Below are positions 1-64,000 of a DNA stretch of 64,000 nt, in pieces. This DNA comes from Ectocarpus siliculosus (Eukaryota; Sar; Phaeophyceae; Ectocarpales; Ectocarpaceae). Both the position numbers and the translations under genes were made by a program. The stretch's first letter is position 1. Each line of letters starts with the position of its first letter. The stretch covers positions 818,682 through 882,681 of the forward strand of contig FN649737.1 in assembly GCA_000310025.1 (NCBI GenBank), in the 5' to 3' direction. The notes beneath the pieces are model-generated. The model saw only the letters and a list, made by a program, of their open reading frames with translations. It was not told the DNA's origin and searched no databases.

Positions 1-2763
1 CGGAAGCGGTCGGGACGGTAAGCGGCACGAGGCCGGCCCCGCTGCCCGAGACGTAGTTGAAGCCAGTGACAGCCCCGGTCGCGTCGAGAGCCATGGTGAC
101 GTACGGGCTCGAGTCGTCCAGAGCCTCATGCAGCTTGAATTCGGTGCACAGGTCGTCGAATTTGATGTTCTGTTCGGGTCGATTGGGGAGTTACACGAGA
201 GAAGGGCCAGGGCCAGGCGAAAACCCGTGGACAAGGTTGTGCACTCATTAGTCATCATCACGCGTGTTGTTCGGGTACCAATGAATACGGCTGGCACCTC
301 AACAGCAGGCTGTCCAGGGATGTTGAGACGTTATCCCCTGGGTTTCATTCAGTACTGGGAGGCATGGCTCACCTTGACCGGGAAGGTGATGTAGCTGGAG
401 TACACCTCCAAGACGCGCTCGTACCAGTAGTCGAGCAGGGACTGCGTTCCGTCGCCGACGTCCCCTGCCGGGATGATGTTGGCTTGGTGGAACATGTACT
501 TGTCCCTGTCACGATACAAGTGCGACAGGAGGAAGTCCGTGTGGAGAGGTTCGTTTCGGCATTCGGGGACGGAACGATTAGATTAGTTCCGATGGGAAAT
601 CAGAGGCGCTCAAGAGGCTGCAGAATCAACATTGCCAATACATGCCATAGACTGACAACTACCATTTGTTGGAAAGCGCTAAATGAAAAGTGGACAGCAC
701 TCCCGGCATATTACCCGCAGACGAACAACAACATACCAATCAAATTCAACGAAACACAGCTCGACGAAACCGCACGCGAAATCGCACGCCTCTTGCAGTA
801 ACACCACCACCACAAGTTTTTCCCGTCGCGTGCTTTCCGGTACGGATGAAACAAGCAACACTACAAGCACCACCCTTCAGCACAAGAATACGTAAAGACA
901 CACAGAACGAAACGGGAAATGATCAAAAGCCGGCACCGAAAAAGATAGAGACGGAAACAAAAGGGACCAAAACCGACCTGCGGCCGGTCAGCATGTAGCG
1001 CGTGGTGGTGGAGGCCTCGGCGTCGAAGAGGGCCTCGATGTCACCGAAGGACTGGATGTCGGTGGCGCCATCGGTGCCGATGCATTCGTCCGCGGTGCTC
1101 GCGCAACTCTTCGGCGGCATTGAGGAAGGGGGGTGTAGGCGAGTGCGAGATCAGTCGGTGGAGGACAATTTTGATTGCAGATGTATATGCAAAATCAAGG
1201 TCACTGCCGGGCAGATTTACCGCGAACATTGTGAAGATATGACATTGCACAAGACAGTATCGAACGTGCGCCATTGTGTCATGCTGCTGCCCCTTTATTG
1301 TTCTTGTAACGGCACCACCTTCCCTCTACGGCAGCATTGAGAGACCTCACGTAATCGGCGATGCTTGGGTCGAGCGGGGTGCACTCGCATACGAAGCGCC
1401 TGATGTACTCGTTCTCGTTCACGAGGCACTGCAAAAGCCCGGGCACAGCGGAAAGGAAGGAGGACAATAATAGAGACAGGAAGAGTGGTCACCGCAGAGC
1501 ATAGCCATTGCTACTGAGGCAAAGAGGCGAGCAGACGAAACACGAGACAAACAACCACGTCCTCGCGTCATCCATCATCGAACGGAGTTCGAGCAGCCAA
1601 AGCACCCACTGAATGTATTCGCCCGACGCTCTTCAGAATGGCGACGGAATACCAACCAGACGGCTAGAGCCTCCAACCGGAAGCGACCCAGCATTCAAGC
1701 CAAACACGGTCGTCACTGCACGAGTGTAAACACAACAAAGATGAGGCAAATAGGGCCGACTTGAAACCCCACCTATTGTAGGCCGAGCCTCGGGAACGGC
1801 TGGGTGTACATCAACACGTAGGTGTACAAGAAACACAAGAAACACATTTCATTCACAACACTAGCTTAGGGAATGCCGCATGTTTCTGGACATCATTGAG
1901 CCACTTACGGAGCCGGTGACGCAGTTAAAGTACACGTAGGTCGCGAATCTGGGCACGATCTGGATGCCATCGTAGCCTGCAGGGTTAGTATAAGGACGGA
2001 CAAGAGTGCACGCGGCATTGTTGGAGAGAAGAAGCAGGCCGTGAGTACAAGTATCGCGATAATCACACCGGAAACGCCCCGAAGCAGTTGAAGGTGATAG
2101 CGTCGTCGGTGCTTAGCATGCGGAAAGTAGGGCGCTCTTCCGCGCGCGCCGTTACACAATGACCTTGCATTTTCTGCCACCCACGGCAGTGTGTACGGCG
2201 TACGGTTGATGGAACCAGCCGTCGTCTTCCTGTGCACTGGGGCACCCAACAACTGAAGCAAGCGTTCAATGGACTGGCGTCCAAATTCACACCGTACAAC
2301 TCAACAGCGAAAACAACGGCTCAAGCTACGCCCGTCTTGTTTCGACCTACCCATACAACAACTCTGGCTGGGGAATAAAGAGCCACTTGCGGTAAAGGGT
2401 GCGAACCGCATGTGCGCTGGGACCGCATTGACGGCACGTTCGCTACAAAAAGATCAGAGCACCCAGAAAGCTCACACTAACAAATACAGGGGCAACAGAT
2501 GACACGACCAATCGTATGGTTTCTACAACGACGAACAAAATTTGAATAAACGCCTGCGGTACACGCGACCCTCCCTCACCGTTGTTGGCCACCGTCGAGT
2601 AGATCGAGTGAAACTGGTTGTCTTCGTTGACCAGAATTGTAGCGCCCGACACGGTCCCGTCGAAGGTGTTGTCGCCAGGGTAGCACACCATGAGGTTCTG
2701 CGCCGCTGAGTCGAGGCAATTCTCGTTGAAGAGACCCGTGATGCCGGGGGATACCATGGAGCG

Positions 2764-2766
2764 TCA
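2764..2766 (-). other. In-frame TGA stop in exon 19 of WSC-deacetylase paralogue A
   Basis: In paralogue B the matching codon is TGG within the peptide DNYNWRSM (near 19.55 kb). Here the minus strand reads TGA, with the surrounding residues DNYN and RSMVSPGITG otherwise conserved. Exon length (240 nt) and phases match B, so no frameshift explains it. Confidence 0.85.
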
Positions 2767-5700
2767 GTTGTAGTTGTCGCTGTCCCACATGCCGGTCATG
2801 AGAGCGATCTGCACGTTACCTGAAAAAATATGTCATGATGGCGGGGAAGGAAAATGGGACTTTTTATGCTATTGGTTTTCACGCTTTCCCACATTTCGGT
2901 CATGACAGCGATCTGAACGTTACCGAAAATACGCATTGAAGCAGTGATCTTTCTGCCCGCACACCCGAGTGCTCCCTGACGAGCGGTAGAGACAAAACCG
3001 GCGACTCTACCCGTTCTGTAAACCAGAGCGTTGAACAATGTAGGAGGCGTCCATGAGCACAGCTCTATCGTTACCAGGATTGTGACTCTTGCAGTTTGAT
3101 TCTCACCGGTGTCGTCGGCGACACAGTCCGTCTCGCGCAGCTGGTCGCGGGACAGGTGGATGAGGGTATGGTGGCCGTGGTAGATTGTAGAAGGCGTGTC
3201 GAGGTAGCTGATCACCGCCACGAGAAGCTCGTCGTTGGCCTCCCAGGTGCCGTCGGCCATGTCTTGCTGCATGAGAGGCACGTTGGTGGCGAGCCAGTTG
3301 GTGTCGTGCACGTTGATCTGACCTGAAACCACAGGAAGAAGATGGGTCGAGGGGGGGGGCGAGCGTTGTCGGAACTTTCAGTCCAAGTTGCTGGCGATCT
3401 CGGCGGGTATCCTTGCGTCTATATACGGTGTCCAGATATCGCCCGTGAAGTGATCTTGTGTTTATGTGCCGTGTCATCGAGGGTAGGCCTTGGTACCGGA
3501 TAGACGATGCACATTAGCTCAAACTATCGGAATGCTTACCCAGAATTGACTGTCCTTGTTGCCAAGACAATAATCGCTTTCCGTTCGTGTCGCTATGTGT
3601 TGTCGCGCCGATAACTGGGATGGCTCGATGAGACCGCCTCAATTTCACTTTACGTCCGTAGGCACGGGTTGTGTACTTCTAGAGGTTCTCGAAGGAGGTC
3701 AGAGAGAGACTCCATAACTACCCGTAGGACGAAAAGAAAACTGCAATACTGTACCAACTCACCGTCTTCGTACCACTTGGTGCCCTTGATGGTCACCATG
3801 GTCTCCTCGTAGTCGGGGACGTACGTGATGCCGTCGACCGCTTGTGACACCTGGTGGTTGGTGTCATACGCACAACGACAATAACACGTTACCATGAGAT
3901 CGTGCCCTCCACCCTGAAAAGGTTGTATTAGTCTGCCGCAAGACCGAGCACACTTCGACAATCGAAATACTCAATTGCTCTAGATTGTTTCTCTCAACTA
4001 CGTATTTCGGGGCTGGCAAAACGGCCCCAGAACACGCTTCTTTTCTCTTTTTACACGAATGGCATTCATTCTGCATATTGGAAACGCTCACGCCTTGCGA
4101 CTCAAGCATCAAGCGATACGACGGAACGAAACGGCGAGACCTGGACCCCACGAAACGCACATGCTCCGCGATTCCGCCACCGTTGAAGGCAAACTCGGTG
4201 ATTATGTCCGACCCCGAGTACTGGGTGTTGAGGGCTTGCTGCACGCTGAGCAGGTTGGTCAGGTCCTCCCCCGTGCATCGCTGGGCGACCGCTGCTTCGT
4301 TCATGTCTCCGTCGTACTCGAACTCCGGGGTGGAGAGGAAGAGGTCGTCGACAACCGCTGCCAGATAAAAGCGGCGCTCGCCCTGTTCGATAGGGGGAGG
4401 AGGGATGCATGGAGGGATATTTAGGGGCAGCATTCAACTCCGTAGATGCTTCGCCCTAACTACATGACTGCTGTTGACCAACCGCGCGACGGAGTGTTGT
4501 CCCGACTCCGGATAGGGTTGGTCTGGATGGTACGGCCTCTAGGTTTCAAACCACGAGTTCGATGGCAGCATGCTCCACGAGTAGGGATGGGTCGGGGATA
4601 GGGTAGTGGCGGTCCTACTGCTGCGATTGGGCAACGTTATTCATCATTATGGACCAACGCTGGACATCACCGGAACAGAGACAAAAAAAACTGTTATTCG
4701 AGATCTTTTCCGAGCTTGCATTGCTGTAGAAAGGTCACAACGGCGTCGTATACAGTAAACTGTGACGACATCCCAAGCAGAGCATCATCAATGACAAAAC
4801 ACGTACCATGAAGATGCCCTTGGTGGCCCACTCGTTGTAGAAGTGCGCCCACGGCCACGCGCCGGCGTCAAACCAGCCGATAGTGTTGAAGACGTGCAGC
4901 TCCTCGTGGCCGTCAGCACCGGTGTAGCTTAGTATCGCAGCGTTTTCCTGGTCACCCGCGGCACCGGAGAGGTAAGGCTCGCCGGCACTATCGGCATATC
5001 TGCACATGGGGCGGGACAGGATGGATGGATGGGGGGGAATCAGAAGGGTACAAGGGTACCCGAACAAAGCGTTCCAATGACGTGTGCTTCTGCGGATAGC
5101 GTGGGTCAGCGCATACCCCAGCCATTTGACGCCAGTCTTTTGGGGTCTACCTTCTGATACCTTGATATGCACGCTAGCGATTTGGCCAGAATGAACAAAA
5201 ACGAACGGAACGCCGGTATCGCCATCGCCATCACAAATAAGGAAACACTCACTGCGCGAGGACCTCGATCCCCGTCTCAGGAACCTCGTTCATGATCACC
5301 GGGTAGCTGAACAGGGCGGGGGTGAAGAGGTTCGGGTCGGTCTTGAAGCCAGGCTGCGTAATGGACACCTTGGTGCTTCCCAGGTCTAGATGGGGTCGAG
5401 ACCGTGAATCGGGCGAGGGGCAGCAGGTGCAATTATTTAGCAAATAGAATGGTGAGACGTGAGCCTGCGCGTAAATATGCACTCGAGAAGTGAGATCGCG
5501 GGAAGCTTTGTTTGTTGTGGGCGGAGGGAGCATGAGGCAATGAGAATAAGTTCGGACGTGAACCGGTCAACCACGCGGAAACGAAAACCACGGCCGAGGC
5601 CTGCGGCAGGGGCCGGTGAGAAACAGCTGGAAGCAAGAGCGGGGGGGACAAGACTGCCGCAGCAAAGGTAGACAAGAACACAACATAGAAACCGATGCCT

Positions 5701-8577
5701 GGCCGCTTCGCTGTTTTGCCCGGCGTATGAACCACTTTCTCGTTCTTCCTGCCGCTGTGCTTAGGAACGAGATTGCGTGAGAGGTGAACCTCACCGCTGA
5801 GCTGCACGAACGCAGGAGTCACGATGTCGCCGGCGAAGTATGTCTGGATCCCGAGTTTCGTCGTAAACTCTGCGGTGGTGTGGGTGAGAGCGGAAGGGAA
5901 GTAGACCAGACGGACCTGCAAAAGGAAACAAGGAGAAACGATACAGAAATACCCAGAGAGATTGCACACACAGTAAAACGTAAACGGGACCAGCCGCAGT
6001 CCGGGACGAACATGCGTACATGTTACCATAATAAAGCTTTTAGTTTCTCAGAAGTCAAGCTGGTGTTTGAATTTCCATATCAACGTGAACTACACTGTAC
6101 ATGTACGCACAGAATACGGGAAGCACTACCGCACGCTCACACAATGAAAAAGATACTACACTAGGGGGAAGAATTTTCCGGCCTCGACATTACTATCGGC
6201 GGCTTTTCTACATCGACTGGTCACAGGAAACTTCATGGCGCACACGAAGCCAGTTTGTTTACGATATAACTCAAGGAAAACACATGTAGATGGGTATTCT
6301 AGCAAAGGCGGGATTCGGGCAGAAACTGCGCACGAGAGCCTCCTACAATACAAGTGTTGATCGATGGCGATCTCGAGAAACAACGACAACGAGGTACACA
6401 TACATCCTTGAACTAAAGCATCCCAAAGAGAGGTGCGGAGTGGATCTCGAAGGTGATACTCGCGTGCCACGTTGTACCTTAAACTGTGCCGAGTAGGCCG
6501 TGAGAGCGGCAACCTGGTCCGTGGACGGCGCGTAGCCCACGTACACAGCGTTGCACTTTCCGTGGGGCGTGGTGTCGCTGGAGTCCACCAGAAGGGCCGT
6601 GAGGTCGTCGGTTTCAGACACGACATACTCCTCCTGCAACAGCAAGCGGTCACGTACCAGGGTTTTTGTCGTGTCGAGGGGGGTTTAGGTGTACGGTGGG
6701 CAGTGCTGGGCTGAATAGGTTCGATTCGATCATTCAGGTACTGTAGGTGGGGTTGGACGGTAGGCGAGCGCGACTCTTATCGGAAAAAGACAGGTGGTAG
6801 GGTCGATATGTCACCCGATTTTTGTCGAGAATAGTGTCAACGGGAGCAAGTTGGATGAGGCTCAATTGGTGGAAATACGCCAAGGTGTGTGACGCGACGA
6901 TTTGTGGCTGGTGAACAAAAAAGGTCGATGTCTTCCGGAAACTATCCGCTTGGCGCAACTGTCGTCATGTGCCATCGGGTGAGTGGAACTGATTCGTATG
7001 GTTGGGACGATGTTGGCACCCTGCTTGGCGATCTCCTGCCAGGAATGTAGAGAAGACAAACCGTGCAGCATGGGCATGCAACATGGTAGGCCTTCGGGTG
7101 CTGTCGCGCCAGCCATCCTGAACAAAGAAACAGGATGGAAACGGGATAATTCACGCGAGAGGGCAGAAGGACAAAAAAAACATGCTAGTACCACCATGTC
7201 GTCGCTGGCTCGGGAGTTCCTTCCGGATTCTGTACTTGCATATTTTTTCTCACGTATGATGCACAGGGGGAAACCATCGGGTAAACGTACACCAACCGAA
7301 CGGTACGGTCACCGTTGGTGCTCTGGCGCATGGCCCTTTGGGATGACGGAAGACACCCCTACCCCAGCCGGTTTTCTGTCTCGCTTGACAGACGACAATA
7401 GCCAGGGACGCCGAAGAAAATAACATGGAAAGTAGCAACAGCGAACTGTCAACCAATCCCATCAAAATATCGTTGGCGCATCTGCTGGAAGCATATGGAA
7501 TATGCTGGAACATACACGGCTGGAAAATAAACGATATGGTTGTTTATTCTGTGCCAAGAGTGTTCCTCCGCCCAATACCGGCCACCCGCCCATATTTTTG
7601 TCTGGAGGGACCCCGACTCTACATCGTCTGGACGACGCCATTTATCCCTACAGCAGTTTCGTTTCGAGACATAAAAACTATTCAAGACCCGTCGCTGTAT
7701 CGAGGACAGCAACTCGCAAAACATTAGAAAGGTGAATTAGAACTCACCGTCCTGGGAGACCAGTATCCCTTGAAGAACAGCGACATGATGTACAATGCCG
7801 GGTTGTTCTCATTTGATTTCTCGACCTGGGTAACCACCACCAAGGTGAAACAAAGCGGTAATGGATAAGTTGGGCGCCATAGAATCATTTCTGATGGCGC
7901 GCTGCGTGTTAGTTGATCGATCGTGTGAACCACATGTGACTCAAGTAGCAGGGAAAACGGGGTTCATGGTAACAAAGACAAGCTGAAAACAATAATGGGA
8001 CAGAAATATATACGGTTAAGCGTCTTCCCCGCTTCGTCGCGTGGAGAAAGTTTACCGTCTTCTCCATTTTCCCAGGCTTCCTCCAGCCTTGAGAGTGTTC
8101 GTGATCTCTCTTGCCCCACTAGATGAATAATACTACAGCGTTGCAAAAATAAAACAACGTGAAGCACGCACGGAGGAGGATCCACACACATGAAACAACA
8201 GAGACACCAGGATATTGCTGTACTCCATGAGCAATGTTCACTACATGCACGCTGATCTAATTCGACGCACCGCCACGGAAGAGAACAGGCAGGGCACCAA
8301 GTCGACGAGCACGTCTCCGTCGACAGCAACAGGAGGGGCCGTGGTAGGCGGGGCCGTCGCAGGAGGGGCCGTCACATCATCTGTTGTCATTGACCATGCA
8401 ACATACCACAAAGGCGACAGAGCAGGGGGGAGGGGGTTGGGAACCGAAAGAGACCATCCCCAAATCACCACCATCACATCCACCACCCAACACTAGCCAT
8501 GAAAGTTTTCCATCGTACAAGAGAAGCGAGTACGACGCCGACGAGGGGCTACAACCAACTTTCGTCCTTATCCTTAC

Positions 8578-9508
8578 CGCCCATGACGTACACGTCCATG
8601 GCCCAAGCACCACCGCACGTGGACGAAGCGTCTCCAGTGCAGGGGTAAAGGCAGTTGTTGGACTCGCCGTGAAGGGTATAATCCTCGTCCGCAGTGCCGC
8701 AGAAGCACCTTACAACGTGCATGAACGCCAATTAGAATGGTAGCTTCAGAGGAGGAGGCGGAGGAAAACGGGCGTGTTCGCCGCAGTAGCAAGGAGAGTT
8801 CAGTCAGGTACTCGGTGACAAAGAAAGTGAAGAAAGAAGTAAGCCCGCCTTTCGTGCCTTACGCCTGCTAGACAAAACCCCAACAAATTCGCCCTCATTT
8901 TCCCCGTCTCCGAAAACCACTAGCCCAGCAGGCGAATCGGCGACAGAAGGAGCATCCTACAGTCCGAACACTAAAATCTCGAAACGTCTCCCACTCACTG
9001 TAGCGCGTACTGGAGCCCGTAGTAAGCGTATCCGACGCAGGTGGCCTTGCAGGTCTGCGAGATCGTCGGGCGGAATGCCAGCATTGGTAAGACGGATCAC
9101 AGATCCTTTCGTAAGGAGGAGGGAGAGAGGCCGACGACGTGGGTGGCCAACATATCCGTAATTAGCACAAAAGATTCGTAATGGTAAGTGGAATTGGGAA
9201 GGCATCAATACCACACTGACAGAGAACACAAAGAACAACGATTGTTGGAGCGATTAAGCAACCACATATCAGCAATCCCTTCTCGGAGAACACGGCTCGC
9301 TCGCGCATACAGGGGTGCGAATCCGCCCAGCTCCCACAAAGGTAGAAGTATACCTCCGCACTGTTGTTATCGGCATCAGCAATGATTGGGGCTGAGAATA
9401 TCCTGGAGGTCCGGGTATCCGCGTAGCAGCCAAGATACCCCGAGGATACCGCCGTGGCAGGCGGGTCCGTGGTAGGTGGGGCCGTCGCAGGCGGGTCCGT
9501 CAAATCAT
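8578..9508 (-). other. Third WSC domain block (three exons) unique to paralogue A
   Basis: Exons 9354-9508, 8999-9054 and 8578-8708 encode a linker TDPPATAPPTTDPPATA, then GYLGCYADTRTSRIF, TCKATCVGYAYYGLQY and CFCGTADEDY, which together form one WSC fold. The block starts and ends in phase 1. It closely resembles the preceding WSC block (10565 region, 10183-10238, 9715-9845) and has no counterpart in paralogue B, which has two WSC domains. Confidence 0.8.
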
Positions 9509-12191
9509 CTGTTGTCGTTGACCATCAAGCAGACCAGAGGCAGTAGGGGAGGGGGAAGGGGGTTGGGAACAGAATGAGAACATCGCCTATCAACACACCT
9601 TAACCACCACCCCCACCCGGCAACAGCCACAACAACATACGCTGGTACACTCCTATAAGCCACGCGAGTCCGATGTCGAACAGGGGCTGCGCCTATCGTC
9701 GTTCTTGTCCTTACCGTCCATGGCGTACACATCCATGGCCCAAGAGCCACCGCAGGTGGACGAAGCGTCTCCGGTGCAGGAGAGAACGCAGTTATCGGAC
9801 TCGCCGTAAACGGTGTAATCCTCGTCCGCAGTGCCACAGAAGCACCTAACAGAGTGCATGAACGCCGAGGGGGGCGAGGCAGAGATTGACAAGTTTCAGA
9901 GGGGACATGAGCGTGTTTTCGGCGGTAGCAAGATTTGGCTGCCGTCAGGTTTCCAAATGACATGAAACCTAAGAACGTAATACGTATGCGCCAACCTCCC
10001 ACACGGCTGCTACTCAGGACCCCCAAGAAACTGGACATACATGTCTTTCGACGTCTCCGAATACCTTGAACTAGTTGACACGAGAAGGAGACTCCTGCAT
10101 ACTTCAGTTGATCAAAGCAAAACAACTTTGTCGCACATTCCACGAAAACAAAATACAACATCACGAAACGTCTCCCACTCACTGTTCGCCATACTGTAGC
10201 CCATAGTAAGCATAACCGACGCAGGAAGCCTTGCAGCTCTGCGAGATCGTCGGGCAGAATACATGTGTTGTATAACAAAAAAGAAGGTTTGTTACAGATA
10301 GATGCATCAATTTCTGGGACAAAGGGAAAGACGCCACAACGTTGCCATTCATGACGCCCCTGATATAGAGGACGAAGACAAGCGACGCAAGATGGAGTCG
10401 GGAAGGCTTCGAGGCCACAAATTCTTCAACACCGAAACAACAAGAACAACAGCGCGATTTTTGAGCGATTCAGCAACAAGGTATCATTCCCTCTCGGAGA
10501 ATACGTTTCCTCGGGGCATATGGAGGTGGGATTCCGCCCCGCTCCCTCACAGGCAGAAACTTGCCTCCGCATTGTTGTCGGTGAGAGTAACGTGTAGGGC
10601 CGAAAAGATCCTGGACCTGTCATCCGCGTAGCAGCCAAGGTACCCCGTGGGCGGGGCCGTGGTAGGCTGATTCTGGGACCCAAGCTCAAAGGCTTGGAAG
10701 GCGAGGTATCCCCCGCACGTGGAGCTCGCGTCGCCGGTGCAAGGATAGGCGCACTCGGACATATCGAGCGAGCCCAGCCTGTCGTAGTCCGTGCCCGCCA
10801 CTCCGCACCAGCATCTAGAGGTACCAACAAGTACCGATCGGGCGGGGGGGAGAGGTTGGGGCGTACACCTAAGAGTTGCGTGCCTCACCGAACACCTAAT
10901 TTGTATGTGTAGGTCCTCTCACCATTCACCGAATCTTCCTGATCATCGTACGGTCAAATTATGGAAACGAAATGCCCCGTATTCACCAGAAAGTACGCTA
11001 CTACTATTGCAGCAAGTGCCGACCTGGCGCAATATGCCCACGCTCTCTCGGGCGCTAAATCTACCAACTCTGTCATTCCCTCATTCATATCTGCCGTTCG
11101 TGGTCTACGCATACATCGTCTCCTCTCTTCGTCCGCCACCGAACCCCAATGACAGGCGCCTTCCTACAGGTGCTGCAAGTCTCATTGACATATGCAGGTG
11201 ATCCGAAAATGCCGACTCACTCCTGTCCGTACTGGAGACCGTAGAACTGGTAGCCTTCACTGTAACAGTGTAGGGCGCACGTCTGAAGAGGGCATGAAAA
11301 GGCAACAGAGCGAGAGGAAGGAAAAATGAATATGTTGTCAATAATGTTTCGTGCATTGGTGCAGTGTTTATGGTCTCAGCGGGCAAGAGGCAGCAGCCAG
11401 ATACATGCCGGACACCAACTGTCTAGTGTTGCCAGATGGACTGTTTCGAAACCCTCCACTACCTACTACTTGTTGTCCAGCTACGAAGACTTGACATCGT
11501 ATGTATGCGTACGTGTTGTAGATATGAAGGGAAACGCTCGCCACGTACACAGCATTTACAGCGCCTGCGTGTGCCGATGTACCGACGATAGCTGTCGTTG
11601 GGAAGGTGGCGGACGGTTGCAAACACAACAATCGATGACTCCCCGCCCGATGGGAACAGTCACTCCCGTTAATCCTGTAGACTACAAGTGATCCCTCCAC
11701 AGAGGGCTCATGAGAGCGCATATAGTGTCATCACGTTAAACAGGGGCCGTTACAGATGAGGTACAAACCCACCGTGACTGCCAGCTGCCGTGTGACGTTT
11801 TCCATAGCCCAATAGCTCACACAGCTGACGTGATACTGGCCTAACAAAAAGACAGGTGATTTTTTTTGTGCGGAACAAATAATGCTTACATCCGGCGTCA
11901 GGTCGGTCTGATCCATAAGCTCCTGTTCGAGTACACGGTCGCTCCTGCCATCCCTGCAGCATCCCAGATCGGACGTCACAACGCCGTCAGGCAACTGCGA
12001 GGGAAACAACAGCGTGGTGGGCGGCCAACAAAAAAAGGGGGTGTTTCTTTGACGAACGTGATGTACATGTAAAAGCATTTACTGTAGTCTATCGTTGACA
12101 CAATGTACATGAGACTGTAGGCGACTTGTAAGTACTCAAGGGGGACGAAAAATAAAGGCTCAACAACATCGTGGGGGGGGTCCGACACAAC

Positions 12192-12217
12192 AGACTGCGG
12201 CTCTACAGCCGCAGTCT
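12192..12217. repeat. Perfect 11-bp inverted repeat with 4-nt loop
   Basis: AGACTGCGGCT, loop CTAC, AGCCGCAGTCT. It lies in intron 1 of WSC paralogue A. No U-tract follows and no function can be assigned. Confidence 0.7.
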
Positions 12218-13536
12218 ACAGGAGGAATTGTATGCATGCTGTTTGTTATTATCTACCAGTGTATATCAGCGGGTGTATATACACAGAGTTAGTTGGGCTG
12301 TGGCCAGGGAGGAAGACATCGGCGAAAGTTGAACTGAGGGATTACTTCTGTTAGAAGGTTGTTCGCTACAGTAATACTGCAACCAGAGACTGGGAATGCC
12401 ATTGTATTGTAAAGATTCAGAACCTGGAGAAAATACACCCTCGAGTCCGGGTTAACCCCGAGTAACTCAGAGGTCAGAGGCAACATTCTGCATGCAATGC
12501 AAAACATACCATATTCATCATGTAGTGCACTATTTGTCGCTTCGCTCTTCTGTGCCGCCTGTTCACAGGCCATCTGTGAGAGATAGCCCTGCCTGTGTCA
12601 AGGCATCAATTGTTGCACTTATTGTAGACACATTAGAACAGAAACGATTCGGCGCGATTCTCCCTTCGTTCGTGCAGCTAGGCGAGATCCAACCTCTCTC
12701 TTCACGCAGCCTTCACTCTTCACTCTCTCGTACCCTGCCGATGTGCCTTATAGTCGCGTACACCCTCCCTCTCAGCAATGACAAGCACTCACTTTGTGCT
12801 GGTGGGGTGTATGTGCAGCGTTTTGCAGCAATGAATTTCATGAACGTTTCTCCTATCTACGGCAGTATCTCCGGCAGCTTGCCGAGGTCTGGCGGCGGCG
12901 TCTCCCTCTCTCTCTGTCCCTCTCTCTCTTCTGCACTGGGTCCAGACGTCTAGACCTTGCGAACACGCCATTTTCTCGGCTCGGAGATGGGATCTTGCAA
13001 GTAACAACGCATTCATGAACAGGGTTATTGTGTAATCGTCTAAACCGGCGAGACCCTACATGCACTTAGTCGGCATAGATATTTCGAAGCTCGAACCTCC
13101 GGAAAACCTGTGTGTAGTCCACACTCAAGCCTCCTTTCGAATGAAAAGTTCACACCTGACCTCGGGCATGGACCGATCGTCATGTATCGGGGTGTACGCC
13201 GCACAAGATAGTGGGTCAGCACAAGTACACACACATAGCCAGCCGGCATGCACGAACTCTACGCAGCGTGTGGCGGCAAAGAAAGGCCTCGCATTTTACC
13301 CAACGGAAAACATCAACAAGATCACGGTACACACCTGGACGAAAAACACAGCACCATCTGACTCGCAAAGCGACGCTGACAAAACGACTCTGAACTTGCC
13401 GACCCCTCACCGAGGTTTGCAGCCTGCGGGTAGCAGAGGTAGTGAGTGGGACGTCACCATGCGTGCGAATCCCAGCCGCGTTCGCAGTGGCCCACAGGGC
13501 GCCTGTCGCCAGAATAAGCTGCTGCGTGCGCGGCAT

Positions 13537-15254
13537 TGTAGCTTATTCTCTTCCCAGTCGTCAGTGGATGGAGGAGGGAGGAGACGATACGAGAACGAAT
13601 CGCCACCACTGTCAGAAGGATGGCAGCAGTGGCGTGGGAGTCAAGGAAACGAGAGGAATGACTTGGTGCTGCGGTGTGTATCGGGCTCGGGCTACGGACG
13701 GTGTCTGGGTTCGATGGGTGTGAGATGTGTGAGATGTGTGAGATGTGGGAGATGTGGGAGATGTGTGAGGACGAGTGAGATGACGACTCGGCATGTGATG
13801 GATGAAGATTTCAAAATTTGAATTTTACGCGCTAGACTACGTACATAGTTTCGAACGGAATGAAGTTTTCCTTGTCAAAACGAACACCAAAGAATCTGTG
13901 CGCGTGTTGTGTTCGGTCCGCAGAATAGACTACTCTCGGTTTCGGGCCGAGAAGTTCCGAGAACGACGCAAGGCGACGCCACGCACTGCACTTCTTTTTC
14001 CCAGCAAATCCAATAGACTGATCGGCTGTTTTCCATACACTGCTATGTCGCTAAATCCGGGGCTTGCGAAATGTCGCCGTGTGTGTGCTGCTCGGGAAAT
14101 CCATCGTGGAAATACAGGTACATGTAGCCTCCGCTGATGCTGTGGATTCATTGCTAATCTATCGAATCCATTTTTCTATAGGTAGATAGAGATGGATTTG
14201 CTGCATCGCCAGGTGCGTACATGTGCATACAGCATTCGATCCCAAATAATTTATATTAATGACACAGATGTTATGTCAACCCAACCCCCAGAGTCTGGCT
14301 CCTTTTACCATACCGACCGCCGTGTCCACCAAACAGAACCAACAACGTAAATCTCTCATAATATTTAATAGTACCAGCTATGTACATACGGCATGTACTT
14401 ATCACTATCTGTTTGTAAAAAATACGGTACATACTGGGACCCCGAATCACATGATATGGCCGCCATGTCATGCTACACATGATCAACACTAAATTGCTCG
14501 CTCCCGATTTAGTCAAATACCCCACTAGATGGCCTTCACACCGCACGACATCGATCGGATGATTGGCTCTCGTCTCTGTCCAAGCCAAGAAGGATTTTCT
14601 TGCTGGAGTTGCACCGTGCGTCACCAAGCCACCCGCCATCTACTGTACAACGGATATGCATACGCATGTCACCACTGTACAAGTACTGTAAAAATACGTG
14701 CTTTTCATGAACGGCAAACGAAGGCTGGATATCAAGAACCATTAACACTGCGTACCATGCATAGTACAGCACAACAACCGCTCCCTACGTTCATGTAGAG
14801 TGCTTCGGAATGAAAGCACTCGGTGGTGACGGGAAAAGCATCTGGGGGTGAGCTCGCCAACAAGACGGAGCTTCCTCCATCCTCAGGAATCAAATAGTAT
14901 GAGTCTGCTCCCTTGACACCGAATATACCTACTTGTATAGTACAAACAATTTTCACGTTCGCAACTTTGGCAGTGTTCGACTGATCACACCTAGCTAGCT
15001 GGTGCCGTAGGTAGAGGTATACTACGTGTTGAAAGTGAAAGTGCGACGGAGGGGACAACGGCAAGCAGCGCAGCGGTAGAAACGTATATACATAGATAAC
15101 CTCCTGTCTTCTTGTAAAGCACACCTACCTTCACTAGCTGAGGCATTTTATCATAAAAAATCCTCGAAGATAATACTTCTATTGAGAAACTTGGGAGGAC
15201 TCCTTCCCATTTGCTCCACAAACAGAGCGCAAAGGGCCCCCTTCTCACACGAAA
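13537..15254. other. Intergenic region between tandem WSC-deacetylase genes
   Basis: About 1.7 kb between the start of paralogue A and the stop of paralogue B. It must hold the promoter of A and the 3' end of B. A short block about 260 bp upstream of the A start (GCATGTGATGGATGAAGATT) resembles GTGGCGGATGAAGGATTT about 270 bp upstream of the B start, so the duplication may have included upstream DNA. No further coding region is supported. Confidence 0.55.
13717..13768. repeat. Short tandem repeat, unit about TGTGAGATG
   Basis: Five to six imperfect copies of a 9-10 bp unit (TGTGAGATG / TGGGAGATG), about 180-230 bp upstream of the start codon of WSC paralogue A. The corresponding region upstream of B has only a short GTGTGAG-rich stretch, suggesting local expansion in A. 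Confidence 0.7.
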
Positions 15255-18200
15255 TTAGATGCGGCGTTTTCCCTCCCCTTCGTCGATCACCACGTCTGCC
15301 GCGACGTCCGCGTCGACTAGGCCGTCCTCGCCCAAGTTACCGAAATTCTCGGCGGGCACGAGGGCGTTCGCCTCCTGGTTTTCCGCCAAGTTATCCGCGT
15401 TCTCCACCACGTCCGCGGGGCTCTCCGTAGCGGTGATGACTTCCTCGGTCACAAACGGCGGCACTTCGGCGAGATCGCTGAAAATTGTTGGAAGGAATCG
15501 AGAAGTTCGGGAGGAGAGAAGCAAGAGCTGAGGCGGTCCCGGCAAGGCGTGCATGGGCGAGGGAGGATCGTAGGCGCCGAGATGGTGGCGAGGAAGTCGA
15601 CTGAGGTCAGGTACCCGAGCCATCGGGGACGCTTGTGTTACGAGTCGCTACTGCTTGTCGGGTATTCTCCCACGAGGGCGATAGAAGACAATTGCAACAC
15701 GCAGAGTGAGGCAGACTTGGTGCACAGGCGTTGCGTTGCGGGGAAGAGATCGAATTGATCCAATTCGCCGTGCTGGCTGGACTTCGAACGCGATTTGTCC
15801 GGCGAAGCTTGATGATAGACGTCGTGGAGCCGCTCGCAATTGTTGCGGTGGCCTCTAATGACGCTCTAACTTCTCCTTCTTGGCATTCATGGCTTTCGGC
15901 GCTGACAGGCATCATACCCACTTGGTGTCAGGTGTATGGATTACTTGACTCACATGCACCAGGTCATTTGTGTATGGTAGCGCGTCTCTCTTCCTTCTTC
16001 CTCCCGTCAATCCTCGAACGGTCATTGCATCGTATTTTTCAACACGCCGCTTCACACAGCCTCACCACGCTAACATGTCACAAGGAGCACCTCCTGGCAA
16101 GGAAAAAAACTTCAGGTCCATCAGGTTTCTCCCTAGAACGGGCATCTACCTGGGATTGATTGGGGATTATTCCCTACTATTGCGTGTTTTGCGGCCGTCA
16201 CTTTTTCTCACCCGGCGTCAGGCTTAGTGCCCACCCTGGGGACAGTGGAGGCGTCATCGTCCTTGAGGTAGTAGGTGGTGTCGGTGCCGTACGTCTCCGT
16301 ATCTTGGATGGAGAGGCCAGTCGTCGGGATCTGTTGTACCGGGCGTGGGTTTGCTTTGGGTGTTCAGAAGTATAACCGTAGCTATTGCAGACTCGACCAA
16401 ACAACAAGCGTACGTCCTTCCCAAGCGCAACGTCCAGTGTACCGCCGGAAAAACGAGCAAAGAGTGCATGGGAGAACGCCAAATGGCGGCGCAGTACCGC
16501 GCCGACCCGGCCCTTTCGCAAGAATCCCCTATTTAGAGCAAAGGCTTAAGCCTTGCAGTGAGTGAACAATTGCACCGAAGCTTCTCCGAGGCTAACGATT
16601 GCTCAAGGGTTCAGTGTGGTGCCATCGCTGAGGCCCAGCATATCTACGTCATTCATCGATTTTGTTTTGCTTCAGTATTATATTTATGTTTATCGTGGAC
16701 ACATTTCTTGTCATGAGCGTAGCCGGGACTGCGAATACAAAGACTCAACACTCCACACACATGAAAGCGCATCCAATGTGAGACAATGAAACAAGTCTGA
16801 GGCGAGTCGCGGAATTTACCGAGGCGGCAGAAGCGGTCGGGACGGTAAGTGGCACGAGGCCGGCCCCGCTGCCCGAGACGTAGTTGAAGCCTGTAACAGC
16901 TCCGGTCGCGTCGAGGCCCATGGTGACGTACGGGCTCGATTCGTCCAGAGACTCATGGAGCTTGAATTCGGTGCACAGGTCGTCAAACTTGATGCTCTGT
17001 TCGGGTCAATCGGGGAGATGCAGGAGTAGGGGCAGGCGTACACCCGCAGGCGAAGTTGTGAACTCATCTCCCATCATGACGTGACCTCGGACCTGGCTTC
17101 CTCCCGAATGTCGGTACTGCAGGCCATGGCTCACCTTGACCGGGAAGGTGACGTAGCTGGAGTACACCTCCAAGACGCGCTCATACCAGTAGTCGAGCAG
17201 GGACTGCGTTCCGTCGCCGACGTCCCCTGCCGGGATGACGTTGGCTTGGTGGAACATGTACTTATCCCTGTTGCGATCCAAATGCGACAGGAGGGAGCTA
17301 AACGTGGAGATTTTGTTTTGACATGCTGGGAGGAGGGGAAAGATAAATATCAGTTCGAGGGGTAAACACAACCTGTCGATCAACACGACGCACACGCAAG
17401 AGGCGTCAGAATCAAGACCCCCCGTTTACACCCGGAGACAGACAGCATCATTTGAAAACACACTGCGAAAAAGTGAAATGAAACCACATAAAAAATGAAA
17501 CCATACTTGTCTGGCGAATGTTCAGGCACGGACAAAGGAAGAGCTCACGAGAAAGGAGCACAAGCACGACAAATATGAAGCAACAGTAGAAAAACAACGA
17601 AGGGACAGCGAAAAACACCTAAAAGTTTGAAACGGAAACAACAAGGACCACGACCAACCTGCGGCCAGTCAGCATGTAGCGCGTGGTGGTGGAGGCCTCG
17701 GCGTCGAAGAGGGCCTCGATGTCACCGAAGGATTGGATGTCGGTGGCGCCGTCGGTGCCGATGCATTCGGCCGCCGTGCTGGTGCAAGTCTTTGACATTG
17801 AAAGTGGAAGGAGGTGGAGGGGAGAGATATAGCACTCGGTGTTGGAGGACGTTTTGATCGCAAGCGTCTATGTACATAGCTCCGAAAGTACGACTCCTGG
17901 CAGATTTACCGCGAACATAATGAAGTGAGGATATCGCAAAAGACAGCATCAAAAGTGCGTGGACTAGTTGTACCATGATGTTGCCTCATCATTGTTCTTG
18001 TACTGGCACCACCTTCCCTCTGCGGCAGCATTGACAAACTCACGTAATCGGCGATGCTTGGGTCGAGCGGGGTGCACTCGCACACGAAGCGCCTGATGTA
18101 CTCGTTCTCCTTCACGAGGCACTGCAAAAGCCCGGCAACAGGTAGGGAATAGGGCAACAAAATATGGTAGACAAGATAAACGACGACAGCAGCACAACAA

Positions 18201-21200
18201 TTGCTATTGAGAGATAGAGGCAAGAATAAAACAAGAAGGCGACCGACCATGCCCTTGGTGTCGTATCATTGCCATCGAATAGGATTCGAGAATCCATTCC
18301 GTGTGGATTTCGGGCCGGTGCGCTTCAGTGATGGCGACGGCGTGGCACCAGACGGCTACCAGCACGAACCAGAAACGGTCAAGTATCCAAGCCTTTTTCG
18401 CCACGGTTGTACACAATAACACAAGAACGACGCAGGAGAGGGCCGGGCTAATATGCCGCCTAAGACGAGACGCAACGTTTGTGCGTCCGCTCGCGAAGGC
18501 GTACACCGCTGGCTACTCACCACGAAAGAGCAGGGACATCAAGGGACACGCGTCAGTTTCACACGTTTCTGTCGTGCATTGGAGAGAAAGTCGGGAAGAA
18601 TCTCGACATTCCCTGATCTAAGGGATACTTGAGTCACTTACGTCACCAGTAACGCAGTTGAAGTACACGTAGGTCGCGAATCTGGGTACAATCTGGATGC
18701 CATCATAGCCTGCATTGGCCGCAGAGAGAACCAGGCTGTGAGTGCAAGCATCGCAAGAACCACACCAAAGAGGTTCGCGGGGGAAGGGGGTGACTGGGGA
18801 GAGGTCCGAGAGCATGGAAGGGTGGACCCACTTCTAGGTGCTGTGACATACCAGACGTTACTATTTGTCTCATGAAGCTGATGAAGACCACCGGGTCGAT
18901 GAGCTTGCATTCTCGTACTCGGGGTCTCTCGATCAAGAATCGCCGTGGCGTGTACGGTGTAAGTTTGATGATTACCAGCCTTCGTTGCCCTTGGCGCCGG
19001 CACAGCAAACAAATGCCTCGACAAAGAAGCGCCCACTGGAGCGATGAAGCAGTTCACACCAGATACGTGGCGTAACTCGACAACGAAACAACGGCTCGAA
19101 GATACCATGCATGTTCACTGCCCAAAGAGCGCCCTTCTAGCTGTGACCCTACCCGTACAGCAGCACGGGCTAGACTGGGATAGAAAGAACCGCTGACGGG
19201 AAAGGATGTGAACCTTACGTCCGCTGGTACGCCATTAACGGCATATCTACCACAACCAGATTGCCCCGAAAGCTCACAAATATATAGGCGAGAAGTGGCA
19301 ACACCAATCGTATATATTTCACAACCAAAAACAAAAATCAATAATACTTGCTAGGCGTAACCCTCCCTCACCGTTGATGGCAACCGTCGAGTAGATCGAG
19401 TGGAACTGGTTGTCTTCGTTGACCAGAATTGCAGCACCGGACACGGTTCCGTCGAAGGTGTTGTCGCCAGGGTAGCACACCATGAGATTCTGCGCCGCCG
19501 AGTCTAGGCAGTTCTCGTTGAAGAGACCCGTGATGCCGGGGGATACCATGGAGCGCCAGTTGTAGTTGTCGCTGTCCCACATGCCGGTCATGAGAGCGAT
19601 CTGCACGTTACCTGAAAAATGTGTCATGATGGCGGGGAGAGAAACGGGATCTTGTTTCGTTGAGTATTGGGTGGTCTCGCCATCCCACGTGCGGGTCATG
19701 ACAGCGATTTGCACGTCACTCGAGATACGTAGTAAGGCAGCGATTCGCAGATGCGTGTCCATGCACGCATATTATCTGTGCCGCATTGTTGATTTCTGGT
19801 CGAATCACCTGCTCGAGTCCCTGCCAGCAGTAGAGACTATATCGGCTCTCCACTTGTGAAAAAACTAGTCCGGTGACCAATGCACGAGGCGTCATTGGCC
19901 ACAGCTCTACGGCTATCCAGGTTTGCGATACTTCCAGCGTATGGCCCCCACCGGTGTCCTCGGTGACGCAGTCCGACTCGCGCAGCTGGTCGCGGGACAG
20001 GTGGATGAGGGTGTGGTGGCCGTGGTAGAACGAGGAAGGCTTGTAGAGGTAACTGAGGACCCCCGCGAGAAGGTCGTCGTTGGCCTCCCAGGTGCCGTCG
20101 GCCATGTCTTGCTGCATGAGGGGGACGTTGGTGGCGAGCCAGTTGGTGTCGTGGACGTTTACCTGACCTGAAACCTCGGGAGGGAGTGCGTCGGTGCGGC
20201 AATCGGGGCGGGCTGGGTGGTGTATTATCTGAGCGAAGAGTAAGGTGTTTTTTACGATGCACTTTCAGTGGTGGAGTCCATGTTCTCGGCGAGCATGTTT
20301 CGTTCATATACGATGTGTTCATGTGCTGTGTCATTGAGGGCTCTACATCACAAAATCTGCAAAATTTTGAGAAGGGTTCCTGCAAGTGGCAATCAAAGCG
20401 ATTCTATGACGCCACTGTTTGCTCCTAGCCTTTGTGAGAAATTGTGTTCTTCTGCACACATGTACCGGGACGTCAAATCGTTTGCCGATGGTCATGGGTC
20501 AGGCGAATGTAGTACATGGTGTACCGGTAGAGGTCTTGATTAGGAGGTCAGAGAGATCAAGGACCGAAAATATGCTCTGAACAGCCAACTTACCGTCTTC
20601 GTACCACTTGGTGCCCTTGATTGTCACCATCGTCTCCTCGTAGTTAGGAACGTACGTGATGCCGTCGACCGATTGTGATACCTGTTTGGTGGTGTCACAA
20701 TGCCGAAACAACACGCTCGATTGCATCGTATCCACCCTCGAAAATCTGCATGACTCTGTCGAAAGTCGAGACAGATATCCAACCAACGATGCGCTTGTTC
20801 ACTCGACTACACCATGGCCGGCTGGAGAAACGGCCATGGAACACTTTCTCGTTATGTTACACAACCATTGCCATCTTCATGTTGCAAATGCACACATCTT
20901 ACCACCTGAGCACCTAGCGACATCACGACATCAACCAACGAGATTTGCACCCCAGCAAACGCACATGCTCCGCAATACCGGCGCCGTTGAAGGCGAACTC
21001 GGTGATGATGTCCGACCCCGAGTACTGGGTGTTGAGGGCTTCCTGCACGCGGAGAAGGTTGGTCAGGTCCTCCCCCGTGCACCGTTGAGAGAGCGCAGCC
21101 TCGTTCATTTCTCCGTCGTACTCGAACTCCGGGGTGGAGAGGAAGAGGTCGTCTACAACCGCTGCCAGGTAGAACCGGCGCTCTCCCTAGCCAGTCGGGG

Positions 21201-24200
21201 ATGGAGGCATTATTGGGGGCATAATGTAACTCAATAGAAGCTTCAACTTTCATCACTTGACTGCTGTTGACCAACCGCGCGGAGACGGAATATCGTCCAT
21301 ACCCCGGATAGGGTTGGGCTTGGAGGTTTTACAGGACCTTTGAGTCTCAAATCATGCGTTGGGCGACAGCATGCTCCGAGAGTAGGGAGGGGTCGGGGAT
21401 AAGGTAATGGGACTCCACCGCTGCTAGTGGTCAACACCATCCATCATCAACAACCAACGTTGGGCATCCACCCGGAGCACATACACGAAGAACCAATTGA
21501 TTGCGCTCATTTTCACGAGCTTCAAGACCAATATGTTGTGGCACTGCTGCTTAAAAGTCACAAAGGAGTCGTATTCCGTGCACGACACCATCGGCAGAGC
21601 ACCATCAACGACAAGTCACGCACCATGAAGATGCCCTTGGTGGCCCACTCGTTGAAGAAGTGCGCCCACGGCCACGCGCCGGCGTCGAACCAGCCGATGG
21701 TGAAGAAGACGTGGAGCTCCTCGTGGCCGTCGGCACCGGTGTAGCTGAGCATCGCAGCGTTTTCCTGGTCACCCGCGGCACCGGATAGGTAAGGCTCGCT
21801 GTCACCGTCGACGTACCTGAAAAAGCGGGGGGGTAGGGTTGATGGGCGTCGTCAGGAAAGCAACCGAACAAAGCGTTCCAACTATGGATGTTTGTGCTGA
21901 TAGTATCGGCCACCAAATATTCCAGGAATAGAGCGGTAGAGCAAGGGGCCACTTCGAGGCCTTCCCTCTTCGAGGCCTTCCCTCTGTTGTTCGTGTATGG
22001 GTGCCAACGTCTTGCCAATAACAACAAAACAAACCCAACGCAACGCCGCTACCGCCATCGCCGCAACGAAGAAGGAAAACTCACTGCGCGAGGACCTCGA
22101 TCCCATCGTCAGGAACCGTGTTGATGATCACCGGGTAGCTGAACAGGGCGGGGGTGAAGAGGTTCGGATCGGTCTTGAAGCCGGGCTTTGTGATGGACAC
22201 CTTTTCCCCGCCAAGGTCTGGATGGGACGGGGGACGAAAACAACAATTGAGCGGGGAGGGCAGGTAACGAAACGAATGAGAAAGAAATACGAGAGGGTAG
22301 ACAACACATACATAGGCAAACGACAAATAGTCTAGAAGACAACGAGCGATCCAGGGGAGGGTTTGACAGGGGAGGTGGGGGGCAGAGGTGCATGAGACAA
22401 GGAGGACGAAGGCTGGATGACGCCAAACTGCCAACAAATACGAAGACGACGACCGAGGCCAAGGCCCGCGGCAGCCGGCGGTAGGCTGGGAGCGCTGGGA
22501 TGAGACTGGCACACCAAAAGTTGAAAATTGATAAATGTAACTAACGTCATGGACTGCGCTGCTTCGCCCCCACTGATATACAAAATTGCTCTTGTTGCTG
22601 CCCATCCGCTAACAAAAACGGATTGGGTAAGAGGTGAAACTAACCGCTGAGCTGCACGAACGCAGGAGTCGTGATGTCCCCGGCGAAGTACGTCTGGACC
22701 CCGAGCTTCGTCGTAAACTCGGCGGTGGTGTGGGTGAGAGCGGACGGGAAGTACACAAGACGGACCTGCACAAAGATGCAAGAGAGCGAGCGACAGAGAA
22801 TTTCAAGAGAGATCGCACGCAACGGCAACGACAAGGTGAAGGACCAGTTGCAGCCCGGGATTAGCATGCACATATGCCAGCACACGAAGGGTTCTATCAA
22901 AAGCTGACGTTCGAATTTCTATATCAGAGTCAAGCACGCACGAAACACGGCATCAACCACAGGACGCCCTGTGCGAAACAATACGGTTACCGTCAGTGGG
23001 GCACTACGACTGTAAATTTCCCCCTGGACACTGCTATTGGTGGCTAAACTGGATACTGGATACTCCACAGGGCGCATGAGACCGTCGATGATATACTTCC
23101 AAACGCTAAGCTGTCGAAGTAAAGTAGCCAATATCAGAATGACTCAGTCAGAAATTTCGAACGTTAGTATATATATCAATTGATGGCATTCTCAACAAAT
23201 ATCGAAAACGACCTATATGCATTCATCAATTAAACCGTGCCAAAGAGATTACGGGGTGAGCCTTGAAGGTTGATACTCGCGGGCAATGTATGTACCTTGA
23301 ACTGCGCCGAGTAGGCGGTGAGGGCGGCAGCCTGATCCGTGGACGGCGCATAACCCACGTAAACGGCATTGCACTTGCCGTGGGGCACCTCGGAGGTGTC
23401 GCTAGAGTCCACCAGAAGGGCCGTCAGGTCGTCGCCTTCCTTCACGACGTGCTCCTCCTGAAGCAGAAGCAACAACAGCAGCAGCCGCAATAACGAACGC
23501 GTGTGTCGCGCCGAGGTGGGGTAGGTGTAGGGCGGGTAGGGTTAGGCTGAATAGTTTCGATCATTTGAAGGTAGGGTCGGATGCTACACGCGATTGTATC
23601 GGTCAGCCACGAAAGGAGCAAGTTCGACGAGGCCGAACTGGTGGACCAACGCCAAGGTGTGACGCCGCATGGCATTGGTGAACGATAGTCGACGGCCTCT
23701 AGAAAACTGTCCGCTCGGCACGACTGTCATCTCGTGCAATTGCGCTGAACTGCTACGGAACAAATCGCACCTTGTCGAAACGTCCGTTGATTTGGACAGC
23801 ATCTAAAATAGTTTCATGAACCAAGTAGTGGAATGAGCTACAGTGCGAACTCGGTAATAGACGGTCAAGCGTGTCTTTCCTTGTTCTTTGAAGGTCGCCA
23901 GAAGGGCTGCGCGTTTGATCGTTTAGACCTGTCCACCCTGACGCCCGCCATTAACACTCTGACATTGAATCTAATTGCTACTTCTTTCGTTGCCCCTGTT
24001 GAGGGTGGGTGAATATTGTGCCGAGCCGAATCATCCGCCATAAGGGCGGGCACACCCTCCGTACTCGAAGTGTAACAGACAAACAATATTCTACAAATCT
24101 GTGCCAAGAGAGTTAGTTCACCCGCACAATGCTGGCCACATGCCCTCGAGAGAAATCTGGGCGCTAATTCCCCGGGATGTCGCAATTCATCCGCACAGCG

Positions 24201-27200
24201 GCTTTTGAGACACCACTATGGAAGACCCGTCTTTCGAGTGCGGAATCTCGAAACCTATTGAAAAGGTAAACAAGAACTCACCGTCTTGGGAGACCAGTAT
24301 CCCTTGAAGAACAGCGACATGATGTACAATGCCGGGTTGTTCTCGTTCGACTCCCCAACCTGGGTTGTTACCATCAACAACGAGAAATGAACCGGTATTA
24401 TTGGTACGTTGGATGCCGTTGATGCATACTTGCGTATCAGTTGGGACAAAATGTGACTGCGTAGGGGGTAAACCAGGTTGGTGTTGTTCGTAAAAGAGAG
24501 GAAAGCTGAAAAGAACGGAAGAGGCTCAGGGCTTCCATGGTATAATTTTCGTGATTCCGACCTCGTACTGTACAGGATTCCTCCAGCTGTTGTGCCCTCC
24601 GCTGCCACACTTTACACACATACAGAGCAAAATGTTGAAATCACACGATCATGTGCAGCAACCCAGGAGCATCCACACACATGAAACAATATATGACTGT
24701 ACGCGGTGATCATATCGTGCATACCGCCACGGAGGAGAACAGGCAAGGCACCAGGTCGACAAGCACGTCCGCTTCGACAGGCGTCACGTCATCTGTTGTC
24801 ATCGTTGACCACGCAGTAGACCAAAGGCGAGGCAAGGGAAGGGAATAGGGAACAGAATCAGATCATCGCCAAACGAGATTGCCTCTAACACAACCATCAC
24901 CCAACAACATCCACAACAGCATAGGATTCTACAAAGTAAGCGACTTCGAAGTCGAAATTGGGGCTGCGCCCACTTTCGTCCATATCCTTACCGTCCATGG
25001 CGAAAATATCCATGGCCCAGCGGCCACCGCAAGTGGACTCAGAGTCTCCGGTGCAGGAGTAGGTGCAATCGTCGGACTCGCCGTAAACGGTGTAATCCTC
25101 GTCCGCAGTGCCACAGAAGCACCTACCAACGTCCATGAATCCCAAGGGAGCCAAAACAGAATGAAAATGGTAGTTTCAGAAGAGGGGAACGGAGGGACAC
25201 GGGCGTCTTTGCTGCAGAATCAAGTAATAAATTCAGCCAGAAATATTTTTTTCCACCGCCCTGAAATTTGCCCTACTGCTGCTACACAAACCCCAACAGC
25301 CTCTTCATGTCTCCTATCGTCTACGAACACTTCGAACTATTGACACGAAATGGAGAATCCTACTTGTAAAAGAACACAAACAGAACAGCGGTTGCACCCT
25401 AGCAATCCGATTCACGAAACGTCTCCCACTCACTGTTTGCCATACTGTAGCCCAAAGTACGCGTAACCGACGCAGGTGGCCTTGCAGGTCTGCGCGATCA
25501 TAGCACGGAATGGAAGAAAAATATAGTTGTCAGACGAATCACCGATCCTCTCGTAAGAAAGAGGGAAAGCGGCCAACGACGTGACCGGTCAAGACTGCCC
25601 GGAAAACGAACACAAAGAGACGTGGTGATGCAAAGTGGCATTGGGAGGGCGTCGAGGCCAGACTTGGTCAGCACCGAGACGACAAAAACGCAAAGAACAT
25701 GGAACGTGGTTGGAGCGATGCAGCAACAAGAAAATAACTGCTTCTTGGAAAACACAGTTCGTGTACGAAGACAGGGGTGCAACTCCGCCCAGCTCCCACA
25801 CAGGCAGAAACTTGCCTCCGCACTGTTGTTGCTGGTGCTGGTGCTGTATGTGGTCGAGAATAGCCTGGACCTGGCATCCGTGTAGCAGCCAAGGTACGCC
25901 GTGGGCTTATCAACGATGGTAGATGGGGCCGGGGTAGGCTGATTCTGGGACACCAGCTCATAGGCGTGGAATTCTACGTACCCCCCGCACGACAAGCTCG
26001 CGTCGCCGGTGCACGGGTAGTCGCACTCGGACATGTCGAGCGCGCCATGCCTGTCGTAGTCCGTGCCCGCCTCTCCGCACCAACATCTGAAAATGATCAA
26101 CGAATATCGACACGGGGGGGGGATTGGGACATGGAGGGGGGGGGTGTAGAACTCAGCGTACAGCACGTGCAGAGTTCAGGTCATCTTACCATTCGCCGGA
26201 TCGAATTTCGGTCCTCGTCGTATCCCGTCACGGAGGTTGTGCGTCAAGGTGGAGGGGTGACCGGGAGTGGCGATGTGTGGTCAAGGTTGGGCCGGTAGTA
26301 TTAGGAAGCGCGCAGCCTCTGAATGCTAGGCCATGCGCCAAAGTGAGTTGTTGGTTGTCCTTCTCAACGACGTGGCTTTAACTGCCCGTGGTATCCCGTG
26401 GCTCATGCTCGTTAGTGTTATGGCATCCAGAATGAGCGTCATCACCAGAAAGCAGTCTGCGATTTAGTTGCCGACTTTCGCTACTTCAGCAACGGGTGCC
26501 GAACAGGCGCGTTTCCCTCCTTCGGACGTTGACTGTTGTAATCCCAGCAACTGTATCAATCTATCATCCCAACAACTATATCTATCTGTACTGGTCTACG
26601 CATACATCGTCTCCTTCTCGTCTTTCGCCGCCGAAGCCCGACAGTCTTCATACAGGCGAAGCGAGTCTCATCAGGACAGCGTTATTCATGTGGAGGTGGT
26701 GCGACATCAACGACTCACTCCTTCCCATACTGGAGGCCGCAGTACTGGTAGCCTTCACTGAAACAGTGGAGGGCGCACGTCTGACAAGGGAACGAAAAAA
26801 CAGCAGAGCGAGTAGGGGGAAGAAAGATACAAGAAGCTAATGGGTGTTCATTTGTAGCAATGTTGTTGGTTGTTGTAGTGTTTGGTTTTATTGGGGGAAG
26901 AGGTATCGGCAAGGCTCCTGCCGCACAACTTCTGCCTCGTAAAGTGCGTCCACTCCGTCTGCTGTTGCCAAGGATGAGTGTTAGAACCCAACCCTGCTTA
27001 CGGTACAGCAATACCATACAACGAGGGCATGTTTCATTTCGGAGCACAATGTACATTAAACATTGAAGCGTGGACACGACCTGCCTGAAGCAACGAAAAC
27101 CTGCCAACTCGCACCGTGGGGGGGTCGAGTCCTGTGGGTTCTTGCGAAACGTTTACCCACAACCTATCGCCAGGTTGCACAAGAACGTGACGTACATGTG

Positions 27201-30093
27201 GTAGACGCCAGTAGTGGCCACAGACTTATCGGGACACGTGTCTATTAAGATACCGCCATGGCCATGGTATCGGGCGGATACGGCGGATACGTGCAATTTA
27301 AGGGAACCTCTGCATTATTGCAGAAAAAAAATGGTTATTTGGTTGTTGTTGTGAACATGTTAAGAAAACGATGCCCACTCTTGATGACTAACAACGTATC
27401 CTGTGAAGACACTCAATAGGAAGTTATCCTTGGGTACATGGTGGGTGTTGCTTGTGACACGAAAAACGACAATCCTCGGCTAACGGGCCCATTGCTCATG
27501 AACCTCGACCGGCATGTGCACTTACATCCGGCGTCAGGTCGGTTTGGTCCATCAGCCCCTGGTCGAATACACGGCTCTTCTTGTTGTCCAAGTAGCATCC
27601 CAGATCAATCGTCACCAGCCCCTGCAAGACAAACATGAGTGTTGTTGTAGACGGCGATCGACAGGGACTTTTTTTCGCGTACACGGATGAACGTACGTGG
27701 GGGCACAAGGATGGATACACACCAGACACATACCTAGAGAACCTTGACACGACGGCGGGTAGGACCACTTGCCAGGAAAAACTGCAAGCCAAGAATTAAG
27801 AACTAAGAATACTCAAGATTGAACATTTTATATTATTTCTACGGCGGGTGTGGCCAGTGGACACGTGCGCTGACTCATTACGAGGTTATTAAGCCCAGAC
27901 AAATCAGTGTTCAAATATAATCCTGGAGAGAGCGCTTGTTCGTAAGATATGCGAAACTAGAAACCAAGTGTTGCTGAACCCTTCTGGGGAAAACTGTTGC
28001 TCTCACCGTAGATACTGCCAGACCAGTTTAGACGGGACAATAAAGGAGAGAAGATTTATGATGCCAGGGTAGAGATAATTCATTCAGACCCTCGACCTAC
28101 AACGGGAAAGAAGACGACACTGGGGGTTTGGTGTCAATATGTCTACCGTCATCGAAACCAGTATATGTTTATCTTCTTTGCTTTCCAACGGACAAGCCGA
28201 GGGACAACTGGTGTGAAAAATGTGATCAGCCGTCAAAACACAGTATTGCCTTCGCTCGCGCGAGGGGAGCCAAAATCAATGGACAAGAGGACATTCTTTT
28301 GTCGTCGGAGTTGACGGCCGGGCAGAAGACATGTCACGTAGGATTCTTCAGATATTGTCCAAAAGCGTTGGCTGTGAAGGCGGCCGTTTGCCAGGGTCCA
28401 CCAAGGGGTATAAGGGAGTGCTTCGAACGGCCGTGCGTAGGCTGGCGTATCGCTGCCCGCAAACCAGATACAAAAGAAAACACACAAAAAAAAAATAGCG
28501 CTGCATCGCTGCACCTACGTACTCACATGCACGTCTTGTCTGAGAAACGTTCGCCGGCGACGGTCGCAAATTACCAGACACTTTCAAACGGCGATGCTTG
28601 ATGAAATGAAAATTACAGCAACATGTGTTCGCCCGCGACCGGCCAGCCTTTCTCAATGACATGCTGCCGTTCCATGCGTCTCAAAAGCTGGGTCGTGTGA
28701 ATGGCGTGGGAAGGCGTGCCATGTTGAGATGCATCGTCCCAAACTCTCGCGCGACAGGGATGTTTGAGGAAGTTTTTGTGTAGAGAGAATGAGTAAGCGG
28801 GAACACGCCATATTTGGCGAAGAATCTGCCGCAGCCCTCACTTTGAGCTCAACTTGTACTCGCTTTAAACGCAGAACTTATGCCTCAGTCGAGGAACTCT
28901 CATGCTTCTAGCCAATCCTCGGCTTGTGTGTCGTGTCTGTCAAGAGTGGTGTATGCCAACATACTACGCTTTCCGGCTTGAGGACAACGAAATCAAGTCC
29001 TTTGGCCACCGAACGACCTATTGGTTGTTAAATATCGGCTCGATTTCGGCGTTGGTTTGAATACTAGGTTGAACAATCGAGGTAGTTTTCTCCCGATGGT
29101 CCTGAACACTCTTCGCTAGAGCAACGTTGACCGCGAAGCTCGACGTCTGAGACACCGGACGTTCTGAATGTGGGTTAGCAGTTGAGAAGGATTCATGCCG
29201 AAATAGGACATGCAAGAAGACATATGCTGAAATAGACATCAGATAGCGGTAGATCTGGCGAGGGGAGTGATTCTCCTCGGGAAGGAGAATTGTCGGGTCC
29301 ATTCGGACCCACGGCTTACTTTTTCAAACGAAAATCGATGATGGTCTACGTAGTCCAATCATTTGATTTCGGTTGCTTATCAACGCGTTTGAATGTTGGA
29401 GAATCGCCTGGATATTGTGACTTCTTGTCCTTCGGAATCGTCTTAGGTTCGGCGCTCGGGTTAACTGTACAACAGCAGACACGACCATCACATAAAACAA
29501 TGGTGGCGAGGACCACCGTTGTGGGCCTCGCATCGCATTGCCACGGTGTAAAACTTACAAGGGAGTGAGCGCAAGCATACGCAACAGGCCGCACACACAC
29601 GCACGCACCAAGTCTTTACTCCTTGGGTGACCGCAATAGCCTCCCTCGATTCAAAGATAGAAAGACTGTAGAGTCGCAGATATGTAATGTTTCTTCTTGG
29701 TTCACTGAGCCTTCAAAACACCAAGGTTAAAGCAGCAGTTTAAGCTGTAAAACTTTCGATACGCTTCTCGGAAGCGCCACAACTGGCAGCTGAGCTAGTT
29801 GTGAGCTGGTCGTCCTTCTGCCTGTTTTGTTTTTTTTCTTGCAAATCCCGGGTGGCACTGTTCTCTCATGAGCCCACTCCGGAGAGAATCAGAAACACCG
29901 AAACAGCAGCACCACCCCCTGACGCGAGACAGCAAATGAATACTTGTACAAACTTTTGACCCCTTACCGCGGTTTGAAGCGCGCGGACAGCAGGGCTGGT
30001 AGTGACTGATGGGACGTCTTCATGAGCGCGAATTCCGGCCGCATTCGCAGTGGCTCCCCACAGGGTGCCCGTCGTCAACGCGAGCTGCTGCAT
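15255..30093 (-). CDS. WSC x2 / Agd3-like (CE18) secreted polysaccharide deacetylase, paralogue B (complete)
   Basis: Exons, high to low: 29968-30093, 27526-27621, 26719-26780, 25816-26086, 25434-25489, 24992-25122, 24725-24792, 24282-24359, 23296-23457, 22645-22765, 22085-22217, 21624-21816, 20965-21186, 20594-20681, 19952-20167, 19372-19611, 18642-18709, 18044-18121, 17659-17789, 17135-17297, 16820-16996, 16212-16330, 15255-15477. They sum to 3,222 nt (1,073 aa) with consistent phases. Order: signal peptide (MQQLALTTGTLWGATANAAG), WSC1 (TCALHCFSEGYQYCGLQYG, CWCGEAGTDYD), WSC2 (GYAYFGLQYG, CFCGTADEDY), then about 730 residues recognised as Agd3/CE18-like: GADGHEELHVFFTIGW, VVDDLFLS (metal-binding Asp pair in NodB-type enzymes), FAFNGAG, HTLIH (HxxxH), PGITGLFN, YDGIQIVPRFAT, YMFHQANV. 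The C-terminus is acidic. The known Agd3 removes acetyl groups from a fungal galactosamine polymer; the algal substrate is unknown. WSC domains suggest anchoring to a wall glycan. Intron 4 has a GC donor. Family assignment comes from motif recall, not a search. Confidence 0.82.
19605..19725 (-). repeat. Echo of exon 16 start upstream of the true acceptor (paralogue B)
   Basis: The exon begins NVQIALMTGMWD just after the acceptor at 19611. About 100 bp upstream, in the intron, a degenerate copy reads DVQIAVMTRTWD near 19,690-19,725. Paralogue A has the same arrangement near 2,880-2,930 (NVQIAVMTEMWE). The duplication therefore predates the gene duplication. In B the frame stays open through both copies. 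Confidence 0.7.
24992..27621 (-). other. Two WSC carbohydrate-binding domains of paralogue B
   Basis: WSC1 is encoded by exons 27526-27621, 26719-26780 and the first part of 25816-26086. WSC2 is encoded by the rest of 25816-26086 (starting AYLGCYTDARS), 25434-25489 and 24992-25122. Eight-cysteine WSC spacing is visible (GCY...C..C...GLQYG..C.CG...C...CTGD...CGG). A Pro/Thr/Ser linker (PTPAPSTIVDKP) separates the domains. WSC modules in yeast sensors and fungal or algal enzymes bind wall polysaccharides. Confidence 0.85.
27622..29967 (-). other. Long intron 1 of paralogue B
   Basis: 2.35 kb between the signal-peptide exon and the first WSC exon. Several chance open frames exist (for example around 28.1-28.6 kb and 29.3-29.6 kb) but none shows a recognisable motif or a matching region in intron 1 of paralogue A. 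Nothing else is supported here. Confidence 0.6.
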
Positions 30094-31850
30094 TCTCGGA
30101 ATAATCCGGCGACAAGTATCACACTCTTGCTATCACCCGCTTTTTACTGTTGTCTTTCCCAATCCGCGGTTGCACTGCTGTGAGGAGTTGGTGTCTGCGG
30201 AACCCGAGAGAGGATAGCACGATTCACACGTATGTCAGAGTGAGACGAGAGGCTCTGGAGAACGCGAAGAAGTACCTCGGTCCGGCTAAGTTGCGTATTC
30301 TGGCGGCGATGTGTGTGGTGTGAGGTGTGACGGATTGATGCGAGGACGGTCCAGGCACGGGTTGTGGCGGATGAAGGATTTGTGATGTATTAGACTATTC
30401 ATGATTGACAACGTGCCTTTGCCTCAACCAAGGTGCTATACTGCTGCGATTGTAATCCTTGGCGCAGTAATGTCAGGGCGGTTATGTTGTCATGAAAGCG
30501 ACCAGCAAGGCCGAAACAGTTATCTCGTACTCGCCGACGTACAACGCGCAGCGAGAGAAAGATAGATGCATCGTTCGCACAACATATCCCCCTCCCGAGT
30601 AACTGCTACATCTTTCGCTTGGATGAACATGTCTGCCGAGTTGATGTGTTATGATATAATATCTAGACAGCTTATCAATGCACCAATACGATAAACGTGA
30701 GCACGTCAGTAGTCTCATGAAGAACACATAGATGCCGAACCCCTGCGGAAAATAACGTGTTTGCTTCCTCGCAGACCGCGACTCAGTCTCGATGTACTGT
30801 AGGTCTAAATACCTCTACCAAGGTACGTCTCCACACATGCATGGATGCATACATCTGCACACAAGAACTACGCGGCAATCTACGAGTACAGAACAACAAC
30901 GAGAAGGAACAAAGTGTGCGTGATCATCCATTCAACCTTCATCGCGGTGGGATCAACAATGGCAGCTTGCCTACATACAGCACAGCACTTTATCCTCACC
31001 TATAATATAGTCGAGGTTGGCCACCAGAGACGACACCCAAGAAGGTCTCGCTGGACGAGCGGCTCGGCGAAACGGCCAACCTGGGGAGTGCCAGAGATAC
31101 AGAAGTCGTGTCCCGGCGGGGATGAAATGGTTGAGCCGCCGACGCAGCGGACGCTCTTCGGCACAAGCACCCCTCCCGCTCTTCAAGCATGGGAGAGAGC
31201 GAAGGCGCAAGGCGTTGCGATAGGCCATGGTGGTGCTCTCGGTTTGTCCGAGGTGCACTGCTCCTCACAGTAGCAGGCAGCAATGCTCAAGGCTTCCTGA
31301 TGGCACGGAACGCAGCATGTGAGCTGCAGACTCCATAGAATATGGTGTAAGAGGAGCGTGTGTACCATGCGTCGGTACGTAGTAGCGCAGCACGCGATAG
31401 AGGGTACACAGCAGTAGCTGTTGTCGGTAGAGAAGGTAACGTGGGTGCCTATGTGCTTTTCAGCTTCCTCCAAGCAGATGATGGTGCATGATCCGCACGA
31501 AAGGTCTGCTTTGTGTGCGGCAGACATGTGCACCGCCGCGTCCAACTCTCCCGTGGTGACAGCCTGCGTCCATGGTGAACGTCCTTTCCCCTACGGTCCG
31601 CCACCAAAATAGGTGGTGCTCGACGCATGTCTCTCTCGTGTGCGACCAAGCGCACGCGGTTGCATCGCAAAGTGGTGTCGCTGTAAAGTGTCGGTGCAAA
31701 GTGTCGCAAACTAGGGGGTTCCGTGGTGTGCGAGAACCGCTCTTTCTCTCAATATATATCAACAAGAGAGGATCCAGCAGCGGGGTACAGCACAAATCTG
31801 TCTTTCGGCATCATCGGCATCGACACCCATCTCCTCCTCGGTGAGGATGC
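30094..31850. promoter_or_regulatory. Divergent intergenic/promoter region between WSC-deacetylase B and CrtI-like gene
   Basis: The WSC gene runs left from 30,093 and the desaturase-like gene runs right from about 31,851, so this 1.76 kb must contain both promoters and 5' UTRs. No TATA box or named factor site can be asserted. GC-rich open frames near 31.0-31.3 kb show no recognisable domain. Confidence 0.5.
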
Positions 31851-32626
31851 GTGGGGCAAGCCGACAAACCATGTAGACCAAAAGCACTGAGGTGCCCTCA
31901 CAGATTTTCGCTTGACCCCGCCCTCCCTTCCCTTATTCTCTGCTGCCTGCCCCCTGAAGCCTTCTTTGCGGCTACCTCAGGAAGACATCGTACGGCGAGT
32001 GCTTGGAAGTCGCTGCAGCCCTCAGCAACAAGAATAACGGAATCACGCCAAAAGGCGTTGAGCGCGGTAGCCGTGGGGAAGGAAATCGGTCCTGTGTACG
32101 GAGGAGAAAAGACGGCCGCCGAGGTTGTGGTCGTCGGGGCCGGGGTAGGGGGGCTGGCAACGGCCGCGCGTCTGGCGAAGGCCGGTTGTAGGTGCGGGGT
32201 AATACGTTACTGCTGTGGCGGTGTCAGTAGGGGTGATAGTGGAGGAGGAGGTGCCGATTGGCCCAAACCCTCTGCTCATGTCTTCGCTCGAGATTGCCGC
32301 GGCTGTTGAGATGTGTCCCTTCGGCCTTGATTGACTGGCCTTTTAAGTACCCTTTGTGCGTGCTTTTGTGTGTAGGGTGACCGTGGTGGAGAAGAATAGT
32401 GAAGAAGACATTGGGGGAAGGCTGAACGAGCTAGTGATGGAAGGAGGATTTCGCTTCGACACCGGACCAAGCCTTCTTCTCCTGCCTGAGACCTACCGGG
32501 AGACCTTCGCAGGTTGGTTGCTGTCGTGATTGCCGTCGGGATATTGTTGTAGTTGGCGTCGCTGCTGGTATTTCTGTTGTCGTTGTCGTTGCGGCGGTTT
32601 CTTGTTGTTTCTGTTTCGGCTGCAGT

Positions 32627-32676
<50 letters not shown>

Positions 32677-35600
32677 ATTGTTGCTACTATTGCTCTCGCT
32701 TGTTGTCGGTGCTGTTGTGGCTACCGAATGTTTTCGTGTTAGTAGATTTGGTCTGTGGAAGACCTGCCCTCCTCATCATTCCGACCAGAAAGAGGCGAGT
32801 CCTTCGTGCCAGTCCAATGTATATGCACGTACGAGAACGCCTACTAGATGCCGCGATATACTCAGCAGTGTGCTCTGCTGTCGAACTCAAGATGCGGCGA
32901 TATGTAGTACCGAGTTCATTCACCGCTGTCTCTGTTGCCGCTTCTACGATGCTGCTGCTGCGTGCAATGGTGCTGGCGCTGCAATTGGTGCGAAAGAACT
33001 CGGCCGCGACTCGGACGAGTTCTTCGAGATGAGGAGAGTGTCGCCGACTTACAAGGTACCAGTCTGCTGCTGCTGCTGCTGCGGCTTCTGCTGCTGCTTC
33101 TGCTGCTGCTACTTCCGTTGTTGTTGTTCTGTGGTCATCGTGAAGCATCCTTGTTGGCTAAGGGTCGCTTTCTCTCGAACCAGAATCCCTTACCGTTGAG
33201 GTGCATTGTGGTGCTGCTGCCACCGCCGGTTTGGTTATTCATGTCGAATATGTACATTTACTATGAGCCTCATCAAAGATGACAGTCATGCATTTATTTT
33301 TCTTGTAGGGCCTACCGAAGTCGCGTTTACGACACGACCGGTGTGTGTTGATCAGGTGTACTTCGACGATGGAGAGTCCGTGGATCTCAGCGACGACGAA
33401 GAAGATCTGCGGCGGCAGATGGACAGGCTAGAGGACGGCGGCTTCGACAAGTACAAAGCTTATCTCGATGGTGCCCAGCTGAATCTGGAGGTCGGTCTCT
33501 CCATACATTGTTTTACAGATGGCTTTCGGAGTGATTTATGCAACAGCTGTGGATACGTGTTTGGTGATACCGTGAAGTTGAAACAAGGGATAATACGGGT
33601 AGTACAGAATGACCCCCCAAGACAAACCTAAGCTCAACATCTTCATGCCTCCCTTCCCTCTCCGTCTACGGTGTCTTGCATGCCCCGGTTCGTTTTGTTG
33701 CACTCTATCCCGTTAACGCTGTTACAGGTGGGGTTGCCAAACTTCATCGAAGAGAAGTTCACCCCCGGACGTCTTCCAGAATTTGCCTTGGGCGCGCTGT
33801 TCAACTCTCCCCTGGAGAACCACTACGGGCAGCTCAGCCGGCGCTTTGACAATCCCAAAATGAGGGCTCTTCTAAGCTTTCAAGACCTCTACGTAGGTGA
33901 GTACCGTCTACAGTTCGGAGAAGGGGGCTTTCCTGAGCTTTCACATTCTCGACGTCAAGGTGACAGACCCTTGACAGAAGCTCTCCAGTCAAGTCGACAA
34001 ACCCGAGGTAGGACTGTCCTGAGCTTGCAAGACGTCTACGTAAATGAGTAGAGTCGACAGTCCGGAGCCCACATCTACATCGATGTGTCGAGTCGACAGC
34101 CCAGAGATAGAAGCCCTCCCGAGCACTACCTCTAATGCTGGTGCGTAGGGCCGACAGTTCTGAGATGGGGACTCTCCTAAGATTTCAAGACCCGCGTGTC
34201 GGTGAACATGTCAATGTCATGCCTACCGTCCTCACCGTGAAAACTTGAGGTGGTGCTGGCTCCGTACCGGCTTTGGGATGTCGGAGTCTACGTGAGGTAG
34301 GGTGCGAACGCGTGCGGCGGTGAGCCGTTGCACCCCTTCAACAAGAGCGAGGTCGTGTGTCATGCGCCAGTCCTCACAAAGTTCGAATAAATGTCAGTCA
34401 AACCACGGCGGCTGTCCGAGTTACCCGTACCGGCGGGCGCAGTACTGTGGATCGTGCAGTTGTGTGATCGATGCTGTTCCTGGTCGTTTTCTGTTGGTAT
34501 TCTTCCTTCTACTGTTGCCCTGCATCTCCATGAATGGCGCCCCATCTTTTCTTCCGCTGAAAAATAACACGTCAGGGCTTTCTCCGTACAATGCCCCGGC
34601 AGTGTTCTCACTACTGCAGGTGAGCACAACTGGATGGGGGGATCGCAAGTTTGGGGAGGGAGGATGGTTCTCTTTAACGGCTGGGGATGGTTTCGTCATT
34701 TTTTTGTTGACGCTGTATTTGTGCTGTGTGTCGGGCTTGTGTTCTCCCTTCTGCCTTGAAATTTGGTACGCAGATTGGGGTGGTACGGGGGTGCTGAGTG
34801 CTCTTCACGAGCGCCATATTTTGCTCTGCTGCTGTTCACGAATAGTAACAGGCGAGGAAACACCAGAATCTTAGATGAATCGGGGCACCTGCCGCACGTA
34901 TCTAGGGTTGGATCCACGAAAATCAGTCGTTGGGATCGAAAGTGTCAAGAAAATCTGCGAAGATACTTCTGTCAATCTATTTAGCTCGATATACGAAAAT
35001 GTGTGACGTGTTTGTCTAAGTGTGCCACTTAGAGTGTTAGAAACATGAGGTTACATTTTTGTCTCCGGCCGTACCAACTACCAACCGTTGCCACGGGCTT
35101 GCATTACTCTCCTCGTTGCGGTGGAACCGAGTGTCAAAGCTTGTTCAAGGTGGGACACAGACGGAGGGTGGTATTCTGCATCACGTACCCAGATCAAAAG
35201 CTGTTTTCTTGACTTGTATATACGCCGAAGTTATGCCGATACCCCAAGTTATGGTCATACCCCGTTCAAGCATCCTTCGAAAGTCAGCTGGGCAGGTGTA
35301 CAATCCGTCCAACCCGGCGTCGAGCACACAGCGGCTGCCCTCCTCCACCCTCTCTACTACAGTGATGGGCCCCGTTGACCTGGCGGCTTGCACCCAGAAT
35401 CAACCAGCCTTCATGGAATTTTCCTCGCCCGTAAAAAATATACCCATCTATTTCGTGCATACCCTCGTTCGCAAGCATTTTGGACCGTGTCTATCCGCCC
35501 TTGAAACACGATTCATTCTCTCGGCCCTTGCACACCATTCCCAGCACTTGCAAAAGACTCCCAACGGGTAGATCCTTGGGCGACTAAATAGATCGCCTGA

Positions 35601-38600
35601 TACATGTACATGGTACTGGTTTTCTTTAAGGAAGTGAGATGCCATAGTGCAACACATACACGGATGCGAGACCAAGCTACACATGTCCATCGCTCCGCAC
35701 GCTGACGCTTGTATGATTCACGTCCCTTTTTTTGAACTCATCTTCAACAACACGAAGGATGGCCCGGCCTCGGCGAGCTCGAACAATGAAAATCGCGACA
35801 TGTGTGTAGTACATGAGACTTTGCTTCAATTTAGAAAGCCTTGTGTACGCGTTCTCAGGCGATCGAGTTGCGCGACGGGGTATACTACCCGACGGGAGGC
35901 TTTGCCAGGGTGGGAGAGGCGCTGGGAACAGTCTGCAGGGACCTTGGAGTAAAGTTTCGGTTCGACTCCCCTGTGTCGGAGGTGCGTGGATATCAGTGAT
36001 TGCTCGAAGGACAAAAGGCGCGGGGCATGCTACTACTGAGGGCTTGAAGTGGGGTTGCTGTCATACCTTGAAGCTGTGTGTTCTGTGGCTGAAGGCGGTG
36101 GTGTGAGGGTTGATTGATCGGACGCCAGACGCAGGGCCGGCGCGGGCCGAGGGCCGTTTTCGTTCAATCACCAGAATCTTGTTTGAACTGATCGCTGTCT
36201 GAGGCACGTGGTCCCGCTCGCTGACTGATTGGGTACCAATCAACCCGGGTCTGAGATGTTGAGGGCCGGATCGTCGGAAGGCGTAAATCGTTATTGCTGT
36301 TTGCCTGGCGGTCCGGTGTCAGAGGTGCGTGCTAGAAACGCTGTTTTATCGGACGACAAAATGGGGGCCCTGTCATGTGTGCTATAAAAGTGTTCATGTG
36401 CTATAAAAGTGGGTTCGTGTTTCGCCGGTTCTGACACCATATCGTCGTTCGTCGGGTCCTGTGGGGGTTCCAAAGAGGACGGGCTGATGGGGTGGCAGAT
36501 ATTTTAGAGTGAATTGCTTGCTGCACCTGTTTTTTTAGTTGCTGGAGTCATTTGATTCGAACAAGTTTGTCTTGGTACCACCACACATTACCCTTGTGAG
36601 ACTCAGCAAAACAGCACGCACCTGCTCTACTCAGCCAGAACTGATGTCTTCAGATCGGTTCTTGACTAGGTTGATTTAACGGACCCTTTCGACTAACCCC
36701 ATCGTCGGTTGATACAGCAGTTGGGCGAATTGCTATTCCAAGTGCTCGTTGGTATGGGGTGGAGCGGTGTACCGTTCTTCACATGCGGAAAGGGTCGACA
36801 TATTCCATGGGACATCAAGCAAGCACTGTCTCTGTACCAGCGTAGGAGAACGAGAGACAGTTCCACGGAAAGATAGTCTGCCTGTGCGATTTCTCACCGC
36901 AGTGATCGATTTTCCCAACTAGGTTGTCCAACCCTTACGTCTGTTCCGTCGATGATTGCCAAAGCGCACTGTCTTACGCTCAGAAACTCGAGACTTGTAG
37001 GTATGTCTACACACTTTGCTCGACTGATTCCTAAACTGGTGCAGCACAGCTGACCGGCCGTCGTTTCTCCCTTCTGCTGGACTCACCAAATGTTTTCAAA
37101 TCACGGCGGGTCGCAGGTTTCGGTGGTGGGAGAGGGCGGGAGAGTCAACAGCAAGGGCGTGGTTCTCGCGTCCGGGGAGTTGCTGGAGGCAGATGCGGTC
37201 GTGTGTAATGCTGATCTCCCCTACGCCGAGAAGGCTCTCTTGCCAGACAGCGTGTCGCGCTCTTTCGAGGTATTTGCATTGAAATCCACTCCTCCCACGT
37301 ACTACCGCCGTTTGGAGTGCACTGGTGTGCCCTTCGCCTTCCTTGCCTCTGTTCAAGTAGTGGGCTTCGATCCTGGTTTTCACGGGAAATAACACCCATG
37401 CTGTACTACGTGCCACGAGAAACGCTCCGGAGTTACCTGCCTCATGTGTCGTACAACGTCTGCCGGGTAACAGTAAGGTTGCGTCGGTGCCTGTTGAGGA
37501 CCGTCCTTGATGGGTGTGACTGTCGTCTTTTCGATTGACGATGGGGTTCGAAGAAACAGGGAGAAGGATATGGTCTGCAGCGTGCCTCCCTTAAAGTTTC
37601 TCCGCACCTGAGGGCGAAGATGGGAACAGGAGATACATCAAGGTATCCAAATATTTTTGTGGGACGTTCGAACATCGCGCCCGAGCGCTGCTATTGTATG
37701 GTGGGAGCCTACGTCTGATCTCTTCCGGGTTATCTTGTCTACTATCTCCCTCTTCGTGTCTTCCACTCCGGCGTCGCCCTGCTATCCTTTCTGGCACCCC
37801 ACGCTCCCGTGTCCCTCCTTTTGTCTCCACCTGTCTTGTGGGTCTCGCCCCTCCGTGTTCCCGCCGTTATTTGTCGCCGGGACGCCAACGAAACGAATAA
37901 ACTAAGAATTCGGAATACTCTACGAGCGTAATCGCGTTCTATCTCTGCAGCAACCGGAGATGGCCGCAGCTGTCGCACCACACCGTCTTTCTCTCGACCG
38001 ATTGGAAGGCGAGCTGGGACTCTGCCTTCGGAAAGCTCCCCGGGGGAGAGCTTGGCGAGAGGTTAGTCCCAAGACCCATGATTGTTGGTTATTGTGTAGG
38101 ATGATGTCAGAGTAAAACCTCTGCAGACCGTCGCTTCGCAAAGATCTCTGCACATCTCCGGAGATGGCAAACGGCGCCGACGTTGTGGTGTGCTGCCAAA
38201 TTTTTCGACCACCCTTCGTTTCCTTACCTCTCTCGGCCAACGCCTCCACTTTGATCACCTCGTGACGTTAGGGTTGTCGCACCATGTCACCCGTTCCGGG
38301 GCGCAGTACGACCGCTGTCTTTCCATATCTCTATCGTCCTACAGCCGTGCGGGATCGCTGCAAACATCATTTGTAGCCAGCTGGGAAGGCAGTACAGTAC
38401 GATGAGCCCCGATAGATCAGCGCAGCGATCCCCCCCCAAAAAAATACACGATACCACCTCAACTGTTAGGCTCTCAAACTCCGAGCCTGCCACCCTCCGA
38501 AAGGGACAAAACTACCGAGAAGAGACACAAATATGTTCAAAACGTTGAAGGAGTCGTGTTATTTTCTGGAGGGTAGGAACCGCGCTTCGTCTCGAAAGGG

Positions 38601-39893
38601 GTTGCCGTGAAGGGTCAACTGACTGAAGGACAACGAAATGGGGATGCCCACCCCCGCTCCGCCCACCGTCGCTTGAACCGAAAAGCTTCAACTTTTACGC
38701 GGCAGCGCCGGCTCGCACGGACCCTTCCGTGTGTCCAGAGGGAAGCGACGCGATCATGGTGCTCGTACCGTGCCCAAGCATACCGGACGACTACACGGGG
38801 AAGATCGATGACGGCGGGAGCGGCAACGACACAAGAGAGGGAGGGGGGCCGGACAGGGAGGACTGGGTACGGCGAGCAAGAGAGGGCGTGATTCGCGAGA
38901 TGGAGGCGTCTGCGGGGATGGAGGGGTTCGGGGACAGTATCGTCGGCGAGGAGGTGTACGCACCCTGGAACTGGCGAGATCGGTGAGCGGTCCGTTGGCG
39001 TCATAATCTGCGTCGTTGCCAACTCTATAGTTGTTGTTTCTGCCGCTACGACTGCTATTGTGTTCACAGTAAGTATCTTCAATGGTCTCGAAACACCCAC
39101 GCCCCTCCCTGTCCCGCACGCATCGGACTAGCCGCACCATGATACTTTGCCGAGATAATACCAAGTTGCTGCATCTTGCGAAGGAGCCGTGGGGGTTATC
39201 ATTGGTGGTAGTCATCACGGGAGGCGGATCATTGCGTTTGGTCCATTGGTCTTCCCGGGGTATTTTCCCGCAGACCATCGAAGGAAATACAGAACAATCA
39301 CAACAACACAGTTTTCGTCGATCGGAAGTGAATCAGATTCAGGTGGCCATCGAGCCCACCGGCGCCGGGAGATGATCGGCTACGTCTCAATTTAATGTTT
39401 TTTTTTTTTTGTTTCGGGATGTTACAGGCGGCGTGCGTACTTCCTTTTCCCACTTCTGTTGTAAGACGAGAGGGGGCTCGTGACGTTCGGTGAACCCGTC
39501 GTGGGCGAGCCAGTGGTCGAGTCGTTCCGTGGACGGTGTGTGTGTGTGTAACGGTTACGACCACCGGGTGTCGAACATATTGGCGTTTCCCGCCTGCAGC
39601 TTCCACGCGCACACACACACGCCACTCCCATCCCCTGACAAAAGGCAACACGACTCTCTTGTGCCTTTGCGTCCCGCGCCAGGTACAACCTGCGACGGGG
39701 CGCAGTGTTCGGCCTGTCGCACGGGCTGAATCAGCTGTCCCTGCTCCGGCCTGGTCCCCAGCACCCAACGGTCAACGGCCTCTGGTTTTGCGGAGCGTCG
39801 AGCCGGCCCGGGAACGGGGTGCCTCTCGTGCTGATTGGCGCGAAACAGGTCGCGGCAAATGTTCTCAAGGTCGTGGAGGGGGGAAACACATAG
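31851..39893 (+). CDS. CrtI-type phytoene/carotenoid desaturase-like FAD oxidoreductase, probably plastid-targeted
   Basis: Exons: 31851-32191, 32376-32512, 32997-33055, 33356-33490, 33728-33896, 34576-34619, 35859-35981, 37117-37269, 37613-37642 (tentative), 37951-38061, 38686-38982, 39683-39893 (TAG). The phases join except across 37.64-37.95 kb. There roughly ten residues (the stretch before NRRWPQLSHHTVFL) are not located, so a micro-exon is missing from the model. Motifs: Rossmann FAD site VVVGAGVGGLATAARLAKAG, then VEKNSEEDIGGR and FDTGPSLLLLPETY (CrtI signature), YYPTGGFARVGEALG, and at the C-terminus NGLWFCGASSRPGNGVPLVL. CrtI-type enzymes introduce double bases-conjugating desaturations into carotenes; the exact substrate here is unknown. 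The N-terminus has a hydrophobic stretch followed by TASAWKSLQP, similar to the heterokont plastid ASAF cleavage motif. The start at 31,851 is the first Met of the open exon and is uncertain. Confidence 0.8.
32630..32672. repeat. (CTG)n trinucleotide microsatellite
   Basis: About 14 uninterrupted CTG units inside intron 2 of the CrtI-like gene. A second, imperfect CTG/TTG-rich tract lies in intron 3 (about 33,063-33,130). On translation these give the poly-Leu, poly-Ala or poly-Ser open frames seen here, which are not real proteins. Confidence 0.9.
33857..34205 (+). repeat. Degenerate repeats of the 3' end of exon 5 and its donor
   Basis: The exon end (AGGGCTCTTCTAAGCTTTC, AAGACCTCTACGTAG, then GTGAG) at 33,860-33,901 recurs imperfectly at about 34,011-34,048 (GACTGTCCTGAGCTTGCAAG, ACGTCTACGTAAATGAG) and about 34,163-34,205 (GACTCTCCTAAGATTTCAAG). 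Spacing is about 150 bp. The copies lie in intron 5 and are probably an old local duplication. Confidence 0.65.
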
Positions 39894-40703
39894 TAGATGT
39901 TGACGGTCCGGCGTGATTGTCGCCTGGGGCACTCATTGCATGCCCTACTCCCCCTGTTCTGACGGGTTGAGAGAACTACCGCCGAAAATGCGAAGATCGT
40001 TTTTATGGCGCGGGGAACGGCTGTTTTTGTTTTCGTTAACACTCGTCTTGGCGATTGCTGCCGAACGCACGCCCCCATATCCACGAGTGCGACTCGATAC
40101 TCGTGGACGAAGTGGGCGTTGCTTGGTAGTGGGCCTTTCAGACGGTTCCCGCCAGAGGTAGCCGAACTTCGCTGTATCTTGGATACGTACGGAGGACGCG
40201 TTTTAATCATGTTGACAATGTCCTCGAGGAGGAGAGCTGCCGAACCGCGTGCGACGAGTGAGTGCGCTGGGGGAAGCACAGACTGGGCTACCCGGAGATA
40301 GGATAACATTCAGCCCTCGGGCGGCTTTGATAAGTTGGTCGGCGCTTTTTCCGGAGAGATCTTCTTTTTCTTTGCCAAGAGTACAAGTCGGCGTCATGCT
40401 TGCTGCAACAGTGTTGGATCGTGTTGGCCGCTATCGCTGACGAGAGCGCTCATGGGTGGTAGTCCTGTTACTGCATTATTCTCGATAGGACGAGGGTGGG
40501 TCGCAGAGGAACTCCGTTGTGTATACTGGACGTCGGGCCATCCCGAGTTCCGGATGCCATCCCCACTGAATCCACTGACTGCCTTCTGTCGTACTCAAAA
40601 ACACACCTATGACTCATGCGCGGAGAAGTTACCACGGAGACTTATCAACAAGAAGTTTGAAGGCCGGCGGAGAAGGTTTGAAGCCACAAACACTTCAGCG
40701 ACG

Positions 40704-41764
40704 ATGGCAAGCGCAACGTCAAAACTTCACATGAAGAAAAGTGCATACAACAAAAGAAAAGGCCAGATGCCGACCTATGGCTCTCTCGGAATGAAGGGAT
40801 TCCCAGAATTTCCAACAGGTAATCCACAAGTACGGACATATGAAGTTACCGGGTAGAGAGAGATCAGAACGGTTTTTAATGTGAAGACAACAACAACAAC
40901 AACAATGACGAAGGTCGACCCGTCCTGCGTCGTTCGGTGTACAATGATAAATGCGAAAGATGGACTGCGTAAAGATCCAGCGGTCTTTTTCGGCAGTGGC
41001 AAAGAAATATATGCAACCACATGACGCAAAAAAAGGAAAACGTTGAGCGGGATGGGCTTCCCACATTATCGTGAAAATGGATTCACTATTATAACAGTCA
41101 ATTTCACTGTTTTAATAGTGAACTGTCACTCTTACAACGGTGAGGAGCACTCTTATGAAAGTGAGGAGCACTCTTATAACGGCGATAGACACTTTCATAA
41201 GAGTGACGTCACTTGCATAAAAGTGCACAGCTGGCTGGAAGGTAGCGCGTCAAAATGTACATGTGCGGTCACCCGCCCTCTTGTCTTTTGTGTTGACCCC
41301 GGAAAAAGAGTTCACTTTATATAACAGTTGGTTCACTTTTATAACAGTTAGTTCACTTTTATAACAGTTAGTTCACTTTTGTAACAAGTGATTCTCACTT
41401 TCATAACAGAGACTTGGCGTTTCCCTGGCGACGGCACAACAGGGTGTTTTCATTCATGCGAGACAGGACACACAAAACGTTCAGGGTATACATGTTCTTG
41501 TGCGATCTGGTCTGTCTCTTGTCTTCCGACTGTCTTGCCAACATGCACGCCCACACCATCAAAAGACCGATTTTTGCGCCCACGTCGTGTTTTTGTATTT
41601 TTATGCTGCCATGCTTTTCCCCTGCTTTTCTAGGCTTTGGGGTCGTCGTCAAACAGATGCCTCAAGTGCTGAGGGACTTCTTCCTCAACCACCCCATCCT
41701 TGTTCGGAATGAGACCCTTCTCAGGTCCAAACTGATGAGCCAGCACCCTAACTTCGATGGTTGA
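40704..41764 (+). CDS. Small two-exon gene, 81-aa basic protein of unknown function
   Basis: Exon 1 is 40704-40818, beginning MASATSKLHMKKSAYNK and containing MPTYGSLGMKGFPEFPT. The donor is ACAG|GTAATC. Exon 2 is 41634-41761 plus TGA, after the acceptor TTTTCTAG, and reads GFGVVVKQMPQVLRDFF then HPILVRNETLLRSKLM. The junction phase (ACA G + GC) is consistent. No family is recognised. The support is that exon 1 and its upstream DNA recur at 55,132-55,345 with conserved frame, identical length (115 nt) and the same splice donor. The 815-bp intron holds an antisense coding-like block and quasi-palindromic repeats. The exon pairing is an inference from phase and proximity. Confidence 0.55.
40880..41025 (-). 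other. Coding-like block, 'DRWIFTxSIFR' family copy 1
   Basis: The minus strand reads FATAEKDRWIFTQSIFR followed by TPNDAGR. A related block occurs on the plus strand at about 50,597-50,740 (FFDTAGDRWIFTKSIFR, YPGDAGK). Similarity at both DNA and protein level suggests a shared coding or transposon-derived origin. It lies antisense in the intron of the 81-aa gene. Identity unknown. Confidence 0.5.
41080..41410. repeat. Quasi-palindrome cluster 1 (CACTTTTATAAnAGTG-type units)
   Basis: About a dozen 14-18 bp units that read nearly the same on both strands, for example CACTTTCATAAGAGTG, CACTCTTATGAAAGTG and TCACTTTTATAACAGTTA. Four are in tandem at about 24-bp spacing between 41,311 and 41,385. 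The sequence lies in the intron of the 81-aa gene. Confidence 0.85.
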
Positions 41765-42380
41765 GATCGGTGGTGGAGAGATGCTGTACATGTTCTGGTT
41801 GTGGTGTAACCTTTGCGTTTGGTCAGCAATTCACCGCTGTTTTTGCGGGTCTAGATTGGCATTCACCGATTGTCGGATAGGACCCCCGACAGAGACCTAC
41901 TGTCACGGGTTGAGTGGTTACTGTCACCGGTTGAGTGGTTCACTCACCGACCTTCGTCGAGGTTGTTCATATGCCGTGGGGTTCATTTGCGTCGTCGGAG
42001 AAAGGCCCACGGTGGTATCAAAGGTGTTGTCGGCGGGTGTAGTGTGCCCTTTACGTCTTGCTGGCGGTATGTGCGAACCTAGGTGAACCAGCCGTACACA
42101 CACGTCAGAATCGTTCTGGCTGCACAGGGGGTCCGTCTTATGTATGCGGTGCACAACACGTACGGGTTTTCCTGCCCGAGGATCGCCATATCGCAATTAC
42201 CTTCGTCACGTCATGCGCCTGGAACCTGTAACTGAAGATGCATATTTCTATGATGCAATGATGCGCTTGGGCAAGTATGTGCTCGTCCCATCGTTCCGTT
42301 TCTTGATAAGAGCTGCAGAACTGCTCCAAAATCAAAGTCATTTTTACCTCCTGGCTGTTAAAGGTGACTTGCACGACAGT
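41765..42380. other. Non-coding stretch between the 81-aa gene and palindrome cluster 2
   Basis: No supported gene. A short repeat, CTGTCAC-GGTTGAGTGGTT-type, occurs twice near 41,900-41,945. Confidence 0.5.
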
Positions 42381-42615
42381 CGTTTCACTTTTATAAAAGT
42401 TCCCAAACTGACTGTTAGTAATGTGCACCCACCTCACTTTCATAAGAGTCAGCTGATTGTTATAACAGTGTGTGAACTGACAACTCACTTTCATAAGAGT
42501 CAGCTGACTCTTATGAAAGCGAGTGAACTGCCTGTCATAACAGTTAAATATCGATGACTGTTGTAGGAGTGAGCCGACTGTTATAACAGTCAAATATTCA
42601 CTTTTACAAGAGTGA
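42381..42615. repeat. Quasi-palindrome cluster 2
   Basis: About nine units of the same family as at 41.1-41.4 kb: TTCACTTTTATAAAAGTT, TCACTTTCATAAGAGTCA (twice), GACTCTTATGAAAGCGA, GACTGTTATAACAGTC, TTCACTTTTACAAGAGTGAA. The shared core is ACT(T/C/G)TTATAA(C/A/G)AGT. The two clusters flank exon 2 of the 81-aa gene. Confidence 0.85.
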
Positions 42616-43535
42616 ATCCATATATAAGATTGTGTGGGAGCCCGCATCTTGGCGTCTTAGGTTCTTAGCGGGGCACGAGCTGTTCGCAAAGTTTAGTTTG
42701 GACTTGTTCTGTCGCCCTTTCACATACACAGAGGGGGGCTCCGGAGGTCCACTAGTCTGTAGGCTTGGTAGAGCATAATATATTGGCTTGTTGTTGCATC
42801 GGCTTTTTCTGCTGAAATGCGTGAGGATCCGTGGGTCCTTGTGTGGGTAGTATTCGGCTTGTCGCGTACAATGTATACTCTTTGGGTATCCTGCACTCAT
42901 GGTGTGCACCACGAGGTTGTTCGCTTATCCGTGTGATAACGGGGGGCAGGTTGCGGTGTGGATGGGGAGCTCATAATCGCCGGTTGCTTTGTAGCATATG
43001 TAGCTCATGTGGGAAAGTTTTTTTCCCTCTGTTCTCGTCGCAACCTGTGGCAGTGTTTTGGCTCATACGCTTGGGAGGCGGGCGGCTCCTCCTCTTGATT
43101 GCGTGTTTTGCTCTGACCTTGTCAGATCATGTGTTCACGGGGTTGCATCGTATCTTGGGGCACAAAATGATCCTCGCATAGGATTCGTTGTTGTTGGGAT
43201 ACAAGTTTTCATGGCTGGGTCTCTCGCTAAGCTGTTAGCGGGCTGAGAGAGGCTTTCCATTTTGGCCTGTCGCGCGTGCGTTTTTTTTTTGCGTTTTTTT
43301 TTCTCAAGAAAGTCTTGTGCAGGTCAGAGAAATGTGTGCGTTGGCACGGGTGTAGTTGGTGTGGAGAGAACTCACAGCCTGTGTGGCAGGTTGTAGTGTT
43401 GGCTGCAGCATGCCATGCTTCGTCATTTGTTGTGGATGACCTCTTGGAATTGGGACCCAGTCCGCGTAGCGCGTTTTTTTGGGGGGGGGGGGTACCAAGT
43501 GATTCTCTACTTCGCCTTCTAAAACGACAGTAGTC
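42616..43535. other. Non-coding flank left of the Copia element
   Basis: No supported gene. It contains homopolymer tracts: two T-runs near 43,280-43,305 and a G-run near 43,480-43,492. Confidence 0.5.
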
Positions 43536-43789
43536 TGTTTGTCGGCCGTACTCCGCGTACTTATCGGGTATTGTTTGTGTAGTGTATTAACTTCAGACGG
43601 TGAGGCAACGCCCGTACCCAGGGCGCTGTCGTGCTCAGAAAGGAGGAGTGGCAGCAGGGCTGCTGCACACAACAAAAGGGGGCCCCGGTGCATCATCACC
43701 GTACCCCTACCTAAAAGGTTCTACACCATCTGCGTCACACTTGTACGTACGGCTAACATATCCAAACCATGTCCGTAGACCCACGAACA
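43536..43789 (-). repeat. 3' LTR of the Copia element
   Basis: On the coding (minus) strand this is the downstream LTR. It starts TGTTCGTGGG and ends CCGACAAACA. A purine-rich stretch (CCAGGGAGGG on the minus strand, about 43790-43799) abuts it and could be the polypurine tract. Confidence 0.92.
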
Positions 43790-43799
43790 CCCTCCCTGG
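43790..43799 (-). other. Putative polypurine tract
   Basis: The minus-strand sequence CCAGGGAGGG lies directly before the 3' LTR, the position where plus-strand priming occurs in LTR elements. Confidence 0.5.
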
Positions 43800-44099
43800 T
43801 TCTTCACGCAAGTGACTAACCATCAGTGGGGCAAAAACACCCCGGATACATCAATAAAATGCCAATACGGTGGTCGAGGGGAAACCCGGCGCCCGGGCAA
43901 AACCCCTCGAAAATAAATCCCATCCAACACAAACCATTGCTATCACGGCGGATCACAACGGCCGCACTTATCAGGAAGGCCAAGGCGAAGACAAGAATGC
44001 GAGGCAAGCCTCCTACTCCTGCCATTGGGACACAGCCCGCGACAGTAATGCATCTTTCCCCGCATGGTATACATGACCTTCCCCAAGCGCTAGAAAATC

Positions 44100-47000
44100 C
44101 TACAGAAGCTCCGGCAAATTCATCAGCTTTTTCCGGTGGTACTGCAGGTTGCTCTTGCTAAGAGCCTTGGTGAGCTTGTCTGCATGTTGCTCCGACGTCG
44201 ACACAAACTTGATCGAGATGTCACCCGACCTAAACAATCCACGAATGAAGTGGTACCGCACGTCGATGTGCTTGCTACGCGCTGAGCTAAGGGGGTTCTG
44301 CACCAAAGCCATGGCCCCCTGATTGTCCTCAAGGACCTGAATGCTACCGCCGCTGGTCTCTGGGGCAATAAACGAAAGCACTGCACGCACAAACAAAGCT
44401 TCTTTCACACCCTCTCCGGCAGCAATGTACTCTGCACCAAAGCCATGGCCCCCTGATTGTCCTCAAGGACCTGAATGCTACCGCCGCTGGTCTCTGGGGC
44501 AATAAACGAAAGCACTGCACGCACAAACAAAGCTTCTTTCACACCCTCTCCGGCAGCAATGTACTCTGCCTCCGTAGACGACAAAGATACGATAGCTTGC
44601 GTCTTGCTACCGTGGCTGATGACGGCTCCTCCAACCGTTGTTGCCAGCCCTGACACCGAACGTCTATCCTCAGCGTCGGCGTAGCTAGCGTCCACGTACA
44701 CCGCCAGCCCCAGCCCCGATCCCCGTTTATAGGTGATCCCGAGGTCCCTCGTCTCTTTGAGGTAGGCGAGGATCCTCCGTATCGCCTTCCAGTGCCTCTC
44801 GGCAGGGGCGTGGGCGTGGCGCGCTACCGCACGCACAGCGAACGAGATGTCCGGGCGCGAGAACGTCGACACCCACATCATGCTGCCGATGGCCTCCCTC
44901 ACCGGCCACTCCCCTCCACTTTCATCATCTCGCTTCGGTCCTAGGTCAGCACCAGGGGAAGCAGGGATGGGGGAGGTCGATTGCACATCAAAGCGATTCA
45001 CGATGCTGTCAATGTACGCGGTTTGGGAGATTCTAAGGGTCCCAGCCTCTAGGTCTCTCTCAACGGCACACCCGTCGAACCACACACACTCTCCAAGGTC
45101 TTTAGTGGGGAATGCCTTGTTGAGGGAAGCGAGCAACTCCTTGCAATCATCATCAGACCCAGCCACCAGAATGTCATCCACATAAATCACGATAATCATC
45201 ACCACGACACCGTCTTTCATCTTGCGGAAGACGCACGGGTCCGCCTTGCACTGCTCGAACCCGTTTTCTACAAGCGTGTCGGCAGCGTGGTACCCCCACT
45301 GCCTGCCGCTCTGCTTCAAGCCGTAAATAGCACGCTCAGCCTTCACAACTTTGTGGGATTTTTCCCCGCACCCCGCGGGGAGCCTCAAGAACACATCCTC
45401 GTCTAACTTAGCGTGTGTAAACGCCTGCTTGACATCCCAGTGGTTGAGTTTCAATGATTTCTCATTGGCTACCGCAAGCATCAGTTTAATGGATGCGGAT
45501 GATGGGCAAGGGGAGGATGAGTAGAAGTAGTCCACATTCGGAATTTGCGAAAAACCCCTAGCGACCAGACGCGCTTTGAACTTCTCGATTTTCCCCTCCT
45601 TGTTCGTCTTCCAAGTAAAACGCCACTTAGAACTCACAGGTCTACGCCCCTCTGGCGTACCGTCTACGAATGAAAACGTTCCCGTGTCCAAGTGTCCATC
45701 GAACTCTTCCCTCATGGCCTGTTCCCACCCCTCTCTGTACACAGACTTGGCAACGCCGGCTACGGTCATGGGGGGGGATTCAACGTCACTCGGACGCTTG
45801 CCTATGGGGGATTCTGTACTCAGCTCGGTCGACGCCAGGGCCCTCACGAAGGCGTCTGGAGAGTTGAGCACGAGGTCCTCCGCTCCCAGCAGGAAGTCCT
45901 CTGCCTCTTGGCGCGCGATGTTGGCCTCCTCCGCGCGCTCGCACAGCAGCGCTTGCACCGCCCTCGCCTCTAGCCCTTCCACCACGTCGACCACACACGC
46001 GAGCATCCAGTGGGTGTACTCCTCCGTGCTGGTGATGGGCAGGGTGGGCAGCCCGGCCGCCGATGCATGGCGGGCGAGCAGACCTTCGGCACTCGTTGAC
46101 GACTCGTACCTCGTGTTCCGGCGAGGGTTCTCCCTGAGTCGGCGGCTGGTGAGTTCGGCCGGCTCGCCAAAGCGGGCGAGCCTCCGTTCCTCGGGCCCGC
46201 GGAGCACCGGAATATCCGTGTCGCTGCCGCTGTCGCTGCCGCCACCGCTGCTGCTGCTGCTGCCGCCGCCACCGCGGCTGCTGCTGCTGCTGCTGCTGCT
46301 GCGGCGGTCGTCCTCGCCGCCGCCCACATCGGCCATCCCGGTCGACGTGGTAGATGGGGCGACGCTCGCGCCCTCCCTGCTCGAGGGGGCGCCATCGCCA
46401 GCGTCGCCCGCGCCCGACTCCTGGGGCGCGGCCGGCGGCGCCGCCGGCGCATCGCGCGCGGGCGGCTCCGCCGGCCCCGGGTTTGCCGTCGTGTCAAGGT
46501 GGAAACCTCCATCCTCAGGTTCTCCCTCCGCCCTCCCTCCACCGTGGCATGACGCACCCCCTCCGCCCTCGTGCTCCCCAGTCGTGAGCTCCTCGTCCTC
46601 CTCTGCAATGGGAGGCAGCGGCTGGGGGTGCGCGGTCGGGGCGGCGGGCACAGATTGCCAGGTGAAGTTGCGAGTGGTGATCGCTTGGCGTTTTTCGTTC
46701 AGGATGCGCACGCAATCACGGTTTGTGTTGATTCCAGGGCCGAGGTAAAAACACTTTTTTGCTTTCGGCTCTGACTTGTGCGTGCGCTTGACCTTGTATA
46801 CGGCGGGTTTGAGGAACGGGTACGTCGCCTCTGGGGGAGGTGGGTGCCCGTGCCACATTTCGTACGGCGATTTCTTGTCCGGGTTGGATGTGGTGGAGGT
46901 GCAGTTCAGGGCGTTGCATGCCCAAGCTGTGGCTTCGGCCCAAAGGGAGGGGTAGCTTGGTGCTTCGGGGTAAAGAATCGGCGCTTGTATGCGGGCGGCT

Positions 47001-49558
47001 AGTGCTGCATCCTTTATCAGTCCCAGTGCTCTCTCAGCTACACCGTTGTATTCTGGGCTGTATGCGGGGGTGAACTCCTGCTTGATGCAATACTTGCGGC
47101 ACAGCTTTCCGAATTCTCCCTCGAAAAACTCTCCTCCGTTGTCAGACCGCACGACCATGACCTCGGATGGGGCTCCGTCTGCCCTGTTTTCCGCTAGGTA
47201 TCTCTCGAATGCCTCTGCAGCGTCTGACTTGTTTTTCAAGAAGTAGACGCGGTTCCACCTCGTGCAGTCATCCCTTACAATGAGAGTGTACCACTTCCCC
47301 CCCAAGCTCTGCACCCTTGCCTTCCCACTCAAATCCACGAACACTCTCTGCAGTTTCTTAACTGCTCGGGTTGACGTCCTGTTGGGGATGGGCTTGGATA
47401 GCCCCTTTGCCGTCGAGCACCCCATGCACTCCCGGAGCTGACCCACCAGCGTCACCCCTTGCTGCTTCGCCGTGTTCTTCAGCAGCACCTCGTGGGAGTG
47501 GCCGTGTGCGCAGTGGAAGTCGTTGATGTCAACGGGGGTGCGGTTCGCTTTCGCGTTACCAGGAGCAATTATGGCACAGGCTAGTTCCCTACCCGAGTCT
47601 ATGCGGTGACCAGTCTGAACGAACAGGTCCCCCCATAGAGGGAAGTACACCGACTCCCCCCCACCAACGAACACCTCCAACTCACGCTCGTCTGCGGCCA
47701 AGCGGCCCTTGGTTTGCTTCAAAAGGGCTGTGAGGGACACGAGGTTGTAATTCAGCTCCGGCACATGAGCGACCCGTTTCAACAGCAGGTCTGTGGTCCC
47801 AACGCGAGAACCGATGGACACCCTCACGTCGCCGTAGCCTACTATGGCGAAGGCTTGCTTCCCTGCGGCGACACTCAAACGTCGATCGCACTCATGGTAG
47901 TTTTCGAAGGCGTTAGCGCTCGGGAACATGTGGTTGGTTGCGCCGGTATCGGCCACAAACCTTTCCTGCCTGGCCTGCTCTACACCCCCTCGATCAACGA
48001 CTCTGTTCCACTCGCCTGTGAAGTCACGGACCACTAGCGCCTCCTCTGCCACGTCCAGTGCGGTGGCGTCCAAGACCGGCAGCTCCACCGCGAGCACCGC
48101 CTGCTCGGACGAGCACTTGCTCTTGTCGTGTCCGTAGCCCAGGCATTTCTCGCATCGCAGGGGCTCCGGCTTGGTACAGGCGGCCGCCTGGTGACCCTTC
48201 TCTCCGCACCGGAAGCAGCGGCCGTGCATGCTACCTGCACCGCCGCCGCCTCCGCCGCTGTTGCCACCACCACCGCCCTTGCGACCACCCCCTTTCCCCT
48301 TCTGGCTGCCACCGCCGCCGCCGCCCTTGCTGTGGCCGCCGCTGCTGCGGCCGGGCGCTCCGCCCCTGTTGCCACCGTCGCTCGCGAGGAAAGCATGCTC
48401 CGCCTTCCGCTGGCCCTTCGTGGCCCTCCTCCCCTCCGGGAGGCTCGCGTGCACGGTACTGACTACCCTGATTATCTCGCCCCGGTCCAGGTTTGTAGCC
48501 GTCTCCAACAAGAATTTGGCTTGTTGGTACTCGGGTGGAAGGGCATCGACAAAGTGTGCGAGAACAAAGGGTGTGTCAGCGTTGAGCCCTTTTTCCCGCA
48601 GTCGTGAGTACAGCAGCTCGAGCGTGTATAGATGCTCGACAGGGTTGCTGTTGCTGTGTGCGGGGATCGTGAATCGAAACATCTTCTTCATGAGGGCTTG
48701 TTTCGAGCCCTGCGACTCCGGGTTGTGTACTCTGTCGAGCTCCGCAAGGATCTCCTTTGCGGTCTCGCATTTATTCACGATTGCCTTGTCGGCTTCTCGG
48801 ACGATGGCTGTAGTCACAAAGTGGAACGCCTGGAGGCCCCTCTGAACCTCATCACTTGTGTAGCCCAAGCTATACAGCTCCGAGCTAGGCCTGTTTGGGT
48901 CACCGACGGGTGCGTGCTTCTCGGCGTTGCCGATAAGCTGCCCGTCCAAGCCTACGGTTTTTGCGGCTTGAATAAGTGCCTTCCTCCACGAGTCGTACCC
49001 GTGGCCGCGACTCTCCCCTTCGAGACGCGGTGCATTGACCGTAACACGTTTTTGGCTACTACTGCTGTACCCATCAAAAAATGCTCCGGCCCCTCGAATT
49101 GCGGTTTGCTCACCTTGGGGGTTTAACCCCCTCGCTTCCCCGCGGTCCGGTCCTACGCCCGGGCTCATTCCGGCTGGCCCCACAGGATTCGCTCCCGATC
49201 TACCTGCCCAGCCAGTCGTCACTCTCGCTGGAACCCCAGGACTCGCTCCCGGTATGTTGTCCCAGCTGCTTTCCCGCGGGTGATTTCGCCCATCACGGGC
49301 CGTTTCCCGGGAAAACGCCCCGCCGCCCCCAGGCGGCAGAGCCTCTCTCTGGCTTGGGACGGCAGCACCGCCGCCCCTACTGGCATCGCCCGCCACGGCG
49401 TCACCAGGCTCCTTCCTCTTCAACTCCATCACTACGCTCATCAGCTGCGATAACTGGCCCTCCAGCCTCGCAATCGCCGGATCCTCGGCGTGTTGCTGTT
49501 GCGTGGCTGAGGTCTCTTCCCCCAGCCCTGCGACGGAACCGCTGTCCGACGCAGACAT
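44100..49558 (-). pseudogene. Copia gag-pol polyprotein, frameshifted at the RNase H end
   Basis: A single open frame from 49558 runs 1,717 codons to a stop at 44405. Landmarks by approximate residue: CCHC zinc knuckle CFRCGEKGHQAAAC (~444), protease FVADTGATNHMF (~533), GAG-preintegrase HCAHGHSHE (~679), integrase catalytic D (VFVDLSGKA, ~741), D (VVRSDNGGEF, ~808) and E (EYNGVAERALG, ~841), reverse transcriptase WDVKQAFTHAKLDEDVF (~1372) and YVDDILVAG (~1460), RNase H AVYVDASYADAEDRRSVSG (~1622) and SLSSTEAEYIAAGEGVKE (~1658). A 134-bp tandem duplication then shifts the frame. The proper end (KHIDVRYHFIR ... NLPELL) continues in another frame to a stop at 44100-44102. A Ser/Gly-rich, low-complexity linker lies between integrase and reverse transcriptase (46.2-46.3 kb). 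Confidence 0.92.
44297..44568. repeat. 134-bp tandem duplication in the RNase H coding region
   Basis: The block starting TCTGCACCAAAGCCATGG at 44297 recurs at 44431, an offset of 134 bp, and ends TACTCTG in both copies. Since 134 is not a multiple of three, the reading frame is broken and the RNase H C-terminus is lost from the main open frame. Confidence 0.93.
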
Positions 49559-49606
49559 GACCCGATGCGGCTATCCCTCGAGGGACAATCAATCTAAACT
49601 CTAGAG

Positions 49607-49860
49607 TGTTTGTCGGCCGTACTCCGCGTACTTATCGGGTATTGTTTGTGTAGTGTATTAACTTCAGACGGTGAGGCAACGCCCGTACCCAGGGCGCTGT
49701 CGTGCTCAGAAAGGAGGAGTGGCAGCAGGGCTGCTGCACACAACAAAAGGGGGCCCCGGTGCATCATCACCGTACCCCTACCTAAAAGGTTCTACACCAT
49801 CTGCGTCACACTTGTACGTACGGCTAACATATCCAAACCATGTCCGTAGACCCACGAACA
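49607..49860 (-). repeat. 5' LTR of the Copia element
   Basis: Upstream LTR on the coding (minus) strand, so it should hold the element's promoter. It matches the left LTR with no difference seen by eye. The inner sequence after the LTR (CTCTAGAGTTTAGATTG on the minus strand) would contain the primer-binding site, but no tRNA could be matched. Confidence 0.92.
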
Positions 49861-50306
49861 TAGTCTAGCTGAATGCGTCGCGCGAAATGATCTTGTCCAG
49901 TGTTGTTGATGGCGATGTAATTTCTCGTCTTCTTTTGTCGCACAGAAGCCCCCGCCCGGTGGGTTTCTTTATGTATTGTGAGAGTCAACATGTGCCGAGC
50001 CGGAATCCGAGCCACCGCTTTGTGGGGCTGCTTGCCCGGTTAAGGATTGTTGACGATGCTTGAATTCACGAGGAGGAGCATGATGAATGAACAAACCCCG
50101 AGAATACTAAACAAATCGAGAAACTGAATGCTCATATAGCTAAATGCTCAGTGAAGTCTCGGCTTAACCCTGCGCAGAAGTTATCATCGTCAGGGCCCCC
50201 CCTTGCACGGTGCCCCCTTGAGGAACCTCTCGGGTCTGTCCCGAGGGTTGTGACCATGCGACGAGGGTAACAGGGTATACCCTGAGATGTGTTTTTGCCA
50301 GGGTGG

Positions 50307-50480
50307 GACCATAAAATTGGTCCGCCATTCTATGTCGTCACCACCCTGCCAAGGTCGAAGTAGCCCACCCTGCACATGGAGCAAAGTGGTAACAGGGTGA
50401 CCATAAATTTCGTCCGCCATTCTATGTCACCACCCTGCCGAGGTCGAAGTAGCCCACCCTGCACATGGAGCAAAAAGTGG
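50307..50480. repeat. Two-copy tandem repeat, unit about 92 bp
   Basis: Copies begin GACCATAAA at 50307 and 50399 and share CGCCATTCTATGTC, AGGTCGAAGTAGCCCACCC and TGCACATGGAGCAAA. They differ at a few bases and small indels. Confidence 0.85.
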
Positions 50481-50596
50481 CTACCAGTGATTATTGTTTT
50501 TTTCACACCACATCCCGTTCGACTGTGGGTATATCTCGAGTGGGGAGTCTTTCTTTGTGTGTATTTAATATTTCTTACATGACACGAAGAGTCAAT

Positions 50597-50740
50597 TTCA
50601 GGTTGGCATTTTTCTTTGACACCGCCGGAGACCGGTGGATCTTCACGAAGTCCATTTTCCGCTTCTTTTTTTTTTTACGATTTTACCCCGGAGACGCAGG
50701 AAAGCTCCAACTTCATGATGCCCACCTTCTTCATCATCTT
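50597..50740 (+). other. Coding-like block, 'DRWIFTxSIFR' family copy 2
   Basis: Reads FFDTAGDRWIFTKSIFR, then after a T-rich insertion YPGDAGK. It begins after an acceptor-like AATTTCAG (50,593-50,600). It is related to the antisense block at 40.88-41.02 kb. Function unknown. Confidence 0.45.
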
Positions 50741-50992
50741 TGTAGGGAATTTCGTCGACACATTCGTTTCTGAATATATATACGTTACACTGCGTCGGGT
50801 CTATACATTTTATCTTTGGTAGACCTACCTGTACACGGACGGACGGGCGACAACGAGATGTATGTGTGTTCCATACGGAGCCTTGGTCTTGGTTACACAT
50901 TGATAGTAACTATTTAGGACTAACCGATGTTGAACGTAGCAAGGCTAGGTTCTTCACGCGAGCAAGGCTAGGTTGCTCACCCCACATCATCT

Positions 50993-51020
50993 ACCCTAAC
51001 CCTAACCCTTACCCTTACCC
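50993..51020. repeat. Short telomere-like CCCTAA stretch
   Basis: ACCCTAACCCTAACCC followed by TTACCCTTACCC. About four units, the last two degenerate. Interstitial, so either chance or a relic. Confidence 0.5.
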
Positions 51021-52055
51021 ACGGCCAAAGCACGGCCTAGCGGCCGCGAACTGGGCGGCAAACGGCTGCGCCGCGTGCTCGGAATGCGGAACGGGGAGGG
51101 GGCGCTGGAGAGGAATCGGCCGCCAGAACCAACGCCGAACAACGCCCGACCAATCAGTCCTAAAGATCTACTATCCATGTGTAAACACTACTACTCTCCA
51201 TACGTGCATATTTGTATGAGGATAAAAAGGGCAAGATGTACCACTTGGTGACGTCACATAGAATGAGAAAACTTGAAAAAGTAGAAGACGGTAACCGGTA
51301 TTTCACATTTGTTATACACGCCGGACCTCTTCCGCACTTCTTCTGAGTTCGAATCGAAACACCAAACCGCAAACACCCTAATATTATTATCGGTCGCCCT
51401 CGAAAATTTGTGACGTTTGTCACCAGTTCGTGGTTCTCCCGCGCCCGACCCATTGAATACATATTCATACCACCTCGAGTACGCGAACTCATCACAACAC
51501 TACACCGTAGTTCACCACCAGAGGACCCAAAAGCGTGTCGCAGGCCCTGCCAATTGAAATGGCTTTTTTCTTTGATGTACCCCTGTGTACCCGCAAAGAT
51601 TTGCATCTTTTGGGGACAGCTGCTGCAGTGGTTGTTCGTTCAGCGGCCGACCCACCAGACACCCCGTGAGGATGATGCGTACTGCAGAACTACAGGAGAG
51701 GAGGAAAGACCGAGTACGTGTTGGAGTCCATGCGCACTGCAAACGACAACAAGAATCCATGATTGTGCGCCTGAGTGTCCCAAACATGTATCAGGTTGAA
51801 ACAGCCGGACGCCAACGGTAGAAAAAGGCTCGTATGACCCGACTTTCGGTGCACATCAGCATCAACTGATGAAGTAAGCAGTATGACACCCAAACAGCAA
51901 TCGGGAAAATTTGACTGTTTTTTTTGGGCATTCCTAACGATTCCCAAATATCACACCCACGTCATTCACACGTCCAGGCCCACCAATAGGTTTCTAGGAT
52001 TCAACCCTACCACACAGCAACCCAGCGCTTTACCACGCACGGTACACTCCAACTC

Positions 52056-54822
52056 ATGACCGACCCAGGTGATCGCGGCAGCAACCGCCGGCGAGACGAC
52101 ACAAACAGAAGCAACCGCCGGTACCGAGTTGTGAACGCCACCGAGATAAACACGCGTCGAGGGGCTCGCGTGCTACCTCCGCCGATGCCCTCAACGCCCA
52201 TCGTAGAGGCCCATCGTAGAGGCCAATATTCCGCGTCGGCAGAGGCCATCAACAGCCGTCGTAGAAGTCGCCATGCCAACAGAGCACAACAGCTCAACGC
52301 CGCACGTCGACGGCGTAGAGCGAGCGTCATCAATAACAAAAGGGGGTTGCCCTTTCACGACATCTTCCACGCCGAGGACGACTCCACCTCATTACGGGCC
52401 GCTGTTAGAGACCGCCAGCGAGCCTCGGAGGAGGCGCGACGAGACCAGGGCATCACAGCGCAAACCGGAGATCCTTGCCCGCATTGTGGCGCCAAACTGT
52501 TCGCCAAAGAGTCCAAGGGCATTTGTTGCAAGAATGGGAAGTACATCCTCCGTCGACTGCCGTCGCTCCCACCTTCATTGAAAGAGTTGTACGATTCTCC
52601 GGAGCCATCAGCGCAGAGGTTCAGGAAGGAATCGAGGATGTGTAACTGCCGATGCAACTTCGCCTCGCTCAACGTGGAGGATGGTGAACTCAACAAAATG
52701 TTCGGGGACCATCTCTTGTCCGTCCAAGGGAGGTGAGATCGATTGACACGTGCAACGATACATGCGGCTGTTGTATGAATAGAGGTGTTAGATTAATTCG
52801 TGTGGTCTTTCATTTCTATTTTTCTTCGTGGTACGAAACACAATCGATTCATAGGATAGCGTATGGTATAGTGGTGTAGATTTACTTCGTGTAATCTTTC
52901 GTACATCTATCTTTCTTCGTGTTACAAAATACAATAGATCCATATAAAAGCGTATTTTCGTCTTTTTTTGTGTACGACGCAATACCCGTACGCCTTCCGA
53001 TACAAAAAGACAATGTCACTTACATCAACAATAATTGTACTCCTCCGTTCATATTCCCTTCACTCACCGCATCACATGTTCGTACGTCCTGCGCTGTCCC
53101 CCATGTACACCGTTCCTGCCCATCTCTCTGGCCAGAACTAACCATTCTGTTCAAGACGACGGCCATTCCAACTTTCAATGGCTCCTACATGATCCCAACT
53201 TCGTCTCTAGCCACCTCGACAAAGGGACCATGACGACGATACTGCGCGAGTTGCGATCCACATCACCCTATGTCGGACGCCTCAAAGCCGCCATGACCAC
53301 TCGGTGGGTGCCTACCGTCACGACCTATAGTTAAAGTTAGACCTACGACAAAATATTCGAGTAACATTTGCCTCTGTCGGACAAGTCGAACGTGCTACCT
53401 GCTGCCAACAGACTCACCAAAACCACTTCGTGTCCATATTGTGCATATATATGTTGGGGAGGTGCAGAACGGAAGTTTTGTTTGATCCATCCGTTCTACT
53501 TCACGTATCTGGTGCAAATCATTCCACATCATGTCCACTTCCACCGTTCCTTTTCCAGAACTGAGTCAGCCGCTATTTCGAACACCTTGGCATTCTCCGC
53601 GCCTGGTGCACCGTCGTCAGAAATGATGGCTGTGGACACCAGCAGGACGGGGGTGATGCCTACAGACAAGACCACCATGACGAGGACGCTCACAGGGGAA
53701 ACAACCACGATCAGTTACCTCAATCGTGACTATTTTCCTTTGACATACGTCTTGCTGTTCCGCACGGTGGGGAATCCGGATGGCACCCCGACCTGAAGAG
53801 CACGACCGGTCGGAAAATCACGTTAGCACAGTGGGTAACCCAGTTGTTGTTCAGGGAACCACGATTCGAGAAACTGGGGCCATTGGTCAACGAATTTCTC
53901 ATCGACGTTTTCAGTTGCATCGAAGATCAACGACTCTCTTTCCACGCACATAACCAAGACAAGTACCGGACGTCGATGCACCACGCGTCCGCAGTTGCGC
54001 GACGTTACCGGCAACCGCAGCCCCACCACAATCCCGTCGATGCCATCATCGTCCCATCGACTTTTAGCGGGGGCTTCGCCGACCAAGCGAAGAAGCTGAC
54101 GGAGTCCATCGCGATTCTACGCCACTTCGGGCGACCATCATACTTCCTCACCATCACGTGCAACACAGTGAGTCCTTACGGTACGAACACGTGTACGACA
54201 CAATTTTACCGACAGACAAGATGTGCAGTTTGTATTCACTAAACATCCACATATCTATCTTATCCTTCGCACTCCGCAGGAATGGCCGGAGATACAAGAA
54301 CGATTACATCCGGGACAGACGGCTTTCGATCGCGCCCAGCTTTGCGCCAGGGTGTTCAAACAGAAACTCGATGCCCTGCTCAAGGTGATGTCATGTTTTC
54401 ATTGCGTTCTGCCCCTTCGATTATTCTTGTCACGTCTAATACGACGTCCATAGACACTCCGGCTATCGCTTCCACATGGTGTACATGTCGCATATTTCCT
54501 GGCGGAAACATGATCACTCAAAGATCACTCTTACCCCCCGAACTTCGACACCACAGATTTTACCTCAAGTCTTCGGCAGAATCATCTTCAGGATCGCGGT
54601 CATTAAATTTCACGTGAATTCCTCTGCTACCGACGTCTGTCTACGTTATTTTAGGAGCGTGCCGTCCCCTCCACGATCTATATCTCGCCACCTCTCCCCT
54701 AACCCCTCGGCCAACACTCATCGCGCGTCACACGCCCATCGCTCGCCGCAACGTGTACAACCGCGCATCCCGTGTGTCCGACAGAAACGAGGACTGCCCC
54801 ACTCCCACATCGTTTTCAAAGG
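52056..54822 (+). pseudogene. Helitron Rep gene remnant (N-terminal region to HUH motif), frameshifted and 3'-truncated
   Basis: Exon 1 (52056-52732) ends in CPHCGAKLFAKESKGICC and SRMCNCRCNFASLN, the zinc-binding N-terminus of Helitron replication proteins. Further blocks: FQWLLHDPNFVSSHLDKG (~53.17-53.30 kb), YFPLTYVLLF (~53.73 kb), GESGWHPDLKSTTGRKITLA (~53.77 kb, shifted one frame from the previous block, consistent with loss of one base), FSGGFADQAKKLTESIAI to TITCNT (~54.0-54.167 kb, Helitron_like_N), EWPEIQERLHPGQTAFDR (54280-54384), FGRIIFRIAVIKFH (~54.6 kb) and KRGLPHSHIVF with the HUH catalytic motif (HSH, 54800-54808). GT-AG introns separate several blocks. The Tyr active-site region and the helicase domain were not found downstream, so it is a decayed fragment. 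Confidence 0.85.
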
Positions 54823-55131
54823 TGAGAGCAAACCTTTCCTACATGAACGACATCACATATCTCATGGAACATTCCAAGTACTTCGTGTTGCCATCGACAC
54901 AACACCTACACGCTGTTTTTGTTTCGCCCGGCGACCATCTCTGCTATATATGCGTCCAACTTTGCTTCATGGTCCGCCCCGCTCTACGTTCATCTGCTCG
55001 TATGTTCATCTGCCCGTATGGTTCCTTTTCCCGCGTTGAGGTGTCATCCATAATATCATGCGATATCTCCTTCTTCCGGCCATGTCTATGTGCATTGTGT
55101 GATGAAGAGGCACTCGATACTTGTGGATTAC

Positions 55132-55246
55132 CTGTTGGAAACTCTGGGAATCCCTTCATTCCGAGAGAACCATAGGTCGGCATCCGACCTTTTCTTTTTT
55201 TGGATGCATTTTTCTTCTTGTGAAGTTTTGCCGCTGCGCTTCCCAT
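55132..55246 (-). pseudogene. Antisense copy of exon 1 of the 81-aa gene
   Basis: Reads MGSAAAKLHKKKNASKKRKG then MPTYGSLGMKGFPEFPTG and ends at the same donor (ACAG|GTAATC). It is 115 nt long, identical in length to exon 1 at 40704-40818. Similarity continues upstream to about 55,345 through CGGAGAAGTTACCACGGAGA and AAGAAGTTTGAAGGCCGGC. No exon 2 was found nearby, so this is probably a truncated copy. It lies just beyond the Helitron remnant, in the opposite orientation to it. Confidence 0.75.
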
Positions 55247-55345
55247 CGTCGCTTAAATAAGTGTTTTTGTCTTCAAACCTTCGCAGCCGGCCTTCAAACT
55301 TCTTGTTGAAAATTCTCCGTGGTAACTTCTCCGCGCATGGGTCAT

Positions 55346-57470
55346 ATGAAGTTATGACCTGCGCTTTGACTTTAACGATGGGTATTTTGCCTCACCGTCT
55401 TGCATTCGTGAGTACCTGCGTTAATCGGAAGGATCGTTCCACGACGCAAACGTCGACGTCTCCGGTTTTTTTTTTATTCCCTTCGCACTCCTTCCTTGCG
55501 GCGGTTTTCACACCAACTTCGAACGTGTCGTGCAATTTCCTCTCTTCGTACCTTCCTCGTCGGCCTTCTCCATCGTTATGCACATAATGTATACCTCGAT
55601 TTTTCGGCTTTGATTCCGAAAGACAAGACTACGGACTGACATGTCCCTTCCACCCCCGACGGGACATCGCGCTCGTCGAGTGCCGAAAATTCTTCACAAA
55701 TTCCTTGCCTCTGCCAACGCCTTCCCTTCTGCCCGCCCCTACAAATCCTCTACCCTTCTTTTTCTTCCCTTCCTCCCGGACACTCACTACCGTCCGTCCT
55801 GGATGTTGGCCCCCAGCCCCATTGGGGGGCGGGGGGCCAATCCTTAACCCTAGTATTCCTCTAACGCTTCTCGTCTAGAATATTTCCTGCAGTTTTGCGT
55901 TCCAACGTCTGATGTGGGCGGTGTTTGGATGCCCCGGTGCGAGATGACTGACGAAGACCATTGAATTCGCCAACGGTCGGCAATACGTCGGACGGTAGCT
56001 TATACATCCAACATGTACGGGTTACAGTAGACCCCGCACACCTGAGGTCTGCGCGGAACCCGGAAATTGACGATGCATGCATATGTTCGGCTCGCAACTC
56101 GGCGTCCGTTCAGCGTCCCGTAACTCTTGCAATTGCCCCCACCAAAACATCATTAGACAGTCACGTAAGGTACAAATACGAGTGGTTTACGTGGTATCCT
56201 AACTGTACTACTCTGTTGGCCTACGCGGTGAGATAAGGTGTGGAGTACAGGACGAGTTACGCGGTGTGCGACAAGTAATCTACGGTTGGTTTGTGGGGAC
56301 GAGTCGGAGGGGGGACCGGACGTGAACGCCACAATCGTGACACAAATACCTTGTGATCAGTGAGACATATTGTACAGTTAGCGCCCCCGCTTAAAAACTT
56401 GGGAGTAAAGAATTCAGGCTAACAACAAGATACTAAGAACTTGATCATAGGAACGGGTGCTCAGTCGAGAATCCCACACTAAAACCTATATAGTAGTTGT
56501 CAGGGTATACCCCATAGAGAAAGTAAGAACGAGCCTCGGGCAAAACATGAGCGGGCGCTAGCTGTATTCTCCCACGTTCGTCTGGGATCGAGTGCGAGTC
56601 ACCCGGGCCGCCCAAGCGGTAACCTCGAAACCCTCGGGGGGCGACAGTAGGAGGGCCGAATGACTTCAGCATGAACTTCTTTATTTGGTATTTGCCAGCG
56701 AGGAGCCAGAGTGTTGCCAACCTACAAATTTGTAGAAATGCGGTTGTGTAGGTAGAAATTGGGTGCCATGTGATGAATATGAACGATAGCAGCGGCCGGG
56801 CTTTCGGGGTCGAAAATAGCCTACATGTGTAGATTAGTCGATAGAACAGGACCACCTGCTGGCGGATCCCATGGGTTTCGACGAAACTTTGCGAATTAAC
56901 ATGTCGTGATTTCGATGCCACTACACGAAAGAAACTGATGCCGTCTTTCCGAGCATTGCTTCCGTGCACAAGCCGTCAGTTCATTCCTGGCTGCGTACCC
57001 CAACGCATTTGCCATGCCACCCTACATATATAGGTCACCCACCACATCAGTGGACACACGGTCGCTCGCTGTGTTCGCTTGTTGCTGTGGAGTCCCCGTA
57101 CCCTCGGTCACAGTCTAAATTAGCGGCAACCAACGGGGGAAAAATCTCCCATGCGACGCTCTTGTTCGAATGATGTGTTGAGCGTAGCAGGCCTGCCCAT
57201 TGAGCGCAAGAACGCACCATGCGACGACAAGCCTGTATCGTCCAACATCCGAAGCTTTGGTAGAGCTATCCCCGTTTCATGCAAGGGTCGTACCACTCGG
57301 GGATTCCCTAGGTGGAGGCTTCGATAGTAATGGTATCGGAATGATGAAGTTTCCAACGGCAACACTGAAAAGTGTTTGCCACGGCACTCTTGGCAGGTAT
57401 GGTGGGTACCATCATCCGTCTAGGTTTGGAGGCTGTCGGGGGCTTGATGTAGCTCCCGCAGCAACTCGTC
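55346..57470. other. Stretch without a supported gene
   Basis: A minus-strand open frame at 55392-55583 (starting MHNDGEGRRGRYEERK) ends near a donor-like sequence but has no recognisable motif. Other open frames near 55.6-55.8 kb and 56.4-57.0 kb are low complexity or featureless. Nothing firmer can be said. Confidence 0.4.
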
Positions 57471-57919
57471 TTGCTCCACCGCTTAACGTTTAATGGCCTC
57501 CTCCTCGACCACACCACCTACCACACTTCCTTCAAGTCCCCTTCACTGCCGCATCTTGCCGACGTCCACATCCGTGATTTCAACGTCCGCTGGCGGAGAG
57601 GCCACTATGACTGGTCTAGGGGAAGTCGTGGTGACCGCCTCCTGCTTGCAGAAAACTTATGGTCCACGTTGATATCCTCACTCCGAAAGAATAATCTCAA
57701 GGAAGGCATTCAGGGCAGCAAGCGCTCGACCATGGAACGGACAACACCAAGCTACTGTACCTACAGTTGCCAACAATGTACAATGAGACAACAATTTACA
57801 CGGTTATCGGCAGCAAAGACCCGGAGATGTTCGTGCACTTTGGGGCGAGAAACGATCATTCCTCCGTTTGTGTCCGACTCTCGTCGGTTGTGAAGGATGT
57901 TTGGGTCCCTACGGTGTAA
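57471..57919 (+). pseudogene. Short coding-like fragment, unknown
   Basis: A 47-codon frame at 57776-57919 (MYNETTIYTVIGSKDPEMF, ending VVKDVWVPTV) has protein-like composition and extends upstream in the same frame (DHGTDNTKLLYLQLPT). The region before it (57471-57735) is open in another frame (PHLADVHIRDFNVRWRRGHY). This pattern suggests a frameshifted relic or an unrecognised exon pair. No family is recognised. Confidence 0.3.
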
Positions 57920-58297
57920 AATGTATTTTACGCTGACTCCTCTTGTTGCAAATGCGCGTTCAGCTCGAATAGACGTCCGGTATCTCCGCACATTGACATA
58001 GCCAAAGGTGTTGTTATACCTGGGACTTGCGCTACAGGCCCCCCTTGCTGCTTAACACAAAACTCGAAACCGATTTCAAGGAGAAGTCCAGTGGCGACCG
58101 TCTGGAACAACGAAAACGAGTCACCCATACTGTTGTACAATTATATCAACCCCCGCCAACGTGCGGTGCACCACTCGACACTCACATAAAAGAACTACTC
58201 AATTGACTTGCTAAGACCCCTATCAGGCTCAACCTTCAATCCGCCCGCAGCTCAACTTTCGAGTACCAAGATACCCATGCGACAATCAAGGATGCGT

Positions 58298-58319
58298 TGG
58301 CGAGGGGGGGGGGGGGGGG
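58298..58319. repeat. Poly-G tract
   Basis: A run of G beginning GCGAGGGGGG just downstream of the STELLO-like stop codon. A second G-run lies upstream of the last exon (58,640-58,650). Confidence 0.8.
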
Positions 58320-58344
58320 ACAAGCTTCCGGGGGGTGATGTAAA

Positions 58345-61300
58345 TTACCCGGTGCTGTTCGGATTGTACCCCACAGAGTAAAGATCTTCCAACCAAGCCT
58401 GCGACAGCTGCACGTCTGCCTGCTCAAGGACCCCGTACTCGTACATCTCCACCATGAGCGCGTCGATGCGTTCCGGAAGGCCAACGCCCGCTTCGCTTGC
58501 GGCGACCGACTGCCGGCGGTGGCCGTCGAGGAACGCCACGAGCGCGCCACTCTGTTCGTACAGTGGCAGCTCGGCTTGGAAGTCGGCCAGATAGTTGTGG
58601 GGATTCCGTATCTGGGTGATTCGGGGGTTTGGCGGGGTGGGGGGGGGGGGTCCGTCGTTGATTGGCCTTGCAACTTGTCACTTGAAGGCGGGACCATAGC
58701 ATGGCTACAATTTCTTTCAGGATGGATACCAACACGGCTGTGTTCAATCGTTGCCCGTGAGTTGTGGGGGCTCTGACCACGCAGCAGACACGTTCGCGTG
58801 CTTTACGGGCTACCGCGCCGTAGCTCATCTGGGGCGAAACGTCAACACACAACTTTCGGGCAAGATGGAAAAACTAGCCAACCGCCGAGCAACACCAACG
58901 ACAACCTGGTGTATCTTGATCGCCACAACCCACTGCGATTATAACGCCACGAACGACGGCAACAGTCGCCCCACTTTCGCACCTGCTCCACCCATGCCGG
59001 AGCGAATGCTGTCACGGCCCCCGTGGACGTCAGCAGCGTCTGCGTGAAGTAGCTTCGCCAGATATCGCTGACCCTCCCGTGCACCGTCACCGGGAGCAGC
59101 ATGCCCCAGAAGGCCGGCGGAAAGTGGAGAGTGGCCTGGTGTCGTGGGCAATTGTACGTTGGTGATATGCAATCGTAAGGGCTACGTCGATGGTTTTGTC
59201 TGTGACAGTCCCACAGTCGAGAAAGGGAAAAAGCGGGTGACCGGCGCAGGCACGTCAAAGAGAATTTGTAGGGTGTGTCGGCAAGGGTTGGGGGCGGGGA
59301 AGCGTAGTCATCGCTCCTAAGTACCAGGATTTACCTTCGACCACGCATACATACACCAGAAAAGGCATCCTCCCGCACGCAGAAACCTCGCAAATCACCG
59401 TCACACAAAGGCACGCCAAGAAAAGACCCCCGAGATCACCTGAGCATTGTACGGCGTGAAAGCCGCCGGGGGCACGATCTTGAGCGAGCTCATCCCTTCG
59501 GGGACCGGGTCCGGAACCTCGAAGTCAAACGGGAGGCCCCCCGGAGGGTACGTGAGGCGGTACACGGCGTCCACGTCGGGGTCGTGATTGGCCAGCGCCT
59601 GCACCACCCCCAGCCGCCACCCTTCTTCGGGGGCCGCGCTCTCCCCGGCTGAGTCGACTGCCACCTCGTCACACCGGTTCGAGTCGGCGTCATTGATCGA
59701 GTCGAGGGGGAAGCCCCGCGGCCACACGTTGCCGGGGCCCCCGAAGCAGCCGTAAGGGTTGTGGACGAAGGCTTCCGGCCCCACGGCGAAGCTGGTGGTT
59801 GAGGCCGGGGTGACGGGGGAGAGGGCGTGGGGGACGCCGGCCTCCGGGTGAATGAGGGCGTTGTCGTCATCGACGTCGTAGATCACCTGGCAATTGTTGT
59901 TTTCGGGTGTTGCGAAAAACGCACCGCCGTTTGAGTCGACGACCGCAACAAGCGTGGAGCAGAAGAAAAACAACATGCGACGGCGAGAGACACGTGTGCA
60001 GTGGGTGTTTGCAAGAACCAGGACCAGTGTCGCCAACAGCGCAAAACACTGCTGTATCGCATCACAAGGCAAGAAGGCGATGTTGCAACGTTTTCACCAC
60101 ACCCCGGGGTGCTGTGCTAGTAGGGTTCAAGGGCAGGAAATCGCAGCTTAGGTATCTACCTACCCCGATGTCTAGGTCCAATCGGGTGGGGTCGCCACTA
60201 GTCGCACGCCTTAACCAAACATGGCCCATTTAGGCAAGCTCACGGAAACGCCCAATCTGTGCCCCCCCTCCCCGGTGTTTGCCATCGGGGTTGGGTTTTC
60301 GTCGCTTTGCAACGACGTTGTAAAACGTGCCGCCCCCCCCGGTGTTTGCCATCGGGGTTGGGCTTTCGTCGCTTGGCAACGACGTTGTAAAACGTGCCGC
60401 CCCCCCCGGTGTTTGCCATCGGGGTTGGGTTTTCGTCGCTTGGCAACGATGTTGTAAAACAAGCCAATTCACTTTGTGAACTCGGCAACCAGGTTACCGT
60501 CTTTTTTTTTTTTACCTCTGGTTTTGTTTGGCGGTAACCATGAATGGTGGTCGAGTAGATCATGTTGTGCGGGGTCGAGAACCCTCACTCCGCGCAAGGG
60601 GGATGATCGCAACACGTTGTGTTAAAATGGTCAAGCATCCTCGAGGCAGTTACACAGCGCTTACAACTGTCTCTGGAAGTGAAAGCACCAGAATATAAAT
60701 TAAGTCATGCGCAGCTGTCATCCGTAAGCAAGGAAGTAAGCACAAGATGCCGAACACCCTTAGCAGGATGCAGCTCACCCTTCATGCGACTCGCCAAATA
60801 CCTCACGGCGCTTCGCGCTTGGTGATGTGAGAGCCTGGTCCGGTGAGAACCCGGCGTGCTCTGTCCCGGCCTTGTAGGGATGCGAGGTCAATGGTCTAAC
60901 GACTACGGCATGCACGACTGTGAGTACACCCCCCCCCCCCGTTCTCTCTCGTGCTCGCGTACCGTCTACATATGTGGAATGTGGTACATACCGTAGCTCC
61001 GTGATGCACGGCGTACAGGTACCCAATGTTCTTCCGACCGAAGTGGTTCCAGGGAAGCAGAGGCACGATGCGGTAGGGTAGCTGCTCTTGATCTTGAGGC
61101 GTGAGATAGATTACTCCCTCCACGTTGTACTCGGCAGGGCCTGGCAAGATGGGATCATGAAGCGGGACCACGATTGGTCGTGGAATTGCCCACGATTGGT
61201 GCTGCTTTTGGTGGTGACGGTGTCGCCGCTGTCGTTGACACCAGCAGGTGGTCGGTGAGGTGGACGACTGTTCCGACCTCCAATACAGCCACCACCACCA

Positions 61301-62465
61301 CCCGCACCAACACTACTCTTAAGTTGCTGCTCCCAGTCGATAATGTAACCGCCACAGAGGACACCCGTCGTCGTCTTCCTCGTCTCGCATGCTGGTCATT
61401 GTCTTCGCTGTTGAGAAACTACTTTTGCAGACACCTCTTCCAAGCCCGTCTCTAGCCCCCTCTCGCTTCGCGCCATTGCCGTGAGCCTCTCTCCAACGTC
61501 CACGACAACAACAGCGTGTACCGAACATCAGTCCCTCGACAACGTCCCCACGCCCCCTCCACCGCGACGGCAGCGCCGTGACCAACAAGTACACATCGGG
61601 GGGCACGAAACAACAACAGCAAGGCAACTTTCAACATGTCACACCACGTCCAACCACACCCGCACCCACCATTCTGGTCGCCGACGACCACGACGCACCA
61701 GTCCTCCGCGGCACCCAGCTGGCGCACGGTGTCGGTGGGCTCGAAAATGGACGTCAGCACCGCCCAGCGCTCGCACTTCTCCGAGTCGAGCGGTGCCGGG
61801 AACATCGCCTCGGGAGCGGGCAGACGGGCACCTTCGTACCTGGTGCGCCAGAAGTACGAGGAGGCAGGCGTGGCCCCATGTATCCATGAGGCTAGCGATT
61901 AGGCCGCCGTCACCGACGTGCCATACGCAAGACGGGGTAACGCGCGGGGCGCTCGAGATTGCGTGCAAAAACAACACTGAAAGCATCATAGGCTATACCG
62001 TGCGGTGGAAATCGACGTCAGGATAAACCCACGACCATCAACAACCATCAGTGGCAACTAAGCAGTGAGAGAGCTCACGATCACGTCAGAGACAGCAGCC
62101 ATGACAACAACTGTCTCCTGCAAGGAAAAAGAAACGCAACCAGGGCACGCCAAGGGAATAACGGACACACAAAACAGCAAAAACACCCCCTCGCATACGG
62201 GAAACCGCATGACTCACGTCCTGACTTTTTCCATCGCGAACAGGCTTCCGCCCGTGGCAGAAGAATGCCCCTTCTCCGTGTCCACTTCCACGGCCGCTAG
62301 CTGCCTAACGGCGTTCAGGGCCTCCAGCGCCGCGCGGCTCCGCGGGGCGGGGGCGGCGGCTTCCGTCTCCTGCCGAAGGTTTCGTTTCGAGCTGCCATCG
62401 GCGCAACAGTAGCTGATGACCACCGAGGCGAGCAGCAACGCGCGCAGCTTGCCGTGGGCAGGCAA
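58345..62465 (-). CDS. STELLO-like glycosyltransferase (DUF288 family), multi-exon
   Basis: Exons found, high to low: 62218-62465 (MPAHGKLRALLLASVVISYC, a signal peptide or anchor), about 61672-61839 (CERWAVLTSIFEPTDTVRQL, VVVVGDQNG), about 61200-60992 (EGVIYLTPQDQEQLPYRIV, PWNHFGRKNIGYLYAVHHGA), 59440-59886 (VIYDVDDDNAL, NPYGCFGGPGNVWPRGFPL), 58983-59135 (LPVTVHGRVSDIWRSYFTQT), 58345-58611 (IRNPHNYLADFQAELPLYE, stop TAA). Phases join across 62218/61839, 60992/59886, 59440/59135 and 58983/58611; the junction between the second and third exons is unresolved. The DDD of YDVDDDN is the putative nucleotide-sugar/metal site of the family. In Arabidopsis STELLO proteins are Golgi glycosyltransferases that affect cellulose synthase assembly; a similar wall role in this alga is an inference. 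Confidence 0.82.
60271..60462. repeat. 67-bp tandem repeat, three copies
   Basis: Units begin CCCGGTGTTTGCCATCGGGG at 60271, 60338 and 60405 and continue TTTTCGTCGCTTGGCAACGA then CGTTGTAAAAC. Copies differ at only a few positions. The repeat lies in the STELLO-like intron between 59,886 and 60,992. Confidence 0.95.
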
Positions 62466-64000
62466 GTACCTGGGGGCGGGGAATGTCCAAGTAAAACCTC
62501 AGTGCACCGCACAATACACGGTCGCTAGATGCTCCAGCGGCCCAGCAGGTGGATAAGGGAACACAACACTCAAAACCATCGAAAAATAAATATTGCGTTG
62601 GTTGGATGATGTAAACGGCAGTCTCGCGGTCAGATAGCCTTGGTACCAATGCATATAAAACGCGTCTTGAAAAGGACTAGGATTCCGTCGAATTCGGCGG
62701 GATAAAAAAAGTTTTTGCGGCAGAAAATGGGGAGAAAGCAGCAAAAATGACGGGACAAAACGAGGCCTTGGTTTCACCTCTAGTGTCCATCCAAAACCTG
62801 CGAAATAAAGTAACCCCTCAGGGATATACACCCAAGGGGCGGGATTACTGATGGCATTCCCGTCGGCCCTACAAGTAGCCCATCCTTTTCATCATCTCAA
62901 GGGGGTGATGCCAACCTCTCTTGGTTGACTGTGACTACTGCTGTAATTTCGACGACGACCGAAAGAGAACTCAGCGATGGCACACGAGATGGATAACACT
63001 ATTTTGGAATTGTGCTGCAGGAAACCTCCCCACCCAAAAAAGAAAAAACTCCAGAGGTCGCACAGAGCAGCGGCTGGGACTTGTCTTGACCAGCATATCC
63101 CAACGTCTACCTCCACACGCCTTCAAAATATTTTCACCATTATAAAATCAAGACAAAACAGGCGATGCTGCGGGTGCAATAACAAGATCTCTGCGTTACA
63201 AAGTGCTCATGTTCGATGGGAAATCAGTACGTCAACAAACCATTCACGTTACCACTGCTAAACACGCCGTCACAGACCCAATCTCCCGAAACGCGCGTGA
63301 GCGGCGGTACTGCTGTGCCTCCTAGAGCTTGGATAACCAGCAGTTAGGCGGATTGGGTTCGTGGCGGGGCGTACAGCATTGGATCGTGAGCGTTTTTTGA
63401 CCCAGGTTTGCGGACATTTCGGACCGTAGCGGCAGCCTTGACAGCGCGGCCCCAGCAACAGATCTGGGCGTGCTGACACGCGTAGCGCTTCACCATGATG
63501 TCCGTCCTCTACTGACTCCCCATCGTATATTAACACGTTCTAAGCAAGAGTGTCGCTTTCGATTCTTGCATTGAATATAGGCTGGTATCTGAAAAGGGGG
63601 TTGTCATCACTTCCTGCATGGAATAGAACTTGGATGGCAGCGGAGGGTCCGTCGGGGATAAGAAATGTAGTGCTCTGCCTCCATCCACTCCGTGGATTGT
63701 AGCCATAATTCTTCGCACCCCCATGATCAAACCCTAGGTACGATTTAGTGCACCCTACTACGTCGTTGGCCCTTTCCTAGGTTGGGGCAGGACGTCAGAA
63801 CTCCCGGGCCGCGTTCCCTCTTAGGGAGGGCGATCAAGCATTGGGCGAGACTGCAAAGAACGGCGCAGACTAACCCAGTTTCACGAGTGCTTGGCTTGAA
63901 ATGACGACGGCGAAATTTTTGCTCTCACGGATCCGCCTTCCTCCAACCAAATTCTAAATCCACAGCACTCGTGAACAGGTTCGGAAGAAGCCCAAACCAG
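62466..64000. other. Region upstream of the STELLO-like gene
   Basis: It should contain that gene's promoter. Minus-strand open frames near 62.5-62.8, 62.9-63.1, 63.27-63.54 and 63.53-63.73 kb show no recognisable domain or splice-supported continuation. No further feature is supported. Confidence 0.45.

What the first reader, a model, noticed from the sequence alone, without database searches (positions are those of the whole stretch)
1..30093. Tandem genes fusing WSC domains to an Agd3/CE18-like polysaccharide deacetylase
Seen: both genes encode a signal peptide, then two or three WSC domains, then a long region with ordered motifs GHEELHVF, VVDDLFLS, NGAG/NGGG, HTLIH, PGITGLFN, YDGIQIVPR and YMFHQAN. 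Known: this order matches Agd3-type deacetylases (CE18 with CBM87) of fungi and bacteria as I recall them, and WSC domains bind wall glycans. Inference: an alga secretes a wall-anchored glycan deacetylase. I do not know of a described algal protein with this architecture.
Basis: partly seen in the sequence, partly recalled or inferred. Interest (0 to 1): 0.75.

Follow-up and report, generated by a model that had tools for sequence, protein, structure and literature searches.

The report
Brown-alga WSC-fused Agd3-type polysaccharide deacetylases
An alga, most likely a brown one, carries a tandem family of probably secreted enzymes that join sugar-binding WSC domains to an Agd3-type deacetylase known from fungi and bacteria, hinting at an overlooked amino-sugar polymer in its walls.

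Summary
The finding is real. Two minus-strand paralogs, spliced here and checked against each other, encode 2 (gene B) and 3 (gene A) WSC domains followed by an Agd3-type CE18 deacetylase region. For gene B, Pfam Agd3_CE scores 152.9 bits (cut-off 27.6), and the only PDB sequence match is Agd3 (6NWZ, 3.7e-20). All six catalytic residues of Agd3 are kept. Gene B is intact in this model (990 aa, 22 exons). Gene A has an in-frame TGA at codon 815 of 1113, before two of the six residues; its 3' end lies outside the window. The pair belongs to a five-copy cluster (1 to 3 WSC each) under purifying selection (pairwise dN/dS 0.15-0.24). Four further loci (one partial) show no WSC in the DNA fetched. 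CBM87 is only weakly recognisable. The genome also has GH114 (endo-alpha-1,4-polygalactosaminidase) loci, a frequent companion of CE18 elsewhere; GH135 and PelF are not over cut-off. Best reading: secreted, matrix-tethered, metal-dependent glycan deacetylases, substrate unknown, GalNAc-type favoured. WSC fusions to other domains are already described in brown algae, so this is a new variant of a known kind.

The parts
16208..30093 (-). Gene B: intact WSC-CE18 gene, 22 exons, 990 aa (exon 1 30093-29968, last exon 16330-16208)
24992..27621 (-). Gene B, exons 2-6: two WSC domains
   Evidence: PF01822, 2 stretches
21624..24792 (-). Gene B, exons 7-12: region corresponding to CBM87 of Agd3 (weak)
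   Evidence: E 0.041, under cut-off; W344 equivalent kept, W292 is F, D242 is P
17135..21186 (-). Gene B, exons 13-20: CE18 catalytic region
   Evidence: PF25115 1.6e-44, residues 507-913
21136..21159 (-). CM1 VVDDLFLS (catalytic base and metal Asp)
20001..20015 (-). CM2 HTLIH (two metal His)
18681..18707 (-). CM3 YDGIQIVPR (Arg that coordinates the base)
17240..17260 (-). CM4 YMFHQAN (catalytic acid His)
1..13536 (-). Gene A: WSC-CE18 paralog, 25 exons, 3' end outside the window (about -584)
8578..11994 (-). Gene A, exons 2-9: three WSC domains
2764..2766 (-). Gene A: in-frame TGA (codon 815 of 1113); the other four cluster copies are open here

Best explanation
Gene B and its intact cluster paralogs encode secreted, metal-dependent polysaccharide deacetylases of the Agd3 type (CE18). 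One to three WSC domains hold the enzyme on glycans of the algal extracellular matrix. The CE18 domain takes acetyl groups off a matrix polymer: an Asp base and an Asp-His-His metal site activate water, an Arg positions the base, and a His acts as acid. Shown here: domain order, conservation of all six catalytic residues, purifying selection, and a tandem family whose five cluster copies carry WSC. Inferred: secretion, tethering, activity. Least certain: the substrate, which I take to be a hexosamine (GalNAc-type) glycan because Agd3 is GalNAc-specific and because GH114 genes are in the same genome. Gene A as assembled would give a product without CM3, CM4 and the C-terminal part, and is probably inactive.
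For: Pfam PF25115 152.9 bits vs cut-off 27.6 and PF01822 113.3 bits vs 27.8. Only PDB match 6NWZ Agd3, 3.7e-20. D377, D378, H510, H514, R613, H668 all kept in gene B (alignment; roles from PMC7229062 section 8). An algal profile that includes Agd3 aligns with bacterial CE18 over 349 columns, E 4.8e-33. Ten pairs among five cluster copies have dN/dS 0.15-0.24 over 728-733 codons; 4 of 5 copies are free of stops there. GH114 over cut-off at several loci of this genome; a GH114 gene follows CE18 directly in two Deinococcus plasmids and lies a few genes away in Thermus brockianus; agd3 and ega3 (GH114) adjoin in A. fumigatus (PMC7229062 section 13). Agd3 had no effect on chitin oligomers and acts on GalNAc oligomers (passage). 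WSC-domain proteins are listed among brown algal cell-wall proteins (figure legend of PMC8307928, passage).
Against: No activity or expression data. CBM87 signal is under cut-off; D242 and W292 equivalents are changed in gene B. GH135 and PelF not over cut-off. Best 19-residue hydropathy mean near the N-terminus only 0.68 (B) and 1.02 (A). In one Burkholderia plasmid locus none of the 11 features shown is GH114 or pelF, so the company is not constant. The one search for galactosamine in brown algae gave 19 papers, seen as a listing only; no title names such a polymer.
Confidence: 0.65

Rival explanations
1. O-acetyl esterase: the enzyme removes O-acetyl groups from brown algal polysaccharides such as fucoidans, not N-acetyl groups.
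For: Acetylated fucoidans are known (recalled) and abundant; GH135 and PelF are not over cut-off, so a GalNAc polymer pathway is not complete here.
Against: Agd3, the only CE18 member whose activity I read about, is a de-N-acetylase acting on GalNAc oligomers and not on chitin (PMC7229062), and all its catalytic residues are kept.
Confidence: 0.2
2. Defence or interaction enzyme: the alga secretes it against GalNAc-containing biofilm polymers of bacteria and fungi on its surface; WSC holds it at the algal surface.
For: CE18 and GH114 act on GAG-type polymers; tandem expansion with variable WSC number; brown algal PR-1 proteins, a defence-related family, also carry WSC (PMC12879055, passages).
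Against: Purifying selection rather than fast change; no expression data.
Confidence: 0.15
3. Glycan-binding protein without catalysis: WSC and a degenerate CE18 fold act as a structural lectin.
For: CBM87 weak; gene A interrupted.
Against: CM1 Asp pair, HxxxH, CM3 Arg and CM4 His are present in the 8 algal models that cover them, gene A read through its stop.
Confidence: 0.05

Closest known systems
Agd3 of Aspergillus fumigatus (CE18-CBM87; PDB 6NWZ)
   Same: Catalytic motifs CM1-CM4 in the same order with all six residues; long CM1-CM2 spacing (143 residues here, over 120 in Agd3); 27% identity over the part aligned.
   Different: Adds 1-3 WSC domains; CBM87 region diverged; in an alga; tandem family. 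PMC7229062 holds neither 'WSC' nor 'alga' in its main text.
Bacterial CE18 homologs (Thermus, Meiothermus, Deinococcus, Burkholderia, a gammaproteobacterial MAG)
   Same: Same catalytic region; GH114 beside or near CE18 on 3 of the 4 annotated plasmid loci read (a fifth locus has no annotation).
   Different: Gene B is 22% identical to the Thermus protein; no PF01822 hit in the three scanned; separate from algae plus Agd3 at 100/100 in the tree.
   Same: WSC joined to another extracellular domain in a brown alga (PMC12879055, passages).
   Different: Partner is a CAP domain, not a CE18 enzyme.
WSC-domain proteins (PF01822) in general
   Same: Two WSC domains over cut-off in gene B.
   Different: Here N-terminal to a CE18 enzyme; the listings show no description of this fusion.

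Membership tests
CE18 (Agd3-type deacetylase) | Sequence match to the Agd3_CE profile over its curated cut-off | tested here: met
   152.9 bits, cut-off 27.6
CE18 (Agd3-type deacetylase) | CM1 Asp-Asp, CM2 HxxxH, CM3 Arg, CM4 His | tested here: met
   roles from PMC7229062
CE18 (Agd3-type deacetylase) | CM1-CM2 distance over 120 residues | tested here: met
   143 residues from the base Asp to the first His
CE18 (Agd3-type deacetylase) | Distorted (beta/alpha)7 fold | not tested
CE18 (Agd3-type deacetylase) | C-terminal beta domain | tested here: inconclusive
   second stretch 9.7 bits only
CE18 (Agd3-type deacetylase) | Metal-dependent de-N-acetylation of alpha-1,4-GalNAc polymers | not testable with these tools
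   needs an assay
CBM87 | Profile match and binding residues D242, W292, W344 | tested here: inconclusive
   gene B E 0.041 and C7 0.0037, C12b 4.5e-6 at 27.0 bits, cut-off 27.6; W344 kept, W292 to F, D242 to P in B; hhalign against bacteria aligns 38 columns; PDB profile search ranks Agd3 third at E 1.5
WSC domain (PF01822) | Profile match over cut-off | tested here: met
   113.3 bits, cut-off 27.8, two stretches
GAG/Pel-type polymer pathway | GH114 in the same genome | tested here: met
   loci on C2, C13, C5 and C26 over cut-off; rings in 2 of 14 control genomes
GAG/Pel-type polymer pathway | GH135 (Spherulin4) and a PelF-type glycosyltransferase | tested here: not met
   nothing over cut-off (exon-wise search; a miss does not show absence)

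The most novel reading that the evidence does not exclude
Brown algae make or remodel an alpha-1,4-linked galactosamine-type polymer, like fungal GAG and bacterial Pel, as an overlooked part of their extracellular matrix. The CE18 family deacetylates it and the GH114 family cuts it, with WSC domains holding the cluster's enzymes at the wall.
Probability: 0.2. Interest if true: 0.8.

Novelty: new variant of a known kind. Interest (0 to 1): 0.5.

Why it matters
Agd3-type enzymes were described from fungi and bacteria (PMC7229062, section 13). An expanded, selected, WSC-fused set in an alga, together with GH114 genes for which the section read of PMC11468063 gives no role in brown algae (about five per genome), makes the question of a galactosamine polymer in brown algal walls directly testable with available enzymes and lectins.

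Tried and rejected
Lost splice site in gene A: first taken as a second lesion; rejected when all seven copies printed showed an AG just before the DKYMFHQAN codons (the eighth, C800, was not printed there, but its model uses the same junction). The 1000-aa model of gene B, and pieces of it, holds 10 extra residues there; corrected and scanned again.

Viral carriers: two scans of viral contigs found no relative (0 of 8 candidate stretches; 0 of 39). The first genome-contig scan found none (0 of 61); the second, with bacterial rows, found 13 of 51. One Pseudomonadota sample: 2 of 398 genomes, one being the centre itself. Plasmids: the algal protein found none; Agd3 found 9 records at E up to 10, of which 4 at E 2e-5 or better, one of the weak ones annotated as a peptide synthetase.

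CBM87 by PDB profile search of the algal N-terminal alignment: best hits are zinc-binding proteins at E 0.034 and 0.65, Agd3 at 1.5 (alike).

Rows left out of the tree: L032 (the ORF picked showed no CM4), L025 (fragment), L033 (same gene as L022), algal C3 (partial). Before the tree and in alignment A1 I cut stretches that the automatic models read through, as I judged, in C7, C21 and C12b. The models of C21 and C12b needed one frameshift each and those of C7, C21 and C12b one stop each, mostly in such stretches, so I do not claim that these genes are intact. In C782 the aligner forced gene B's first WSC onto DNA without one, giving a frameshift and a stop there; its 5' part is unresolved.

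L034 and L035 (GH114 region) were fetched but not analysed; L036 was only listed for ORFs.

Full report
Observation. Comparing the copies exon by exon and correcting one junction gives two gene models. Gene B: 30093 to 16208, 22 exons, 990 aa, no stop. Gene A: 13536 to about -584 (outside the window, read from L001), 25 exons, 1,113 codons with its last stop. Gene A has an in-frame TGA at codon 815 (window 2766-2764), before CM3 and CM4. The exon that holds it is 240 nt, a multiple of three, so skipping it would keep the frame but lose PGITGLFN; whether that happens is unknown. Whether the stop is a true mutation or an assembly error cannot be told here.

Domains. The corrected gene B has two WSC domains (PF01822, 6.2e-33) and an Agd3_CE region (PF25115, 1.6e-44, residues 507-913). 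The only PDB sequence hit up to E 10 is Agd3, 6NWZ, at 3.7e-20. Mapping the Agd3 residues named in PMC7229062 (sections 7, 8, 11 and 13 read; passages) onto gene B shows D377, D378, H510, H514, R613 and H668 all kept; in the CBM87 part W344 is kept, W292 is Phe and D242 is Pro. The paralogs C7 and C12b have Asp where gene B has that Pro (alignment). CBM87 is below cut-off in the three algal paralogs scanned, and profile comparison with bacterial proteins aligns 38 columns only, so this domain is uncertain. The catalytic region aligns with bacterial CE18 at E 4.8e-33 (this algal profile included Agd3).

Genome context. The window lies in a 189 Mb, 492-contig assembly. All 150 scored EsV-1-7 candidates, of 880, match, which points to a brown alga; that this expansion marks brown algae is recalled, and the 14 control genomes (0 hits) are, as listed, prokaryotes, so they say little. 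CE18 exons occur in a five-copy cluster on C12 (729-744 kb plus strand; 781-795, 800-815, 818-832 [gene A] and 835-849 kb [gene B] minus strand) and at C12 2.45 Mb, C7, C21 and C3 (spans). The cluster copies carry 2, 1, 2, 3 and 2 WSC domains in that order. A WSC profile made from the cluster found WSC in the four cluster copies in its search set (gene B was not in it) and none in the DNA fetched for C7, C21, C12b and C3. So WSC was joined within the cluster lineage, or lost elsewhere.

Selection. Over the CE18 part (728-733 codons) the ten cluster pairs have dN/dS 0.15-0.24 and 89-93% identity; four of the five copies have no stop there. Introns of C7, C21 and C12b fall at the place of a gene B intron in 10 of 17, 12 of 15 and 11 of 15 mapped cases, on automatic models. 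The family is thus old in this lineage and not a recent bacterial contaminant.

Relatives. Bacterial homologs come from Thermus, Meiothermus, Deinococcus, Burkholderia and MAGs of Deinococci and Gammaproteobacteria. In Thermus brockianus the gene stands next to pelF, with a GH114 gene some genes away; in two Deinococcus plasmids a GH114 gene follows it directly. The Burkholderia locus with annotation shows neither. In a 26-row tree the 8 algal rows form one group and the 17 bacterial rows another, both at 100/100, with Agd3 between. The tool warns of long branches (Agd3 and C12b among them) and of odd composition in C12b and two Meiothermus rows. With one partial fungal row and no root, the source of the algal gene is not decided.

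Pathway. GH114 matches over cut-off lie on C2, C13 (two places), C5 and C26. PMC11468063 (section 5 and passages) reports about five GH114 genes per brown algal genome and does not hold the term CE18 in its main text; its supplements could not be read, so CE18 may be listed there. GH135 and PelF gave nothing over cut-off. This is a hint of a galactosamine-type polymer, not proof.

Novelty. Searches for Agd3 or CE18 with algae, stramenopiles and Ectocarpus, and for WSC with brown algae or deacetylases, listed no paper that by title or abstract describes such an algal protein. Two things temper this: WSC-domain proteins are known in brown algal walls (PMC8307928, passage), and WSC fused to PR-1 is described in brown algae (PMC12879055, passages). 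Most subscription papers are not in the library.

Verdict. A real, selected, WSC-fused Agd3-type family in an alga that is most likely brown: new variant of a known kind. The enzyme class is very likely right; activity is likely; the substrate is open.

Noticed in passing
window 44405-49558, minus strand: A 1,717-aa open frame with gag, integrase and reverse transcriptase domains of a Copia-type retrotransposon; a 134-base direct repeat lies at 44297-44564.
   Followed up: partly
G000 C26:5095-5107 kb, C2:4843 kb, C13:290 and 1090 kb, C5:1312 kb: GH114 (endo-alpha-1,4-polygalactosaminidase) loci, several close together on C26.
   Followed up: partly
G000, whole genome: Very many WSC matches (102 from 150 scored of 244 candidates): WSC is widely expanded in this genome.
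   Followed up: no
window 31851-32309, plus strand: Weak NAD/FAD-binding match (under cut-offs), possibly an exon of an oxidoreductase.
   Followed up: no
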